Of a stretch of DNA of 64,000 nt, positions 1 to 64,000 are shown one piece after another. The number at the start of each line of letters is the position of its first letter. Within the stretch, counting starts at the first letter, position 1. The position numbers were made by a program, and so were the translations under genes. Origin of the DNA: Melioribacteraceae bacterium (GTDB taxonomy: Bacteria > Bacteroidota > Ignavibacteria > Ignavibacteriales > Melioribacteraceae); contig JAIPBD010000018.1 in the NCBI GenBank assembly GCA_021739765.1, positions 1 to 64,000 on the forward strand, written 5' to 3'. Below the pieces are notes generated by a model, which saw only the letters and a program-made list of their open reading frames with translations, did not search any database and was not told the DNA's origin.

Positions 1-20
1 GCTTTTTTTATTTTAAAGAA

Positions 21-284
21 ATGCATTACACTTATATCATTTATAGCAAATCAATAGATAAATTTTATGTCGGTTCTTCTGAAAATCTTGAACTCAGATT
101 GGAACGACATAATGCAGGCTGGGGAAAGTTTTCAAAAAAAGGTTTTCCTTGGGAATTCGTTTATTTTGAAAAATTCGACAGCAAATCTGATGCACTCAAA
201 AGAGAAAATGAAATTAAAAAACAGAAAAGTAGACTATATATTTTAAGACTTATTAATGCAGGAGATCGTCCCGATCCGAACTGA
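21..284 (+). CDS. GIY-YIG endonuclease-like small protein
   Basis: This 87-residue protein is a single minimal GIY-YIG nuclease domain. The YII...YVG core is at residues 5-17 and is followed by LELRLERHN, which supplies the usual conserved Arg. Small free-standing proteins of this family (YhbQ/UPF0213-like) are common, and their DNA substrate is mostly unknown. The ATG lies directly after a short AT-rich leader with AAAGAA as a weak ribosome site. The last codons (GDRPDPN) lie in the left arm of an inverted repeat that continues past the stop, so part of the C-terminus is encoded by a repetitive palindrome. Family call is solid; biological role is not known. Confidence 0.8.
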   Translation: MHYTYIIYSKSIDKFYVGSSENLELRLERHNAGWGKFSKKGFPWEFVYFEKFDSKSDALKRENEIKKQKSRLYILRLINAGDRPDPN

Positions 285-317
285 CTTATTCTGAATTCAA
301 TTCGGATCGGGAAGTCT
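263..317. repeat. Inverted repeat straddling the GIY-YIG stop codon
   Basis: TCCCGATCCGAA at 269-280 pairs perfectly with TTCGGATCGGGA at 301-312. An outer GAGA/TCTC pair (263-266 and 314-317) extends it across small mismatches. The loop is about 20 bases and holds the stop codon. It is not followed by a T-run, so it looks more like a REP-type palindrome than a terminator. Confidence 0.65.
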
Positions 318-339
318 CGTCGGCCCCGCATAGAAAAAA

Positions 340-371
340 GGGAATCTGCTTTTGAAGATTCCCTTTTTTTT
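340..371 (+). terminator. Intrinsic terminator after the GIY-YIG gene
   Basis: An 8-bp perfect stem GGGAATCT/AGATTCCC (340-347 and 356-363) is followed by eight T residues. An A-run precedes the stem, so it may also stop the convergent minus-strand gene that ends at 437. Confidence 0.8.
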
Positions 372-436
372 GGTAAAAATTAAAGCATTTCTTTATATCC
401 AATCTAATATCATTCAATTATTGATTTTTGTTTACT

Positions 437-1786
437 CTATCTCAATAAAATCATCTTTTTTATATCATGATAATTATCAACAGTAATTTCATATAGATAT
501 ATGCCACTAGGTAATCCATCAGAGTTGAACTGAACAGAATGTTTTCCGGCTTCCATAAATGATTCGGTTAGTACTTTTATTTGTTCACCAAGACTGTTAT
601 AAATTGAAATGGTTACATAAGAGGATTGAGGTAGACTAAAATCAATGTTGGTTGATGGATTGAAGGGGTTGGGGTAGTTTTGTATTAATTGGAATTCAAA
701 ATCCACATCAACTTCAATCTCGATAGTCTTTGAATACTCAAAATTGCCATCAAAATCTAATTGTTTCAAACGGTATTTATTAATTCCAGGTGTAGGTTCG
801 GTATCAACAAAAGAATAGGTTTGGGGTTCGGTTGTATTACCTTTTCCTTCCAAAAATCCAATCGATTTCCAGCCTACCTTAGTGTTATCTTCCATTATGG
901 AATTGTCTCTTTGAACTTCGAAGCCGTAGTTATCAATCTCCATATTCGTCCGCCAATCAAGTCTTATATTATTCTGATTTGAGGCACAAGTAAAAGAAAT
1001 CAGTTCTACTGGCAAGGCTGAGTTTCCAAATGCATAGAAATTATCAATTAATAGTTCACCCTCGATTAGTTGTTGTTGGATGCCAGGAAACGAGACTAAA
1101 TGAAATTCAAGAGCGAATCCTCTAATTTTGTCCTTATCTAAAACTCCATTTCCTACTATGCCTCTGTCCAGAAGAAAGTCCTGCGCTAATGCGAAACCTG
1201 ATGAACTATAATAATCACTAGTATTTTCCAAAGGAATCTTTATCACTTGCCAATCGGTGTCTGGAGAATTAATAGTGTAAATCCTGCAAGAGTAGTATTC
1301 AATTTCACTATTAAATCCATCAACTTGATAGTCGTCAGTATTACTTACATCAAATAGAATTAAAAATAACTCTATATCATTCGAGGTAACATCTTCTGTA
1401 TAAAATGGGTTAGAACTTAAGACTTTTAGAGAAATGGAAAGAGTATCGAACATTGAAAAATCATATAATTCATTATCGCCTAATGTGTGATGCAATGCAA
1501 CATCACCTCCAGTTCTAGGATAGGTCCACGTAGAAATCACTCCATAATCAATTTTCATTGCAGCATTACCTTCAATTTTGTCTTCATATTCCAGACTGGG
1601 TATTAATCGAGAACCAGAACTTGTATCAGAGTGTAGTGTAGTATATATCCGTTCATCACCTTCTGATATAATAAAAGTTTGCCAGAAACCAGAATCCGTT
1701 CCAGTACTATCAAAACTACTAATTAGCTCTGTTTGAGCCATTGCAGTTAGTGTAAAAACAAAATATAAAAGTAGTATTCGTTTCAT
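437..1786 (-). CDS. Secreted protein with T9SS type A sorting domain
   Basis: A 449-residue exported protein. Residues 1-17 are a signal peptide ending AMAQ. Residues ~20-250 form an acidic beta-rich region resembling a carbohydrate-binding jelly roll (long SLEYEDK/DNFYAFG-type strands), with no catalytic motif that I can see. Residues ~255-355 (LPVELISF...NYGFEVQR...YRLKQLDFDG) are the Ig/Fn3-like spacer common in front of T9SS tails. Residues ~362-449 are the sorting domain with NYPNPFNPST and the terminal KKMILLR. AAGGGG lies about 9 bases before the ATG. The protein is probably exported and attached to the surface; the binding function is an inference. Confidence 0.8.
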   Translation of the reverse strand: MKRILLLYFVFTLTAMAQTELISSFDSTGTDSGFWQTFIISEGDERIYTTLHSDTSSGSRLIPSLEYEDKIEGNAAMKIDYGVISTWTYPRTGGDVALHHTLGDNELYDFSMFDTLSISLKVLSSNPFYTEDVTSNDIELFLILFDVSNTDDYQVDGFNSEIEYYSCRIYTINSPDTDWQVIKIPLENTSDYYSSSGFALAQDFLLDRGIVGNGVLDKDKIRGFALEFHLVSFPGIQQQLIEGELLIDNFYAFGNSALPVELISFTCASNQNNIRLDWRTNMEIDNYGFEVQRDNSIMEDNTKVGWKSIGFLEGKGNTTEPQTYSFVDTEPTPGINKYRLKQLDFDGNFEYSKTIEIEVDVDFEFQLIQNYPNPFNPSTNIDFSLPQSSYVTISIYNSLGEQIKVLTESFMEAGKHSVQFNSDGLPSGIYLYEITVDNYHDIKKMILLR

Positions 1787-2020
1787 AATTGTAACCCCTT
1801 TATATGATTAAGACTTAGTGTTTACTAAAGTTATGACTTAGTCGTTTTGCTTTAAGAGATATCCGCATAGTTATAAATTATTGGTTAAAATAGCACACTT
1901 TTTATTTAATGCACTCAGTATAACTACTATAAATTTTCACTTTTTTAAAAATAATTCATTTTTTCACAACCGATTTACTGCCGAATGAAGATTTTCCCAA
2001 GATAAGTGAGCTTAAATCAT

Positions 2021-2500
2021 TCACCGATTTTCAATAGCCTTCTTCAAATCATCAGTTCTCAGATTAGAATTAATCTCTGTTGTACCGATTTTTGAGTTAC
2101 CCAATAGTTTTGATACAACGTGAAGTGATTCTCCTTTCACAACCGGGTTGCTGGCAAAAGGATGCCTAAGTGTATGCAGATGTATTCTGGGATTTAGATT
2201 AGTTTCTCTAACTGCCTTTTTGAATTGTTTGCTTACATAGTCAACATTATACTTTCATCCTCTCCTTTGTAAAAGGAAATCTTTTGGAAATCTTGTCTTT
2301 GAATAATATTGACCGCTTGAAGGTTGAATGGGATATCCCTTTCACTTCCAGACTTGGTAGTAAAATTCCAAGAGTTTCTTAAACGAATCAGTTTATTCTT
2401 CATGTCAATGTTTCTCCATTTAAGAGTAAGTAGTTCATTTGCTCACATGCCAGTGAAACGTTTGAAGAAAGTTCGAATAAAGCCTCCGAACGCACATAAA
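2021..2500 (-). pseudogene. Decayed tyrosine recombinase (phage-type integrase) remnant
   Basis: Reading the minus strand gives a recognisable integrase C-terminal half broken by stops and at least one frameshift. First comes FKRFTGM-stop-ANELLTLKWRNID, then TTKSGSERDIPFN, and after a frame change HLHTLRHPFAS and VSKLLGNSKIGTTEINSNLRTDDLKKA, ending at TGA 2021-2023. The HxLRH motif survives. The first catalytic Arg (normally GMR or GLR) is a TGA stop, the LLGH His is Asn, and the catalytic Tyr of TTEIY is Asn. The enzyme is therefore dead three times over. The N-terminal part is not recognisable. It marks an old mobile-element boundary beside the glycosyltransferase cluster. Confidence 0.8.
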
Positions 2501-2520
2501 TGCATTTAAGTGGTATCTGT

Positions 2521-2893
2521 TTTGAAATGATCCTATACGTCAATTACAATTTTCTGTATATGAGTATGTAAGTTTAAAACAAAATAATGGTTCATCATGA
2601 ACATGAGTGGATGAGATTAATTCTATCAGATTTTTGTCAATCCAAATAATATTAATAGCACGATTGTGTTTGGAACAATGGATTTAGTCTTTATTTCTCT
2701 TATCACTATTGATTTTTTATTGAGAATCAGAAAGCAAACAATACAAGTTGTTATATTGGATTTGATTTTAAAACTTATGGAAAGATATCTGCTCATATCC
2801 TTAAATCTTGGTCATATGTTTATAAAGCAAGTATTTATTAAGGCACAACGATAATTCCGACTTTCTTTTTTATAATTAGTTAAATAATTATTT
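2521..2893. other. AT-rich intergenic stretch, no supported gene
   Basis: This lies between the integrase remnant and the first glycosyltransferase. It contains a small palindrome (GTTCATCATGAAC near 2591) and short open frames with no recognisable protein. It probably holds decayed mobile-element sequence plus the promoter of the gene at 2894. Confidence 0.4.
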
Positions 2894-3889
2894 ATGTCTT
2901 TACTAACCAACTACAACAAAATCAACCGATCATACAAAAGGAAGTTAGTTTTTAACTTCGGGCCGCATGCCGGTTTTTATTCGGAATTCAACAATATGGT
3001 GTATGCGATATTGTATTGTCTTAAATATAAATATAGATTCATCCTCTACTCATTTGATGCAAACTTTAAATATAATTTAGGGTGGGAGGATTATTTTGAG
3101 CCATTCTGCGATTCAACTAAATTCTCCTTTCATCAGAGACACAATCCCAGGAAGTTGGGACCAATTGTATCGAGGAAGGATCCAATTTATGAAAAAATTT
3201 ACGAGTTACTGAATCCAAATACATTCTTAACACATCAACTTTGGCCAAAATTTTATAATCCCGAATTCGAAAAGGAGCATTTTGATATCCCGAAACTGGG
3301 GATTAAAGGTAACCTGAGAGAATCTTCGAGAAAAATAGTTGAAATGATTTACAATTTTAATTCTCCTACGAAGAACATAATCCATTCAATAATCGAGAAA
3401 TTGAATCTTCCCCCTAAATATGCGAGTATTCATATCCGAAGAGGTGATAAAGCAACCGAAGTTGAGTTGTTGCAAAACGCCGTCTATATTGATAGATTAA
3501 AACAGGAAACAGATTTGAGATCAATCTTCGTTTCAACCGATGACTTTGCGGTTTTGGCTGAATTAGAGAAAAATTATGGAGAATTTAATTTTTTCACTCT
3601 CACTGAAAAAGGTGAGAAAGGATACGTTTTGGAGGATTTTGGGAAGCTAAGTGAAGAGGAAAAAGAACATAAAATGTTGATATTATTCGCTTCGATGGAG
3701 ATTATTTGTAAATCGGATTGTTTCGTTGGAACGTATATAACAAATCTTGGAAATTTTGCCGGTATGAAAATGCCGGATGAGAAAATCCATTCTGTTCAAA
3801 AAGCTTCATGGTATCAATTTGAAGATGAAGATGTAAAAGATCAGTATTATTTTAAGGAACGAGCGCGGGAACTATCCTCAAGAAGTTGA
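2894..3889 (+). CDS. Fucosyltransferase-like glycosyltransferase, tandem copy 1
   Basis: A 331-residue cytoplasmic protein with no signal peptide or membrane segment. HIRRGDK at 180-186 is the donor-binding motif of the GT-B fucosyltransferase superfamily (GT11/GT23/NodZ-like). It is followed by FVSTDD near 215 and, near the C-terminus, SMEIICKSDCFVGTY...NFAGMKM, matching the later conserved motifs of FUT8/NodZ-type enzymes. These enzymes transfer a 6-deoxyhexose from GDP-sugar to a glycan. It is the first of three tandem paralogues and is closer to copy 3 than to copy 2. The GDP-deoxysugar gene downstream supports a surface-glycan role. Acceptor and exact sugar are unknown. Confidence 0.65.
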   Translation: MSLLTNYNKINRSYKRKLVFNFGPHAGFYSEFNNMVYAILYCLKYKYRFILYSFDANFKYNLGWEDYFEPFCDSTKFSFHQRHNPRKLGPIVSRKDPIYEKIYELLNPNTFLTHQLWPKFYNPEFEKEHFDIPKLGIKGNLRESSRKIVEMIYNFNSPTKNIIHSIIEKLNLPPKYASIHIRRGDKATEVELLQNAVYIDRLKQETDLRSIFVSTDDFAVLAELEKNYGEFNFFTLTEKGEKGYVLEDFGKLSEEEKEHKMLILFASMEIICKSDCFVGTYITNLGNFAGMKMPDEKIHSVQKASWYQFEDEDVKDQYYFKERARELSSRS

Positions 3890-3987
3890 ATTAAATTTGT
3901 TTCTATTTTTAGTTTTTCCGCTTCCAAAAACTAATATTTTATCGAACTGACCACTTCAAATTTTTCACTTAACAGAATATTTTACTT

Positions 3988-4983
3988 ATGACTCAATTAG
4001 AAAATTACAACAAAATAAACCGTTCATTTAAAAAGGAATTGATCTATAATCTGGGTTCGGAAGCCGGATTTTATTCGGAATTTAACAACATGGTTTTTGC
4101 AATTTTGTTTTGCCTTAAGAATAATTACCGATTTATTCTTTTTTCATCCGATGCTTTTTTTAAAATCAAATTGGGTTGGGAAGATTATTTCGAACCGTTT
4201 TGCGAATCGACAAATTTCATATATCATAGTAAATTCAACAACAGAAGGAAGGAACCAAAACTAAATACTGGATGGAAAATAATTCGAAAGTTGTACAGGT
4301 TATCCAATCCGGATACGTTATTAACTTATCAACTTTGGGGATGTTTTTTTAACTCAAAATTTGAAACGGAAGAATTTGATTTTCCTGAGCTTGGTTTTAA
4401 GGGCAATTTACGGGAGGCTTCGAAAAAAATCGTTGAAATGATTTACAATTTTAATTCTCCGACAAAAGATAAAATTCGTTCGATAATATCGAAGATTAAT
4501 CTGCCACTTAAATATGCAAGTGTACATATTCGAAGAGGAGATAAATTTACCGAAGTCGATTTTTTACCGGTCAGCATTTATATTGAAAAACTGAAAAAAC
4601 ATACAGAAATAAAATCTGTTTTTGTATTTACGGATGATTACTCAATAATAGAAGAATTACAAAACAATTATCCCGAATTCATCTATTATTGTCTGGTCGA
4701 AAAAAATGAGAAGGGATATGTTCACGGAGAATTTGTTAAAATGGGCGAAAAAGAAAAAGAGAAAAAACAATTAAGTCTTTTAGCCTCAATGGAAATTATT
4801 TGCGAATCCGAATGTTTTATAGGCACGTACACAGCTAACCCGGGAATATTCGCCGGGATGAGAATGCCGGACGAAAAAATCCACTCTGTGCAAAAGGCTT
4901 CATGGTATCAATTTCAGAATCAAGATGTAATCTATCACTATCAGGAAAGGCGTAAAGCTCTTAAAAATATTAATCGGTTCTGA
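3988..4983 (+). CDS. Fucosyltransferase-like glycosyltransferase, tandem copy 2
   Basis: A 331-residue paralogue of its neighbours with the same layout: N-terminal YNKINRSFKKELIYNLGSEAGFYSEFNN-type start, HIRRGDK near 179-185, FVFTDD, and a C-terminal SMEIICESECFIGTY...GIFAGMRM segment. It is the most divergent of the three between residues 75 and 125, the region between the N-terminal Rossmann half and the donor motif, where acceptor recognition would be expected to vary. About 100 bases separate it from copy 1. It probably adds a deoxyhexose to a different position or acceptor than copies 1 and 3; this is an inference. Confidence 0.65.
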   Translation: MTQLENYNKINRSFKKELIYNLGSEAGFYSEFNNMVFAILFCLKNNYRFILFSSDAFFKIKLGWEDYFEPFCESTNFIYHSKFNNRRKEPKLNTGWKIIRKLYRLSNPDTLLTYQLWGCFFNSKFETEEFDFPELGFKGNLREASKKIVEMIYNFNSPTKDKIRSIISKINLPLKYASVHIRRGDKFTEVDFLPVSIYIEKLKKHTEIKSVFVFTDDYSIIEELQNNYPEFIYYCLVEKNEKGYVHGEFVKMGEKEKEKKQLSLLASMEIICESECFIGTYTANPGIFAGMRMPDEKIHSVQKASWYQFQNQDVIYHYQERRKALKNINRF

Positions 4984-5119
4984 TCAATTTCCAAGTTAGT
5001 TCCATCGTAGTTTCTTTACAGTTATGAAATGAAGAAAAACTCTTTGGAATAACTTATCATAAAAATGTGAAAGCATAGAATCGATATTAACCTCAATAAA
5101 CTAGATGAAATTTCAATAA

Positions 5120-6109
5120 ATGACTAAACTTGAAGTATACAACAAAATCAACAGATCATATAAAAAGAAGTTAGTATTTAACTTCGGTTCCGAAGCCGGG
5201 TTTTATTCGGAATTCAACAATATGGTTTTTGCGATTTTATTTTGTCTTAAATATAGATACAGATTTATCCTCTATTCATTTGACGCGCAATTTAAGGTCG
5301 ATTTAGGTTGGGACGATTATTTTGAACCATTTTGCGATTCAACTAATTTCTCTTTTCATCAACGGTATAATTCGAGAAATAACATACCGATTGTATCGAG
5401 GAGGGATCTGATTTATAAGAAGTTATACAAACTGCTTAACCCCAATACGTTTTTAACACAACAACTCTGGCCGGAATTTTTTAATCCCGAATTTGAAAAA
5501 GAACAATTCGATATTCCCGAATTGGGAATTAAAGGTAATCTGAGAGAATCTTCGAGAAAAATAGTTGAAATGATTTACAACTTTAATTCCCCCACCAAGC
5601 GCAAAATAAATTCGATAATCGACCAATTAAATCTGCCGAAAAATTATGCGAGTGTTCATATAAGAAGGGGTGACAAAAAAAGCGAGGTCGAATTTTTACA
5701 AACTTCCGTATATATTGATAAACTAAAACAGGAAACGGATTTGAAGTCAATTTTCGTTTTGACAGACGATTACGCTGTGTTTAAAAAATTGCAGTCCGAT
5801 CACCCCGAGTTTATTTATTACAGTCTGATTGAAAAAAATGAAAAAGGCTATTTTCATGACAATTTTGTGCGTTTAGATAAAGAGGAAATTCAGAGAAAAA
5901 TGTTACTGTTATTTTCCTCAATGGAAATTATATGTAATTCAGAATGTTTTGTTGGTGCGTACACAAATAATCCTGGTTTATTTGCCGCCATGAGACTTGC
6001 TGCTAACAAAATTCATTCAATTCAGAAAGCTTCGTGGTATCAATTTGAAGATTTTGATGTATCCAACCACTATTTGGATACACTCAGAGAGAGTAAATCA
6101 AAATCGTGA
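5120..6109 (+). CDS. Fucosyltransferase-like glycosyltransferase, tandem copy 3
   Basis: A 329-residue third paralogue, nearly collinear with copy 1: shared VFNFGSEAGFYSEFNN, FCDSTNFSFHQRYN, LGIKGNLRESSRKIVEMIYNF, HIRRGDK and VLTDD. In the C-terminal motif FAGM has become FAAM and PDEKIHS has become AANKIHS, so it has begun to diverge at the end of the donor-binding half. Like its siblings it has no export signal and should act on the cytoplasmic side during glycan assembly. The tandem array probably arose by local duplication. Confidence 0.65.
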   Translation: MTKLEVYNKINRSYKKKLVFNFGSEAGFYSEFNNMVFAILFCLKYRYRFILYSFDAQFKVDLGWDDYFEPFCDSTNFSFHQRYNSRNNIPIVSRRDLIYKKLYKLLNPNTFLTQQLWPEFFNPEFEKEQFDIPELGIKGNLRESSRKIVEMIYNFNSPTKRKINSIIDQLNLPKNYASVHIRRGDKKSEVEFLQTSVYIDKLKQETDLKSIFVLTDDYAVFKKLQSDHPEFIYYSLIEKNEKGYFHDNFVRLDKEEIQRKMLLLFSSMEIICNSECFVGAYTNNPGLFAAMRLAANKIHSIQKASWYQFEDFDVSNHYLDTLRESKSKS

Positions 6110-6215
6110 CTCCTTATTTTAATCGTTTGGAATAATTTTTGGTAGAGAATTTACTTAATTTACAATGATTCATGCGCTATTTGAGGACTAAACAAATTTT
6201 ATCTCATAATTATAA

Positions 6216-7190
6216 GTGGAAATGGAAAAGTATTTAATAACCGGTTTTTCAGGCTTTGTTGCACGACATTTTCTAGATTTTCTCGGGAAGGTTGAAACAG
6301 AAGTATCAGTTCTTGGATTGGATATTATTCCGCCAAACTTTGCTCTGGATTCGTACACCAACATAAAGTGTTCCTTTCAAAAATTGGATTTGTTAGATGT
6401 TGAAAAAACGGAAGAAGTAGTTGCCGCATATAAACCGGATTATATTTTGCATCTTGCTTCTTACAGCAGTGTAGCGTTTAGCTGGAAAAATCCGCTTTTA
6501 AGCTTTCAAAACAACACAGCAATTTTCTTAAATTTAATTGAAGCGGTGCATAAAAACTCGCTTTCACCTCGTATTATTTCTGTCGGTTCATCGGAAGAAT
6601 ATGGAAATGTGGAAAAATCGGCAATTCCTCTCACTGAGCAATCTCCGCTCAATCCGGTTAGTCCTTACGCGGTTGCGAGGGTTTCACAAGAGATGTTTTC
6701 CAGAGTTTATGCACATGGATACGGACTCGATATTTTGATGACAAGAAGTTTCAATCACATCGGCCCATTTCAAAAGGATATTTTTGTTATCTCTTCATTC
6801 GCGAAAAAATTGATTTCGATAAAAAATAACGGCGGACCATTTACGCTTAAAACCGGCGATCTGACCATTGTTCGCGATTTTGTTGATGTTCGTGACGTTG
6901 TAAGAGCTTATTACTTATTATTTAAACAAGGAATATCTGGGGAAACATATAATATCTGCTCGGGAACAGGAACAACCTTGTCGGATATTTTAGAAAAAAT
7001 GGAGGCAAAACTTAACCTTTCAGTTAAACACGAAATTGATCCGGGTTTTATCAGACCGGATGATAATCGTATCATAATTGGTTCGAATGAAAAAATCAAT
7101 CAACAAATTGCATGGTCACCGGAATATTCACTTGATCAATCAATCGAAGATATTCTAAAATATTGGGATGAGAATGAAAGTCCTTTATGA
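6216..7190 (+). CDS. rmd: GDP-4-keto-6-deoxymannose reductase-like SDR (Rmd-type)
   Basis: A 324-residue extended short-chain dehydrogenase. The nucleotide-binding motif TGFSGFVA is at residues 9-16. The segment TRSFNHIGPFQKDIFVIS, the RDFVDVRDVVRAY segment and YNICSG match the Rmd family, which reduces GDP-4-dehydro-6-deoxymannose to GDP-D-rhamnose. One oddity is that the usual catalytic YxxxK reads Y151-AVA-R155, with Arg in place of Lys. An inner ATG two codons downstream is an alternative start. It precedes and overlaps the GT4 gene by 23 bases, so the two are co-translated. It probably supplies a GDP-deoxyhexose to the adjacent glycosyltransferases. A related GDP-sugar epimerase/reductase is the alternative. 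Confidence 0.65.
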   Translation: MEMEKYLITGFSGFVARHFLDFLGKVETEVSVLGLDIIPPNFALDSYTNIKCSFQKLDLLDVEKTEEVVAAYKPDYILHLASYSSVAFSWKNPLLSFQNNTAIFLNLIEAVHKNSLSPRIISVGSSEEYGNVEKSAIPLTEQSPLNPVSPYAVARVSQEMFSRVYAHGYGLDILMTRSFNHIGPFQKDIFVISSFAKKLISIKNNGGPFTLKTGDLTIVRDFVDVRDVVRAYYLLFKQGISGETYNICSGTGTTLSDILEKMEAKLNLSVKHEIDPGFIRPDDNRIIIGSNEKINQQIAWSPEYSLDQSIEDILKYWDENESPL

Positions 7191-8316
7191 TTATCAAACT
7201 TTTGAAGAACAGAAATTCGGAGGGATATCACGCTATTTTTTCGAACTGATAAAACACTTCGAGAATGAAAATGATGTTGAAGTTTCATTACCAATCGGTT
7301 ACACAAAAAACGTTTATCTGAGATCTCTTCGCCCGGAACTGCTGATGACTCAAGGTGAGAATTATGATCGTTTTTTTCCAAATTTGAATTTCTGGAGTAA
7401 AATGAGAATTTATAATTTTCTATTCCCGGGTAAGCTGCCCCCTTTGAATAAAGTAGTTTCAATTGATGCGTTAAAACATAACGATTACGATATTTTTCAC
7501 CCGACATATTATGACCCATACCATTTAGAAATGCCGAAAAAAGGGCCGTTTGTATTAACGGTTCTGGATATGATTCATGAAATTTTCAAAGATTACCCGC
7601 AGTTACTTCCCGAGATAAGAGAGAATAAAAAGTTACTTGCCGAGAAGGCGGATAGAATAATTGCCATTTCCGAAAACACAAAGAAGGATCTTGTAAACAT
7701 CCTCAATATTAATCCGGAGAAAATTGAAGTAATCTATCTGGGAAATTCTTTGGAGCCGGTAAACACAATAAAGCTCGATTTTGAACTTCCCGAAAATTAT
7801 TTGTTGTTTGTGGGACTAAGAACGGATTATAAAAACTTTCACTTTATGATTGAAAATTTGAAAGAATTTCTGAAACAAAACCGGGATGTTAAACTCATTT
7901 GTACAGGGTCAGCATTTACGGAAGAAGAACGAAGTTATTTTGAAAACAATGGTATCGCAGAGAGCGTAATTCATCATTTTGCCGATGATAAAACACTTGC
8001 ATATCTATACGCGAACGCGATTGCTTTTATTTTTCCTTCACTTTACGAAGGATTCGGAATTCCCGTTCTTGAAGCATTTAGTTGCGGTTGCCCCGCTTTG
8101 ATAAGTAACACAAGCTCATTAGTTGAAGTTGGAGGAGACGCGGTTTTATATTTCGATCCGAAATCAGACGAATCAATAAAATCCGCTGTTGATAGAATTG
8201 TTTCAGATAAAGAGTTAGGAAAAGAGCTGAAGGCTAAAGGTTACGAACAGCTTAAGAAATTTTCCTGGGATAAAACTGCAGAGCAAACGTTGGCTCTATA
8301 CAACAGATTGATATAA
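7168..8316 (+). CDS. Glycosyltransferase family 4
   Basis: A 382-residue GT-B enzyme. Residues 1-30 carry the N-terminal glycine-rich segment (FGGISRYFFEL). Residues ~170-360 form the Glycos_transf_1 domain: LPENYLLFVGLRTDYKN, then SLYEGFGIPVLEAFSCGCP, the EX7E donor-binding motif of GT4 enzymes. The family uses nucleotide sugars to extend cell-surface glycans. It overlaps the upstream reductase gene, and a second ATG lies two codons in. It resembles mannosyl/rhamnosyl-type GT4 proteins, but the sugar cannot be read from the sequence. Confidence 0.8.
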   Translation: MRMKVLYDYQTFEEQKFGGISRYFFELIKHFENENDVEVSLPIGYTKNVYLRSLRPELLMTQGENYDRFFPNLNFWSKMRIYNFLFPGKLPPLNKVVSIDALKHNDYDIFHPTYYDPYHLEMPKKGPFVLTVLDMIHEIFKDYPQLLPEIRENKKLLAEKADRIIAISENTKKDLVNILNINPEKIEVIYLGNSLEPVNTIKLDFELPENYLLFVGLRTDYKNFHFMIENLKEFLKQNRDVKLICTGSAFTEEERSYFENNGIAESVIHHFADDKTLAYLYANAIAFIFPSLYEGFGIPVLEAFSCGCPALISNTSSLVEVGGDAVLYFDPKSDESIKSAVDRIVSDKELGKELKAKGYEQLKKFSWDKTAEQTLALYNRLI

Positions 8317-8533
8317 CAGAATTCATCAAACTCAACAATTTTTGATTCGATATTAAATTTACTAATATCAAATCGAGCATGTAACATATTTCCAACACTC
8401 ATTATTAACATGTCGCAAAAAAACGACACACTTAAACTTCCTTAATTAAAACTCGCCAAAAACCTTACATTCCAAGATGGTACGAATATTGATTAATGCA
8501 TAGCTAATAATCAATTATTACCCGGAGAATGAG

Positions 8534-9787
8534 ATGAAGAAAATTATTACCTTTTTTGCAGTACTATTTATTATAGCTGCTGCGCACGTAAATGCTCAAT
8601 GGACCGAAGTAAACAACAACATCGGGAGTAAGACAATCACTTCAATGTTTGCGTTTGGTGAGGATTTAATGGTCGGAACAATGGGCGGCGGAATTTTTAA
8701 ATCTTCTGATTACGGGGATTCCTGGATAGATGTTTCAGGCGACATTACAAGTAAAAATGTCAACGATATTCGCGGCGGCGCCGGTCCTCAAGTAGTTTGG
8801 GCGGCCACGGATAACGGCCTTTTCTTTACTCAGGATCACACATCGTATATAGACGGAACCTCAAATATCACCAACAAAGATATTAACTACTTCTGGTTTG
8901 GCGATTCCGATTTTAACGGAACAAAATGGGCAGTCGGTACAAACGGTGATGGTGTGTATGTCAGTGATGAACTAACCGGTCCATGGGTACAAAGAAATAC
9001 AGGATTAACCGGTGACGCGTTAGTTGTAAACGACATGAGCGGCTATGAGGATGATGATGATCATTATTCGGTTATAGGGACAGATGGAGGTGTGTTTTTT
9101 TCAATCGATTCTTTAAATACATGGGTTGCAGCCAACGGTAGTTTAACCGGTGACGCACTTAAAGTAAACAGACTCTTCGGGTTTAGTACAGTTGTACTAT
9201 CCGCTACCGATGGCGGTTATTATTTAACCACCGATTTAGGAGTTAATTGGATAGAAGGTATTGTTGGTGAAAAATTCAACCAAATTGGTATAGCCGCATT
9301 TGGAACTCCAAGCAGCTTTTATTTCCTCGGTGGAACAAACGCATACTTTTCGCTTGATTTGCAAACCTGGAATTCAATGGATTTGACCGGAGTAACGGGC
9401 GGTGCAATTACTTCTTTCGCGACAACTTCACAATATTTCTATGTCGGTACGGAAACCGGTGGTGTGTTTAGAAAAGCATTGGCAAATGTAACGGGAATTA
9501 AACAAATCTCTGAAACCATCCCGGATAATTTTAAACTGCATCAGAATTATCCCAATCCTTTTAATCCAACCACAACAATTAACTTTGACATTCCCCAAAC
9601 CGGAAATGTAAAGCTGAGTATTTATAATTCGCTTGGAGAAAAAGTTAAAGATTTAGTGAGCGAAATTAAATCTGCCGGGAGTTATTCTGTTTCCTTTGAT
9701 GCCTCGAACCTAACCAGCGGTATTTATTTCTATAAAATAGAAATGGAAGCATTCACATCAATAAAGAAAATGATTTTAGTTAAATAA
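8534..9787 (+). CDS. T9SS-exported beta-propeller (BNR/sortilin-like) protein
   Basis: A 417-residue exported protein with a signal peptide ending VNAQ (residue ~21). Residues 22-320 hold repeated blades of the BNR/Ycf48-like type: FKSSDYGDSWIDVSG, LFFTQDHT, FFSIDSLNTWVAANG, YLTTDLGVNWIEG. This suggests a propeller or propeller-like array. Residues ~330-417 form the T9SS sorting domain (NYPNPFNPTT...KKMILVK). The start is supported by GGAGAATGAG just before the ATG. It is a monocistronic surface protein, and its ligand is unknown. Confidence 0.75.
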   Translation: MKKIITFFAVLFIIAAAHVNAQWTEVNNNIGSKTITSMFAFGEDLMVGTMGGGIFKSSDYGDSWIDVSGDITSKNVNDIRGGAGPQVVWAATDNGLFFTQDHTSYIDGTSNITNKDINYFWFGDSDFNGTKWAVGTNGDGVYVSDELTGPWVQRNTGLTGDALVVNDMSGYEDDDDHYSVIGTDGGVFFSIDSLNTWVAANGSLTGDALKVNRLFGFSTVVLSATDGGYYLTTDLGVNWIEGIVGEKFNQIGIAAFGTPSSFYFLGGTNAYFSLDLQTWNSMDLTGVTGGAITSFATTSQYFYVGTETGGVFRKALANVTGIKQISETIPDNFKLHQNYPNPFNPTTTINFDIPQTGNVKLSIYNSLGEKVKDLVSEIKSAGSYSVSFDASNLTSGIYFYKIEMEAFTSIKKMILVK

Positions 9788-9800
9788 AATTCACTAACGC

Positions 9801-9851
9801 GGCTGTCTTAAAATTAGATAAGAAATAATATTTTTACATTTTAAGGCAGCC
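9801..9851. terminator. Bidirectional terminator-like hairpin between convergent genes
   Basis: GGCTGTCTTAAAAT (9801-9814) pairs with ATTTTAAGGCAGCC (9838-9851) with one mismatch. It lies between a plus-strand gene ending at 9787 and a minus-strand gene ending at 9870. The AT-rich inner stem and flanking A/T runs suit use in both directions. Confidence 0.6.
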
Positions 9852-9869
9852 AATTTTAAATCATCAGCA

Positions 9870-12050
9870 TTAACTTTCTAAAATCGGCAGCAGAATAGTA
9901 ATGGTAGTTCCCCTCCCTAATTCACTTTCAATTTTCATTTGTCCTTCATTCAAATCGACAAATTCTTTTGCCAGAATTAATCCAAGCCCGGAACGCCTTC
10001 CCCCTTCTTCATTCAAAATGCCATCGGGATTATAAATTTCGTCGATAATATTTTTCTTAATTCCGTTTCCATCATCCGAAATAGAAACGCCGATCATGCC
10101 CGCTTCGACTAAACTTTTAAGGGTTATTGTCCCTTCCTCGTTCGAATATTTTACCGCATTGTGAATCAAGTTTCGGAAAACTGAATCGATCATTCCATCA
10201 TCCACATAAGCAATATGAGTAGGATCAATTTGATTTATTAGTTCAATCCTTTTTATTGACAGATTTTCCTCGTAAAGCTTTATAATTTCACAAAGTCTTT
10301 CGCCAATCGGATATGAAGATTTAAACGGAGTAATCGCGTTCATTTGCACTTTACCCCAGAGAAGCAAACTTTGAAGTAATCTGTTAATATTTTTTGCGCT
10401 TTCATTTAGGAGTGAACCGACTTCTAAGTTTTGAACATCGTCATTTTTTTTTGAACGAAGGACGATCAATTTTGATAATCTAAGCATATTTCCCACGGGT
10501 CCGCGCAAATCGTGCGCGATTACCGAGAAAAGACGGTCTTTTACGTGGTTTAAATCATTAAGTTCGTCTCTTTGTTGTTCTATCAAAACATTCTTTTCAT
10601 TTTGAATCTGAAGGTTTGTTTTTCGTTCACGTGAGAGTTTTGCAACAAAGACCAACACAAGAACAACAGTAAATGTTGTTCCGATCAAACTTAAAATGAT
10701 ATAATTACGTTCGGTCAGAATGGCTTCATTTTTCGCTTTTTCATCTTCAAATTCTTTCTTTTTCTCCTTGTTAATCGAATAGCGGGCAAAATTTATAGCC
10801 AATTGTTTTTTAGTATCCAACTTAAAAGTTAATTCCTTCGCTTCTTTCGCCTTTTTAAAGGATGCTTTGGCCAACGGATGCTGACCCAAGGCGGAATAAC
10901 ACTCCCCCATTCCTTCGTATAAAAAATCGCCATATCCCGGTCGTTCTTCTGAATTATAATACTGTTCAGCTTTTTTATAATTCAATAGAGCTTTTTCATA
11001 TTTTTTCGCATGAAATTCAATCAGTCCCATTCTGTAATAACTGTAAACGATTACCATTGTCTGCTTTCCTTGAATCGCATATTCAAGAGCAATTTGAGAG
11101 TATTTGTAAGAAGAATCATAATCACCCAAACGGTAATAATATTTCGCGCAGAGATCATGAGACTTGGATAAATCCTTCTTCTGTCCCAATGTTTTAAGAA
11201 ATCTTATTCTGTCTTGTGAGACTTTCAGTACTTCTTCAAAAGTGTAATTCGGCGAAAAATCGGCAACGGTTTCGCGCATTGCATGAATTCTTGATGAATC
11301 GTTGATGAGTTCCGAATACTTCAATGATTTTTTGAAATATTCGAGAGCTCTCGGGAATTCTGCGGCAGTGACTAACATTCGTCCGATTTTAGCATTAGTT
11401 CGATCTAATTTCACAAAATCATTTTGTAATTCAGCGATTTCATCCGATCGGTAATAGTGTGGAATCGATTTGGCGGCATCTCCTATTTTTCTGAAATAAT
11501 CCCCCAGACCCATTCGCGCGATGTATTCGTAATTCAGATCATTTAGAAGACTCGCTTCAGATAGAAGCAGCTCATAATCCGCAAGGCATTCTTCATTATT
11601 ATCAAGCCGTTTGTTTATGTAAGCTCTAATTTCCAGCGCTTCGGCGCGTACATTCCAAAGATATCCCTTTGAAGTCTTATTAATTGGCTCATCTAATAAT
11701 TGTAACGGATCATCATAGTTACCGGCATTAATTTTATAAAGTACTAACTTTACTTTACTATGGAGAAAGAGAGAATCATTTTTTGCTACTTGAGGATTCT
11801 TCAAAAAATGTTCAAGAATGTAAGTTCTATCGTTATAATGAAGAGTGTTAAAAGAATCCGAATCTATATAGTTTTGAAGAGTTTTTTTCTTCTCAGTGTC
11901 AGTTTTCGTGCCCGCAAGCAAAGAATCCAAAAAGACAGAAATATTCGCTCCCCCGTCGCTCGATTTTGTTTTGTCTTTTTGAGCAAAACTGTTTGCCGTC
12001 ACTAAAAAATGGAGTATTAATAAAACAAAAACTATATTATTTGTATTCAT
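9870..12050 (-). CDS. TPR-containing membrane sensor histidine kinase
   Basis: A 726-residue kinase. Residues 1-24 are a signal peptide (ending SFAQ) and ~110-420 are periplasmic TPR repeats (YYRLGDYDSSYKYSQIALEYA, YYRMGLIEFHAKKYEKALLNY). A charged helix leads into one membrane segment at ~447-470, followed by a cytoplasmic coiled coil. The HisKA phospho-acceptor is H513 in VIAHDLRGPVGN. The ATPase domain has the N-box LIHNAVKYS (~630), DDGNGIKK and SGLGLILAKEF. This architecture is typical of Bacteroidota-type regulators. It is divergent from the LuxR-type regulator at 12121, with 70 bases between the starts, and that regulator is the obvious phosphate partner. The signal sensed is unknown. 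Confidence 0.88.
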   Translation of the reverse strand: MNTNNIVFVLLILHFLVTANSFAQKDKTKSSDGGANISVFLDSLLAGTKTDTEKKKTLQNYIDSDSFNTLHYNDRTYILEHFLKNPQVAKNDSLFLHSKVKLVLYKINAGNYDDPLQLLDEPINKTSKGYLWNVRAEALEIRAYINKRLDNNEECLADYELLLSEASLLNDLNYEYIARMGLGDYFRKIGDAAKSIPHYYRSDEIAELQNDFVKLDRTNAKIGRMLVTAAEFPRALEYFKKSLKYSELINDSSRIHAMRETVADFSPNYTFEEVLKVSQDRIRFLKTLGQKKDLSKSHDLCAKYYYRLGDYDSSYKYSQIALEYAIQGKQTMVIVYSYYRMGLIEFHAKKYEKALLNYKKAEQYYNSEERPGYGDFLYEGMGECYSALGQHPLAKASFKKAKEAKELTFKLDTKKQLAINFARYSINKEKKKEFEDEKAKNEAILTERNYIILSLIGTTFTVVLVLVFVAKLSRERKTNLQIQNEKNVLIEQQRDELNDLNHVKDRLFSVIAHDLRGPVGNMLRLSKLIVLRSKKNDDVQNLEVGSLLNESAKNINRLLQSLLLWGKVQMNAITPFKSSYPIGERLCEIIKLYEENLSIKRIELINQIDPTHIAYVDDGMIDSVFRNLIHNAVKYSNEEGTITLKSLVEAGMIGVSISDDGNGIKKNIIDEIYNPDGILNEEGGRRSGLGLILAKEFVDLNEGQMKIESELGRGTTITILLPILES

Positions 12051-12120
12051 TAAAGAAAATTCCTAATATCAAACTCTCGTAAGTGAACTAATTAAGTACA
12101 AATTTAAACCGGCGAGCTAA

Positions 12121-12741
12121 ATGCTAAAAATCGTAATAATTGAAGATGATTCACAGATCGCCGAAGGTCTTAAATACTCCATCGAATTTAACAAAAAGTA
12201 TACCGTAACCGCAATATACCTTAATGCGGAAGATGCTATCTCAAACCTATCGAATAATGTACCCGATATAATAATTCTGGATATTAATCTGCCGGGGAAA
12301 TCCGGCTTGGAAATTATTCCCGACCTAAAAAAATTATATCCGAATTGTGAAATATTGATGCTGACTTCAAGCGATAAAGACGAGGATGTTTTTAACGCGC
12401 TAAGACTCGGTGCTTCCGGGTATTTGAATAAAGATCTTGGTATTGAGGACTTATTCAAAGCGCTCGACGAAATTATGGCCGGCGGTTCATCTTTAAGTGG
12501 AAACATTGCTCGAAAAGTTATTTCCTCATTTCGAAGTGAGGAAAATGATATCTCCCTAACAAAACAAGAATCTTCAGTATTAAAACTGATGATTGAAGGG
12601 AATTCTCAAAAATCAATCTCCGAGAAACTATTCATTTCAATTCCTACAGTAAAATTTCATTCTAATAGTATTTATGAAAAGCTTGGTGTTCATTCCAAAG
12701 CAGACGCTGTTGCAAAAGCACTAACATTGAAATTAGTTTAA
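12121..12741 (+). CDS. LuxR/NarL-family response regulator
   Basis: A 206-residue regulator with a receiver domain at 1-120: acidic pocket E8/D9/D10, phospho-acceptor D54 in IILDINLPGKSG, T82 in MLTSS, K104 in YLNKD. The HTH_LUXR output domain is at ~140-203 (LTKQESSVLKLMIEGNSQKSI...TVKFHSNSIYEKLGVHSKADAVAKA). It is divergent from the TPR kinase and sits directly upstream of the FGE-like surface genes. Regulators of this family bind short inverted repeats as dimers, and two near-identical palindromes occur just downstream at 12767 and 14921. Confidence 0.9.
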   Translation: MLKIVIIEDDSQIAEGLKYSIEFNKKYTVTAIYLNAEDAISNLSNNVPDIIILDINLPGKSGLEIIPDLKKLYPNCEILMLTSSDKDEDVFNALRLGASGYLNKDLGIEDLFKALDEIMAGGSSLSGNIARKVISSFRSEENDISLTKQESSVLKLMIEGNSQKSISEKLFISIPTVKFHSNSIYEKLGVHSKADAVAKALTLKLV

Positions 12742-12764
12742 CTCATAATCTTCGTTACTTTTCG

Positions 12765-12866
12765 AAACCTATCCCTAAGTATAGGTTTTTGTTTTTATAA
12801 CCGACCATTCGTCCACTTTTCTATCCTTTAAGCTAGTTACCTAATAAAATGTCAGCTCCTATATTG
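12765..12866 (+). promoter_or_regulatory. Upstream regulatory block A (palindrome plus two conserved boxes)
   Basis: ACCTATCCCTAAGTATAGGT (12767-12786) is an inverted repeat with one mismatch. It is followed by AGTTACCTAA at 12835 and GTCAGCTCCTATATTG at 12851. The same three elements with almost the same spacing (68 vs 69, then 16 vs 16 bases) recur at 14921-15021 upstream of the second FGE-like gene. Conservation of spacing suggests an operator-promoter unit, possibly for the regulator at 12121. In this copy a T-run follows the palindrome, so it could also terminate the regulator transcript. Confidence 0.45.
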
Positions 12867-13004
12867 AATTTATAATTACTGACAAAAATGATTACACCAT
12901 CGTGATAAATGACAAGATTGATCGAAACCCTCCGATCATTTCTTATAAAGGGGAAAAACGGCTCGCATTGAAGCGATCTGCATACAAGAATTTAATTAAT
13001 AATA

Positions 13005-14573
13005 ATGAGGTCAAATGTGACACATCTTACCATCCGAATAATTTTCATTTTGTTCATTTTTACTCTTGCTAGTTCAAATGCACAAACTCTTCCCGATTCA
13101 AATCTTGTACTAATTACAGGTGGAACATTTACAATGGGTGAAACGATGCTCGAATACGAAGGTCCACCAGAGCTTTATGCTGCAGTGGAGCATAGCGTGA
13201 CTCTTTCCAATTTTAGAATGAGCAAAACCGAAATAACAAATCAACAGTACGTAGATTTTTTGAATGCTGCCTACACTGATGGATTAGTAACCGTCGCTGT
13301 TGAAACAGATCCCGGACCTGATAATGGAGCAACATTAGTTTTTGGAACAGCTACCGCACCGGAAGAATATAAAAATCTCGCTATCGTTAATCTTAGCGGT
13401 ACAAGAGTAATGAAAGATCACGTTGAGACAAGTGAAAGCCAGGACGGGAATCCCTTCACCGGAATTATCGAACCGGAAAATCCCCTCAATATCAGCTATA
13501 TCGGATTTAATGAGTCAGGAGCTGCGGGTGAAAAATTTTATGTTAAAGATCCAAGAAATTCAGATGATTTTGATTGGAACACATTAACTGATTATTACAA
13601 CTATACTTCAAATACACTTGAATGGGATACATCTGTTCTTTTGAATGATTACGATGATTGGCCAGAGCTGCAAGATTATCCCAATAACCTTCCAACTCAA
13701 GAAGATGTTACAACTTGGCCGGCGAGTTTTATCCGTTGGTACGGAGCAAAAGCTTTTGCACTTTATTACAATGCTGATTTACCAACTGAAGCCCAGTGGG
13801 AATATGCTGCAATGGGTGGTGGTGATTTCAAATATGCAACAGATGATGGTTTAGTTGATGCTGATGGTACAAGTGCAAATTGGAATTGGGCGCATGAAGA
13901 GCCAGCACTTCATCATGTATTTGACGTGCATATTAACAATCCAAATCCTTACGGTTTATACAATATGGCTGGGAATGTTTGGGAATGGTGCGAGGATTGG
14001 TATTCTGCAGATTTTTACAATAATGGAAGTGTCACTGATCCATTAAACACGGATGCAACTTCAAACAAAAAAGTTAGAAGAGGTGGTTCATGGAATTACC
14101 ATGAATCAACTTTAAAAGCTGCCGCAAGGGCAAGTGATGAACAATTCAAAGGGAATGACCATTTTGGTTTCAGAGTTGTTAGCAACGTGGAAGCATTACC
14201 GGTTGAACTAAGAAGCTTTTCCGGTGAATTTTTGAATGGTAATATTGCCTTAAATTGGCGGACGGAAACAGAATTGAATAACTACGGTTTTGAAATACAA
14301 CGAGCTACGATTCCGCTCAGATCCCGAAACACAAATGCCATCGTGAGTTGGGAAAATATTGGATTTGTAGAAGGACATGGAAATAGTAATTCCAAAAATT
14401 ATTATTCCTTTGTGGATTCTAATCCTTTTAACGGAATTAATAAATACAGACTCAAACAAATGGACTCTGACGGTTCGTTCGTATATTCCGAAATAGTTGA
14501 AGTTGAAGGGAATATTCCAGCGGAATTTAAGTTATCCCAGAATTATCCAAATCCATTTAACCCTACTACCTAA
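13005..14573 (+). CDS. FGE-fold (SUMF1-like) T9SS surface protein, truncated by a nonsense codon
   Basis: The open frame is 522 residues. Signal peptide ends SNAQ (residue ~27). The FGE-sulfatase fold spans ~35-395: ITGGTFTMGE, MSKTEITNQQYVDFLNAA, LPTEAQWEYAAMGG, YNMAGNVWEWCEDWY, VRRGGSWNYH, FGFRVV. The two catalytic Cys of true formylglycine-generating enzymes (expected after RGGS) are absent, so a binding role is more likely than catalysis. A spacer (LPVELRSF...NYGFEIQR) follows. The protein then stops at TAA 14571-14573 right after NYPNPFNPTT, while the rest of the sorting domain continues in the same frame to 14810. The intact paralogue lies at 15316. Without the tail it should not be sorted by T9SS. 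Confidence 0.8.
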   Translation: MRSNVTHLTIRIIFILFIFTLASSNAQTLPDSNLVLITGGTFTMGETMLEYEGPPELYAAVEHSVTLSNFRMSKTEITNQQYVDFLNAAYTDGLVTVAVETDPGPDNGATLVFGTATAPEEYKNLAIVNLSGTRVMKDHVETSESQDGNPFTGIIEPENPLNISYIGFNESGAAGEKFYVKDPRNSDDFDWNTLTDYYNYTSNTLEWDTSVLLNDYDDWPELQDYPNNLPTQEDVTTWPASFIRWYGAKAFALYYNADLPTEAQWEYAAMGGGDFKYATDDGLVDADGTSANWNWAHEEPALHHVFDVHINNPNPYGLYNMAGNVWEWCEDWYSADFYNNGSVTDPLNTDATSNKKVRRGGSWNYHESTLKAAARASDEQFKGNDHFGFRVVSNVEALPVELRSFSGEFLNGNIALNWRTETELNNYGFEIQRATIPLRSRNTNAIVSWENIGFVEGHGNSNSKNYYSFVDSNPFNGINKYRLKQMDSDGSFVYSEIVEVEGNIPAEFKLSQNYPNPFNPTT

Positions 14574-14810
14574 TTCGAGTTCGGATTACCCGAAAACGCG
14601 ACAGTTTCAATTAGCATTTTTAATTTGCTTGGACAAGAGGTTAAAACCTTGGTTAATGAAAAACGTTCTGCGGGATACTATAAAGTATTTTGGGATGGCA
14701 GAAACAACAGCTCCCAGAGATTAGTTTCGGGTGTTTACGTTTACAAAATTGTGGCAGCAGGATTTACCCAAACTTTTGTTGAAACGAAAAAACTAATTTT
14801 ATTGAAATAA
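14574..14810 (+). pseudogene. Severed sorting-domain tail of the upstream FGE-like gene
   Basis: Directly in frame after TAA 14571-14573, the sequence encodes FEFGLPENATVSISIFN, LLGQEVKTLVNEKR, GVYVYKIVA and ETKKLILLK. This is a complete T9SS tail closely matching the end of the giant protein at 18018. In that protein the equivalent position reads NPTT-Gln-FEFGLPE with a CAA codon, so a single C-to-T change explains the stop. There is no start codon with a ribosome site here, so it should not be translated on its own. Confidence 0.8.
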
Positions 14811-14824
14811 AATAATAAACAAAA

Positions 14825-14850
14825 GGCTCCGAATTAAAGTCGGAGCTTTT
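14825..14850 (+). terminator. Intrinsic terminator after the first FGE-like gene
   Basis: GCTCCGA (14826-14832) pairs with TCGGAGC (14840-14846), followed by TTTT. It sits 15 bases after the full-length stop at 14810, which shows the transcription unit originally included the severed tail. Confidence 0.75.
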
Positions 14851-14872
14851 GCTAATATTTCAGGACGATACT

Positions 14873-14900
14873 TGTCATGCTGAACTCGTTTCAGCGTCTG
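14873..14900. repeat. REP-like repeat, intergenic partial copy
   Basis: TGTCATGCTGAACTCGTTTC followed by AGCGTCTG belongs to the same repeat family as the element found inside the coding sequence at 26899 (TGTCATGCTAAACTCGTTTC, then AGCATCTT). Here only the left half is present. Confidence 0.65.
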
Positions 14901-14920
14901 ATTTCCTTTTCAACTTAAAG

Positions 14921-15021
14921 ACCTATACCTAAGTATAGGTTTAATCTGCTTTTACCACTCAATTCTATGATACTTCTATACTTTCGGACAGTTACCTAAC
15001 AAGACATTAGCTCTTATATTG
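14921..15021 (+). promoter_or_regulatory. Upstream regulatory block B (perfect-armed palindrome)
   Basis: ACCTATACCTAAGTATAGGT (14921-14940) has two perfect 8-base arms, ACCTATAC and GTATAGGT. It is followed by AGTTACCTAA at 14990 and ATTAGCTCTTATATTG at 15006, the same order and spacing as block A. This copy has no T-run after the palindrome and follows a separate terminator, so an operator or promoter role is more likely than termination. It is 295 bases upstream of the second FGE-like start. Confidence 0.5.
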
Positions 15022-15050
15022 GTTTTCACAAATATGATAATGAGAAAGTA

Positions 15051-15260
15051 TTGGAACCACTTGTTGAAATGTTCTGGCACAGATTGGAAAGAAAAATTTC
15101 AGATATAAATTTGAAATTAAATCAAGACTTATACTCGAAAAATAAAAACGACTATATCCTTATTGCAAAAAAAAGGATCAGTGAAAATACTTTAATTATC
15201 TCGTTCGAAGAGGAGAATACACACCGAACCGTGGATATTAAGGTAAAAATTTTTAATTAA
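15051..15260 (+). CDS. Small hypothetical protein, doubtful
   Basis: A 69-residue open frame that would start at TTG, with no clear ribosome site. The sequence is charged (HRLERKISDINLKLNQD...ISFEEENTHRTVDIKVKIFN) and looks like a plausible folded peptide or the tail of a lost gene. The frame is open upstream for at least 15 further codons without an ATG, which fits a remnant. No family is recognised. Confidence 0.25.
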   Translation: MEPLVEMFWHRLERKISDINLKLNQDLYSKNKNDYILIAKKRISENTLIISFEEENTHRTVDIKVKIFN

Positions 15261-15315
15261 AATTAATAATTATTATAAAATTATATTAAGTACAATAAAC
15301 AAATATGAGGCTCTT

Positions 15316-16809
15316 ATGAGACAGCTTACAATTCGAACAGTTTTATTCATCTTCATGCTAACGCTTACAAATTCTAATGCACAATCCTTATCGGATTCAA
15401 TCTTTGTAACAATTTCGGGCGGTACATTTACCATGGGTGAACCGGAATCCACATACTTCGGCCCTCCCGGAACTTACGATGGATATGAACACCAAGTAAC
15501 ATTAAGTTCATATAAAATTATGACCACAGAAGTCACGAATCAACAATACGTGGATTTCCTCAATCTTGCGTATGAAGACGGCTTGCTCGAAGTGAAAGAA
15601 GAAACCGCGATGGGTCCGGATCAAGGCAGCATATTGGTTTATGGAACAAGCTCAGCTCCTTCGGAATACAGCGGTGTTGCGATAGTAAATTTGAGCGGTA
15701 CACGTGTAATGAAAGACCATGTTGAAACGAGTGAAAGTCAAGATGGTAATCCATTCACCGGAATAATAGAACCTGAAAACCCATTGAATATTTCATACAT
15801 CGGCTTCGATGAAACAGCAGCATCCGGCCAAAAGTTTTATGTAAAAGATCCTCGAAATTCATCTGATTTTGATTGGCAAACATTAACCGATTATTACAAT
15901 TACGGCGAAACTCAAGGCTCTTACGATACATCAGTTCTCCTAAACGATTATGATAGTTGGCCTGAATTAGAAGATTATCCGAACAACCTTCCTACACAAG
16001 AAGAAGTTACCACTTGGCCGGCTTCTTTTATCAGATGGTACGGCGCTAAGGCTTTTGCAATGTATTACGGAGCTGATCTTCCAAGTGAAGCACAATGGGA
16101 ATATGCCGCAAGGGGCGGAGACGATTTCTTTTATGCCACTTCTGATGGGAATGTAAATAGTGATGGAAGCTCAGCCAATTGGAATTGGGCAAGCGAACAT
16201 CCCGCGCTGCATCATGTATACAACGTAAGGATTAACCAGCCAAATCCTTACGGTTTGTATAACATGGCCGGAAATGTGTGGGAGTGGGTAGAAGATTGGT
16301 ATTCAGCGGATTTTGTTCAAAATGACGCAACAGATCCGGTTTGCAACGATGCTACTTCGGGTAAAAAAGTTCGTCGTGGTGGCTCTTGGAATTACCATAT
16401 CCAAACTTTAAAGGTCGCCGCGCGCGCAAGTGATGAACAATTTAAAGGAAATGATCACTTTGGATTTAGAGTAGTAAATAACAATGTTGCAACATCAGTT
16501 GGAGATGCAAAATCAAACATTCCTAATGGATTTGAATTATTTGATAATTACCCAAATCCATTCAACCCAACAACAACAATTAAATTTTCAATCCCGGCAT
16601 TAGAGACGAGGCATGTCTCGTCTCTACAAACAGTTTTATCCGTTTACGACCTATTAGGCAACCAAGTCGCCGAACTTGTTAACGAAAGCAAACCGGCTGG
16701 AACATACACAGTTAAATTCGATGCTTCCAATCTTTCGAGCGGAACGTATTTCTACCAACTAAGAGCGGGTAATGTTACACTAACTAAAAAATTAATTTTG
16801 ATGAAATAA
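15316..16809 (+). CDS. FGE-fold (SUMF1-like) protein with intact T9SS sorting domain
   Basis: A 497-residue paralogue of the gene at 13005. Signal peptide ends SNAQ (residue ~23). The FGE-like domain spans ~30-390 (ISGGTFTMGEPES, TTEVTNQQYVDFLN, LPSEAQWEYAARGG, YNMAGNVWEWVEDWY, VRRGGSWNYHIQ, FGFRVV). The active-site Cys pair is missing here too, and the Cys of WEWCEDWY is Val. It lacks the Ig-like spacer of its paralogue and runs straight into the sorting domain (~412-497, NYPNPFNPTT...KKLILMK). That domain carries a short insert, LETRHVSSL, encoded by a palindromic repeat at 16601-16626. It is first in an apparent operon with the fibre-like gene (44-base gap) and the giant. Confidence 0.85.
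   Translation: MRQLTIRTVLFIFMLTLTNSNAQSLSDSIFVTISGGTFTMGEPESTYFGPPGTYDGYEHQVTLSSYKIMTTEVTNQQYVDFLNLAYEDGLLEVKEETAMGPDQGSILVYGTSSAPSEYSGVAIVNLSGTRVMKDHVETSESQDGNPFTGIIEPENPLNISYIGFDETAASGQKFYVKDPRNSSDFDWQTLTDYYNYGETQGSYDTSVLLNDYDSWPELEDYPNNLPTQEEVTTWPASFIRWYGAKAFAMYYGADLPSEAQWEYAARGGDDFFYATSDGNVNSDGSSANWNWASEHPALHHVYNVRINQPNPYGLYNMAGNVWEWVEDWYSADFVQNDATDPVCNDATSGKKVRRGGSWNYHIQTLKVAARASDEQFKGNDHFGFRVVNNNVATSVGDAKSNIPNGFELFDNYPNPFNPTTTIKFSIPALETRHVSSLQTVLSVYDLLGNQVAELVNESKPAGTYTVKFDASNLSSGTYFYQLRAGNVTLTKKLILMK
16601..16626. repeat. Palindromic repeat inserted in frame in a sorting domain
   Basis: TAGAGACGAG (16601-16610) and CTCGTCTCTA (16617-16626) form a perfect 10-base inverted repeat around GCATGT. 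I know this GTAGAGACGAGGCATG-type palindrome as a dispersed bacterial repeat. Here it adds about nine residues between the IPA strand and the VYDLLGNQV strand without breaking the frame. Confidence 0.75.
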
Positions 16810-16853
16810 ATAAACTTGAACTTATAATTAATAAAATAAAAACTGAGGGAAAA

Positions 16854-17969
16854 ATGAAATCGAATATTTTCAAAACAACTGTGTTACTTGCTCTATTATT
16901 CAGCGGATTTATCTCCGCACAAGATGAGTCTTTATCCGTATTAAATCTGCAAGGCGTTGTGCGTGATGACAAAGGCGGTGCTGTTGATGATGATAACTAC
17001 CCTTTTACATTCAGAATTTATAATGTGCTAACTGGTGGAACTGCTTTATGGGAAGAATCACAAGACTTGGATGTAATAAGCGGAGTTTATTCCGCAAATC
17101 TTGGAGAAGTCTCCGCATTTAGCACCGGAAACAGCGGTGCTGGTTTGGGATTTGATGAACCATATTACATCGGCGTCTCTTTTAACAATAAAAATGAAAT
17201 CTCTCCGCGTGTTCGTTTAACCGCTGCTCCTTATGCTTTGGCACTTCAAGGAGCGGGGAACACTTTCCCTTCTTCAGGAACTGTTACTGTAGGAACAAGT
17301 TCTGATCCATCTCAACTTGATGTTGAAGGAGATGTAGATATATCAGGAGTTTTAAACGAAGATTCCGATTTAAATATTGGCAAAGGTATTGTACTCAACC
17401 GGACGGATGAAAATAGTGGTGGCAATAGAATAGACTTTAACACGGGAGGCTCGATGCAGTTTAGACTTGAACAAGCTGATACCGAAGACCTTTATCTATG
17501 GAATAAAACACCCTCACAAATTATGAAGGTTGTAAACAGCACACGCGAAGTGAAATTTTATCAGGACCTTACTGTAGCGGGTGAAGTTGATGCGGGTAGC
17601 ATTACTTCCGGCGGTACTGTTAATGCAAATAATCTCACAATTGATAGCCAAGCTCCATTTGTAATTCGAAGATATGACATGGGCACGAAATCGTCATCAG
17701 ACTCCGATGGCTATTGGACGACCACCAAAGCAACTGGTTATTCGAGCTCAAGTTATTTTGCAGCAGTAATTGGTGTTAATGGTGGGAAAGGAGGTATAGA
17801 TGCCACTAACCAATATCTTTTTGGTGCATTTATGTACGATACAGGAAGTTCTTGGACAGTTTATTCAAGATTTCCCGGAAATACAGCTGGTTCAACTACA
17901 ATAATATGGGTGTTATTTATACAGAAAGAATTAGTTGATGGACCTACATCTGCTTCAAATTGGAATTAA
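16854..17969 (+). CDS. Fibre-like secreted protein, module copy 1
   Basis: A 371-residue protein with a signal peptide (ending SAQ, residue ~22) but no T9SS tail. Residues ~27-138 form a conserved N-terminal domain (LSVLNLQGVVRDDKGGAV, FTFRIYN, GVYSANLGE, PRVRLTAAPYALALQG). Residues ~150-270 are a repetitive stalk-like region with motifs like those near tail-fibre heads (RIDFNTGGSMQFRLEQADTED, then VNANNLTIDS). The last ~100 residues differ strongly from the paralogue at 27201, like a variable tip. The start has GAGGGAAAAATG, identical in the paralogue. It is 48 bases before the giant gene and was duplicated with it, so the two products probably work together. Adhesive or appendage role is an inference. 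Confidence 0.7.
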   Translation: MKSNIFKTTVLLALLFSGFISAQDESLSVLNLQGVVRDDKGGAVDDDNYPFTFRIYNVLTGGTALWEESQDLDVISGVYSANLGEVSAFSTGNSGAGLGFDEPYYIGVSFNNKNEISPRVRLTAAPYALALQGAGNTFPSSGTVTVGTSSDPSQLDVEGDVDISGVLNEDSDLNIGKGIVLNRTDENSGGNRIDFNTGGSMQFRLEQADTEDLYLWNKTPSQIMKVVNSTREVKFYQDLTVAGEVDAGSITSGGTVNANNLTIDSQAPFVIRRYDMGTKSSSDSDGYWTTTKATGYSSSSYFAAVIGVNGGKGGIDATNQYLFGAFMYDTGSSWTVYSRFPGNTAGSTTIIWVLFIQKELVDGPTSASNWN

Positions 17970-18017
17970 TGTGCCGTTGTATAAAATAGTTGCTACTATA
18001 ACAAGGATTAAGTTTAT

Positions 18018-21000
18018 ATGAAAAAGTTATTATTATTATTAATTATAATTAGTGGAAATGTTTTTGCTCAGCAAACTGCCGTTGTCTCTTACGGTAGCAT
18101 CGCACAGGGAGCGACGACAGGCAACCGGATGACAATTATTGCAGGGCAATCAATGGTTGGTGACGGCGAAGCTACGGATTTCTCCTATTCTTCCAGTTTA
18201 GGTTTCTGGGGAATATTAAAACTACCGCCGCTTACCCCTAATGTTTATGCCACCGACGGTGATTATTCAAATAGAACTGAAATCACGTGGGATCTCGATC
18301 CACTGAGTCCACCTGCAAAATATGGTTTCAAATTATACCGTAATACTAGTTTGATTTCTGAAATTAATCCGACTTCGGATGCTTATCAAGATTACAATGT
18401 AATTGCCGGAGATTATTACGAATACAAACTCGTTGGTATAAATGAATATGGCGATGGAAGTGCGGGTTACGATGTAGGATTTGTGAATCCAAATGGTGTA
18501 ATTACAGGACAAGTGCTTACAAAACAAGGTTCACCTTCGGTCGGAACGGAAGTTTATCTTTCCCCGCAACTCGGTAAAAGTTTGAGATTTAAGGGGGACG
18601 GAGAAATTGTAATTCCAGAGGGTGAAAGAGATTCAACTTATTTTAAAGATGTACTTGGAATAAGTGATGAGTTAACTATTGAAATGTGGTTTTATTCGGA
18701 ACTTCTTAATAGTCAGGAAATGATATTCTTTTCCGGTGACATAGAATCCGAAGGAGGTTTATACACTTATATAGATTTAGTAGATGACGGGCGAATTAAA
18801 ATAAGATTACTGCAAGAAAATATTTATACACCCGGCGATTCTTTTAAACCTGAAACTTGGCACCATCTTGCAATTACCGCAAAAGAAAATACAATCTCAA
18901 CGTATATAGATGGAAATCTTATTGATACCTTCGAGCATTCAGTCTCAATTTTGGATGGTGAGTATTGGAAACTTATACATGGTGATATAAGATTTGGGCA
19001 TTATAGCAATGTGAGCCCGAGATTATTTCTCACCGGAATGCTTGATGACATACGAATTTGGAACACAGCAAGAACGGAGGATCAAATTCAAGCGAATATG
19101 AATCGCTCTGTTGATAACGATGATGATGGATTAGTAGCTTACTGGAAATTTGACGAAGGTAACGGCGATTGGGTTTTTGACCAGACCGCAAATAACTTAG
19201 ATGGGAATTTAATAAACACAGAATGGAGTGATGATACTCCGGGAATAAAAACAAGTGCATTTTCCGATGACGACGGTAATTATCTGCTCGGTGGAATTTA
19301 TTACGGTTCGGGAGAAACATTCAGCGTTATCCCCGAGAAAAAAACTCCGCTTGGGTCATCAATTAAGTTTGACGGTACAAATCCAATGCAATTGGATTAT
19401 GATGATTCCTACTTTACCAGAGAAGATTTCACCATTTCATTTTGGTACAATATGCATGTAAGTGGAAAGGGTGAAAATGTTTTCCTACAAAAATATATAG
19501 CAACAACTGGTAAACGTTATGCTTATTTCAATTTGATTAAAAATTCAAGCAATAAATTTTATATAGAAGGATGGTTTGGTTCAAATTCAATAAAGACAAA
19601 TGAAACTGCTGCGCTAAATAAAGACACCTGGTACTATATTGCTGTGGTCTTCGATCAGACAAATCTAGTACTTAAAGTATTTGATCAAGACGGTAATTTG
19701 TATTCTCAACGTACGGAGGCAATTAATGGATTAAGAACGGAACAAACTCCAGCAAACTCATTTCTCGGGACAGATTCACGTTCTTATATTGATGAATTCA
19801 TGTTTTGGAAATCAGCTAGAACTGACGAACAATTACTTGCCGATATGAAAGGAAAAGAAATAAACCTGGACGCTGATGGAACTTATGAAGATGATGCGGA
19901 TTCAAACCTTGTTACATACTTAAAAATGAACGAAGGAAGCGGAAGCTATCTTTTTGATGAATCGCTAAATGGTTTGGGTGGTACTCTTTCCAATTCAATC
20001 TCCTGGAATGAAGATGAGATGCCGCTTGACGATAGTTTTATTCACGAATTTAGCCCAACTTCAAAATATGTAACTCTAAACAACAGTAACACATCCAAAG
20101 ATGATGTAATATTTAATGATATCTCACTCATCAATGTTTCCGGTTATGTTCGGTTTGAAGGAACAAGCTGTTACCAAGACAGCGTCGAAATTTTAGTTGA
20201 TGGTGAATCAGCTGATTCGCCGATTTACACCGACGAAAACGGAAAGTTTATTGCTGAATTGGAACCTGGTTCAAATGCTGTTCTAAGCCCTTATTACAGT
20301 GATCATACATTTAGTTTAGCGGGTTATGAAGTAGTTAATCTCAATTCACCAATCAGCGGAATATTAATTGAGAATAATACAAAGCGTGAATTGGATGTAA
20401 ATGTTTTTGGCGGTGAGTGCCGTTATCCGATTCGCCCCGAAACCGGGGATATTACCGTAACTTTAACAAGTCTTAACGGTTGTTTTGAACAAGAGTTAAC
20501 AACTCCGACTTCCGGAGACTTCACTTACACTTTTTCAGATGTTCCCCCGCAAGATTACACCGTAACAATAGATCATCCGGTTGCGGCAATTCGGGATGCA
20601 CTTCCAGGTCAACCAATCTCTTTAATAGAAGGCGACGCTGAGATGGATTTTATGTACCAAGCTGATTTGCAAGTTGCGGTTACAAATGGCTTCACCGAAA
20701 ACGATTGCGGCGATATTGTACTTGCGAAAGAAACAAGCTACACAATTTCAATTCAAGCTTTTGAGTCTTACTATGATCTCGGAATCCGAAGCGATTGTGC
20801 TGTTGATACAGGTTCATATAAAATTTCGGATGAGTTATCCGGTATTGGCGATACTACTGTTGTGTTTGGAGAAAGCCGGGAATCATTCAATTCAAGTACG
20901 AATAAAACAAGCTATTCATTTATTACAGGTCAACCGAATATTATTTCTCCATATAAAAAACAGATTCAGATTGTCGCTACGGACAAATACGGCAGACAAG

Positions 21001-24000
21001 CAATAACTTCAGAAGAAGCGATTGTTCTCGGGAGCAGATTAAGGGAAAGTACATTCGTATCACACACACCCGAAGAAACTCCCGTTATGATTCTGCGCGA
21101 TCCGCCCGGAGATCAGAGCTATGGTTTTATCGAAAATGGAACCTCCTTTTCTAATACAGTGACTGTGGGCATTGATTCTGCAGAGGGCTATAGTTCCTTT
21201 CTGCATTTATCAAAAGGTCCTAAAATCACGATTTCCACCGGATTGGGTGTATCAAAAGATAATGAATGGGATTTGGTTTTGGACGAGACATTTAATTGGG
21301 GATCGGAAGATAATACTTCAGATGTTACTTCTGATACTTATGAATTCTCGACGAGCAGAACAATAACCACGGCAGAAGATCCTATCGGCGGTGATGTTAT
21401 TCTTGGCGGCGCGATCAATCTGGTTTATGGAATTACCGATAATCTTGAATATAACGAAGAAAATTGTGAAATAAGCGTAGGACAAGAGTTAAGAGTTGAA
21501 CCAGTTGGTTTTAATACTTCATACATTTATTCTGTACACCATATTAAAGAAATTCTAATCCCGCAATTACAATTATTGATTGATGCCGCAGGAACGGATT
21601 CAACTTCAGTGGATGCTGAAACAGCTGATTCGCTGAGTTTATCAATCGATCGGTGGAATGCGATTTTAGATTTTAACGACAGTTTAAAATTAGCCGCAAC
21701 TTTTTCAGAAAACATTTCTATTGACGCATATTCATCTTTGGAATATTATGAAAATGTTGACAGCTCTTCTACTTTTTCAGTTACTTTTGAAGACAAAGGA
21801 TTCTCGGATTATATGTTAGATGTCGGGCTTATGGTTGACGATGTCGGCATCAATGGGGGACTCATATCATTCAGCCAGGACGTAACTGTTAACGAAACTT
21901 CGACTACAAACGGCACAACTTCAACTTATGGATATTTTATCGGCGATGATGACCCGGGTGATTTCTTTTCGGTTGATATTAAAAAAGATCCGGTTTACGG
22001 TACTTTTGTATTCGATACAAAAAATGGACAAAGCAAATGTCCTTGGGAAGAAAATACACTGCCAAGGGAAGGCGTTCAAGTTAATCCTTCTGCGTTTAAC
22101 GCCGTTAATGTGCTTCCGAACGAAGCGGCTGTTTTTAATTTAGAATTGGGCAATACAAGCCAATCTGATGAAACTTGGGGTTATTCTATTAAACTGCTGA
22201 ACGAAACCAATCCGGACGGGGCAATTGTAAAAATAAACGGATTCGCATTGAGCAGCGGTGCTATCGAATACGTTATGGATCCGGGCGTTGCTTACAATGC
22301 AACCGTAACAATAGAAAAAGGACCGCACGCAACAGAATATGAAGATATAACGCTTCAATTCTACTCTGCTTGCGAAGCTGATATAGCAGATCAATTCGGA
22401 CAGAATCCTAAGATTCATCAAAACGTTACTTTTTCGGTATCATTTATAGATGCTTGCAGTGAAATAAATATTTCCAGTCTTGAAGATAATTGGCTTGTAA
22501 CAAGCGGACAAGCCGAAGATACTCTTTGGGTAACCGTTGATAGTTATTCGCTTTGGAATGATGATGTAACCGAACTAAAACTTCAATACAGAAAACGAGT
22601 TTTGGGTTCATCTTCAATAGCAGCTCCGATTATTCAAGGTTCTGCTAACAACGGCGATCAGCCAAAAATTGATCTTTGGATTGATGTTCCCGAAAGTGTT
22701 GTTGATAGTTTTTCAATCCGAAATCTTATTAGCGAAAATTCTCCAGGTATATTTGATACAACCAGTAGAACAGAAAACTATTCAATAGTGCCCTGGGAAA
22801 TAAAAAACTTACCGGATGGCGTTTATGAATTAAGGGCAGTTGTTGAATGCGGTATTGGCGATGCTGCGGGAGTCTCAACCCCGGTTCTTGGAGAAATTGA
22901 TAGAACTGGCCCGGCTTTGGTCGGAACACCTTCTCCAATTGATGGTGTGCTGGAATTGGACGATCTAATCTCCTTCGTGTTTGATGAAAATATCGATTGC
23001 GATAAAATGGATCCTGTGGAAGATGTAAAATTAATAAATCTCGATACTGGTGCGGATGTCGGTTTCGAATACAATTGCACCGATAATACAATCGTATTTA
23101 CAATAGACGATTTGAACAAGTATGTCGAGAATGCCACGCTAAAAGCAACGGTCTCCAATATTCATGATGGATACGGAAACGGAATTTCCGACAAAGAATA
23201 TTCATGGGAATTTTATGTGAACCGTAATCCTGTCAGTTGGGATGGCGGTGATATCGATATTGCCAAATTGGACGATGAAGAAAAAGCCGTAACCCGCAAA
23301 ATAAGTAATACCGGCGGTAAAGCTTATTCATACAAAATTTCGGATGTCGCCGATTGGCTGACCGTTTCACCGATGGAAGGAACTGTTCAGGCAAAAAGTG
23401 CTGTTACATTAAACTTTGAAGTTGGTGCAGAATTAAGTCATGGTATTTACACCGACACTTTATATGCAGAAACAAGCGAAGGAACCGAAGCAATAATAGT
23501 TGCAATGGAAGTTTTGTGTAATCCTCCCACTTGGGAAATTCAACCGCAAAAATTCGAACACTCTATGGTGATTGTAGCAAATCTTAAAACTGCAGATGTA
23601 ATCTCCGAAGATTTGTGCGATGTTGTTTACGCATTTGTTGGCGATGAATTACGCGGAGTTGCTAACTTACAATACTTTGCCGGAATCGATTCCAACTATT
23701 CAGGCGTAGAACCTTATCAAGTATTTATGACTGTTTACAGCGATACAACCGAAGGTGAAGTTATTGTACTTCGTGTTTGGGATGCTTCCGAAAAACAAAT
23801 CGTAACTCAACTTGGAAATTATTATGATTTCTTATCCAACGATGTTATCGGCGACCCAACGGCTCCGGAGCTGGTTGAAACTTCGAGTCTGGCGCTGCAA
23901 GAAACATTTTTTGTGGGCGGCTGGAATTGGTTTTCACCAAATCTGACAAATACGGATATGTCGCTTAACTATACGCTTTCAGCTTTAAATCCGGGAATTG

Positions 24001-25133
24001 ACGCGGTAATAAAAAGCAATTATTTGTTTAGTGATTATTCGTTGGGTTCTTGGATTGGCGGCATCACTGAACTTTCTGATGAATCAATGTATATGATCAA
24101 ATTAACAAGTGATGACACATTGCAATATTTCGGTGAACCGGTTGATTTAACAACAAGCAGCATTTCGATAAATGGTGGCTGGAACTGGATAGGTTTTCAA
24201 CCCTCTTCCCCGATCGATATAAACGAAGCATTAGCTTCATTAGATTTAGCAAATGGCGATGTCATAAAAAGTCAAAAGCACTTTTCCACTTTTGTAGAAA
24301 ATGTCGGCTGGATAGGAAGTCTTGTTGAACTTTCACCTCAAGGCGGATATAAACTAAAAGTGAGTCAGAGCGACACATTGGTTTATCCGACTCCGAGTTC
24401 AGCCAAATCCAACACCGGTTCAATTTCAAAAATGAACGGAAATTCGGAGGAAGACAAGCAAACGGCAAATCCTGATGGCTGGGATTTTAATCCGAACAAA
24501 TATGAATTCACAATGAATATAGTCGGCGAACTTAGCGGTTCTTTAATAGACTCATTAAATACGAATGACTTTATCGGAGCGTTTGTTGATGGAGAATGCA
24601 GAGGAATTGCGTCCCCGATATTTGTTGAGGCTTTGGGAAAAGATTTAATCTTCCTTACTATTTTCAGCAATCAAACAACGGGAGATACAATTTCATTCAA
24701 GGCATATTCAAGTGAGAACAGTGAAAATCTTTATCTTGACGAAACCATAAAATTCAAACTAAATGAAGTTCTTGGAAGTGCCGCCGAACCTTATACTTGG
24801 TCACCAAAAGTTACCGGAATTTGGGATGAAGGATTTATCCCCGAAGTGTACAGTCTCAGCCAAAATTATCCAAATCCGTTTAATCCCACAACTCAATTCG
24901 AATTTGGACTACCGGAAAACGCAACGGTATCGATAAGCATATTTAATATGCTCGGACAAGAAGTTAAAACTCTTATCAATGAACAACGTCCTGCCGGATA
25001 CTATAAAGTTCAGTGGAATGGAACCAATAACAGTTCAAATAAAATTGTGTCCGGTGTTTACGTTTACCGGATTGTGGCAAAAGGACTAAGTAAAACGTTC
25101 GTCGAAACCAAAAAACTGATTCTTCTGAAATAA
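18018..25133 (+). CDS. Giant LamG-containing T9SS surface protein, module copy 1
   Basis: A 2371-residue exported protein. Order: signal peptide (ends VFAQ, ~18); Fn3-like ~75-165; first LamG/ConA fold ~185-390 (LTIEMWFYSEL...LDDIRIWNTARTEDQI); second LamG ~447-650 (FTISFWYNM...IDEFMFWKSARTDEQL); carboxypeptidase-regulatory/Ig-like segments; a large central region with RDPPGDQSYGF (~1028) and KCPWEENTLPREG (~1341). Then an SbsA/Big_5-type Ig domain ~1628-1734, a BACON-like segment to ~1835, AFVGDELRG module ~1836-1958, two ~80-residue WNW repeats (~1967 and ~2053), a second AFVDGECRG module ~2154-2261, and the T9SS tail ~2274-2371. LamG folds bind glycans or proteins. It is probably a cell-surface binding stalk. 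Confidence 0.82.
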   Translation: MKKLLLLLIIISGNVFAQQTAVVSYGSIAQGATTGNRMTIIAGQSMVGDGEATDFSYSSSLGFWGILKLPPLTPNVYATDGDYSNRTEITWDLDPLSPPAKYGFKLYRNTSLISEINPTSDAYQDYNVIAGDYYEYKLVGINEYGDGSAGYDVGFVNPNGVITGQVLTKQGSPSVGTEVYLSPQLGKSLRFKGDGEIVIPEGERDSTYFKDVLGISDELTIEMWFYSELLNSQEMIFFSGDIESEGGLYTYIDLVDDGRIKIRLLQENIYTPGDSFKPETWHHLAITAKENTISTYIDGNLIDTFEHSVSILDGEYWKLIHGDIRFGHYSNVSPRLFLTGMLDDIRIWNTARTEDQIQANMNRSVDNDDDGLVAYWKFDEGNGDWVFDQTANNLDGNLINTEWSDDTPGIKTSAFSDDDGNYLLGGIYYGSGETFSVIPEKKTPLGSSIKFDGTNPMQLDYDDSYFTREDFTISFWYNMHVSGKGENVFLQKYIATTGKRYAYFNLIKNSSNKFYIEGWFGSNSIKTNETAALNKDTWYYIAVVFDQTNLVLKVFDQDGNLYSQRTEAINGLRTEQTPANSFLGTDSRSYIDEFMFWKSARTDEQLLADMKGKEINLDADGTYEDDADSNLVTYLKMNEGSGSYLFDESLNGLGGTLSNSISWNEDEMPLDDSFIHEFSPTSKYVTLNNSNTSKDDVIFNDISLINVSGYVRFEGTSCYQDSVEILVDGESADSPIYTDENGKFIAELEPGSNAVLSPYYSDHTFSLAGYEVVNLNSPISGILIENNTKRELDVNVFGGECRYPIRPETGDITVTLTSLNGCFEQELTTPTSGDFTYTFSDVPPQDYTVTIDHPVAAIRDALPGQPISLIEGDAEMDFMYQADLQVAVTNGFTENDCGDIVLAKETSYTISIQAFESYYDLGIRSDCAVDTGSYKISDELSGIGDTTVVFGESRESFNSSTNKTSYSFITGQPNIISPYKKQIQIVATDKYGRQAITSEEAIVLGSRLRESTFVSHTPEETPVMILRDPPGDQSYGFIENGTSFSNTVTVGIDSAEGYSSFLHLSKGPKITISTGLGVSKDNEWDLVLDETFNWGSEDNTSDVTSDTYEFSTSRTITTAEDPIGGDVILGGAINLVYGITDNLEYNEENCEISVGQELRVEPVGFNTSYIYSVHHIKEILIPQLQLLIDAAGTDSTSVDAETADSLSLSIDRWNAILDFNDSLKLAATFSENISIDAYSSLEYYENVDSSSTFSVTFEDKGFSDYMLDVGLMVDDVGINGGLISFSQDVTVNETSTTNGTTSTYGYFIGDDDPGDFFSVDIKKDPVYGTFVFDTKNGQSKCPWEENTLPREGVQVNPSAFNAVNVLPNEAAVFNLELGNTSQSDETWGYSIKLLNETNPDGAIVKINGFALSSGAIEYVMDPGVAYNATVTIEKGPHATEYEDITLQFYSACEADIADQFGQNPKIHQNVTFSVSFIDACSEINISSLEDNWLVTSGQAEDTLWVTVDSYSLWNDDVTELKLQYRKRVLGSSSIAAPIIQGSANNGDQPKIDLWIDVPESVVDSFSIRNLISENSPGIFDTTSRTENYSIVPWEIKNLPDGVYELRAVVECGIGDAAGVSTPVLGEIDRTGPALVGTPSPIDGVLELDDLISFVFDENIDCDKMDPVEDVKLINLDTGADVGFEYNCTDNTIVFTIDDLNKYVENATLKATVSNIHDGYGNGISDKEYSWEFYVNRNPVSWDGGDIDIAKLDDEEKAVTRKISNTGGKAYSYKISDVADWLTVSPMEGTVQAKSAVTLNFEVGAELSHGIYTDTLYAETSEGTEAIIVAMEVLCNPPTWEIQPQKFEHSMVIVANLKTADVISEDLCDVVYAFVGDELRGVANLQYFAGIDSNYSGVEPYQVFMTVYSDTTEGEVIVLRVWDASEKQIVTQLGNYYDFLSNDVIGDPTAPELVETSSLALQETFFVGGWNWFSPNLTNTDMSLNYTLSALNPGIDAVIKSNYLFSDYSLGSWIGGITELSDESMYMIKLTSDDTLQYFGEPVDLTTSSISINGGWNWIGFQPSSPIDINEALASLDLANGDVIKSQKHFSTFVENVGWIGSLVELSPQGGYKLKVSQSDTLVYPTPSSAKSNTGSISKMNGNSEEDKQTANPDGWDFNPNKYEFTMNIVGELSGSLIDSLNTNDFIGAFVDGECRGIASPIFVEALGKDLIFLTIFSNQTTGDTISFKAYSSENSENLYLDETIKFKLNEVLGSAAEPYTWSPKVTGIWDEGFIPEVYSLSQNYPNPFNPTTQFEFGLPENATVSISIFNMLGQEVKTLINEQRPAGYYKVQWNGTNNSSNKIVSGVYVYRIVAKGLSKTFVETKKLILLK

Positions 25134-25146
25134 ATAACCAATCATC

Positions 25147-25173
25147 AGCTCCGGTGATATCACCGGAGCTTTT
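25147..25173 (+). terminator. Intrinsic terminator between the two module units
   Basis: AGCTCCGGTGAT (25147-25158) and its exact complement ATCACCGGAGCT (25159-25170) form a perfect palindrome followed by TTTT. It separates the giant gene from the gene starting at 25190, so the second unit needs its own promoter or readthrough. Confidence 0.85.
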
Positions 25174-25189
25174 ATTATTAACTAAAAAA

Positions 25190-27169
25190 ATGAATAAAAT
25201 TAATCGAATTTTTGCTTCCGTTTTTATATTAAGTACGAGTTTGCTTTTTGCTCAAACTCCTACCTGGACGGTTAATCCGGGTGATTATTCCTCCCAAGCA
25301 AATCTGACGGCATTCGTAAAACTAAACGGTGTACGTATTGGAAATGCGAATGATCTGCTTGCCGCCTTAAAGGATGAAGTAATCCGGGGAGTGGTTTCAC
25401 CCATATTGATCAATGGCGAATATGTGTTTTTCCTGAGCATTTATTCAAACTCTATAAATGAAACTATCGAATTAAAATATTATGACTCTGAAGCGAATGT
25501 TACCAGAAAAACCATCGTGGATTTTTCATTTACACCGGGCAAAATTTCCGGTAGCGCGGCATCGCCTACCGAATTAAATGTTTATGAAAATTATGATTGG
25601 ACTCCGATACTTTCCGGAATTCCCGAACAAACGATAGAAAATGGGGATTCTTTTTCTGATTTCGATTTGCTGGATTATACTACAACTAATGATGATGATG
25701 ATATAAATTTCCAAGTCTCGAAGACCACTAATCTAAATGTTTCCATTATAAATAGCGTTGTCAATGTCGTACCATTTAGCTCAAATTGGGAAGGGACAGA
25801 ACAACTAATCTTCACAGTTGTGGATTTTACAACGGCAAAACTTTCTTCTTCAGATACTGTAGATTTTACAATCATTCCACAAGATCTTCCTCCTATTCTA
25901 AATTCAGTTCCCGAACAGGTTGTATTCCGCGACCAACAATTTCCGGCTTTTAGTTTAACAGATTATTTGGACAACCAGGATGATGATGACATTGTCTGGA
26001 ATCACCGATTAATCGTTGAAACAAAAACGGAAGTTTCACCGGATTGGTCTTTTAATAACTCCGGCTTTACGGATCAGATGAATCTGGTAGTAAAAATAAT
26101 CGCGAGAAATTCGGAGATAAATTCCGATTCACACCTTCTGGCGGCCTTTGTTGGCGATGAGATAAGAGGAATTGCAACCCCGACGGAAGTTTCCGGGAAT
26201 CAACTATTCTATTTAACACTTCACTCCAACACAATTAATGAAACGATTTCCTTCCAATTCTACGATGATACTATGAACGAAACATTACCGGTAATGGAAA
26301 CGGTAAAGTTCGTCGCAAACAGTATCAAAGGATCAGCAGCTAATCCATTTATTTTAAGAGCAGGACGATTGATTGTTGATATTGATTCGAACTCAGAAGT
26401 ATCGATTGCAAGACTTGATACTGCTTGGTATGGTACTGAAGATATTCAATTTTGGGTTGAAGAAAACACTGTTAAAAAATTATCCGACACCACATCCACA
26501 TTTTTGCAAGTATTAGAAAATGTTTTGCCCGTAGAATTAAATTCTTTTACCGGAAGAGTAATTAATAACAAAGTTGAATTGAATTGGGAAACAATAACTG
26601 AATTAAACAACTATGGTTTTTGGGTAGAACGAAAACTGGAGACGGCAGACTGGGCAAAACTTGGATTTATTGAAGGTGTTGGAAACAGCAATTCTCCGAA
26701 ACTCTATAAATTTATAGATTCATCTCCTATCGCCGGTAAGGCTTATTATCGATTGAAACAAATAGATTTCGATGGGAAATTTGAATATTCAAGTATAATC
26801 GAAGTTAATGTTGCCAGTCCTACTAAATTTGAATTATTGCAAAATTACCCGAATCCGTTCAACCCGACAACAACAATAAAATTCACAATTCCTGCTTCTG
26901 TCATGCTAAACTCGTTTCAGCATCTTGAGAATAAGACCCCGAAACCTGCCTCATCGGCAGACAAGCAAGATCGGGGTGACAATTTGCTTACAACCTTAAA
27001 TGTTTACAATGCTCTTGGAGAAAAAGTCGCTGAACTTGTTAACGAACAAAAACCCGCCGGAACATATGAAGTAACATTCAATGCCGAAAATCTTTCAAGC
27101 GGAACGTATTTCTACCAATTAAGAGCCGGTGAATTAGTTCAAACCAAAAAATTGATTTTAATAAAATAA
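25190..27169 (+). CDS. T9SS protein with two 'AFVGDE-RG' modules
   Basis: The ATG at 25190 is preferred because it begins a clean signal peptide (MNKINRIFASVFILS...LFAQ). An upstream in-frame GTG at 25154 lies inside the terminator hairpin. The protein is 659 residues. Module 1 at ~24-135 (WTVNPGDYSSQANL...KDEVIRGVVSP...GSAASP) and module 2 at ~283-389 (WSFNNSGFTDQMNL...AFVGDEIRGIATP...GSAANP) repeat the fold found twice in each giant. A cadherin-like segment (VPEQVVFRDQQFPAFSLTDYLD) lies between. Then come an Ig-like spacer (LPVELNSF...NYGFWVER) and the T9SS tail. The tail is interrupted by a ~30-residue insert translated from a REP-like element at 26899-26981. It is followed by the second fibre-like gene after 31 bases. 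Confidence 0.8.
   Translation: MNKINRIFASVFILSTSLLFAQTPTWTVNPGDYSSQANLTAFVKLNGVRIGNANDLLAALKDEVIRGVVSPILINGEYVFFLSIYSNSINETIELKYYDSEANVTRKTIVDFSFTPGKISGSAASPTELNVYENYDWTPILSGIPEQTIENGDSFSDFDLLDYTTTNDDDDINFQVSKTTNLNVSIINSVVNVVPFSSNWEGTEQLIFTVVDFTTAKLSSSDTVDFTIIPQDLPPILNSVPEQVVFRDQQFPAFSLTDYLDNQDDDDIVWNHRLIVETKTEVSPDWSFNNSGFTDQMNLVVKIIARNSEINSDSHLLAAFVGDEIRGIATPTEVSGNQLFYLTLHSNTINETISFQFYDDTMNETLPVMETVKFVANSIKGSAANPFILRAGRLIVDIDSNSEVSIARLDTAWYGTEDIQFWVEENTVKKLSDTTSTFLQVLENVLPVELNSFTGRVINNKVELNWETITELNNYGFWVERKLETADWAKLGFIEGVGNSNSPKLYKFIDSSPIAGKAYYRLKQIDFDGKFEYSSIIEVNVASPTKFELLQNYPNPFNPTTTIKFTIPASVMLNSFQHLENKTPKPASSADKQDRGDNLLTTLNVYNALGEKVAELVNEQKPAGTYEVTFNAENLSSGTYFYQLRAGELVQTKKLILIK
26899..26981. 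repeat. REP-like element translated in frame inside a sorting domain
   Basis: The element opens with TGTCATGCTAAACTCGTTTC and closes with GATCGGGGTGACA, so the ends are TGTCA and TGACA. Inside it a smaller hairpin occurs (CTGCC...GGCAG, near 26947-26960). It adds about 30 residues (beginning VMLNSFQHLE) between IPA and TLNVYNALGEKV. Its left half matches the intergenic copy at 14873. Confidence 0.75.
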
Positions 27170-27200
27170 ACTTTAACAAAAACTAACCTTTGAGGGAAAA

Positions 27201-28241
27201 ATGAAACGGAATCTAATATCTCTAATTATAATCGGCATACTTTTTTCAATGTCACTTGAAACATATGCTCAAGACGATCTTTCGGTCCTAAATATACAAG
27301 GTGTTGTAAGAGACGACAAAGGCGGAGCTGTTGAGGATGGTGACTACCAATTTACATTCCGTATTTATGACAGTGAGGATGGAACCGGTGATTTATGGTC
27401 TGAAACACAAACACTAACTGTTTCCAGTGGTGTCTATTCTGCTAACCTCGGCGAAACCACAACATTTAGCAGTGCAGGATTAGGATTTGACAAACCATAC
27501 TACGTCGGGGTACAATTTGAATCCGAAGCGGAAGCATCTCCAAGAATTAGATTAACGGCGGCTCCTTATGCATTGGCTTTGCAAGGCGGAGATAATGTTT
27601 TCCCTTCAAGCGGGAATGTTGGAGTAAATACGAGTGCGCCCGAATCACAATTCCATGTTGTGGGCAATACGAAAATTGAGGAAGGTGATGTTTCTGTTGA
27701 TGGCAACATTAGTTTGGACAGGGCTGACAATACCACCGGGCAAACTTTAAAATTCAACACAGGCTCAACTACTGGATACAGTCTTGGACAAGAGGATAAT
27801 GATCATTTTTACTTTTGGAAAGAATCAACTAAGGTTATGAGTTTTCATAATACAACAGACGAAGTTTCAGTTAAGCACGATTTCAATGTTGACGGTGATG
27901 CTCAAGTTGATGGAACAATAAATGCTAATAATCTTACTATTGACAGTTACGCTCCATTCGTTTATCAAGTGATTGACTTAGGGAGCGGATCGAATGTTTC
28001 TGTTAATACCGGTGTGAATATAAATGATTATTACTGCACTATAATCGGTGTAATTCGAGGTACAGGAGATATTGATGAAAATGGATCAACAAATTTATGG
28101 CGGGCTTATGCCGCAACTTCGAGCGATATATGGCATATTTACATGAGAGGTGCTGCGAATTCTTCTGTAAATCAAGTTAAAGTTTTGTGGATACAAAGCG
28201 ATTTAGTAAGTACTAATACGTCACCATTAACTCCGAATTAA
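27201..28241 (+). CDS. Fibre-like secreted protein, module copy 2
   Basis: A 346-residue paralogue of the protein at 16854. Signal peptide ends TYAQ (residue ~23). It shares LSVLNIQGVVRDDKGGAV, FTFRIYD, GVYSANLGE, PRIRLTAAPYALALQGG, the stalk segment (LKFNTGSTTGYSLGQEDNDHFYFW) and NANNLTIDS-APFV. Past that point the last ~95 residues share only scattered similarity with copy 1. No sorting tail is present. The sequence GAGGGAAAAATG is conserved at the start. A 49-base gap leads to the second giant. The pattern resembles base-plus-tip fibre proteins of phages and adhesins. No trimerisation or chaperone domain is visible. Confidence 0.7.
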   Translation: MKRNLISLIIIGILFSMSLETYAQDDLSVLNIQGVVRDDKGGAVEDGDYQFTFRIYDSEDGTGDLWSETQTLTVSSGVYSANLGETTTFSSAGLGFDKPYYVGVQFESEAEASPRIRLTAAPYALALQGGDNVFPSSGNVGVNTSAPESQFHVVGNTKIEEGDVSVDGNISLDRADNTTGQTLKFNTGSTTGYSLGQEDNDHFYFWKESTKVMSFHNTTDEVSVKHDFNVDGDAQVDGTINANNLTIDSYAPFVYQVIDLGSGSNVSVNTGVNINDYYCTIIGVIRGTGDIDENGSTNLWRAYAATSSDIWHIYMRGAANSSVNQVKVLWIQSDLVSTNTSPLTPN

Positions 28242-28290
28242 ACTCAAATCATTTTTCATGATAAATTAAATAAATTAAATTGGGTTTAAT

Positions 28291-31200
28291 ATGAAAACAT
28301 TATCTAAGATATTAATACTGCTATTGTACACATTTCTAGTCACGACAACAGTATTTGCTCAGCAATCAGCGATTCTTACCTACGGCAGCAGCGCCAAGAG
28401 TGCGTCAACTAAATCAAAAATTACTTCAATAATAGGTCAACCACTGGTTGGTGAATCGGTTGATCCCGTAAAATTTAATTATTCCTTGAGTCTCGGTTTT
28501 TGGGGAATTTTAAGACTTCCTCCACTTTCTCCCTATGTTTTTGCAAGTGACGGTGATTTTACCAATCGTATTGAAATCAACTGGAGCCTTGATCCGCTTA
28601 GCCCTCCCGCAAAAGATGGGTACAAAGTCTACCGTGATAACAGTTTTATTGCCGAACTCTCCCCCACTACAGAATCGTACCAAGATTATAATGTTATCGC
28701 CGGAAGTATTTATGAATACGAACTTCTCGGAGTAAATGAATACGGCGATGGCTCACTGGGTTATGATGTCGGGTTTATGAATCCCAATGGGGTTATTACC
28801 GGAAATGTTACCACAACTCAAGGAACAGCCTCCACGGAAACCGAAGTTTATCTTGATCCGAGTCCGGGAAAAAGTTTAAAACTGTTTGGTAATGAAAATA
28901 TTAGTGTAAGTCTTTATGAATTATATGAAACAAAAGTTGATTCGGTTCTTGAGAGTTTTGGGCTCTCGAAGGAAATGACATTGGAAATTTGGTTTTACGC
29001 AAACTCCGACGGAACAATATTTTTCTCAGGTGATATCGATTCAATCAACACGGATATAAAACTCACTACTGAAAATAAAATTGGTTTGGAATTCCCTACT
29101 GCGAGTTTGGAAACGTCCGAAATTGAATTTGAAAAATGGACTCACCTCGCAATTACCGTAAACAGTTCTAATATTCAAGTTTATCTGAATGGCGAACTTG
29201 ATGTTTCAATGGATAATCCCGATGAAAATTTGGCATCACATATTCTTTCCGGGGATATTTCTTTTGGCGCGGAAACATGGCGGGGTTTGGATTCCGCTAA
29301 AAATTTCTTTACAGGTTATCTCGATGATATGCGAATTTGGACTACAACCAGATCCCGAGAAGAAATTATCAAAAATATGCAAAGAACCGCCGATGTTGAT
29401 GAAGATGGTTTACTGGCATACTGGAAATTTGATGAAGGGAACGGGACTATTACTTTTGACCAAACCGATCATAACTGGGATGGAATAATTAACGGGGCAA
29501 GTTATTCAAGTGAAACTCCCGGGATCAAAACGAGTGCTTTTACTGATGAGGAAGGAAATTTTTTCATTGGCGGAATCTATTATAATTCCGGGCAAACTTT
29601 CAAAGTTATCCCTCAAAAAGAGACTGAGTTGGGAACTTCAGTTAAGTTTGACGGAGATAGTTATGTGGCGATTGAGGCTGATTCCCTTCTTTTAGATGAA
29701 GAAGAATTCACAATTTCGATGTGGTATAAAATGAATACCGGCGGAAGTGGTGAAGAATTATTTATCCAAGCTGATCCTGCAAAAACTTACTTCCACATAT
29801 TTAAACATGGAACCGATCAAATAACGGCTCGCGGTCAATTTGGGAACGATTGGATTGCGACAGAAAGAACCGATAGCAAAGTAATTGAGGCTGACCAATG
29901 GTATTACATCTCAGCGGTCTATGATAAAATCAATCTGACGATGTTAATTTTTAATCAAGATGGTTCTATTTACGACAGTGTCTCAGCAGCTACTTCTAAT
30001 TCAAGAGTTTTTACTGATAGCGTTTCATCTGTTATTGGTTTGAATTTACAAGGAACAATAGACGAGTTTATGTATTGGAGTTCGGCGCGCACAAGCTCTC
30101 AACTCAAAGAGGATTTAACAGGCGAAAATATCACATTTGACGATGACGGCAATTACGAAGATCCCGAAAATGAAGAACTGATTGCTTACTTTAAATTTAA
30201 CGAAGGATTTGACCTTCTTGCAACCGACTATTCACTCAACTCTATTAGTGCGTCTCTATCTGTTGATGATATTTGGAGTGACGATATTCCACTCGATGAA
30301 GTTTTCAACCATGTTTACTCACCAGGATTCAGATATGTAACTCTGAACGAAAGTAATACCTCAAAAGATGATGTTACTTTCACGGATGTTTCGCTGCTAA
30401 CAGTTTCAGGCTATGTTCGTTTCGCCGATACTCGTTGTTATGCGGATAGTATTGAAATATTAGTTGATGGCGCTTCTGCTTCTCCACAAATTTTTACTGA
30501 TGAAAATGGAAAATTTGTTGTTGAACTTGAGCCTGGTTCAAGTGCTCTACTCACCCCTAGTTATGGCGATTTTAATTTTGAGTTGGACAGTTATGAAGTC
30601 CAAAACTTAAGTCAACCAATTGCGGGAATTGTTTTTGATATAACAACTACACGAGAACTAAAAGGCTTTGTCGCTGGAGGAAGCTGCAAGTTGGGTATTG
30701 CCGGAACAAACCAAACCGTAACTCTCCGAATTGAAAGTCAAGATGGATGTTACTCAACCTCAACAACAGTAAACGAAAATGGAACATATCATTTATATGA
30801 TTTACCACCGTTAGATTATTATGCTTTTGTGGAGCACGATTCAACAAATATTCAAGAATACTTCGATAATCTCGGAGGAATAGCGTTTTCGCTTCGCAAT
30901 CAATCTGATTCGTTGGATTTTCTTTATTACTCTGATCTTCAAGTTGAACTCTCATTCCCTAACTATCTTTTCGAATGTGATTACATTTTCGATCAGGGCG
31001 ATTCGGTTTTAGTTCGCGCGAAAATATTTGAAGATTATCCCGGCGGAAACTGTGATACGGAATTTGGTCAACTGACAATTCGTAATAAAATTGGAGATGC
31101 AGAAGATGCTATTTTAGAATTTACAGATGGGCAAGCTGATTTTTATATTCAAATCGGTCAACCGAATACACTCTCAGGCGGTGATTACCCTTACAAGAAA

Positions 31201-34200
31201 CTGCTTCAGGTTACTGCCGAAGATTCGATCGGAAGAAAAACTACTGATGAAGTTTGGGCATACGTAACCGGAATAAAACAAGCGGAGAATACATTTACAA
31301 CCGTCACCCCTGAAATCCCCACAATTGTTTTACGGGATCCTCCGGGTGATCAAAGCTATGCATATTTGGAAGAGGGATATTCAACAACTTCCGGTGTGCA
31401 GATAGTCGCAAATACTGCTTATGGCACCAGTGATCAAGTTTACCTCGGAACTGAGAAAGGTATTCTTATCGGATTAGGTTACGCTGAAAAATTAGAATTC
31501 TTTGCAGTTGCCGGTCCCAGTGTTAGTTATGAAGGTGGAGACTCAAAAGAGACTCTCGAAATAAGAACCACGGTAACATCAGACGCTTATTCGACAAATA
31601 ATCTTGATGGATTATTAGGCAACGACGGTGATATTTTCATCGGGGCGGCGTTTGTTCTGCAATTCGGAACAGGTTTAAATCTTACCGTTAATAATGAAAA
31701 TGGAAATTGTACAGTTGATCTGGATACGGTCACGACTGTTGTACCCGATACAATTTCTACTACCTTCATGTATTCTGAAAGCCATTTGAAAAATTCTGTT
31801 ATTCCAAACCTCGAATTTTTACTGGGACAAACTCCAGCCGATTCGATTGAGGACTTGGCTTATTATGCAACTCAAATTGGCTTATGGAATGATATCCTGG
31901 AAATGAATGATTCACTTAAGGATGCAGCAGAATTCGAAAAAAACATCTCATTCGATGCGGGAACGGTTTACGATTACACATATACCGCTCAAAATGATAC
32001 CGCTGATAATGATGGGAAGAATTATTTTACCGAAGATGGATTAGTTCTTCAAATAGGTTGGAAGAACACCATTTCGGGTTATATAGAAGGTTATGTTTAT
32101 GGAAGCTATACTTACGAAAAAGTAAACATTGATGAATCTTCAGGTTCGAGAACAATTGGTTATCATTTTGAGGATGATGATGCGGGTGATTTCTTCAGTG
32201 TAAATATTCTTAATGATGAAGTTTACAACACCCCGGTTTTTGAAACCGTTTCCGGACAAAGTTCATGTCCTTGGGAGCCTGGAACAAGGCCGAGAAATGG
32301 GGTTAGCCTTTCAATGGGAAGCTATGAAGCAACCGGAGTTCCTCCCGATGAAGCAGCAACTTTTTCTTTGTACCTGGGCAATACTTCCCAATCAGACGAA
32401 ACTCAAACTTACGATTTGTTTGTAAATCAAGAGTCTAATCAAAATGGCGCAATCGTAAAAGTAAATGGAATTGCAGTCGAGGACCATCTTTCATTTACAA
32501 TTCCTTCCGGCAAACAGTTCGAAAGTATTTTAACTGTTGAAAAAGGTCCCGGTTCATATTTTTCAGACACACTCCAAATTACATTTCAATCCACATGTGA
32601 TGCAGGTACGGAAATTCCTGATGATGTCGAACTTTCAACAGTATTTACTGAATCCGCGGAATTCGTAGTCAATTGGGCCGAGCCTTGCAGCAATGTTGAA
32701 ATATTTACTCCCGATGATGAATGGTTGCTTACTTCGGCGGATAATGATTCGATGCAGATTGTTCTCACAGGTTACGAAAAGGACAACGAAGATCTGGATT
32801 ATATTTCCCTCCAATTCAGGAAGAAAATTATTATTCCCGGTTCGAGTGTAAACTTTGATTCACTTGGAAATATTATGCTCAAGTCAAAATCTTCGGTGGA
32901 TGATAAATTAATTCCAAAAGCAAATGATTGGGTTAATATAGTTTCAATTTCTAGAGATTCCTTGACCAATGACGATCATGAATATATCTGGGATATTTCC
33001 GGATTAATACCTGAAGGTCAGGATGGAACATACGAACTTCGGGCAATTACTTTCTGTGTAGATCCTAACGGATATTCGGGTGTCTCGGAAATCTTAAACG
33101 GATTGGTGGATCGAACAGGCCCGGCTCTTGTTGGTGAACCACGCCCGGTAGATAAAATTCTTCATGTTGATGATGAAGTCGCTTTCTATTTCGACGAGGA
33201 TATTGATTGCAGTTTGATCGATCCTATCGAAGATATTTCATTTGTTTATTCTGATACGGATCAAGACTTAAACTTCGAATATACTTGTGTTGATAACAAG
33301 ATTGTTTTCACACCAACAGATAACAACTATTTTTTAGAACATGAATACCTAACCGCAACTATTAAAAACATCTATGATATTTATGGCAACGGGGATTCCG
33401 AGACTGTTTACGAATGGGAATTTTTCGTAAATCGAAACCCAATGCATTGGGAAGGTCTTAGAATTGAGGAGTCAAAACTTGATGATGAATCAATTGAGAT
33501 AATTAGAAGATTGAAAAATTCCGGCGGTGAAAATTATACATTTGAGATAATTGATATTCCCGAGTGGTTAGGTGTTTCACCAACCGAAGGAACAATTGGT
33601 GCGGATAAATTGGAAACAATTACTTTTACCGTCTCAAATGATGTGCCTCATGGCTATTATGCTGATACTGTCTACGCGAAAACCACCGATGGAAACGAAC
33701 CAATGGTTATCATGTTGGATAATCTTTGTAACCCACCAACTTGGGATGTAAATGAGGGCGATTATCAATTCTCGATGACAATCATCGGGAACATTCAAGT
33801 TGATAGCGCTATTTCTGAAGACTTGTGTGATATTGTTTACGCTTTTGTCGGCGATGAAGTTAGAGGCGTTGCTGAGTTGCAATATTTCGGCGAAATTGAA
33901 TCCTCTGCTTCACTTGAAGATGTTTCACCATATCAATTCTACATGACGGTTTACAGCAACAGTGAAATTTTGAATTCTGAAATGTTGGTTTTACGTGTTT
34001 GGGATGCTTCGGAAAGAGTCGTAACTACTCAATCATCAGATTATTATTACTTTGATCCCGACGCGTTGGTTGGAAGCACACGTTCACCCGATACAATCAA
34101 AACTTCGAATTTGGCACTTCAAGAAACAGCTTTGGATAAAGGCTGGAATTGGATTTCAACCAACTTAGTTAATGATGATATGTCTCTTGATTATGTTCTT

Positions 34201-35352
34201 TCGTTTTTAACTACAACGCAAGATTACATCAAAGGACACAATTATTTTGCGAGTAATGAAACCGGCAGCTGGGTTGGTAGTCTTACCGAATTATCCGCAA
34301 ATAACTCTTACATGATCCAAATGTCTATCGAGGATACGATTCAATATTTCGGTGAAGCGGTAAATCTTGATTCAGCGTTTATCCCTCTGGATTCCAACTG
34401 GAATTGGATCGGATATCATCCTACATCAGCTCAGGATCTCAACTCGGCGTTAATCTCCCTAAATCCGGCTGAAGGCGACTTGATCAAAAATCAATCTTAC
34501 TTCTCAACTTACATTGAGGACGTCGGCTGGGTCGGAAGTCTCAAAGAAATGGTTCCAGGTGACGGATATAAGCTGCAAATCTCACAAAAAGATACTTTGA
34601 TTTATCCGGAGCCGGTTTTGAGCAAATCACTTTCTAAAATTGCCGGAACCGCCAACAACAAAGGCGAAACCGATTTGGAAACTTCCGCTTCTGTTGATTG
34701 GCAGGTGAATCCGAGTCATTTCGAATTTAACATGAATTTGATCGGACATTTTGATCAATCCCAGTTTGCAAATCTGAACGCGAATGATTTGTTGGGAGCG
34801 TTTGTCGGGGATGAATGCCGCGGGCTGATTGCCCCGATTTATATTGAATCGCTTGACGAATATAGAATATTCCTGACAGTCTTCAGCAACAACGCGGTTG
34901 GAGATACAGTTACATTCAAACTGTACGATTCAAAAAATGACGCGACTTTGGATATAAAAAATTCGGTCACATTCTCTTCCAATAAAATTATCGGAAGTAC
35001 GAACGACCCGTTTCTGTTCACAATTTTCGTTACCGGAATTCACAGCACCGGTTTAATTCCTGAGGTGTTTAGTCTTAGTCAGAATTATCCGAATCCGTTC
35101 AATCCTGAAACGATTATTGAATTTGGATTACCCGAAGCGGCGAATGTACAAATTCAAGTCTTTAACATACTCGGTGAATTGGTGAACACTGTGACATCAA
35201 GAGAATTTGATGCCGGGTATTATATGGTTCGATGGTTGGGCGAAGACAATTACGGATCGAAACTGTCATCGGGAACATATATTTATCGGATTGTAGCTCG
35301 TTACAATAAAGATACTTTCTCAGAAACGAGGAAGATGATACTGCTGAAATAA
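28291..35352 (+). CDS. Giant LamG-containing T9SS surface protein, module copy 2
   Basis: A 2353-residue full-length paralogue of the giant at 18018 with the same domain order. Signal peptide (ends VFAQ, ~24), Fn3-like segment, LamG 1 ~192-390 (LDDMRIWTTTRSREEI), LamG 2 ~448-640 (IDEFMYWSSARTSSQL), RDPPGDQSYAY (~1016), SSCPWEPGTRPRNG (~1327), Big_5-like Ig domain ~1607-1717. Then BACON-like segment, AFVGDEVRG module (~1816-1935), WNW repeats (~1950, ~2036), AFVGDECRG module (~2136-2245), T9SS tail ~2256-2353 (NYPNPFNPET). Divergence is spread over the whole length, so the duplication is not recent. Paralogous surface receptors with different specificity is the likeliest reading. Confidence 0.82.
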   Translation: MKTLSKILILLLYTFLVTTTVFAQQSAILTYGSSAKSASTKSKITSIIGQPLVGESVDPVKFNYSLSLGFWGILRLPPLSPYVFASDGDFTNRIEINWSLDPLSPPAKDGYKVYRDNSFIAELSPTTESYQDYNVIAGSIYEYELLGVNEYGDGSLGYDVGFMNPNGVITGNVTTTQGTASTETEVYLDPSPGKSLKLFGNENISVSLYELYETKVDSVLESFGLSKEMTLEIWFYANSDGTIFFSGDIDSINTDIKLTTENKIGLEFPTASLETSEIEFEKWTHLAITVNSSNIQVYLNGELDVSMDNPDENLASHILSGDISFGAETWRGLDSAKNFFTGYLDDMRIWTTTRSREEIIKNMQRTADVDEDGLLAYWKFDEGNGTITFDQTDHNWDGIINGASYSSETPGIKTSAFTDEEGNFFIGGIYYNSGQTFKVIPQKETELGTSVKFDGDSYVAIEADSLLLDEEEFTISMWYKMNTGGSGEELFIQADPAKTYFHIFKHGTDQITARGQFGNDWIATERTDSKVIEADQWYYISAVYDKINLTMLIFNQDGSIYDSVSAATSNSRVFTDSVSSVIGLNLQGTIDEFMYWSSARTSSQLKEDLTGENITFDDDGNYEDPENEELIAYFKFNEGFDLLATDYSLNSISASLSVDDIWSDDIPLDEVFNHVYSPGFRYVTLNESNTSKDDVTFTDVSLLTVSGYVRFADTRCYADSIEILVDGASASPQIFTDENGKFVVELEPGSSALLTPSYGDFNFELDSYEVQNLSQPIAGIVFDITTTRELKGFVAGGSCKLGIAGTNQTVTLRIESQDGCYSTSTTVNENGTYHLYDLPPLDYYAFVEHDSTNIQEYFDNLGGIAFSLRNQSDSLDFLYYSDLQVELSFPNYLFECDYIFDQGDSVLVRAKIFEDYPGGNCDTEFGQLTIRNKIGDAEDAILEFTDGQADFYIQIGQPNTLSGGDYPYKKLLQVTAEDSIGRKTTDEVWAYVTGIKQAENTFTTVTPEIPTIVLRDPPGDQSYAYLEEGYSTTSGVQIVANTAYGTSDQVYLGTEKGILIGLGYAEKLEFFAVAGPSVSYEGGDSKETLEIRTTVTSDAYSTNNLDGLLGNDGDIFIGAAFVLQFGTGLNLTVNNENGNCTVDLDTVTTVVPDTISTTFMYSESHLKNSVIPNLEFLLGQTPADSIEDLAYYATQIGLWNDILEMNDSLKDAAEFEKNISFDAGTVYDYTYTAQNDTADNDGKNYFTEDGLVLQIGWKNTISGYIEGYVYGSYTYEKVNIDESSGSRTIGYHFEDDDAGDFFSVNILNDEVYNTPVFETVSGQSSCPWEPGTRPRNGVSLSMGSYEATGVPPDEAATFSLYLGNTSQSDETQTYDLFVNQESNQNGAIVKVNGIAVEDHLSFTIPSGKQFESILTVEKGPGSYFSDTLQITFQSTCDAGTEIPDDVELSTVFTESAEFVVNWAEPCSNVEIFTPDDEWLLTSADNDSMQIVLTGYEKDNEDLDYISLQFRKKIIIPGSSVNFDSLGNIMLKSKSSVDDKLIPKANDWVNIVSISRDSLTNDDHEYIWDISGLIPEGQDGTYELRAITFCVDPNGYSGVSEILNGLVDRTGPALVGEPRPVDKILHVDDEVAFYFDEDIDCSLIDPIEDISFVYSDTDQDLNFEYTCVDNKIVFTPTDNNYFLEHEYLTATIKNIYDIYGNGDSETVYEWEFFVNRNPMHWEGLRIEESKLDDESIEIIRRLKNSGGENYTFEIIDIPEWLGVSPTEGTIGADKLETITFTVSNDVPHGYYADTVYAKTTDGNEPMVIMLDNLCNPPTWDVNEGDYQFSMTIIGNIQVDSAISEDLCDIVYAFVGDEVRGVAELQYFGEIESSASLEDVSPYQFYMTVYSNSEILNSEMLVLRVWDASERVVTTQSSDYYYFDPDALVGSTRSPDTIKTSNLALQETALDKGWNWISTNLVNDDMSLDYVLSFLTTTQDYIKGHNYFASNETGSWVGSLTELSANNSYMIQMSIEDTIQYFGEAVNLDSAFIPLDSNWNWIGYHPTSAQDLNSALISLNPAEGDLIKNQSYFSTYIEDVGWVGSLKEMVPGDGYKLQISQKDTLIYPEPVLSKSLSKIAGTANNKGETDLETSASVDWQVNPSHFEFNMNLIGHFDQSQFANLNANDLLGAFVGDECRGLIAPIYIESLDEYRIFLTVFSNNAVGDTVTFKLYDSKNDATLDIKNSVTFSSNKIIGSTNDPFLFTIFVTGIHSTGLIPEVFSLSQNYPNPFNPETIIEFGLPEAANVQIQVFNILGELVNTVTSREFDAGYYMVRWLGEDNYGSKLSSGTYIYRIVARYNKDTFSETRKMILLK

Positions 35353-35366
35353 TCCCAAAAACAAAG

Positions 35367-35396
35367 CTGCCATTTCTTTAAGAAATGGCAGTTTTT
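35367..35396 (+). terminator. Intrinsic terminator after the second giant gene
   Basis: A perfect 10-base stem CTGCCATTTC/GAAATGGCAG (35367-35376 and 35382-35391) with a 5-base loop is followed by TTTTT. Confidence 0.85.
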
Positions 35397-35444
35397 ATTA
35401 GGTACTCAATCCAAATAGAATCTTTCATGCGGCTAACTTAGAAT

Positions 35445-35471
35445 TGTCATTCCCGACCTGATCCGGAATCT
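35445..35471. repeat. REP-like repeat fragment
   Basis: TGTCATTCCCGACCTGATCC followed by GGAATCT has the form of a common dispersed bacterial repeat (TGTCATTCC...GGAATC). It lies in the gap between convergent genes ending at 35352 and 35571. Confidence 0.5.
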
Positions 35472-35570
35472 TTAACCCTGAATTGAACTGAAATCGGGCA
35501 TGTAACCGATGGATTATTTCGATTTTACATTTCCCTTTAACAGCAATTCCCTTTCCTGATTTACGCGGTT

Positions 35571-37895
35571 TTAATAAACCAATTTCTGCTTCAAAAATTG
35601 CTCGGTTCTAATTACTCCCGAATTTTTAATTTGATTTCCAATTTCAGTGTTATCCTTTTCGCCCCACAACAAAGCGACTAACTTAACCGGATTATCAACA
35701 AAGGAATTATTCGAAATCTCAACATTTATGATTCCCCTCGTTTTTAAAAGTATTCCGCTCTTTTCGTTCATTCCGCAATTAGTAAATTCGCTTCCGGTAA
35801 TTTCAAGAATTCCGCCGATAGTAGATTCATCATATCCGCCTCGATAATAATTAATTACGTCGCTATTTATTTTGCTAAAGCTAGAGCCGGAAATTTTTAC
35901 TACCGCCGCGTTGTAATCGCCCTTATCATCCGTTTCGGCAGCCAAAACAATTCCTTTCTCGAAGTTTACTAATTCTGAGTTCTCGAACATCAAAGTGTCG
36001 GCCATTGAACCCCGGTAAGATTTTAGAACTTGATCGAAATTTTTCAATTGCGAATTAACAACAAATATTTTGTAGTTACTCGACATATTTTTTTCGAGAG
36101 TGGAAAATAAATTTCCGCTGCCCTGCCCGGAAATCAGCAAATGCGAAAGAGTAAGATTAGCAGCCGGATTAATCTCAAAAGCTGATTCATTTCGTTCAAT
36201 ATTAAAATTGAGCGTTGGATTGTTTAATTCATCCTTTGATCGAATCGTCAATTTTTTATCGATTTTTAACGGAGAGTTTAAAGTATAATTTCCGGCTTCC
36301 AATTCAATAACATCACCCGAATTTGCGGAAGCGATTTGGGAGATTAAATCTTCAACATTTCCGACAGATATCAATGCGGGTGTTGTAGCCGGTTGTCTGG
36401 ATTCGAACCAAGAAGCACCAAATTTGTTGTAATCAATTTCAAAATCGCCTTTGTTGAAATTTCCGGAAACCGCACCTATTAAATTATTTTTCTTCCGTTT
36501 ATTACCAAAAATATCTTTTTCGATTTTTCCAAAATCAAATCCCGAATATGTTTGATCTAAACTCTCATTTTCCAATTTGGTAAACGTAAAAAGCCAATCG
36601 TTTATTTTTTGTGGTTCGATATCCGATTGCCTAACTCCATCAAATTTCATAAATGGGGAATCTTGATTATTAATAATATTAGATTTGAATGTTATGCCGT
36701 CTACTTTGTCATAATTTTTAACAGGTGTTTCGTCGGCAACTGAGTTATAAATAATATTGTTTGCAACAATTGTTCTTTCGGGTCGAGCCGAACGAATCTC
36801 GGATGGAGGAAGAACATCCACTTTATCGTTATTCGCACCAACGCTAAATTGCCAGGGCGATTTACAATCAATCCAGGTATTATACGCCACCACAACATCA
36901 GTAACTTGATTATAGCGGTTGAGCGGCGATTTGGGGATTCCGTTCATTATTGCCAAAGGGCTTCTGAACTCAGCTCCTTTAATTTTGTAGAAATAATTAT
37001 TGGTAATCCAATGGCCGGTATTAATCACACGAATTCCTCCGGTGAAATTATTTTCATCTGAACCGATAAAAAAATTGCCGTCAACCGTACAATAATTTCC
37101 GTGCCGCAAAACCAATGAACCTTCGCATCCGTAAAAAATATTATTTCGGAATTCGTTAAAATTTGATTTACTTGAGATTACTTCAACTTCCCCGTTACAT
37201 TTTTCGAATAAATTATCGGCAACCAGCAAATATGAAGGTGTCATCGAAGTTCCGCTGTCCCCGATTTGCAATGTTTCGGCTTTCGGTCCTCCTTTCCTCG
37301 GCCGCGGGCCAAAATGATTTTTAACAATCTTGTGATAATTATAGACGTGTTCGTTACCGCCTAAATTCACTCTTATGGTCGGACCTTGGTTTGATTTTCC
37401 CGCGATATAACAATTGCTGAGTTCATTATGCCTTCCCCAAAATTCCACCCAATGATCTGGATTGTAACGATTCGGTTGGTTAAAATCTAATATCACACAC
37501 TCCTTTACAACGCAATTATTAGCGATGTTGTCTGCATCAATTCTAAATTCGATAAGAGTTTCAGAGGATGAATAACCGTTCCGGAAGAATAATCCCTCCA
37601 CAATTAAAAATGAACCTCCGAGTTTTAAAGATGATTTACCTTCTATAAAAACTTTACCGTTCGTTTCAGCTTTTAGCGTAATTGGTTTTTTCTCGGTTCC
37701 GTTTGCTTCGAAACGAATTTCCAAATCTTTCCAAACTCCGTTCGCCAGAATTATTTCCTGTCCTGGTTCGGCAAGATCGATTGCATCTCTAAGTTCTTGA
37801 TGGTTGTTTACTTTTACATTATTTGTATCGGGGAAATTCTGGCATGAAAAGCAGAGAAAGGTTGCGAACAAAATGGTAACTACACGAATCATCAC
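35571..37895 (-). CDS. Polysaccharide lyase family 6 (alginate/chondroitin lyase-like)
   Basis: A 774-residue right-handed beta-helix lyase. The N-terminus MMIRVVTILFATFLCFSC suggests a lipoprotein, though the lipobox is weak. The PL6 catalytic domain covers ~30-400. K243 (SSKSN) and R264 (LRHGN) are 21 residues apart, exactly the spacing of the catalytic Lys250/Arg271 pair of Pedobacter chondroitinase B, and NEFRNN lies between them. A second beta-helix half (~500-774: FEINPAANLTLSHLLISGQGSG) follows, as in two-domain PL6 enzymes. It cleaves alginate or dermatan-type uronic polymers by beta-elimination. No T9SS tail. It stands alone, with a GntR-like palindrome 53 bases upstream of its start. 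Confidence 0.85.
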   Translation of the reverse strand: MMIRVVTILFATFLCFSCQNFPDTNNVKVNNHQELRDAIDLAEPGQEIILANGVWKDLEIRFEANGTEKKPITLKAETNGKVFIEGKSSLKLGGSFLIVEGLFFRNGYSSSETLIEFRIDADNIANNCVVKECVILDFNQPNRYNPDHWVEFWGRHNELSNCYIAGKSNQGPTIRVNLGGNEHVYNYHKIVKNHFGPRPRKGGPKAETLQIGDSGTSMTPSYLLVADNLFEKCNGEVEVISSKSNFNEFRNNIFYGCEGSLVLRHGNYCTVDGNFFIGSDENNFTGGIRVINTGHWITNNYFYKIKGAEFRSPLAIMNGIPKSPLNRYNQVTDVVVAYNTWIDCKSPWQFSVGANNDKVDVLPPSEIRSARPERTIVANNIIYNSVADETPVKNYDKVDGITFKSNIINNQDSPFMKFDGVRQSDIEPQKINDWLFTFTKLENESLDQTYSGFDFGKIEKDIFGNKRKKNNLIGAVSGNFNKGDFEIDYNKFGASWFESRQPATTPALISVGNVEDLISQIASANSGDVIELEAGNYTLNSPLKIDKKLTIRSKDELNNPTLNFNIERNESAFEINPAANLTLSHLLISGQGSGNLFSTLEKNMSSNYKIFVVNSQLKNFDQVLKSYRGSMADTLMFENSELVNFEKGIVLAAETDDKGDYNAAVVKISGSSFSKINSDVINYYRGGYDESTIGGILEITGSEFTNCGMNEKSGILLKTRGIINVEISNNSFVDNPVKLVALLWGEKDNTEIGNQIKNSGVIRTEQFLKQKLVY

Positions 37896-37947
37896 ATCTC
37901 CTAAAAAAATTTTAAAGGCGTAACAATCTAAAGAATTTCTACTTATT

Positions 37948-37962
37948 TGTCATCAGATGACA
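37948..37962 (-). promoter_or_regulatory. Operator-like palindrome upstream of the PL6 gene
   Basis: TGTCATC-A-GATGACA is a perfect 15-base inverted repeat 53 bases upstream of the lyase start. Its form resembles FadR/GntR-family operators (GT-N-AC core), a family that often controls uronic-acid catabolism. No GntR gene is in the window. Confidence 0.5.
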
Positions 37963-38008
37963 GACATAATACAAGTTGATTTTATAGGTTTTTCGATGTT
38001 TTTACAAA

Positions 38009-38024
38009 TGTGCCTAATTGCACA
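38009..38024 (-). promoter_or_regulatory. Possible CRP/FNR-type site
   Basis: TGTGC-CTAATT-GCACA has the 5-6-5 layout of a CRP-type site and lies about 115 bases upstream of the PL6 start. One site alone is weak evidence. The rest of the 37896-38258 gap shows nothing else I can support. Confidence 0.25.
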
Positions 38025-38258
38025 GACACAAATAGCAAATTTGTCCACTTTTTGTGATTTAGAATGAATTTGCGGAGGGAGTAATTTTAAGATACCGTTT
38101 TGGGTAAATATCAAAATTTAGCGAAAAGTAGATGTTAAGTTGGAATGTAATTTGAAGTTTCGTTTTGGTGATGCTGTTTACTTTCAGTCCGTCCACATGA
38201 CAAATCTCCCTTCTTGATTCTCTACCGTAACGGTTGAACTTTCAGAAATGAGAAAATT

Positions 38259-38606
38259 CTAAGCTTTTTTTCTTTTTGATGATTTAGCTTCGGGATTAAA
38301 CTTGAGACACAATTTTACCCAATATTCCAGTTCTTTAGATTTATCGATCGCTTCGCCATTGACAAGCACAAATCCCTTCATTGGTCTTCCGGTAAATTTC
38401 ATTTCATGGCAGCCGTTTTTAGTTAATGCCGAATCATAATTATGCGGACCAATTCGAGCCATTAAATCGTCTTTTATTATTCCGACACACATTTTATCAT
38501 CTACCATAAAACAGAGACCGCCCATCATTTTTTTCTCTTCATAGCCCGTTTTATTTTCAGCAAGAACTTGCCGGATTCGATCCGCCAAATATTCATTATA
38601 CGCCAT
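38259..38606 (-). CDS. TfoX N-terminal domain protein
   Basis: A 115-residue protein made of one TfoX_N domain: VLAENKTGYEEKKMMGGLCFMVDDKMCVGI, then MARIGPHNYDSAL and FTGRPMKGFVLVNGEAI. Single-domain relatives of the competence regulator TfoX/Sxy are widespread, and their function is unclear. The C-terminal tail is basic (SSKRKKA). A strong GGAGG ribosome site precedes the ATG. It follows the pentapeptide gene after 28 bases, so the two are likely co-transcribed. Confidence 0.85.
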   Translation of the reverse strand: MAYNEYLADRIRQVLAENKTGYEEKKMMGGLCFMVDDKMCVGIIKDDLMARIGPHNYDSALTKNGCHEMKFTGRPMKGFVLVNGEAIDKSKELEYWVKLCLKFNPEAKSSKRKKA

Positions 38607-38634
38607 TCACACCTCCAATAATTCTTCTAAATTT

Positions 38635-39216
38635 TCACTCAATTGTTAAATCGAATTTCCTCAACAAACCAATCAATTCCATTTGGGAAAACATCGTTTT
38701 TTTGATTCGATTAAGCTCGGGATCAATATTAAAGTTAAACGATGATCGAAAATCTGTTTTTTCAAGATTCGTATTTTCGAAAATCGTGCCCTCCAGATTA
38801 CATTTTGAGAATATAGCAGAGTTAAGATTTGTTTCTGTAAAATCAACTTCGTTTATCTCACATTCAGCGAACTCTGTTTTTTCTAAATTCATTTTGAAAA
38901 AAGTGGATAGAACTATTCGACATTTTTCGAATCTGACTGAAAACAGAAACTGGTTGCAGTTTTCGAAATTGAGATCGAACAGTTTGGAATCGGTAAAGAA
39001 ACAATTATTAAACGAAGTTTGATCCAATTTTACCGAGCTAAAATCGCACAACTCAAATACACAATCAACGAAATTTATATCGGTCAAATCCGAGTTAGAA
39101 AAATTACAGTCAATAAATTTACAATCTTCGTATTCACCCAAAACGAGGGTGTTTTTAGAGAAATCCTTTTTATGAAATGATTTGTTTTCGAAGAATTCTT
39201 TTTCCAATATTTCCAC
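38635..39216 (-). CDS. Pentapeptide-repeat protein
   Basis: A 193-residue protein with A(D/N)LxX-type repeats from ~30 to ~165: CNFSNSDLTDINFVDCVFELCDF, ETNLNSAIFSKCNLEGTIFENTNLEKTDF. Such proteins fold into a right-handed quadrilateral helix; some mimic DNA and protect gyrase. This one resembles the short YjbI/McbG-like group only in general form. The frame can start at GTG 39216, but no good ribosome site precedes it. An 8-base inverted repeat (CACCGATT/AATCGGTG, 39214-39243) overlaps that start, so a start further in is possible. Confidence 0.8.
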   Translation of the reverse strand: MEILEKEFFENKSFHKKDFSKNTLVLGEYEDCKFIDCNFSNSDLTDINFVDCVFELCDFSSVKLDQTSFNNCFFTDSKLFDLNFENCNQFLFSVRFEKCRIVLSTFFKMNLEKTEFAECEINEVDFTETNLNSAIFSKCNLEGTIFENTNLEKTDFRSSFNFNIDPELNRIKKTMFSQMELIGLLRKFDLTIE

Positions 39217-39350
39217 CGATTATAAGTTATTAGTAAATCGGTGTAAAATAATACAATTTTACTAAATCACTCGGCATAAGGAATACTAAAACAAATCGAC
39301 AGATGAACAAAAAATTTTATCTACATCATCGGTCAATTTAGGCGAGAAAA

Positions 39351-41351
39351 TTATTTTGCGAGAATCATTTTCCGAGATTGCACAAAATTATCGGCTTGGA
39401 GCTGCATGATATATGCTCCGGACGATAATCCTTTCGCGTTAAATTCAAATTCGTAATTGCCGGATTGTTGCAAACCTTTTTGATAAACAGCAACTGCTTT
39501 TCCGATAGAATCAAAAATGGAAATTGTGACTTCACTTGCTCTCGGAATTGAGTATTCTATAACTGTAGTTGGATTAAATGGATTTGGATAATTCTGTTTC
39601 AAATTAAATTCATTCGGCAGCTCCGAAATTTCAGAAACAGCACTTGCAAGATCTTCAGCAATTTCGAATCTGTCAACATTAAAGCCTGAGCCGGAGAGCA
39701 CAAAATATTTAAGCTCCCTTCTTCCCTCCGGAATTTCAAAACTTGTTGACACTTCCCGGAAAGTCAACAAATCGCCTGTACCCGGAACTGTTACCGTTGG
39801 CGAAATATCATCGTCTACTTCATATCTAAATTTTGCTCCACCGTTAACAGATGATACACAAGCTTTAATTACATAATTTGCGGTTTTAGGAACTTGAACC
39901 GTATATTCAAGCCATTCACCGGCCACAATATTCCCGACGTGAAATCCATTATCCGTTCGTCCTTCAATATCAACTCCTTCAGATGGACGGTAAGCGCCCA
40001 ATTTATTTTCCGCTTCAGAATCATGATAAGTCAAACCTTCGCCGCCAAAATCGAAATCTTCCGCTTCAATTGTTGCCGGTACGGAAAATGCCAGACCGTT
40101 AAATGGCAATCGATTCATTGAGATCAATTTGACTTGATGTGGATAAGAATACAATTCTTCTCCCGAACCCAAAACCGAGACAACTCTATAATAATAAGTT
40201 TTGCCGCCCGATAAACCAATATCATCGTAGCTATCATCATTTGCAGGTATTGTCGCTATCGGATCAAAATTTTCGCCGTCCGCACTTCTGTGTATTTTTA
40301 TAGATGTGTTAGTTGTGGAGCGATTATCCCAAGAAAGTTTTATGATACTTCCACCTTCTTGTTCGGTTGCTAAGTTTGTTGGCGCATCGTGATGAGATTT
40401 TGTAAGGATATCTCCTACAACCGGCCACGAACGAGAATCACGATTATAAATTCCAAAATTTCCGTTGTCATCCCACACCTGAAAAGCGATATTATATTTA
40501 AAAGAGGATTCAACGTAAGTAAAATAATGCCGCATTCGTGAATTATAATCGCATGCTTTTACCGCTCCAAATTCACTTACCATAACGGGGATGTTATTCT
40601 GCTCGGACCATTGTGCTATTCCGGCAAACATTGATTGCAAAGCATTTACGTCAGATTGCGTTCCCCAGGTTCCATTCGCTTCCCCGGCAAAATCCCATGG
40701 ATCGTATGAATGAAAATATCCCATAATATAATCGTCTTCGGGAATGGTGGCTTCCATCAAATGTCCCGTGCTGCACCACTCTTTACCACCATAAATTACA
40801 ATTCTGGTCGGATTCGATTGGCGAATAATCGATAAAACTCTTAGGTTAAGATCGCTAATCTGGGCTGTAGACATTCCAAACGGTTCATTTATCATTTCAA
40901 AAAGAAGTTTGTCCGATTTATCCTTAAACCTGTTAGCGACTTGCTCCCAAATACTATCAAATCTGGCTCGTCTTTCCGCATTTGTATAGTTTTGTTTAAG
41001 CCAGTCTTCGTGATGAGCGTTAAGAATAAGATAAAGATCTCTTTGTAAACCCCAGTCAATAACTTGTTCAACAGTTTCAAACCATGATTCATCTATGGTG
41101 TAAGGAGGAGCTTCAAGTGCATGCGACCCCCATTTAACCGGTATTCGGATACATGAATATCCGGCATCTTTATAATCATCAAAATAGTATTCTTGAACCG
41201 GTCCGTTATACCCGTTCTCCATCGTATTTCCGATATTTATTCCCCTGATCATCTCGACGATTGCTTCCTGGGGTGTCAATTGAGCTTTCACATTCGATGA
41301 ACTCATTATCGCAATAAAAGCTATTGTTATGATTTGTAAATATTTTGACAT
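39351..41351 (-). CDS. GH5 endoglucanase with CBM6 and T9SS sorting domain
   Basis: The start at 41351 (MSKYLQIITIAF) gives a clean signal peptide ending VKAQ and an AGGA ribosome site; an in-frame start 19 codons upstream lacks both. The protein is 666 residues. GH5 TIM barrel ~22-330 has RGINIGNTMENG, CIRIPVKW, NAHHEDW, acid/base E156 in MINEP and nucleophile E260 in VSEFGA. An Fn3-like domain (~335-425), a CBM6 (~430-565, IEAEDFDFGGEGLTYHD...GEWLEYTV) and the T9SS tail (~580-666, NYPNPFNPTT) follow. The enzyme should hydrolyse beta-1,4-glucan or related beta-glycans at the cell surface. The downstream gap to TfoX-region genes holds no other supported feature. Confidence 0.9.
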   Translation of the reverse strand: MSKYLQIITIAFIAIMSSSNVKAQLTPQEAIVEMIRGINIGNTMENGYNGPVQEYYFDDYKDAGYSCIRIPVKWGSHALEAPPYTIDESWFETVEQVIDWGLQRDLYLILNAHHEDWLKQNYTNAERRARFDSIWEQVANRFKDKSDKLLFEMINEPFGMSTAQISDLNLRVLSIIRQSNPTRIVIYGGKEWCSTGHLMEATIPEDDYIMGYFHSYDPWDFAGEANGTWGTQSDVNALQSMFAGIAQWSEQNNIPVMVSEFGAVKACDYNSRMRHYFTYVESSFKYNIAFQVWDDNGNFGIYNRDSRSWPVVGDILTKSHHDAPTNLATEQEGGSIIKLSWDNRSTTNTSIKIHRSADGENFDPIATIPANDDSYDDIGLSGGKTYYYRVVSVLGSGEELYSYPHQVKLISMNRLPFNGLAFSVPATIEAEDFDFGGEGLTYHDSEAENKLGAYRPSEGVDIEGRTDNGFHVGNIVAGEWLEYTVQVPKTANYVIKACVSSVNGGAKFRYEVDDDISPTVTVPGTGDLLTFREVSTSFEIPEGRRELKYFVLSGSGFNVDRFEIAEDLASAVSEISELPNEFNLKQNYPNPFNPTTVIEYSIPRASEVTISIFDSIGKAVAVYQKGLQQSGNYEFEFNAKGLSSGAYIMQLQADNFVQSRKMILAK

Positions 41352-41441
41352 GATTAAATCCTGCTTTCCTTTTTTTACAAAGTTCATCCGAAGTATCGGT
41401 TGCTGCAACTTTTTCTTTTCAAGTTAGAAATCCATTTCTCA

Positions 41442-42134
41442 TCATTTAATTAATTCGAAGTTAAGGTAGTCATAATTCATGTTACCGTTAACAGTTGTCG
41501 TTAATTTAAGAACTTGTTTTCCTTTGCTTAATTGAACCGTAGTTAATGAATCCACATAATTCCAATGATGCCAATTCCTCCATTGAATAGAATCCTCAGC
41601 AACGAAAGTAGAAGGCACAAAAATGCTAGGCGCAATCACTTTATCATCAACAGACAAAGAAATATTACCACTCCTGTTCGAAGTAAACATGAGTCCGACT
41701 TTATAGCTCCCGCTTTCCATAACATCAACTGAGTAGTTAACCCATTCGCCAGGTTCAGTCCAACCCAGATAGAGTTTTCCCATTTCGGGTTCAACAAAAT
41801 TAAACGGATTATCATCCACACCATTTGATTTGGTATATGAGATATCAACACTCTCATTTATACGGAATTCGTGAAGGTAAGAACCATCTGCCGGATTGAG
41901 AGCTCCGCTTCCTGAATTGGAAGAATCCGTATCATGATATGCGACACCTTCGCCGCCCAGGTCATAAAGTTCATTTTCAACTTTTCCGGGAATAATTTGA
42001 GGCGATTTTGGCTGCTTCGAATCGATATATGGTTTTCCTGCATAGTTATCATAATATTCATTGCTTGAGCAGGCAGTAAATAAAATGGCTGAGGCAAATA
42101 ATATTGTGGTTAGAATTTTGCGAAATATTTTCAT
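41442..42134 (-). CDS. CBM6-like carbohydrate-binding lipoprotein
   Basis: A 230-residue protein with a lipobox at FTAC (Cys22). The body is one CBM6-type jelly roll: IPGKVENELYDLGGEGVAYHDTD near 50-70, a GWTEPGEWVNYSVDVMESGSYKVGL core near 125-150, and a C-terminal NYDYLNFEL strand. There is no catalytic domain. It starts 90 bases before the GH5 gene on the same strand, so they probably form one unit. A likely job is holding the glycan at the outer membrane. Its upstream region holds the ACTGTTA-N4-TAACAGT site shared with the TonB receptor. Confidence 0.8.
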   Translation of the reverse strand: MKIFRKILTTILFASAILFTACSSNEYYDNYAGKPYIDSKQPKSPQIIPGKVENELYDLGGEGVAYHDTDSSNSGSGALNPADGSYLHEFRINESVDISYTKSNGVDDNPFNFVEPEMGKLYLGWTEPGEWVNYSVDVMESGSYKVGLMFTSNRSGNISLSVDDKVIAPSIFVPSTFVAEDSIQWRNWHHWNYVDSLTTVQLSKGKQVLKLTTTVNGNMNYDYLNFELIK

Positions 42135-42260
42135 TTTGTGGATCCGTTTAGATAGGATGTTTCTTATTTATAATATAATTTGATTTAATAGATTATTCCG
42201 ACAGTAATGTCTATTCAGAATAATAAATTAACAGTTAACATGTTAAAAAATGAGTAAATA

Positions 42261-42278
42261 ACTGTTACAATTAACAGT
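42261..42278. promoter_or_regulatory. Operator-like inverted repeat between regulator and CBM6 gene
   Basis: ACTGTTA (42261-42267), CAAT, TAACAGT (42272-42278). The same half-sites with the same 4-base spacer lie in a longer palindrome at 57328-57359 upstream of the TonB receptor. An extra TAACAGT half-site occurs near 42229. It is 127 bases from the CBM6 start and 185 from the regulator start. Confidence 0.6.
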
Positions 42279-42462
42279 AACATCCATAATTATTTCGGTA
42301 ATGTTTATTATTTTATTGACCACTACTCTCTAATAATTCCAGTGTGGAATATTAATTACTGCAGAATTCTCTATCTTTAAAGGAATATTGAGTCTTAGTA
42401 AATCTGAAACCAAAACTGATTAAATATTTGCTCAACTTATTGGAAGAACTTTTTGGGAAAAT

Positions 42463-43728
42463 ATGTTAAGTAAAGAAGAAAAATTTCAATTATTAAATGA
42501 TATTGTTGAGAATCCGGAATTCAAAACAACAAAAACATTTAATAAACTTCTAACATATCTGGTTGAATCAACCATCAACGATGTAAAAATCAAAGAATAT
42601 TCTATTGCCCAGGAAGTATTCGAGAAAGATCCCGATTTTAATCCGGCGGAAGATTCATCTGTCCGGGTTTATATCAGCAACCTTCGCAAGAAACTAGAAA
42701 ACTACTACAATGACATCGGGAAGGACTCAAAATATCAAATTGTAATTCCGAAAGGTAAATATGAAGTCGAATTTCAAAATGCGAAACATTCTGAAAGAAG
42801 TACAAATTATGTTAAAATTGGTTATAAACATTTAATTACTTATTTATCTCTCGCCGTAATTATAGTAATTCTCTCTGTCTTATTGTTGAAATCACATTTT
42901 TATGTTGCAGCCGGTGAACAAAGTATTAAAGAAAGCAAAATTTGGAGCGATATTTTAACTTCCGAAAATCAGGTTGAAGTTGTTGTTGGCGATGATCTAT
43001 TTTTTCTGGAAGAACCAATAGTTAAAGACACAACTCTCGAAAATATTAATGATAACGAGATAATTGTTAGAAGACATTATGTTAATACAAACGAAGAATT
43101 TGAGATATACAAAGAAAACCACAAATATAATGATCGAATAATAAAAAATCGGCTGACGTATACATTCTTCTCATTAATAAGCGTTACCTCGTTGCCGTCA
43201 ATTTCTTTATTATTTGATTCTCGGGATGATTTTCACCTTCAGTATTCTTCAAATTTACATGTCAATGAAATTTTAAAAAACAATATCGTTTTTATCGGAT
43301 CATTTAGAACATTATATTCTCTGGAGCAAGTTTTATCGGATGGCAAGATTAAATTTAAAGTTCGATACGCAAAATCAACAATTGATGTTTTCGATAATGA
43401 TTCTACTTATCATTTTGAAGTGGTTGGAGAACCCGATTTAGAACACGTTGATTATTGTCTCGTCAGAAAAATTCCCGGGCCAAATGATAATAAAATTATT
43501 TTATTCCTTTCGTTTTCGGAAGCCGCAATGGATGCAGCGATTTCTTCGATGTCAGACTTAGAAGGATTGGAAAAAATCGAAAAATTATTCGAATCGCGTT
43601 ATAATGAAATGCCCGAATATTTTGATATCATCTTTAAGAGTTCCGGTTTCGAAAGAACCGCATTCAAAACAAGCATCGCCTATTTTGACAAAATTGAACC
43701 GGACTCAATTTCACTTTGGGGGAATTAA
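42463..43728 (+). CDS. Transmembrane one-component winged-helix regulator
   Basis: A 421-residue protein. Residues ~10-105 form a winged-helix DNA-binding domain with the signature LLTYLVE...IKEYSIAQEVFEKDPDFNP...DSSVRVYISNLRKKLENYY...IVIPKGKYEVEF. This class is seen in Acidobacteria and Ignavibacteria next to TonB-receptor loci. One membrane span lies at ~123-143. The remaining ~275 residues would be periplasmic and match no domain I know; they may sense a glycan breakdown product. It is the only plus-strand gene in the glycan locus and is divergent from the CBM6/GH5 unit, with the shared operator between them. CadC/ToxR-like direct signalling is likely. Confidence 0.75.
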   Translation: MLSKEEKFQLLNDIVENPEFKTTKTFNKLLTYLVESTINDVKIKEYSIAQEVFEKDPDFNPAEDSSVRVYISNLRKKLENYYNDIGKDSKYQIVIPKGKYEVEFQNAKHSERSTNYVKIGYKHLITYLSLAVIIVILSVLLLKSHFYVAAGEQSIKESKIWSDILTSENQVEVVVGDDLFFLEEPIVKDTTLENINDNEIIVRRHYVNTNEEFEIYKENHKYNDRIIKNRLTYTFFSLISVTSLPSISLLFDSRDDFHLQYSSNLHVNEILKNNIVFIGSFRTLYSLEQVLSDGKIKFKVRYAKSTIDVFDNDSTYHFEVVGEPDLEHVDYCLVRKIPGPNDNKIILFLSFSEAAMDAAISSMSDLEGLEKIEKLFESRYNEMPEYFDIIFKSSGFERTAFKTSIAYFDKIEPDSISLWGN

Positions 43729-43791
43729 TAATAGGTCGGTCCCCTATTCAAAAAACTCTCTAAATTTGATTTAACGAATAATCCTATTGAG

Positions 43792-44427
43792 TTAATTTTT
43801 GAATGAAAATGTTTTGGAAATTAGCGAATCTGAACTTCCCCCGACAAAAATCACAAACTCTCCATCTTCAACTTTTCTCTCCATATTAACATCATAAAAC
43901 CATAATTTTTCGTAAGTAATTTTCAAATCTAGAAGGAAGTTTAAAATCAACTCCTGCGGAAATCACTAACTTTCCGGCTGGCCACGTACGGTAAAATGTT
44001 TAACACAACCAATAACATGTTTATCATCAATTTTATAGTTATGTCATTGTGAACCGCGGCAAGCTACTCCATTAGAAATTGCTGGAATACCTTTTCGTGT
44101 TTCTTATTTCAAATACTTTTGAACTGCTTTATAAAACTTCGGATATTCGCCGGCATTAATTTGGGTATCATATTGCAACGCGCCGATTCCATTTTGAACT
44201 TGCGTTAGTGTTAAAACGATTAAGTAATCTGTCGGCAAATCCATAATCTCTGACAGATTGGGCCATAAATTTAATTTGGCCATTTTTCCTTCGAGAGTCA
44301 TCCGACCCAATAAATCACTAATTCTAATCTCTTTTGGATTACTGGAATTTTTGTAGGGAGGAATATCTTGAGACTTTACCCCAAGAATTGTGAATATTAC
44401 AATTATTGGTAATGTGTAAGAACTTTG
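43792..44427 (-). pseudogene. GH3 beta-glucosidase remnant with internal deletion
   Basis: Minus-strand reading gives a signal-peptide-like stretch without a start codon (PIIVIFTILGVKSQ) and a GH3 N-terminus (DLLGRMTLEGKMAKLNL, GIGALQYDTQINAGEYPKFY). After an in-frame TAA come ETRKGIPAIS and, past a second stop, HVIGCVKHFTVRGQPE. The sequence then jumps after further stops to a GH3 C-terminal Fn3-like end (LWFYDVNMERKVEDGEFVIFVGGSS) ending at 43792. Most of the catalytic barrel and the whole second domain, roughly 500 residues, are missing. It lies directly downstream of an intact GH3. Confidence 0.8.
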
Positions 44428-44458
44428 TTATTTACTATTTTAAGACTATTTAATTTAT

Positions 44459-46927
44459 TTAGTTTTTATTAAATAAATTTCTATAAGTAAGCTTTTGCAC
44501 AACCTTCCCGTCGGGTATTGATATTGTTGCTTCACAGTTATTGTTCAATTCGTTTGATTCGGGTATATAATCCTCAGGATCAACCACAGCTTCGATAGAA
44601 TAAGTACCGTTCTTAGCGATCCATGGTTGGGAACCGATACCGTTCCCGGCTGCAATCGTACTCATTCCTCCTGGTTCAATCTGATCTTGAAACGATGTCG
44701 CGAATTGAACAGTCTCACCATCAATTTTGAATTCGATTTTATGCTTCGATTTTGGAGATACTTTTGTTCCCCGGTTAAGCACGGAAACAATATAAGTTAC
44801 TTGATCACCTTCTTTTGGGAATGCCGGAATGGATCGAATGTTTCGCACAATTAAATCGGGTTTGCCTCCCGCGTATTTAACTGAGATTGCTTTTCTTAAA
44901 GGCAGATTATCCGAGGAACCACCGACCATTATTTCATATTTCCCGGGAAGGACTAAATAACTGCCGGACAATGAATCATAAGTATACAATTCTTCCGATG
45001 TTAACTTGAAAGAAATTGTTTCTGATTCACCTGGTTCGAGATAAATTTTATCAAAACCTTTTAGGTCTTTTACCGCCATATCAATTCCATTATCAACGGA
45101 AAGATAGAGCTGCGCAACTTCTTCACCGGAAAGTCCGCCGGAATTTGTTAAATCAAAAGAAACATCAATTTCGTCTTCGATTGTCGGATCGGACGGAGTG
45201 ATCGACAAATTTGCGTATCGAAAAGTTGTGTATGATAAACCGAATCCAAACGCATATTCAGGTTTAATATTCTTGCTGTCGAACCATCTATAACCGATTC
45301 CATCTTTTGTTAAAGTTCTAAAGTCCATATTAATCGGTCGAAGTTGTTCGTCGTTTTTAGGAATCGTGACAGGTAGTTTACCCGATGGATTATAATTTCC
45401 AAAGAGTACATCAGTAATTGCTTTTCCCCCTTCTTGACCAGGATAAAATGAATAAATGATTCCAGCTACATTTTTTTCAACTTTATTAATTGCGCAAGGT
45501 CCGCCGCTAATTATCACCAAAACAAAATTTTCATTTATTTTAGAAATTTCATTTATCAATTCATTTTGCACGCCCGGTAAATCGACTGTTCCGTTTATTC
45601 TGTCTCCGCCAATAAAATATCCTTCACCTTCGATTGTGCTGTCAATTCCGGCCACGAAAAGAACTAAATCGGAGTTCGCAGCAATTAATTTTGCATTTTC
45701 AAAATCACTTTTGTCGTTACTATTAATTTCACAGCCTTGGGTATAATTAATTTTTTCTTCACCGATAAAATTTTTCATTCCTTCAAGAACAGTGATTTGA
45801 TAAGGGGGAATAACGGCTGAGCTGCTGTGTCCATCCAAAGGGAGGTTATTTGCGTTTGGCCCTATAACGGCAACAGATTTGATATCTTTTGAAAGAGGGA
45901 GAATCTGATTTTCGTTTTTAAGTAAAACAATGCTTCGTAATCCGCTTTGATATACAAGCTTTTTGTGCTTTTCGCTGTTTCTTACCCCCTCCGCAACTTT
46001 TGGTTGGCCATCTATCATTCCGGAAACAATTTTGGTTCGAAGAATATTTCTAACGGCATTATTTACATATTTTACATCAAGTCTTCCTTCGTCAAGAAGT
46101 CCCGGTAATTCTTTAATATATAAATCGTTTCCTTCACAAAAATCCAATTCAGATTTAATGGCTTTTTCGGTGCTCCAAAACCCTCCCCAATCACACATGG
46201 TATAGAATTTAAATCCCCACATATCTCTTAAAGCAGTTTTTATAAGCAGATAATTTTCCGCTGATTTCGAACCGTTTACCAAATTGTAAGCGCACATAAT
46301 TGACATCGCGCCGCCATACTGGACTGCTCTTTTCCAATGTGGGCTCCAAAATTCGAACAGACTTCTTTTGTCGATCAAATAATTATTTTCCTCGCGGTTG
46401 GCTTCAAACGTATTCATATTGTAATGTTTTATACTTCCAAATACCGCAGTTTCATTTTGTCCGAGAATAAACGCCTCGGAAACTCTGCCGCCAAGGAATG
46501 GATCTTCTCCAAAAGTTTCCGGAGCTCTTCCATTTCTCGGATCGTTTAGCAAATCTAATGTCGGCCCGGCAATTCGGTGGCGGCCTCTGGAGGCTTGCTC
46601 TAAACTTATTGCCTTTCCTACTCTCCGAATTAAGTCCAAATCCCATGTTGCGGCTAATGCGATTGTAACGGGAAAACATGACCAACCCGGATCACCGTTG
46701 CCGATTCCATGCGGTCCGTCACTGCCGGTAAATTGTGGAATTGATAATCGTTCATTTCCATCTGTATTATAATAGAGCTGTTCGATTTTTTCTTTTTGAG
46801 ACATGTGGTTGAGCAGATCATCGATTCTTTGGTCAAGCGGGTCCGATAAATTTTTATCTTGGGCATATCCTTTCGATATGAAAAGGAGAAAGAAGAGCAG
46901 GATGAGTGATTTATAGATTGGAATCAT
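44459..46927 (-). CDS. GH3 beta-glucosidase with C-terminal CARDB domain
   Basis: An 822-residue exported enzyme. Signal peptide ends GYAQ (~23). GH3 barrel ~30-330 with catalytic nucleophile D246 in TMCDWGG; GH3 alpha/beta domain ~350-560 (VAVIGPNANN, LFVAGIDSTIEGEG); Fn3-like C-terminal domain ~600-690. Then a CARDB-type adhesion domain ~700-815 (PDLIVRNIRSIPAFPKEGD...NGTYSIEAVVDP...ESNELNN). The family releases glucose or xylose from the non-reducing end of beta-linked oligosaccharides. No T9SS tail, so it is probably periplasmic; CARDB suggests contact with polymer or wall. A decayed second GH3 follows it. Confidence 0.9.
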   Translation of the reverse strand: MIPIYKSLILLFFLLFISKGYAQDKNLSDPLDQRIDDLLNHMSQKEKIEQLYYNTDGNERLSIPQFTGSDGPHGIGNGDPGWSCFPVTIALAATWDLDLIRRVGKAISLEQASRGRHRIAGPTLDLLNDPRNGRAPETFGEDPFLGGRVSEAFILGQNETAVFGSIKHYNMNTFEANREENNYLIDKRSLFEFWSPHWKRAVQYGGAMSIMCAYNLVNGSKSAENYLLIKTALRDMWGFKFYTMCDWGGFWSTEKAIKSELDFCEGNDLYIKELPGLLDEGRLDVKYVNNAVRNILRTKIVSGMIDGQPKVAEGVRNSEKHKKLVYQSGLRSIVLLKNENQILPLSKDIKSVAVIGPNANNLPLDGHSSSAVIPPYQITVLEGMKNFIGEEKINYTQGCEINSNDKSDFENAKLIAANSDLVLFVAGIDSTIEGEGYFIGGDRINGTVDLPGVQNELINEISKINENFVLVIISGGPCAINKVEKNVAGIIYSFYPGQEGGKAITDVLFGNYNPSGKLPVTIPKNDEQLRPINMDFRTLTKDGIGYRWFDSKNIKPEYAFGFGLSYTTFRYANLSITPSDPTIEDEIDVSFDLTNSGGLSGEEVAQLYLSVDNGIDMAVKDLKGFDKIYLEPGESETISFKLTSEELYTYDSLSGSYLVLPGKYEIMVGGSSDNLPLRKAISVKYAGGKPDLIVRNIRSIPAFPKEGDQVTYIVSVLNRGTKVSPKSKHKIEFKIDGETVQFATSFQDQIEPGGMSTIAAGNGIGSQPWIAKNGTYSIEAVVDPEDYIPESNELNNNCEATISIPDGKVVQKLTYRNLFNKN

Positions 46928-47074
46928 TTTTGTTTAACCTTGATTTTTATTTATAATAAATTCACCAATTTGTTATTCGAACTAAGAACTATATTTAATC
47001 AAAACCATCTAATTTATGCTAGAAATTAAGTTTCGAATTCTCGGTAATATTATTATTTTTCAAAAATTAAAGAA

Positions 47075-47110
47075 GGATGTTTCTGAATTTGGTCGATGAT
47101 TGAAACATCC
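47075..47110 (-). terminator. Terminator downstream of the AGE-family gene
   Basis: GGATGTTTC (47075-47083) pairs with GAAACATCC (47102-47110). Read on the minus strand it is followed by TTCTTTAATTTTT. A second hairpin without T-run, CCGGGATATT/AATATCCCGG (47137-47146 and 47171-47180), lies between it and the gene. Confidence 0.6.
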
Positions 47111-47136
47111 CTCCTAAGGAGTCACACGAGGATCAT

Positions 47137-47180
47137 CCGGGATATTAATTTAACCGATTATCAACAACCGAATATCCCGG
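47137..47180. repeat. Inverted repeat after the AGE-family gene
   Basis: A perfect 10-base stem (CCGGGATATT/AATATCCCGG) with a 24-base AT-rich loop lies 20 bases after the stop codon at 47200. It may stabilise the 3' end or help termination together with the hairpin at 47075. Confidence 0.5.
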
Positions 47181-47199
47181 TCCAGGTTGACTAAAACAT

Positions 47200-48975
47200 C
47201 TATCTTAACAAAATCATCTTTTTTGAAGCTAAGAAATTGGCAGCTTCCAACCTATAAACATAAAGTCCACTAGTAAGAGTTGAAGCATCAAAATTAACGG
47301 TATAATTTCCCGCGTCTTTAAATTCATTTACTAAAGTGGCCACTTCCCGACCTAATACATCGAAGATTTTAATACTAACATTACTACTTTGTGAAAGTGT
47401 GAATTTGATATAGGTATTTGGATTGAATGGATTCGGATAATTCTGCTCTAATTTGAAATCTGCCGGAATGTTGTCATTCGCAATTGCAGTCGCATCGGTA
47501 GTTGTATAAATAACTTTAAAAATTCCATGTGTTCCGGCCGGAACATTAAGAATTCGATCGGCAGATGAAAAATCCGTATATAACTCTCCATCCAATTCAA
47601 CATTTTTGATAATTAGTTTATCGTCTTCAATAGCAATTGGATAAAGGAAAATACTTCGTGCAGAATCGGCCGGTTCATATTTGTAAAATAATTCAACCGG
47701 TTTTTTGTGCAGATATAAATTGCCATACATGTATGTGTGAAAACCGAGCTCGATCGAATGATAACCGGCCTTCCAATAACCGGCTTTATCTTTATTATTA
47801 ACCGAACCAAATCTGTTTGATGTATTATAAACTTCACCATAAACCGGATCGGCAAAATATGTCATAAAAAAATCTAAAATTTCATCAGCCATCTTTAAGA
47901 ACTTCTCGTCTTTTGAGATATAGTAATTCATTACACTTGAATTAAAACCTTGTTGCAGCTCCCACCACACTTTGTTTGTGTTGTGCAAATTTCCGGATAA
48001 TCCATCCGCGGTAGAATAATTGCCTCCATTTTGGTGATCATAACCTTTATCTAATACCTCTTCAATTATGTAAGTTGAGAATTCCATATACTCGGGTTTA
48101 GGATCAATCAAGTAAGCGCGTTCAGCACACCAGGCGGTTTTTAAGGAATGACCGGTAAAAACAAAAGTATCACTTAAATCCGGTTCCCAATTATCATTAT
48201 AACTTTCGGGAAAACTGTAATTAAATAGATCCATTGCCGGCCAAATATGATCAATGATATTATCAGCGAGAATGATTAATCGCTCCTTATACTTTGATTC
48301 GCCTGTTAACAAATACATACTTAAAACGTGGGTTGTAACACCATCCATAGTTGGTGTAAATCCTTTTCCTCGCGGATTCGACCAATCAAGATCCGCTTCA
48401 TCGTAATAGCCGTGATAATCCGGACGTGAGTCCCACAATTTTTCGTCAATAATTTTTCTGCCTTCCAATAATTTCGCCCAATCTTTTGAGTTCCGAGTAG
48501 CGTCAACCATTGCTGAAATTCCAAGCAAAGCATAATGCTGGAAGAATGAATTTCTGTAGCTTGAATTAGCTCCACCGCTATTTAGACTTCCATCCCGGTT
48601 AAACTCATTAAACCATCCGCCGTGCACATCATCCCATGCGTTAGCATACATAAAGTCGAGAGCTCCTCTGGCATAACTTAGAAATGTAGTATCGCCGGTA
48701 AGCATAAATGCTCTTACCATCCCATAAGCGTTTCTGGATTGGCTCAACATGGTTTTACTGCTGCCGGTTGCGTTGCCTTCCCTTGAGACATTTTCATAAA
48801 ATCCGCCGTAAGTTCTATCGTAACTATTAAACCAAAAAGTCGCACAACTGTCTACGAATCCTTTCATAAGGTCCGGATTTTCTAAATAGCTGCTCTGATA
48901 ATTATATTGTCCTGTCACCGATGAAACCGATAACAGAAGAAAAACGGCGAAAACGAAATATTTAGATATATTCAT
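47200..48975 (-). CDS. AGE-family epimerase (cellobiose/mannobiose 2-epimerase-like) with T9SS tail
   Basis: A 591-residue exported protein. Signal peptide ends VTGQ (~23). An (alpha/alpha)6 barrel of the N-acylglucosamine/cellobiose 2-epimerase family covers ~30-430: CATFWFNSYDRTYGGFYENV, YANAWDDVHGGWFNEF, FTGHSLKTAWCAERA, NKVWWELQQGFNSSVMNYY, KAGYHSIELGFHTYMYGNLYL. A short beta domain and the T9SS tail (~502-591, NYPNPFNPNT) complete it. The family epimerises the reducing-end sugar of beta-1,4-disaccharides and is normally cytoplasmic, so a surface-targeted version is unusual. Alternatives are a glycan-binding derivative or an AGE-fold hydrolase. It stands in its own transcript inside the glycan locus. 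Confidence 0.75.
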   Translation of the reverse strand: MNISKYFVFAVFLLLSVSSVTGQYNYQSSYLENPDLMKGFVDSCATFWFNSYDRTYGGFYENVSREGNATGSSKTMLSQSRNAYGMVRAFMLTGDTTFLSYARGALDFMYANAWDDVHGGWFNEFNRDGSLNSGGANSSYRNSFFQHYALLGISAMVDATRNSKDWAKLLEGRKIIDEKLWDSRPDYHGYYDEADLDWSNPRGKGFTPTMDGVTTHVLSMYLLTGESKYKERLIILADNIIDHIWPAMDLFNYSFPESYNDNWEPDLSDTFVFTGHSLKTAWCAERAYLIDPKPEYMEFSTYIIEEVLDKGYDHQNGGNYSTADGLSGNLHNTNKVWWELQQGFNSSVMNYYISKDEKFLKMADEILDFFMTYFADPVYGEVYNTSNRFGSVNNKDKAGYWKAGYHSIELGFHTYMYGNLYLHKKPVELFYKYEPADSARSIFLYPIAIEDDKLIIKNVELDGELYTDFSSADRILNVPAGTHGIFKVIYTTTDATAIANDNIPADFKLEQNYPNPFNPNTYIKFTLSQSSNVSIKIFDVLGREVATLVNEFKDAGNYTVNFDASTLTSGLYVYRLEAANFLASKKMILLR

Positions 48976-49168
48976 ATAATTTTATTCCTAATTATTCGAA
49001 TGACTACCAACTAAATTGTGCAATGTTGATTGTTATTATTTTTTGCCATTACCCGACGAAGTCATTCTTTCGATTGATCTGTAATTCACAATTTTCCGTA
49101 AAATGAAATTATTTTCGGAATTAGATTCAAAATTTTCTACGGTATATAACTGAGCTGATATAAGATTT

Positions 49169-49222
49169 ATGAAACACAACATCATATCACAATGAGTTGT
49201 GAATGTTGATATATTGTTTCAT
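49169..49222 (-). terminator. Imperfect hairpin downstream of the GH2 gene
   Basis: ATGAAAC (49169-49175) pairs with GTTTCAT (49216-49222), and CACAA/TTGTG pair in the centre. Bulges separate the helices. No long T-run follows on the minus strand. It may act as a terminator or 3' stabiliser for the GH2 transcript. Confidence 0.35.
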
Positions 49223-49269
49223 AGCAGTCTTCCGATTTTTTATTTACAATTAAGCTTAGGAGGTTAGAA

Positions 49270-51057
49270 TCATTCATTGCTAATCGAGTCATAAAACTCT
49301 TTAAGTACATAGAATGCCTTCTTCTTGTCACCCTTATCCGTAACTAATCCCTTCACATTCCAAAAATTTTGTATCCTGGGTTGATGTCTTCTTGGGGATT
49401 TAAAATCTTTTAAGATCCAAGGAGTCATACCTTTTATAAAATCAACTTTTTCGAACATTTTAATATTTTCGATATATAAATCTTCTTGATATTCCTCAGT
49501 CCATCTTTCAAGTTTATCGCCATGATTCCCAAACATCGCGCCACCACCGAATTCACTTATCACTACCGGTTTATTGTAAATAGTTTCCCATTTTATGTCA
49601 GCGCATTTTTCCGGTAAACCATCATACCATCCGATGTAAGCGTTGCAACCCAATACATCAACCAACTCGCCAAAAGGATCATCAATAAGAAGCGTTTTAT
49701 CATCTGTATAATGCCTTTCCATCGCGGCAGTAATTAACCTGGAAGGATCCAGCTCACGTGCTGTTGAGACTAAATCGGAAAGGAAATGAAATCGAGGTTC
49801 TGATACGGGAGTTTCATTCGCCATCGACCATAATATAATCGAGGCTCGATTTTTATCCCTGTTAATCATTGTCGCTAATTGATTTTCGGCATTTTTGTAA
49901 GTGGCCTCTTTCTCCCAAGAAATTGTCCAATAGACCGGAATCTCAGCCCAGACCAATAATCCAAGTTCATCTGCCATTTTTACCATTGCCTCATTATGAG
50001 TATAATGAGCTAATCTGACATAGTTGCAAGAGAGCTCCTTCGCCCAGCCTAGCAATACTTTTGCGTGGTCTTTGGAAAACGCCCGAGCACCATTTTGGTA
50101 AGCCGCCTCTTCGTGAATTGAAATTCCTTTCAAATAAATTGTTTTCCCGTTTAGCAGTATATCCGTTCCACGAGTTTCGATTGTTCGAAATCCGATTTTA
50201 TCAGTAATCATATCCGTTTCTGATTCTATTTTTACTTGATACAATTTGGGAGAATTGGGAGACCATAAAACCAACTCTGCGTTTATTTCAAATTCAACAA
50301 TTCCATTGTTATCAGTCTCTACTTCTTTGGTAATTGATGCCTCATCAATCGTTACGGTTATCTTTTGTTTTTTTGAGGAGCCATCTAATTTTATTTTACC
50401 TGCAATTGTTCCTTTATCCCCTTTTTTTAACTGAATAGAATATTCAGAGATGAAAGTTTTTTCAGTCTCGATCAGTGTAACCGGTCTTGTAATACCTCCA
50501 TAGTTGTACCAATCTGTATTAACAGTAGGCACAGCGTCTTGCAATCTTTTATTATCAACTTTAACAACAACAAAGTTACCTTTAGCTTTAATTTTATCGG
50601 TTATTTCATACTGGAAAGGAGTAAAACCGCCTTCATGATGTCCAAGCATTTCACCGTTGAGATATACTTTAGCATCATAATTAACGGCTCCAAAATGTAT
50701 AAAAAGCCTTTTCGCACTACTCAGGTCGTAATCAAATGAATTTTTATACCAAACCGTTCCTTCATAGAATAGAAGTTTTTCCATTTGTGAATTCCAATCA
50801 CCCGGGACGTATAACATCTCATCGGTATCGAAACTGTACTCTAATAATTCTGATTCATTCTTTTCAATTGCGTTCTTGAAGTAACCTTCTGCATGTGGTT
50901 CATATCGATAATCATAATATCCATTTTCATAAGGATCGATAATTATGTTCCATTTACCATTTAAACTTGTTGTCAATCTGTTTTCAATATTTATCATCGT
51001 TTGCGCAAAAGTATTAAGACTTACAAAAAATAGGAGATATGTTAAAATTTGTTTCAT
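49270..51057 (-). CDS. GH2 beta-glycosidase (beta-glucuronidase/galactosidase-like)
   Basis: A 595-residue exported enzyme with a signal peptide ending TFAQ (~19). Sugar-binding jelly roll ~30-195 (LNGKWNIIID, VWYKNSFDYD, VYLNGEMLGHHEGGFTPF, NYGGITRPV), Ig-like domain ~200-285, TIM barrel ~290-595. Acid/base is E415 in MANETP and nucleophile is E502 in ISEFGGG. NYGGITR and the short length fit the beta-glucuronidase-like branch of GH2 better than LacZ, but mannosidase or galactosidase activity cannot be excluded. No T9SS tail, so probably periplasmic. It acts downstream of the surface GH5 enzymes on imported oligosaccharides. Confidence 0.85.
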   Translation of the reverse strand: MKQILTYLLFFVSLNTFAQTMINIENRLTTSLNGKWNIIIDPYENGYYDYRYEPHAEGYFKNAIEKNESELLEYSFDTDEMLYVPGDWNSQMEKLLFYEGTVWYKNSFDYDLSSAKRLFIHFGAVNYDAKVYLNGEMLGHHEGGFTPFQYEITDKIKAKGNFVVVKVDNKRLQDAVPTVNTDWYNYGGITRPVTLIETEKTFISEYSIQLKKGDKGTIAGKIKLDGSSKKQKITVTIDEASITKEVETDNNGIVEFEINAELVLWSPNSPKLYQVKIESETDMITDKIGFRTIETRGTDILLNGKTIYLKGISIHEEAAYQNGARAFSKDHAKVLLGWAKELSCNYVRLAHYTHNEAMVKMADELGLLVWAEIPVYWTISWEKEATYKNAENQLATMINRDKNRASIILWSMANETPVSEPRFHFLSDLVSTARELDPSRLITAAMERHYTDDKTLLIDDPFGELVDVLGCNAYIGWYDGLPEKCADIKWETIYNKPVVISEFGGGAMFGNHGDKLERWTEEYQEDLYIENIKMFEKVDFIKGMTPWILKDFKSPRRHQPRIQNFWNVKGLVTDKGDKKKAFYVLKEFYDSISNE

Positions 51058-51168
51058 TGTGACTCATTAAGTATTTGTTCGAGATTGAGTTAATCAAAAA
51101 AAAACTCCAAAATAAATTGATCAATAGAATTGTTTTATTGCTCGCTGATAATTCTGAAGCCAAAAAAC

Positions 51169-51216
51169 ATTGGGTTACTCATTAATCAAAAATTAATGAT
51201 CAATAAATAACCCAAT
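51169..51216. repeat. Nested inverted repeat
   Basis: ATTGGGTTA (51169-51177) and TAACCCAAT (51208-51216) enclose a second small palindrome, CATTAAT/ATTAATG. It lies between the T9SS beta-helix gene and the GH2 gene. It may be the terminator-distal part of a longer 3' structure or a regulatory hairpin for the GH2 message. Confidence 0.4.
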
Positions 51217-51228
51217 CGGAAAAGAACT

Positions 51229-51252
51229 GTGCAACTTTGAAAAAAGTTGCAC
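51229..51252 (-). terminator. Hairpin terminator after the T9SS beta-helix/CBM9 gene
   Basis: GTGCAACTTT and AAAGTTGCAC form a perfect 10-base stem with a 4-base loop, followed on the minus strand by AGTTCTTTTCC. It sits 14 bases after the stop codon at 51266. Confidence 0.65.
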
Positions 51253-51265
51253 GGTGTACATCAAA

Positions 51266-53902
51266 TTACTTTAGCAACATCATTTTACGTGAACTTGTAA
51301 AACCATCAGCTTGAATTTGATAGATGTAAATACCACTACTCAATTTAGAAGCGTCAAAATCGACTTGATATGTTCCAGCCTCTTTATATTCTTGAACTAA
51401 GGTTGTAACCGTTTGACCAAGAGCATTGAATATTTTCACTGTTACGTTGGATGATTTTGGTAACGCGAATTCAATATTAGTAGTTGGATTAAATGGATTA
51501 GGATAGTTTTGTCTTAAACTATATTCTGTTGGAAGTGTACCATCCATTCTTTCAACACTTGTAACAGCCGGTTCAGAGTATGATAGAGTATTTGTAACAC
51601 CTGTCATGTTGTTGGTAGGGATAAATTTAACCTTGTTATCAGCTAAGAATTCAACTGTTCCAAGATATTTTACAGTGTTCCAAATCGCGTCATCCATAAC
51701 AGCCGACCATTGTACCGTAGCGTCTCGTGTTGTACCGTCATTATCATGGTTACCAATTCCGAGTCCAAATTTTCCGCCGACTTGTGCGTCAATTGTTTCG
51801 GATCCGCCCAAGGCAGACAATCGGATTGCCAATTCTAATATGTAACCGTTATCCATCGTATTTCGTGCGAATTTTTTATCGCCATCCGCGATATTGTTCA
51901 TATTGTCAAATGTCACTTCTTCCAAAGCTGTAAGTCTGGTATCAAATGAAAGAGCGGCTTGTGTACTATCATCAGGAATGCCATCAATTTTAAGCTCGAT
52001 ACAGTCAGTTTGATAAGAATTTGTAGCGGTTGTAGAAACGATATCATCAACTACTTCTTCATATAAATAGAACCAATTTGCATCCCACGCAGCCCATAAT
52101 TTTACTGATTTATCATTGTCATTATCCGGAGCACCATTATTGTTAAAATGGACAGCATTTATTTGAAGGAAACCATCATCGGGGCCACTCAATCCATCAA
52201 AGAATCCATCTCTCACACCATCTACGGTTATTACACCGGGAGTAGCGGCATCTGCATATGCAGATTTTACAGCAGACAAGGCAGCCTCACCATCGTATCC
52301 GGCTAATAAAGCGTCATCCCAAATCAATGATCCTATCGGAAGACCGTCAATTGTTGAAATGTGAGTTGATTGACTAAAGTTTTCTTGGAAGTCGGTAAAT
52401 TTAGTAATTCCCAGTTGAATACCGGCTCCCTCAGCGGTTAATGCATCTGATTTTATACCATTGTCAATACCCGGCACAGTATTAGGATCGTAATCGCCAT
52501 AAATATAATCTGTAGCAAGAATGTCTACCGTCGGAACAATAAATCTGGCATCACCCCATTGTACTTGATTCCATTCTGCCATACCGGTTACCATATCCGC
52601 TGTTAATGTCATCGGAGTAGTTGTACCCGGCGCGTCGGTTATTGTATTATCTTCAACAAAGTTCGGATAAGTATCAAATAGGTTTTTGGTTCTGTCATTC
52701 ATCCACAAACAAGGCAAATTTCCGATCGGATTAGGACCGGGAACACTCCATGTAAGATATGAAGGAAGAGCGCTTATGTCGGAGAGTAAATATGTTGCAC
52801 TTTCGTAGTAACCACTAATTAGTTCAGGACTATAATAGTTAACATTATTTGAAACAAATATTATCATGTTTTCGAAAGCGAGGTCATCCGTAAATTGAGT
52901 TGAATCGCCATTTAACCAATATTTTTTCTGAACTTCCAATCCGTTCGTAACATTATTTGTGTCAATGTTAATTGTGCTTAAAAATTCTTTATCAGGATCT
53001 TGACCACTGTTGGTTACGTTAATATCTTCACCAACCCAGTTTTGGTTTACAAAAATGTTGTTGGTGATATACATTTCACGTCTGTAAGGAGATAACAACC
53101 AATATTTTTTGTTATTGATAAGAGTATTGTGGTTAATTATCATAACATCCGTTAATTGGTTTTGTTGGAGGAATGTTAATCCGCCCGTCGTAACCGTACA
53201 GTTTTCAACTAAAACAGTATCAGTTGGAACCTTACAATTGAAAACTCTCGAATCCCACCATTGAGCGTTGTTGAATAGATTACGGAAATAAGAATTGGTA
53301 ATTTTAATTTTTGCTCCGTATGGCCATCCACCTATTGATTGAGCTTGATTTGTCGCACAGAAAAGATCAATATTCGCAAATTCAAAAACACAATTATCAA
53401 CTGTTAATGATTGAGGCAGTTGGTTTTGTGTTCCAAGAGTAAATGTTTGTTGAATATTTGTGCCATCGAGTTGTTGAGTTACATAATAAATATTTTCGAA
53501 TTTTGCACTGCCATATATCTGATTCACTGCAAAATCAGTAATCTGAACAGGTGTTCCGCCGGATGGAGCGATTAATATCATCGGCTTGGTTTCTACACCA
53601 GGGTTATTCGGATCCGGCACACCAACGATTGTTAAAGTCCCCGTTGGGTTAACAACATCTATTGGTGCTAACTGAAAATAAAATTGACCCTGGTAGAGCG
53701 CATAAACTCTATTTGGGTTTATCCTATTATTACTACCATCGATATCCTCGTTGATAGTTGTTTCAAGTGATCCTGCATTTTCACCACCGGCAAAAGTTCC
53801 ACCGTCTATATAAATGGTATCAACTGCCGCATCCACTTGTGCAAAAGTTAAGCTTGTAACTGCAAATAAAACGAACAAGCTAAGTAAAATTTTCAATTTC
53901 AT
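51266..53902 (-). CDS. T9SS surface protein: beta-helix plus CBM9-like domain
   Basis: An 878-residue exported protein. Signal peptide ends TFAQ (~22). Residues ~25-370 form a right-handed beta-helix-like region of short turn repeats (NCVFEFANID, ITNSYFRNLF, VENCTVTTGGL, NHNTLINNKKY, ITNNIFVNQNW). A CBM9/DOMON-type sugar-binding domain lies at ~555-740 (ITVDGVRDGFFDG...KLWAAWDANWFYLYEEVVDD...DCIELKIDG). The T9SS tail is at ~795-878 (NYPNPFNPTT...SSRKMMLLK). No lyase residues are obvious, so binding is more likely than cleavage. It follows the TonB receptor by 96 bases, the position held by SusD in classical loci, and may be its surface capture partner. Confidence 0.8.
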   Translation of the reverse strand: MKLKILLSLFVLFAVTSLTFAQVDAAVDTIYIDGGTFAGGENAGSLETTINEDIDGSNNRINPNRVYALYQGQFYFQLAPIDVVNPTGTLTIVGVPDPNNPGVETKPMILIAPSGGTPVQITDFAVNQIYGSAKFENIYYVTQQLDGTNIQQTFTLGTQNQLPQSLTVDNCVFEFANIDLFCATNQAQSIGGWPYGAKIKITNSYFRNLFNNAQWWDSRVFNCKVPTDTVLVENCTVTTGGLTFLQQNQLTDVMIINHNTLINNKKYWLLSPYRREMYITNNIFVNQNWVGEDINVTNSGQDPDKEFLSTINIDTNNVTNGLEVQKKYWLNGDSTQFTDDLAFENMIIFVSNNVNYYSPELISGYYESATYLLSDISALPSYLTWSVPGPNPIGNLPCLWMNDRTKNLFDTYPNFVEDNTITDAPGTTTPMTLTADMVTGMAEWNQVQWGDARFIVPTVDILATDYIYGDYDPNTVPGIDNGIKSDALTAEGAGIQLGITKFTDFQENFSQSTHISTIDGLPIGSLIWDDALLAGYDGEAALSAVKSAYADAATPGVITVDGVRDGFFDGLSGPDDGFLQINAVHFNNNGAPDNDNDKSVKLWAAWDANWFYLYEEVVDDIVSTTATNSYQTDCIELKIDGIPDDSTQAALSFDTRLTALEEVTFDNMNNIADGDKKFARNTMDNGYILELAIRLSALGGSETIDAQVGGKFGLGIGNHDNDGTTRDATVQWSAVMDDAIWNTVKYLGTVEFLADNKVKFIPTNNMTGVTNTLSYSEPAVTSVERMDGTLPTEYSLRQNYPNPFNPTTNIEFALPKSSNVTVKIFNALGQTVTTLVQEYKEAGTYQVDFDASKLSSGIYIYQIQADGFTSSRKMMLLK

Positions 53903-53998
53903 GTTGTGCTCCTATTGATTAAAAAATATTACGGTTAGAAAAATATTTTTTGGCCTCCTCCAAAATTATATGGTTGTTGATAATTATTTATTAAACTC

Positions 53999-56900
53999 TT
54001 AGTATTTATAACTAATTCCCATCTGCATAGCCCATCCGTAGGTTTGACCACTCGTCGGTAAATCCCCGGCCTGATAAGTTTGAGAGGATGAGATATATTC
54101 GGGGTGGCTGTAATAATATTTGTCCACATGATTACCGATATTTGTCGCGTTCAGGAATACATCCAGATTTGGCATTATTTCTTGCTTTACTGAAACATCG
54201 ATCAGTAAGACATTGTCGTAATAACTGTTTCGAAGATTATATCGGGTATCAACGCTGGTAAGTGTTTTTTGTTGGTATCTGAATGAAACTCTAGAACTGA
54301 AATCTTTATAATCCCATCCTATGATTGCATTATAAATAGCTTCGGGTTGATCTTGCAATGCCGCTTCCGTAGTTCCATAAACAAGCGTATCAGGATCACG
54401 AAAGCTTTTTTTGTCCTGAAGAACAAAATATGGGAACTGCTGACTCGAACTCATAAAGGAGACATTTAGATCTAACACGAGTCCGCTTAATAAACCGGGT
54501 AAATAATACAGATTGGTTTGCCATGAAAGCTCGATTCCCCGAAGGAATGTCGGATCGGCAGAGTTTATTGGAATTGATCCGCTTGTCAATAACCGGCTTC
54601 TGCTGTTTGCCCAAGTTGAATCATAATAATTTGTACCGGGCAAATTGTTTATAACTTCTTCGGGAACACCTTTAGTAGGTAGAGTGGTGTACGGGTAATA
54701 ATTCGGTAAATAGAATATCAGGTCATCAATCTGCTTGTAAAATAAATTTACCGTAACTAAACCAATTTCATTATTAAATACCGAGGCTCCGAGATCCGCA
54801 TTCCATGCGCGGGAAGTTCTGAGATTCGGATTTGCCGAAAAGAACCCACCATCTTGATATTGGACATAAGGATTAATTTGGTTGTAATTGGGAAGTGAAG
54901 CACTTCTGTAAACCGCACCCATAATTTGAATTATTTCCGTCGGTTTATATTTAATATTAATTGAAGGATACCAACCCGGATCATTCCTCTTAGAAGTGAC
55001 TAAAACCGGTCTTCGACCGTCGAGACCATCCTGGTTGCTCGTGTTCACAAAAACATGATACGCTGAAATTTCAGTTTTTTGTTCTTGGAAACGTACACCC
55101 GGAACCACGGTTAAAAACGAACCAATATTAAACTCTCCCATTATATATCCGGCATACGCATTTTCCTCATCGATATAAGTTTGATTATAATTAGCAACAC
55201 CATTCGACCAGTATTTATCTGGATTGTTGGCCATATAATCATTTTGCATATAAACCAATCGGTTTGCATTCCAATCAGGTCCAATAGGATAACCTAATAT
55301 CTGAGTTCGGTTGTAATCGGGATCGACAAACGGGTAAGCAGGAAGACCCTGTTGTAAATTGGAATTTAACCCTTCAAGAAATGGATAAGTGGCAATTAAA
55401 TCCTTTCTATTTCCCGCACCCGCTCCGTAAAGTATCATTAAGAATTGTTGACTTGCGGAACTTGAACGTTTTACATGATTAAATTTAGCTCCTGCTGATA
55501 TAATACCCGAGATATCGTCATTAATTTTAAAAGGTATTTTCCAATCTAATTTTGCGTCGTAACTTTCATCTGTGAGTGAGGATGAGTTGATAGTAATATT
55601 TCTCAAGACCGTATTTGAATTGTAGGGATCTATCACTCCCATCGTATCAATTAAATCTGCCGGATGTGCGTATATTTTATCATTTGTTGGAATAGTCGGC
55701 AGTCCCGTTTGGTTAAACTCAAATCCAAGCGCATTAGGTCTTTCCCTTCTTCCTTTTGTATACGATAATGATATTGGTAATTCAGTCTCCCAAAATTTAA
55801 ATGAAGCCTGTAAGGAGTGAGTTTGTTGTTCAGTTTTAGTGTGGTTAACAGATAAATAGTCGGTGAAAGCATTACTACTGAAATTTGAAGTTTTTGATCT
55901 CGTTACAGTACTATCTACTTTTTGATCATAAATATTTAGAAATTTAACGTCAACGAAATCGGACTGGTAATCCAACATCAAACTCAAACCATAACGATTT
56001 CTTTCAGTACTAACATCCTCTAATTGTGCGCTGGAAGTCGATATTCTGAATTCATCCGCGTTGGAATCAAATACAGGTGTGCCGTATGAGGCATTGAAAC
56101 GATCAGATGGAAGCTGTTTTAATTCTATGCTCCCTTGAGCAAGAATCCCAATTTGATTATCTAAAAATCTATCACTTACACTTCCTGAAAATTTATAGTT
56201 GTTATAAGAATCGCGAATATTAGTATATCCGCCGTTACCCTGAACGTTATATTTAAATCCGACCGGAGCGCTTTTCAAAGTCAGGTTTACTGTTCCGCCC
56301 AATGCGTTTGCATCCATATTTGGCATTAGGGTTTTTGATACTTCAACACCGCGAACGAGATCATTGCTCAATAAACTTAGGTCAATACTACGATCCCCGC
56401 TGTTTGTTGAACTCATTGAGACGCCTTCGATGGTTACTTTATTGTATTTTGGAGATAAACCTCTTACAACAACGGCGTATGCTTCTCCACCGCTTCTTTG
56501 AAGAGATATTCCCGGTAAACGACCAATTGATTCAGCAATATTTGCATCCGGCAATTCTTGCATCTTTTCAGCAGAAACTACGTTTACAATTTTATTTGAC
56601 GATAACTGTTCGTTTATTGCGGAGAGTTGACTTTTAGCTTGGCCATCTACAACAACAACTGCGCCTTCTATTATTTCGGCTTCCATTTCTACATCGATTT
56701 CCACGCTTCTGTTTGCGGTAACATTAACTGAAACGGTTTGCGCTTGATAGCCTAAGTATGAAACAATCATTTCATGAACACCCTCGCTTACATTTGTAAT
56801 CTTATATTTTCCGTCAAAATCGGAGGCTGCACCTAAACTTGTACCATTAATAATTAAGTTGGCACCAATCATCGGCTCGCCGTTTGCTTTATCCGTTACG

Positions 56901-57013
56901 CTACCAACGATTGAACCTGTGCCTTGAGCTGAGATCAACGACGAGGCAAAGAATAATATTGCCATCAAAGTGTGATTCAGAAAAAGTCTATATCTAAAGT
57001 GGAGTTTGTGCAT
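53999..57013 (-). CDS. TonB-dependent outer-membrane receptor
   Basis: A 1004-residue receptor. Signal peptide ends ISAQ (~30). A carboxypeptidase-regulatory-like domain is at ~33-115 (GSIVGSVTDKANGEPMIGANLII...GKYKITNVSEG). The plug is at ~125-255 (LPDANIAESIGRLPGISLQRSGGE, VVVRGLSPKYNKVTIEGV, GGTVNLTLKSAP), and a large 22-strand barrel ends in aromatic Tyr (GISYKY). The plug motifs are those of the glycan-type receptors of the 'Caulobacter' subfamily rather than SusC. No SusD gene is next to it. GGGAGG lies 7 bases before the ATG. It should import oligosaccharides released at the surface. Confidence 0.92.
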   Translation of the reverse strand: MHKLHFRYRLFLNHTLMAILFFASSLISAQGTGSIVGSVTDKANGEPMIGANLIINGTSLGAASDFDGKYKITNVSEGVHEMIVSYLGYQAQTVSVNVTANRSVEIDVEMEAEIIEGAVVVVDGQAKSQLSAINEQLSSNKIVNVVSAEKMQELPDANIAESIGRLPGISLQRSGGEAYAVVVRGLSPKYNKVTIEGVSMSSTNSGDRSIDLSLLSNDLVRGVEVSKTLMPNMDANALGGTVNLTLKSAPVGFKYNVQGNGGYTNIRDSYNNYKFSGSVSDRFLDNQIGILAQGSIELKQLPSDRFNASYGTPVFDSNADEFRISTSSAQLEDVSTERNRYGLSLMLDYQSDFVDVKFLNIYDQKVDSTVTRSKTSNFSSNAFTDYLSVNHTKTEQQTHSLQASFKFWETELPISLSYTKGRRERPNALGFEFNQTGLPTIPTNDKIYAHPADLIDTMGVIDPYNSNTVLRNITINSSSLTDESYDAKLDWKIPFKINDDISGIISAGAKFNHVKRSSSASQQFLMILYGAGAGNRKDLIATYPFLEGLNSNLQQGLPAYPFVDPDYNRTQILGYPIGPDWNANRLVYMQNDYMANNPDKYWSNGVANYNQTYIDEENAYAGYIMGEFNIGSFLTVVPGVRFQEQKTEISAYHVFVNTSNQDGLDGRRPVLVTSKRNDPGWYPSINIKYKPTEIIQIMGAVYRSASLPNYNQINPYVQYQDGGFFSANPNLRTSRAWNADLGASVFNNEIGLVTVNLFYKQIDDLIFYLPNYYPYTTLPTKGVPEEVINNLPGTNYYDSTWANSRSRLLTSGSIPINSADPTFLRGIELSWQTNLYYLPGLLSGLVLDLNVSFMSSSQQFPYFVLQDKKSFRDPDTLVYGTTEAALQDQPEAIYNAIIGWDYKDFSSRVSFRYQQKTLTSVDTRYNLRNSYYDNVLLIDVSVKQEIMPNLDVFLNATNIGNHVDKYYYSHPEYISSSQTYQAGDLPTSGQTYGWAMQMGISYKY

Positions 57014-57327
57014 ATAAATCCTCCCGATTTATTGCTGTTTTATAAATACAACTTCTATTTTCGTACTGTAATTTGATAAATGTATATTTTTATCTTCATT
57101 ACATGATTTTCAATTAGTTCGAATATTTATGTTTTTGTTTGATTCGAGCTAATGAGAAATGAGAATCACGTTTTTAGAATTTTTGAACAATTCATGTGAT
57201 TAATCCATCTGCCAATAAGCGCTCAACGTCATTCAAATAGCATGAATATTTTCTTTTATAAGGCATTTGATTCTGCCCTCTGTTGAAAATCTGAGAGCAA
57301 AATACCAGATAGGGATTGCAAATAGTT

Positions 57328-57359
57328 GTTAATTACTGTTATTAATAACAGTAATTAAC
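57328..57359 (-). promoter_or_regulatory. Perfect 32-base palindrome upstream of the TonB receptor
   Basis: The 16-base arm GTTAATTACTGTTATT is followed by its exact complement. The core reads ACTGTTA-TTAA-TAACAGT, the same half-sites and spacer length as the site at 42261 beside the transmembrane regulator. It lies about 315 bases before the receptor start. It is the best operator candidate for the regulator at 42463. The rest of the 57014-57592 gap shows no gene. Confidence 0.65.
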
Positions 57360-57592
57360 GCTTATTAACAATTATTGACAGCAATTGACGGGGCAAAACA
57401 AAAAATGACAAATTTTAAAGTTGGGACGGAATAAAATGTGAAAGTGAATTCTTATAAGAACGATATGAGCATTTTCGAAGTACTTAACATCAATTCTAGC
57501 AGCTTTGTCTATATGTGGTAGAGTTTATATTTCCAGGCGAATTGAATATTCGAGACATCCTTTAGTTCTATAATTTATGATTTGTGAAAAAC

Positions 57593-57629
57593 TATAGGAA
57601 TAGTTTTTAAACAGATTACTATTCCTATA
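57593..57629 (-). terminator. Intrinsic terminator after the second GH3 operon
   Basis: TATAGGAATAG (57593-57603) and CTATTCCTATA (57619-57629) form a perfect 11-base stem. On the minus strand GTTTTTC follows. It closes the operon that runs from beyond the window edge to 57642. Confidence 0.8.
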
Positions 57630-57641
57630 ATATCTTACTTT

Positions 57642-59840
57642 TCAATCGATTAACTCGAAGTGAACTTTTTTATCCCCCACTTCTAAATAAAAATCTCCCG
57701 CTTCCAAGTATCGCTTTCCATCACCATCAACATAGCTAAGATCGCGCATGGGCTCGATAACAAATTTATAAATCATTTCTTCGCCTTTTTGGATTTGCTT
57801 CTTCTCGAAAAATTTCAATTCTTTCGCCGGTCGTGAGATTGAAGCTATGGGATCAGCAACAAACCAAAGAACCGCTTCTTTTCCATCATACGAACCATTA
57901 TTACCTACTGTTATCTCAGCAATTAATTGCTCATCTTTTTTGATTTTTTCTTTCGACAACGTTATTTCACCGTAATCAAAATCAGTGTAGCTTAGTCCAT
58001 GACCGAACCCGAAAAGCGGTCCGACGGGAATATCCTGATAATGCCCAATTCCCGGTCTTGCTGATTTTCTTTGATTATAGTGCATAGGAATTTGACCTGT
58101 AGTTTGGGGGAAGGTAATAGCCAGTTTACCGGAAGGATTTATTTTTCCCGAAAGAATCTCCGCAAGCGCTGATCCACCCGCAGTTCCGGGTTGCCATATT
58201 TCAATTATCGCATCTGCCATTTTGTTCAATCGAATCAGTTCTAATGGCCGTCCGCTTGAAAGTATTAAAACAACCGGTTTACCGGTTTTATGTAAAATTT
58301 CAACTAACTGCTCTTGAATTTCCGGGAGTGCAATAGAAGCACGCGAAGCGTTTTCACCGCTCCAATTCTTTTTCTCACCCAGAAACAAAAGAACTATATC
58401 TGAGTTCTTGGATATTTCCCTAGCTTGCTTAAATCCTGACGTATCATTGCCATCAAAATCGCATCCTAATTCATAGCGCAAGTTGGCAATTTTTCCAAAT
58501 TCATTTAACATTCCTTCATACAAACTTTCCGTATCGTTCGATCTTCCCATTCCATCCCACGAACCCATGATGTGGACTGAATCTTTCAGCATCGGACCAA
58601 TCATAGCAATATTCTTCATGCCGGGTTTTATGGGTAAAACATCATTTTCATTTTTTAGCAAAACCATCGATTCTGCGGCTAGATTTTTTGCTACAGCGAT
58701 ATATTCCGGTCTTAGATATCTATCCGTTTCCTCAACGACATCAACATAAGGTTGATCGAATAAGCCAAGTTGAAATTTGACTCTTAAAATTCTACGCACC
58801 GCTTCATCTATTACTTCCATTGGCACTTTCCCCTCTTCAACAAGAGCGGGTAAATTTTCAACGTAGACGTCATCAACCATATCCATTTCTACGCCCGCCA
58901 TAATCGCTTTGTATCCGGCCTCTTTTCTATCCTTAGCAACACCCTGATCAACCAGATTTCGAATCGAACCCCAATCAGAGATAACAAATCCATCATGCTT
59001 CCATCTGTTTTTAAGTATTTCGGTAAGAGTATAATAATTCGCGGTCACGGGAATACCACTCAGATCATTGAATCCGCTCATCACTGTTGCCGCACCGGCT
59101 TTGATTCCGGCTTCATAGGGAGGAAGAAATGTTTCCCATAATGTTTGCGAAGAAACATCACTGTAAACATAATCCCTTCCGCCTTCTGATAAACTATAAC
59201 CGACATAATGTTTTAAACACGCCGCGATTGTAAACTTATCTGAAAGTTTTTCACCCTGGTATCCGTTAACAGTCGCAACACAAAACTCTGAATTGACATA
59301 AGGATCTTCGCCATATCCTTCAGAAACTCGCCCCCACCTTGGATCTCGTGCTACATCAATCATCGGTGAAAAAGTCCAATCAAGACCCGATAACCAGGAC
59401 TCTTTCGCGGCAATCGCACTTGCTTTTTGAACAAGCGATGTATTCCAAGAACATGCTTGAGCAAGTGGAATTGGGAAAATTGTTCTGTAGCCATGAATAA
59501 TATCAAATCCGAAAATTATTGGAATTCCTAATCGGGTATCTTCCACAGCTTTGCGTTGAATTTGATTACGGTAGATTGGACTCGTACTGCGATATAATAA
59601 AGAACCTATTTCGGGCTCAACTTCCTTCTCCAAAAGATCGATATTATTCGGATTTGCATTTGTCCCGTAAACTCTCTGATTCATCTGCATCACTTTCTCT
59701 TCGAGAGTCATTTGTCCTAATAGATCATTAATCTTTTCCTCGATAGCCGAATCATCATTTTGGCAATATATAACAGATACAAATCCATTTGGTATGGCAG
59801 TTAAGACGAATATAACTACAAGAATCCGTTTAAATATCAT
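57642..59840 (-). CDS. GH3 beta-glucosidase (BglX-type)
   Basis: A 732-residue exported enzyme with an N-terminal signal peptide (ends YCQ, ~27). GH3 barrel ~35-370 (LLGQMTLEEKVMQM, FGFDIIHGYRTIFPIPLAQACSW, GRVSEGYGEDPY, KHYVGY), with nucleophile D289 in VISDWGS. The alpha/beta domain covers ~400-610 (VLLKNENDVLPIKPG, LLFLGEKKNWSGE) and the Fn3-like C-terminal domain ~640-732. It matches BglX-like periplasmic beta-glucosidases in length and motifs, and releases glucose from beta-glucan oligosaccharides. It is last in a five-gene operon, 38 bases after the GH5 gene. Confidence 0.92.
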   Translation of the reverse strand: MIFKRILVVIFVLTAIPNGFVSVIYCQNDDSAIEEKINDLLGQMTLEEKVMQMNQRVYGTNANPNNIDLLEKEVEPEIGSLLYRSTSPIYRNQIQRKAVEDTRLGIPIIFGFDIIHGYRTIFPIPLAQACSWNTSLVQKASAIAAKESWLSGLDWTFSPMIDVARDPRWGRVSEGYGEDPYVNSEFCVATVNGYQGEKLSDKFTIAACLKHYVGYSLSEGGRDYVYSDVSSQTLWETFLPPYEAGIKAGAATVMSGFNDLSGIPVTANYYTLTEILKNRWKHDGFVISDWGSIRNLVDQGVAKDRKEAGYKAIMAGVEMDMVDDVYVENLPALVEEGKVPMEVIDEAVRRILRVKFQLGLFDQPYVDVVEETDRYLRPEYIAVAKNLAAESMVLLKNENDVLPIKPGMKNIAMIGPMLKDSVHIMGSWDGMGRSNDTESLYEGMLNEFGKIANLRYELGCDFDGNDTSGFKQAREISKNSDIVLLFLGEKKNWSGENASRASIALPEIQEQLVEILHKTGKPVVLILSSGRPLELIRLNKMADAIIEIWQPGTAGGSALAEILSGKINPSGKLAITFPQTTGQIPMHYNQRKSARPGIGHYQDIPVGPLFGFGHGLSYTDFDYGEITLSKEKIKKDEQLIAEITVGNNGSYDGKEAVLWFVADPIASISRPAKELKFFEKKQIQKGEEMIYKFVIEPMRDLSYVDGDGKRYLEAGDFYLEVGDKKVHFELID

Positions 59841-59878
59841 TTTGTCTTTTTCCTTTCTGAATTATTGATCTTCGTTTA

Positions 59879-60922
59879 TTAATTCTTCTTTGGTTTATTT
59901 TCTGGGATTAGCGCATTAAGTATCGGTTCAAACCACTCATCTTTGTCTATATCGTAAACGATAAAATCTGAATCAAATTGCCAGTAGCTCCAACTCCAAC
60001 CAAGAGATTCGGCATGCCTCGCAACAAAACTTGTCCATCGAATTCGGGAAGGCAGCTCAGCTTTTTCATAAGCCCCGAATTCACCGAGAGTTATGGGTCT
60101 GTTATATTTCTTGGACCATTTTTGGGCAATATCAAAATCATCAATAATCGCTTGCTCTTCTTCAGGCAAATTGGTCCAAGTAATTCCACTTAAATCTTTA
60201 GTATTCGATGACCAAGGCGCGCCTTGATGAGTGAATTGAATCGGTGAGTAATAATGAACGGCAATAATAAGATTTCTGTCATTTTCAGGTAACTCAAGAT
60301 CTTTGAGGTGCTTAATTTGGTTTCCATAAATTGGACCGATAAGAATCGTACGATCGGGGTTACTTTCTCGAAGTAATGCCAGCGCTTCTTTATGTATTTC
60401 ATTCCAGATTTCCGGGTTCATATTTGGTTCATTGGCGATTTCAAATAGAACTGAACTTGGCGAATCTTTGTAATGCTCGGCAATTTGTTTCCACATTGAA
60501 AGGAACATCGGTTTATTTCCGAGAGGATCTTCCTGCATAGCGTGATGTTCATGAAAATCTATTATCGCCATCAGATTGTTCTCCAAAGATTGCGTAACCG
60601 CCCAATCCAATGTTTTGAAGAATTTCTGATCAAGTTTAAAATCCACATCATTTAGAGAAAACTTAAATGGCATAATTACGATTCTAACATTGTCGAATCC
60701 GGCATTTTTAATCAAACGAAAATGTTTGTCCTTCATTCTGGCTTTATCCGCAAAATGCCAGAGTGAATCGTAGCCGATAATATTTACTCCACGACCCAGT
60801 TTCGTATTTTGTTCAAACGCAAAACCTTCGACCAATGAACCTTGAGCTGACAGGGTTGGATTAATCAATCCAAAAACAGCGATTATAAAAATTGTAAATC
60901 CGTATCTCATATCATTCTTCAT
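59879..60922 (-). CDS. GH5 endoglucanase-like hydrolase
   Basis: A 347-residue single-domain GH5 enzyme. The signal peptide ends LSAQ (~27). Barrel motifs are GRGVNIIGYDSLW, VRIVIMPFKF, IDFHEHH, acid/base E165 in FEIANEP, VHYYSPIQFTHQG and nucleophile E281 in LGEFGAY, followed by WSYWQFDSDF. It lacks the CBM6 and sorting domain of the GH5 at 39351, so it should act in the periplasm or be freely secreted. Endo-beta-1,4-glucanase is the likeliest activity; mannanase is possible. It is 29 bases after the epimerase-like gene and 38 before the GH3 gene. Confidence 0.9.
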   Translation of the reverse strand: MKNDMRYGFTIFIIAVFGLINPTLSAQGSLVEGFAFEQNTKLGRGVNIIGYDSLWHFADKARMKDKHFRLIKNAGFDNVRIVIMPFKFSLNDVDFKLDQKFFKTLDWAVTQSLENNLMAIIDFHEHHAMQEDPLGNKPMFLSMWKQIAEHYKDSPSSVLFEIANEPNMNPEIWNEIHKEALALLRESNPDRTILIGPIYGNQIKHLKDLELPENDRNLIIAVHYYSPIQFTHQGAPWSSNTKDLSGITWTNLPEEEQAIIDDFDIAQKWSKKYNRPITLGEFGAYEKAELPSRIRWTSFVARHAESLGWSWSYWQFDSDFIVYDIDKDEWFEPILNALIPENKPKKN

Positions 60923-60951
60923 TTTATTTACACGATAATTTATTACTCGAA

Positions 60952-61893
60952 TTATTGATATACTTCATCGATGGCTATGTTAAGTTCACGGATCATTTCA
61001 GGAACTAATTTAAATGGATCGTATGGAACACCTTTTACGAAAAGTGTTTCAACCGGTACATAGCCTGAATAACCGCCATCCTTTATAATTTGAACTACTT
61101 TTCGGAAATCGGTTCTAACATTATTTCCGATTCCAAATACACTTTCCTTCACTTGCCAGTTAATTGCATAAGGCACAACTTTAGCAATATCTTTATAAGG
61201 ATCTTCTGTTTTAAAATTACCGATGTCCACGATCAAGCCTGCCCATTTTGAGTCGACAGCGTCTAAAACATAAATACATTGTTCCGCGGTTTGCAGCATT
61301 TCACCATGATTTTGAATTCCTATTTTCACACCGTATTGTTCTCCGAATGCAGCCAGTTCTTTGTAGCATTCAATCATCCATCCTGCAACTTCTTCCCATT
61401 TATCCTCATATCCTTTTGGAATTGCTCCGGCGAAAACACGCACAATCGGGGCCCCCATTTTGGAAGCGGCAACAATCCAATCCTTCGCCAATTGAACTCC
61501 GGCTGCTCGAACTTCGGGATCAGGTGAAGCAAAATTGTTACGAATTCCTGTTCCGCTTATTACAATTCTTAAATCCGCTGCATAATTTTTAAATTTTTCG
61601 AGATACTCATCGGAGGGCACTTCCGGATAAGTAGGGAAAAAATATGCCGTAGGATCAAGTGCATGTATGTTTTGTGTCGCGCACCAGTCCAAAAGATTAA
61701 ATAAAGTATAAACTTGTTGATTATCACCATGCGAATCTCGCGCCATCATTAAATCGCTGAAGGAATATGCATTCAATGACAATTTTATTGGGAGGTTTTT
61801 ATTTTGCTGGGCACATAAACTAATTTGAATTAATGCAAATATGATTAAAACTATAATTCTAACATAATTATTCATATTCTTTTTTATTTTCAT
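60952..61893 (-). CDS. Exported sugar-phosphate isomerase/epimerase-like TIM barrel
   Basis: A 313-residue AP-endonuclease-2/xylose-isomerase-like barrel. Motifs: LSLNAYSFSD near the start, VRVFAGAIP, then VKIGIQNHGEMLQT, LIVDIGNFKTEDP and VPVETLF. These carry the Glu/His/Asp residues expected to bind a divalent metal. Residues ~1-28 look like a signal peptide or membrane anchor (YVRIIVLIIFALIQISLCAQ), which is unlike cytoplasmic isomerases but seen in exported relatives of Bacteroidota and Planctomycetes. AGAGGAA precedes the first ATG. It sits 15 bases after the PD40 gene in the operon. It may isomerise or epimerise a released sugar; the substrate is unknown. Confidence 0.78.
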   Translation of the reverse strand: MKIKKNMNNYVRIIVLIIFALIQISLCAQQNKNLPIKLSLNAYSFSDLMMARDSHGDNQQVYTLFNLLDWCATQNIHALDPTAYFFPTYPEVPSDEYLEKFKNYAADLRIVISGTGIRNNFASPDPEVRAAGVQLAKDWIVAASKMGAPIVRVFAGAIPKGYEDKWEEVAGWMIECYKELAAFGEQYGVKIGIQNHGEMLQTAEQCIYVLDAVDSKWAGLIVDIGNFKTEDPYKDIAKVVPYAINWQVKESVFGIGNNVRTDFRKVVQIIKDGGYSGYVPVETLFVKGVPYDPFKLVPEMIRELNIAIDEVYQ

Positions 61894-61908
61894 AATTTAA
61901 ATTCCTCT

Positions 61909-63426
61909 TTATTCAAAATATCCATTGCTCACGAAAGCAATTTTTTTACCGTCAGGCGACCAGCTCGGAACATTTATGGTTCCTTGCCCACCATATAAAT
62001 ATCCAATTACTTTAACCTCTCCTCCTTCAATTGGCATCAAACGAATATACACTCTTTCATAGAAAGGGTGACTATCAGCCGGGACTTCTTTAGGGAAAGA
62101 AACAAAAACCAACCACTTATTATCGGGGGAAACATGGGGAAACCAATCGTTCAATTCATCGAATGTTAGTTGTGTCTGATTACCGCCATCGGCGTCCATT
62201 CTCCAAACTTGCATTGTACCGGTTCTTGTTGAATTGAAGTAAATATATTTGCCATCCGGAGAATATTCGGAACCGTCATCTAATCCTTTTGTATCGGTCA
62301 ACTGTTCTTCTTCACCACCATCCACAGAAATTCTAAAAATGTTGTAAGCACCGTCTCTCTCCGCCGTATAAATCAAAAACTTATTATCGGGAGACCACCC
62401 ATGCAGGTAAGAAGGTCCAAAATCCGTAATTCTTTTGGGAACACCGCCTTCGACCGGTAAAGTATAAATAATAGATTTTCCATCATCATCGGCACTATGA
62501 TGACTTATCGCAATTTGTTTTCCATCGAACGTAAGAACGTGATCATTATTATTCCTATCCGCAAAATCTGTATTTAGAACTGATGATACGCCAGTTTCGA
62601 GATCAAAATTATAAAGCAATCCATCATGATTATATATTAGCGTTCTGCCATCCGGAGTCCAGTTTGGCGCCTGCCAAGAACCGGTTGAACTACCCACAAT
62701 TCTACGATGCCCGCTTTCAACTTCCATCACTTCCAAATTGCTGCCCAAATATTCTTGATATTGAACTAAAGTTTCAGGAGCTATATTGAATATTCTCGTA
62801 TTACTGAATACAACTTCTTCGGAGAAATTATCGTTGTGCGAACAAATAAATAGACCGGCATATAATTCTTCACCAATATCAAAATTTTCAATTTTCTCCG
62901 TTACATATTCATTTCCAAATTGGGCAACCGACATAATAATCGAGCTTCCCTTTCGTTCTAGTTGAAGAACATCGGGACCATTTAATTCAAATTTAATCTC
63001 TTCAATATCCTCGCCATAATTCCTTCTGAATTGCAAAGCTGTCAAACCATCACCGTGAACCGTGCAAGAGATCATCGCAGAACTGCTATCCATTGAGGAT
63101 CTAAACATAATTCCGGTTTTACGGTGTAGTTCGTGTCCTTCGCCAACGAATTGCACTTGTGATTGAACTATAAAATCGCCATTCATTTTTTTTGACAAAA
63201 ATGTAAAACTATCTTTTCCGAACCAGATATTCGCACCCGATCCGCTCAAATGATAAGTTTGATCCGGTTCATTATAGCTTGCCTTTCCGGGAATAGAAGG
63301 CGCGCCAACATCATTGAAATTCTCGAAAGCTCCCATTTTAGTTCCTATGATTTGTGCGTTTATATTCAAAAGTGTTATTGCCGTTATGGCAATCAATTTA
63401 AAAACCAACTTCATTCCAGTATTCAT
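61909..63426 (-). CDS. Exported ConA-like plus PD40 (TolB-type) propeller protein
   Basis: A 505-residue protein. Signal peptide ends INAQ (~25). Residues ~30-215 form a DUF1349/ConA-like jelly roll (DVGAPSIPGKASYNEPDQTYHLSGSGAN...HRKTGIMFRSSMDSSSAM). Residues ~235-505 form a TolB-type propeller with four to five PD40 blades: SWQAPNWTPDGRTLIYNHDG, LHGWSPDNKFLIYTAERDG, GSEYSPDGKYIYFNSTRTG, FPHVSPDNKWLVFVSF, PSWSPDGKKIAFVS. No catalytic motif or sorting tail is seen. The same two-part protein accompanies glycosidases in many gut and soil Bacteroidota. Binding of glycan is the likely role. Confidence 0.82.
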   Translation of the reverse strand: MNTGMKLVFKLIAITAITLLNINAQIIGTKMGAFENFNDVGAPSIPGKASYNEPDQTYHLSGSGANIWFGKDSFTFLSKKMNGDFIVQSQVQFVGEGHELHRKTGIMFRSSMDSSSAMISCTVHGDGLTALQFRRNYGEDIEEIKFELNGPDVLQLERKGSSIIMSVAQFGNEYVTEKIENFDIGEELYAGLFICSHNDNFSEEVVFSNTRIFNIAPETLVQYQEYLGSNLEVMEVESGHRRIVGSSTGSWQAPNWTPDGRTLIYNHDGLLYNFDLETGVSSVLNTDFADRNNNDHVLTFDGKQIAISHHSADDDGKSIIYTLPVEGGVPKRITDFGPSYLHGWSPDNKFLIYTAERDGAYNIFRISVDGGEEEQLTDTKGLDDGSEYSPDGKYIYFNSTRTGTMQVWRMDADGGNQTQLTFDELNDWFPHVSPDNKWLVFVSFPKEVPADSHPFYERVYIRLMPIEGGEVKVIGYLYGGQGTINVPSWSPDGKKIAFVSNGYFE

Positions 63427-63472
63427 TCTGTTCCTCTCAGCTTATTTATTTAATTAGTAACACGAAAAATCT

Positions 63473-64000
63473 TTATAGTTCAAAAATCGAACTGAAAGTT
63501 GCCGTTGTAGATTTATTAATATTGTGCGAAGTTACAGCCAATCCAACAAATAATTTAACCGGTAGCTTAAGTTCAAATTGAGTATATTTTTTCCAATTTT
63601 CACCATCCGTACCGGCAAAACCGGAAAAGACTTGACCGGTTCTTTTAAGTCGAATCCAAGTTTCGGGATAATTTACCGGAAATTCGGGGAGACCTTCACA
63701 ACTCTCGGGGTAAATGGCCTCCATTTCACCGCCCTTTGTAGCTCTAAACTGAAATTCGTATCCTCCATTATTTTTATTTCGCGCGTTATTATCGGGAAAT
63801 ACTTGAAAAAAAATGTGTTTACTCTCTTCGGTTAGATCCTCTCTTGCCATTATGCCTGCTTTTGTATAAAGATCGGTCGGGTCAAGATTTTCAATTTTAG
63901 TGCAAATATCAAAATTCCAATCATGCCCGAAATAGGAAAAATGAAATTCATCCTTTCTCCCCCATATATCTTCTCCACATGCGGTTATTTTAATTTGTTC
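63473..64000 (-). CDS. C-terminal part of a protein ending in a DUF1349/ConA-like domain (cut by window edge)
   Basis: The frame is open through the end of the window, so only the last ~175 residues are visible. They match a complete DUF1349-like jelly roll: GEDIWGRKDEFHFSYF, then DWNFDICTKIENL, LYTKAGIMAREDLTEESKH, TWIRLKRTGQVFSGFAGTDGENWK, LFVGLAVTSHN. The internal ATG at 63850 is not a start, since the domain begins upstream of it. It is 46 bases before the PD40 gene and is the first visible gene of the operon. The missing N-terminus may hold a glycosidase or another domain. Confidence 0.75.
   Translation of the reverse strand, partial: EQIKITACGEDIWGRKDEFHFSYFGHDWNFDICTKIENLDPTDLYTKAGIMAREDLTEESKHIFFQVFPDNNARNKNNGGYEFQFRATKGGEMEAIYPESCEGLPEFPVNYPETWIRLKRTGQVFSGFAGTDGENWKKYTQFELKLPVKLFVGLAVTSHNINKSTTATFSSIFEL

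Follow-up and report, generated by a model that had tools for sequence, protein, structure and literature searches.

Two gene pairs in the window and their neighbours

The window, a stretch of 64,000 nucleotides from a Melioribacteraceae bacterium (contig JAIPBD010000018.1 of assembly GCA_021739765.1), harbors two modules on the forward strand, in each of which a gene for a small protein, termed fibre below, is directly followed by a gene for a giant protein. The features are as follows.

16854..17969, + strand: fibre 1 (371 aa), with a start resembling a signal peptide, a base like MAT_N up to about residue 150, a stalk and a C-terminal tip; T9SS tail absent
18018..25133, + strand: giant 1 (2371 aa), predicted T9SS type A cargo
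18072..18248, + strand: GQ-GFW domain of giant 1 (about residues 19-77), common to mini-carriers; followed by an FnIII-like stretch
18654..19091, + strand: first LamG stretch of giant 1 (residues 213-358), by Pfam; two stretches reported
21057..22487, + strand: conserved "DPPGD" core of giant 1 (about residues 1014-1490)
24450..24794, + strand: AFVGDE-type domain of giant 1 (residues 2145-2259), common to the 25190 gene
24867..25097, + strand: T9SS type A tail of giant 1 (residues 2284-2360)
25147..25170, + strand: terminator-like hairpin 3' of giant 1; 10 pairs, 7 of them G-C, with a T-rich tail
25190..27169, + strand: probable third gene of module 1 (659 aa from ATG 25190); 2 AFVGDE-type domains, Ig-like stretches and a T9SS type A tail
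27201..28241, + strand: fibre 2 (346 aa); predicted N-domain at residues 31-120 (pLDDT 78-93)
28291..35352, + strand: giant 2 (2353 aa), predicted T9SS type A cargo
28363..28542, + strand: GQ-GFW domain of giant 2 (about residues 25-84)

All four ORFs are present as described in the original prediction, and its view of them as paralogous pairs with the same order is borne out: the small proteins are 47% and the giants 43% identical to each other, with gaps of 48 and 49 bases between small gene and giant gene. The ribosome sites, also said to be near-identical, are so for the small genes, both of which are preceded by the same 12 bases (GAGGGAAAAATG), and not for the giants, whose upstream sequences are unlike each other. 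Between modules 1 and 2, the fibre base and the first 200 residues of the giant are both about 60% identical, and the other 100-residue blocks of the giants are 23-60% identical. The same pair is found at two further places in the genome, on contigs C31 (at the contig start) and C6, so the pairing is above chance; in the whole genome, 4/4 fibre genes lie directly 5' of 4/4 giants.

A different T9SS "head" gene had been proposed to precede each pair; these genes are not constant parts of the module. The ORF listed at 25154, whose likely start by eye is the ATG at 25190, has relatives directly 3' of giants in other loci, and within its own genome its repeated domain occurs only in giants or in the gene directly after one (near copies L104 and L181 were left out of this domain survey). 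On this sequence evidence the gene more plausibly closes module 1, as its third gene, than heads module 2, and the latter reading was set aside. It is separated from giant 1 by the hairpin at 25147-25170, the strongest of the terminator-like sites in the stretch (15 observed against 10.5 expected). The FGE-like gene at 15316 forms a tandem pair with that at 13005 (73% identical over 396 aa), and the gene 5' of the C6 fibre is amylase-like, unlike the gene at 15316; an FGE-like gene as a fixed part was thus also set aside. T9SS-tailed neighbours flank the pairs on both sides, and glycoside hydrolases are among the neighbouring genes.

The fibres and the giants

The fibres of the window (P0002 and P0005) have N-terminal starts that look by eye like signal peptides, and neither matched the T9SS tail, which is absent in 69 and present in 2 of 71 fibres (near copies L104 and L181 are left out of all counts on the 71 fibres and of the tail count on 20 giants below). 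Against NF053851, the NCBIfam model for MAT_N, P0005 scored 27.0 and P0002 22.1 bits, and the scores overall were 13-27 bits; all are below the cut-off of 60, so we file the small proteins only as resembling MAT fibres, not as members. No protein of the genome exceeded that curated cut-off, and 11/14 family members matched MAT_N at E <= 0.01 (best 5.6e-7). In the predicted structure of fibre 2, modelled as a single chain and good only for the N-domain, a beta-rich domain with strands across residues 30-118 follows directly after the signal peptide. As for the capping-loop motif of the MAT stalk, residues 136-175 of P0005 align tentatively with Bd3182 (8ojn), at a whole-sequence E of 0.0011 but a best-stretch i-E of 0.35.

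The fibre is a mosaic, in which the base is kept and the tip is exchanged between copies: among the 71 complete fibres, N-terminal parts are related in 2404/2485 pairs and C-terminal parts in 117/2485, and the tips form 28 clusters. Tips of fibre relatives match the S74 and tail-collar families, and a search with the fibre profile hit the structure of a phage long tail fibre (6f45, E 1.4e-5). We set aside a prophage as the source of the pair, as fibre 1 matched none of 50,697 phage records and neither P0002 nor P0005 matched a PHROG family at E 0.01. Trimeric autotransporter adhesins of the YadA type carry a membrane anchor domain at their C-terminus. This identity was also rejected, since for P0002 and P0005 neither a C-terminal membrane anchor nor any other Pfam family matched at E 0.01.

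The giants are, judged by sequence, T9SS type A cargo, as their tails score 31.3 and 26.3 bits against the NCBIfam cut-off of 23 and SprA is present in the genome (844 bits). This agrees with the proposal of a tail-less small protein followed by a giant with a T9SS tail. The tail is found in 18/20 giants that hold both GQ-GFW and the core; CHU_C in the window giants is below its cut-off. The middle, of about 2,000 residues, comprises FnIII, LamG (matched as two stretches in each giant), DPPGD core, Ig-like and AFVGDE domains. For the DPPGD core there is no Pfam family and, by sequence, no relative in the PDB. Its predicted structure has long beta hairpins, with six strands of 20-34 residues and one helical hairpin, and in the paired strands, rich in S, T, G and N, hydrophobicity alternates in opposite phase. 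Such a model, together with the use of MAT fibres for predation in Bdellovibrio (PMC10769870), raises the thought that the giant could be an effector with the fibre as its targeting part, its DPPGD core being a contact-triggered, membrane-active element of interbacterial antagonism or predation. We regard this as very improbable: the hairpin ends have pLDDT values of 39-60, structure alignment of the core matched mainly its Ig-like flanks, the core is also found without fibre or GQ-GFW, and the glycoside hydrolases are neighbouring genes.

A short domain that recurs beside fibres

GQ-GFW is a short domain at the N-terminus of the giants that recurs beside fibres. Its commonest carrier is a protein of about 180 aa that holds GQ-GFW, a T9SS tail and little more, which we call a mini-carrier; it shares only these two parts with the giant, and its gene lies before or after that of the fibre. 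The original prediction had tied the fibre to a neighbouring giant and named small-protein homologues mostly without one as its refutation. That situation applies, so the prediction is not supported as worded: fibre homologues were found in 70/296 genomes and giants in 12/395, and fibres without a giant mostly adjoin a mini-carrier instead. The fibre therefore does not need the giant, which we set aside as its obligatory partner. A fibre on a T9SS-exported protein remains the best reading of the proposed anchored stalk and fibre.

In the phylum sample of 296 genomes, 70 have a fibre, 55 GQ-GFW and 49 both (Fisher 2e-32), which leaves 21/70 fibre genomes without a GQ-GFW match and 6/55 GQ-GFW genomes without a fibre. 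A GQ-GFW gene lies at most two genes away in 33/41 uncut fibre arrays and is missing from that distance in 8/41, a count that leaves out L181, the stretches chosen for giants and the genome itself and that is partly circular, as the profile used (A4) includes rows chosen for adjoining fibres and 24/39 positive arrays are A4 rows. With a model made from giants only, the domain was found in the gene that immediately follows the fibre in 14 stretches with no giant at that place. For 82 held-out GQ-GFW matches, a fibre start lies on the same strand within 15 kb in at least 54 and within 3 kb in at least 44; among the 150 fibre rows listed, none lies within 15 kb on the opposite strand, and 28/82 matches have no listed fibre nearby.

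The same association was seen among giants. Of 46 loci, 33 were testable (those whose stretch includes the start of the giant and 200 or more bases before it), and with models built only from the genome's own four pairs, 10 giants have GQ-GFW and fibre, 2 GQ-GFW only, 1 fibre only and 20 neither (Fisher p = 7e-6). These include L104, which is nearly L076, and the fragments L080 and L116; by subtraction of all three, the counts become 9, 2, 1 and 18. In both giants with GQ-GFW and no fibre (L071 and L073), a fibre-like or coiled ORF is cut by the contig end, and that of L071 matches phage tail fibres. A giant pair is also present in Emticicia aquatica (L079). Among core giants that lack GQ-GFW, 20/21 testable have no fibre upstream.

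Large genes with a T9 tail and no GQ-GFW (at least 380 aa) also adjoin fibres, in 13/25 cases in the fetched stretches, which means that having a T9SS-type neighbour is not in itself specific. Given this, and the clustering of surface-protein genes here with T9SS-tailed neighbours on both sides, fibre and carrier could be separate surface proteins of one operon that both serve attachment without contact, with GQ-GFW doing something else. That one short domain is common to otherwise unlike carriers beside fibres, and that giants with the same core and no GQ-GFW so consistently lack an upstream fibre, makes this improbable in our judgment.

Fibre and giant are inherited jointly. In the fibre tree, 23/23 giant-linked fibres fall into one supported set (98/88) of 25 rows across phyla, which contains 0/41 mini-linked fibres; in its two rows without a giant, one fibre is cut by the contig end and the other is followed by a stretch of N. 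All 22 GQ-GFW giants form one set in the core tree, and the distance matrices agree with r = 0.60, a value confounded by species kinship (L104 and L181 were left out of this comparison and of the fibre tree). Together with the four pairs of the genome and the 33-giant table, these 23 fibres uphold the original claim that the two products go together. In another reading, GQ-GFW might bind the fibre in the periplasm and have T9SS export both, the fibre then being released or held by something else and the giant's domains acting alone. The near-general lack of a sorting tail in fibres, the existence of carriers as small as domain plus tail and the varying gene order are all consistent with such an escort. 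We still think it unlikely, since the large glycan-type middle of the giants and the separate clade of giant-linked fibres fit a lasting structural partner better.

Proposed display of fibres and comparison with known systems

The products of the two gene pairs probably form an adhesive fibre that is retained at the cell surface. We consider it reasonably likely that the fibre, which has no tail, is docked via GQ-GFW on a carrier exported by T9SS, as a two-component and often three-gene fibre-display module. In the fibre, possibly trimeric, a signal peptide would be followed by a conserved base rich in beta strands, then by a stalk and an exchangeable tip; lacking its own signal for sorting to the outer membrane, the fibre would rely on the carrier encoded by the neighbour gene. 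GQ-GFW at the N-terminus of the carrier may be a socket that receives the fibre base, and the type A tail at its C-terminus would provide export and anchoring by T9SS, so that the fibre is displayed, and perhaps exported too, as a complex with the carrier. Giants would be carriers with a very long insert, of about 2,000 residues between GQ-GFW and tail, rather than a separate system; the insert would lift the fibre from the cell and give it neighbours that may bind glycans. The likely use would be to attach the cell to polysaccharide or other cells.

More tentatively, T9SS bacteria could own a general fibre-display system, in which GQ-GFW is a plug-in that lets a carrier of about 180 aa or a giant collect tail-less phage-type fibres in the periplasm, pass with them through T9SS and keep them at the surface. 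If so, tip exchange would change the target and leave the carrier unchanged, and proteins without a sorting tail would have a possible T9SS route to the surface. The recurrence of a MAT-like base beside one short T9SS-exported domain in many genomes would make GQ-GFW a named candidate socket, and the first, for MAT-like fibre bases. Literature on fibres and partner proteins in T9SS bacteria, covered by titles and the starts of abstracts, with subscription papers and preprints outside its scope, describes no fibre-carrier system of this kind.

Ordinary type A cargo (TIGR04183/Por_Secre_tail) has the same tail that ends the giants and mini-carriers, whereas the fibres are without it; in the available part of PMC12618676, such cargo is not described as carrying a second, tail-less protein. 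Type B adhesins of the SprB/SprF kind, whose cognate partner is PorP/SprF, are likewise surface adhesins with a genetically linked partner (PMC12618676). Here, by contrast, the tail is of type A, and a fibre takes the place of the outer-membrane shuttle protein as linked partner. Phage tail fibres are resembled in the S74 and tail-collar tips of relatives and in the 6f45 match, whereas the base and T9SS partner here are cellular and the window fibres lack the phage matches noted above. MAT fibres are known from one predatory bacterium, Bdellovibrio bacteriovorus, and the surface partner of their N-domain is reported to await identification (PMC10769870). Like the fibres here, they have a conserved N-domain, rich in beta structure, behind the signal peptide and exchanged C-terminal tips, among them S74 chaperone tips as in some relatives of our fibres. 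The fibres described here differ from them in scoring below the MAT_N cut-off and in being paired with a T9SS-tailed carrier.

Paired fibre and giant genes

Both fibre-giant pairs of the window are real, as the original prediction had it, and two extra pairs occur elsewhere in the genome (4.54 Mb in 37 contigs), on contigs C31 (gap of 12 bases) and C6 (gap of 29). All four fibre matches and all four giants of this genome are paired. The features of the window considered here are the following.

2894-8316: glycan-making cluster of three tandem FUT8-like genes (the third falls slightly short of the Pfam cut-off) together with genes for a GDP-mannose dehydratase and for a glycosyltransferase; adjoins T9SS cargo genes
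13005-14573 and 15316-16809: FGE-fold genes in tandem, sharing 73% identity across 396 aa
16854-17969, + strand: fibre 1 (P0002), pair 1
18018-25133, + strand: giant 1, pair 1
27201-28241, + strand: fibre 2 (P0005), pair 2
28291-35352, + strand: giant 2, pair 2
35571-63426: polysaccharide-degradation locus, right beside the modules (chondroitinase B/PL6-like, GH5, CBM6, GH3, GlcNAc-2-epimerase-like, GH2, TonB-dependent receptor, GH3, GH5)

The two window fibres are 47% identical (56-68% in their bases, mostly 28-43% in the remainder) and the two giants 43% (58-62% over the first 200 residues, 23-60% in later 100-residue blocks). Mannan would be our guess for the substrate of the degradation locus. 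GH99-like and amylase genes come after the C31 pair, and amylase-like and GHL10 genes come before the C6 pair. For both FGE-fold genes the nearest NCBIfam family is GldK, with scores far under its cut-off; the first stops at a TAA within its T9SS tail, and tail homology continues past the stop.

Domains and relatives of the giants

At their N-terminus the giants have some 60 residues with a TxGQPxxG...GFW signature (GQ-GFW). Other parts comprise a region resembling FnIII, two LamG stretches, and carboxypeptidase-regulatory-like and BACON matches; AFVGDE-type domains lie towards the C-terminus, where a type A tail is also present. Against its own genome, the GQ-GFW profile found exactly four giants above 55 bits, these four being rows of the profile, with the next match at 20 bits.

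The middle of the giants, the DPPGD core (giant 1 residues 1014-1490; loci L071-L116), is conserved, yet it has no Pfam family and no PDB relative by sequence. Its structural model (44 sequences, mean pLDDT 78.1, pTM 0.60) places Ig-like flanks around six predicted strands, each 20-34 residues long, plus a helical hairpin, giving long, putatively amphipathic beta hairpins. Family-wide, hydrophobicity alternates in the four longest strands (mean difference -2.1, +2.0, -2.3 and +1.6), which have a high content of S, T, G and N. Long hairpins of this sort are reminiscent of membrane-inserting proteins; for the core this likeness may serve as a lead from the model, in which the hairpin ends are poorly predicted and none of the structural matches covers the hairpins firmly. 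Records of the family come from Bacteroidota, Balneolota, Rhodothermota, Chlorobiota, Calditrichota, KSB1, Cloacimonadota and Fidelibacterota, and many members have neither fibre nor GQ-GFW.

Core-bearing loci numbered 46 in one scan of genome contigs, and their giants form two groups, those with a GQ-GFW start having a fibre directly upstream and those without it having none. With both models built from the four pairs of this genome only, 33 giants were testable: 10 had both domain and fibre, 2 GQ-GFW with no fibre seen, 1 a fibre with the domain at E 2e-3, and 20 neither (p = 7e-6). The core tree gathers all 22 GQ-GFW giants in one 29-row set (SH-aLRT 100, quick method), together with four giants without GQ-GFW and three uncertain rows.

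The gene at 25190, which encodes two AFVGDE-type domains, had been taken for the head of pair 2. In this genome the nine matches to the domain are confined to the giants, this gene and a gene 3 bases past the C6 giant, and a gene with such domains lies within 1.6 kb downstream of 11/20 GQ-GFW giants versus 3/25 others. This placement suggests that the module is often fibre, giant and AFVGDE protein, so that the 25190 gene is more likely the tail of module 1. Since a terminator-like hairpin lies in between, it need not share a transcript with giant 1.

Fibres with small carriers and joint inheritance

Core-bearing relatives are rare (2/80 family genomes, own genome included; 12/395 phylum genomes). 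Fibres resembling MAT_N, the curated N-domain model of the mosaic adhesive trimer (MAT) fibres of Bdellovibrio, are far commoner (10/77 and 70/296), and fibre homologues thus occur mostly without a giant, the very outcome that the original prediction named as counting against it. A GQ-GFW model from 16 giants found the domain, in 14 fetched stretches with no giant at that position, in a small gene directly 3' of the fibre, whose product consists of signal peptide, GQ-GFW and T9SS tail (mini-carrier). With a wider profile of 39 rows (A4), a GQ-GFW gene lies at most two genes away in 39/54 fibre arrays (33/41 of uncut, non-edge arrays), a count that is partly circular because 24 of the 39 positive arrays are A4 rows. 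The first-listed neighbour was a downstream mini in 24, an upstream mini in 11, a giant in 3 and another gene in 1; 23 of the 35 minis measure 175-195 aa. The mini-carrier gene precedes the fibre gene in L177, L178, L212, L213, L215, L220, L221 and L223.

Two counts are freer of circularity. Among 296 genomes, 49 have fibre and GQ-GFW, 21 fibre only, 6 domain only and 220 neither (Fisher 2e-32). For 82 GQ-GFW matches outside the A4 rows, a same-strand fibre start lies within 15 kb in 54, 6 kb in 51 and 3 kb in 44, and an opposite-strand fibre start lies within 15 kb in none, both among the fibres listed. In the fetched stretches, T9-tail genes under 380 aa carry GQ-GFW by a fibre in 32 cases and elsewhere in 3, and lack it by a fibre in none and elsewhere in 1; of larger T9-tail genes without GQ-GFW, 13/25 still adjoin a fibre.

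Fibre and carrier are inherited jointly. A tree built from 81 fibre bases over 146 columns, with many unresolved forks, has a 25-row set (support 98/88) spanning Bacteroidota, Balneolota and Fidelibacterota that takes in each of the 23 giant-linked fibres and 0/41 mini-linked ones. One genome with both kinds, G318, has its giant-linked fibres inside this set and its mini-linked one outside. Carrier type thus goes with the lineage of the fibre. Over 19 pairs, the distances between fibre bases correlate with those between giant N-termini (r = 0.60), although species kinship alone would account for part of this.

Fibre tips and the proposed carrier role

Neither P0002 nor P0005 has a Pfam family at E 0.01. 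Both match the MAT N-domain model of NCBIfam weakly (1e-4, 22 bits and 3e-6, 27 bits; cut-off 60), as do 11/14 relatives at E 0.01 or better. The fibre 2 model predicts a compact beta N-domain (pLDDT 78-93) and a poor remainder (mean 61.3). Among 71 complete fibres, the N-terminal parts are related in 2404/2485 pairs and the tips (last 160 residues or fewer) in 117/2485, giving 28 tip clusters, so that tips are exchanged on a kept base; within this genome, resemblance between tips is confined to the two of the window. Relatives' tips match the S74 chaperone (L075, L084, L092, L106) or phage tail collar (L076) of Pfam, and phage tail families are matched by L071, L072, L076 and L082.

Several loci depart from the simple pair. 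Three successive fibre genes stand ahead of one GQ-GFW giant in L106 (2720-7901; the giant frame breaks off without a tail) and L207 (1051-4909), possibly a tip repertoire on one carrier. Very large fibres with their own T9SS tail occur in L190 (3809-13084, 3092 aa) and L199 (2274-13559, 3762 aa), and a GQ-GFW gene still comes next in each. In L075 (7031-8570), ahead of the giant, the fibre base is encoded in one frame and the S74 tip in another that overlaps it, by frameshift, sequencing error or programmed shift.

The original prediction was partly right: fibre and giant do form pairs, but these do not stand alone as a system. We conclude that the giant pairs are the enlarged version of a pairing of fibre and carrier that is widespread, with the 60-residue domain as candidate socket. 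Pairing, domain content, tails, tip exchange and joint inheritance are observed here; in the mechanism that we propose, the fibre base would bind GQ-GFW, the carrier would take the fibre to the surface or hold it there, giants would raise it and add glycan-type domains, and the tip would choose the target. That the GQ-GFW protein is the carrier of the fibre seems to us somewhat probable; the bolder form, export of the fibre as passenger of the carrier, is a tentative extension that we favour less. SprA is encoded in this genome. Proteins with type A tails are exported by the SprA translocon, aided by the PorV shuttle, and become attached to A-LPS (PMC12618676).

As the curated MAT cut-off is missed, we call the fibres MAT-like and not MAT members. 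MAT proteins take their name from a kept N-terminal part and exchanged tips, as in these fibres (PMC10769870).
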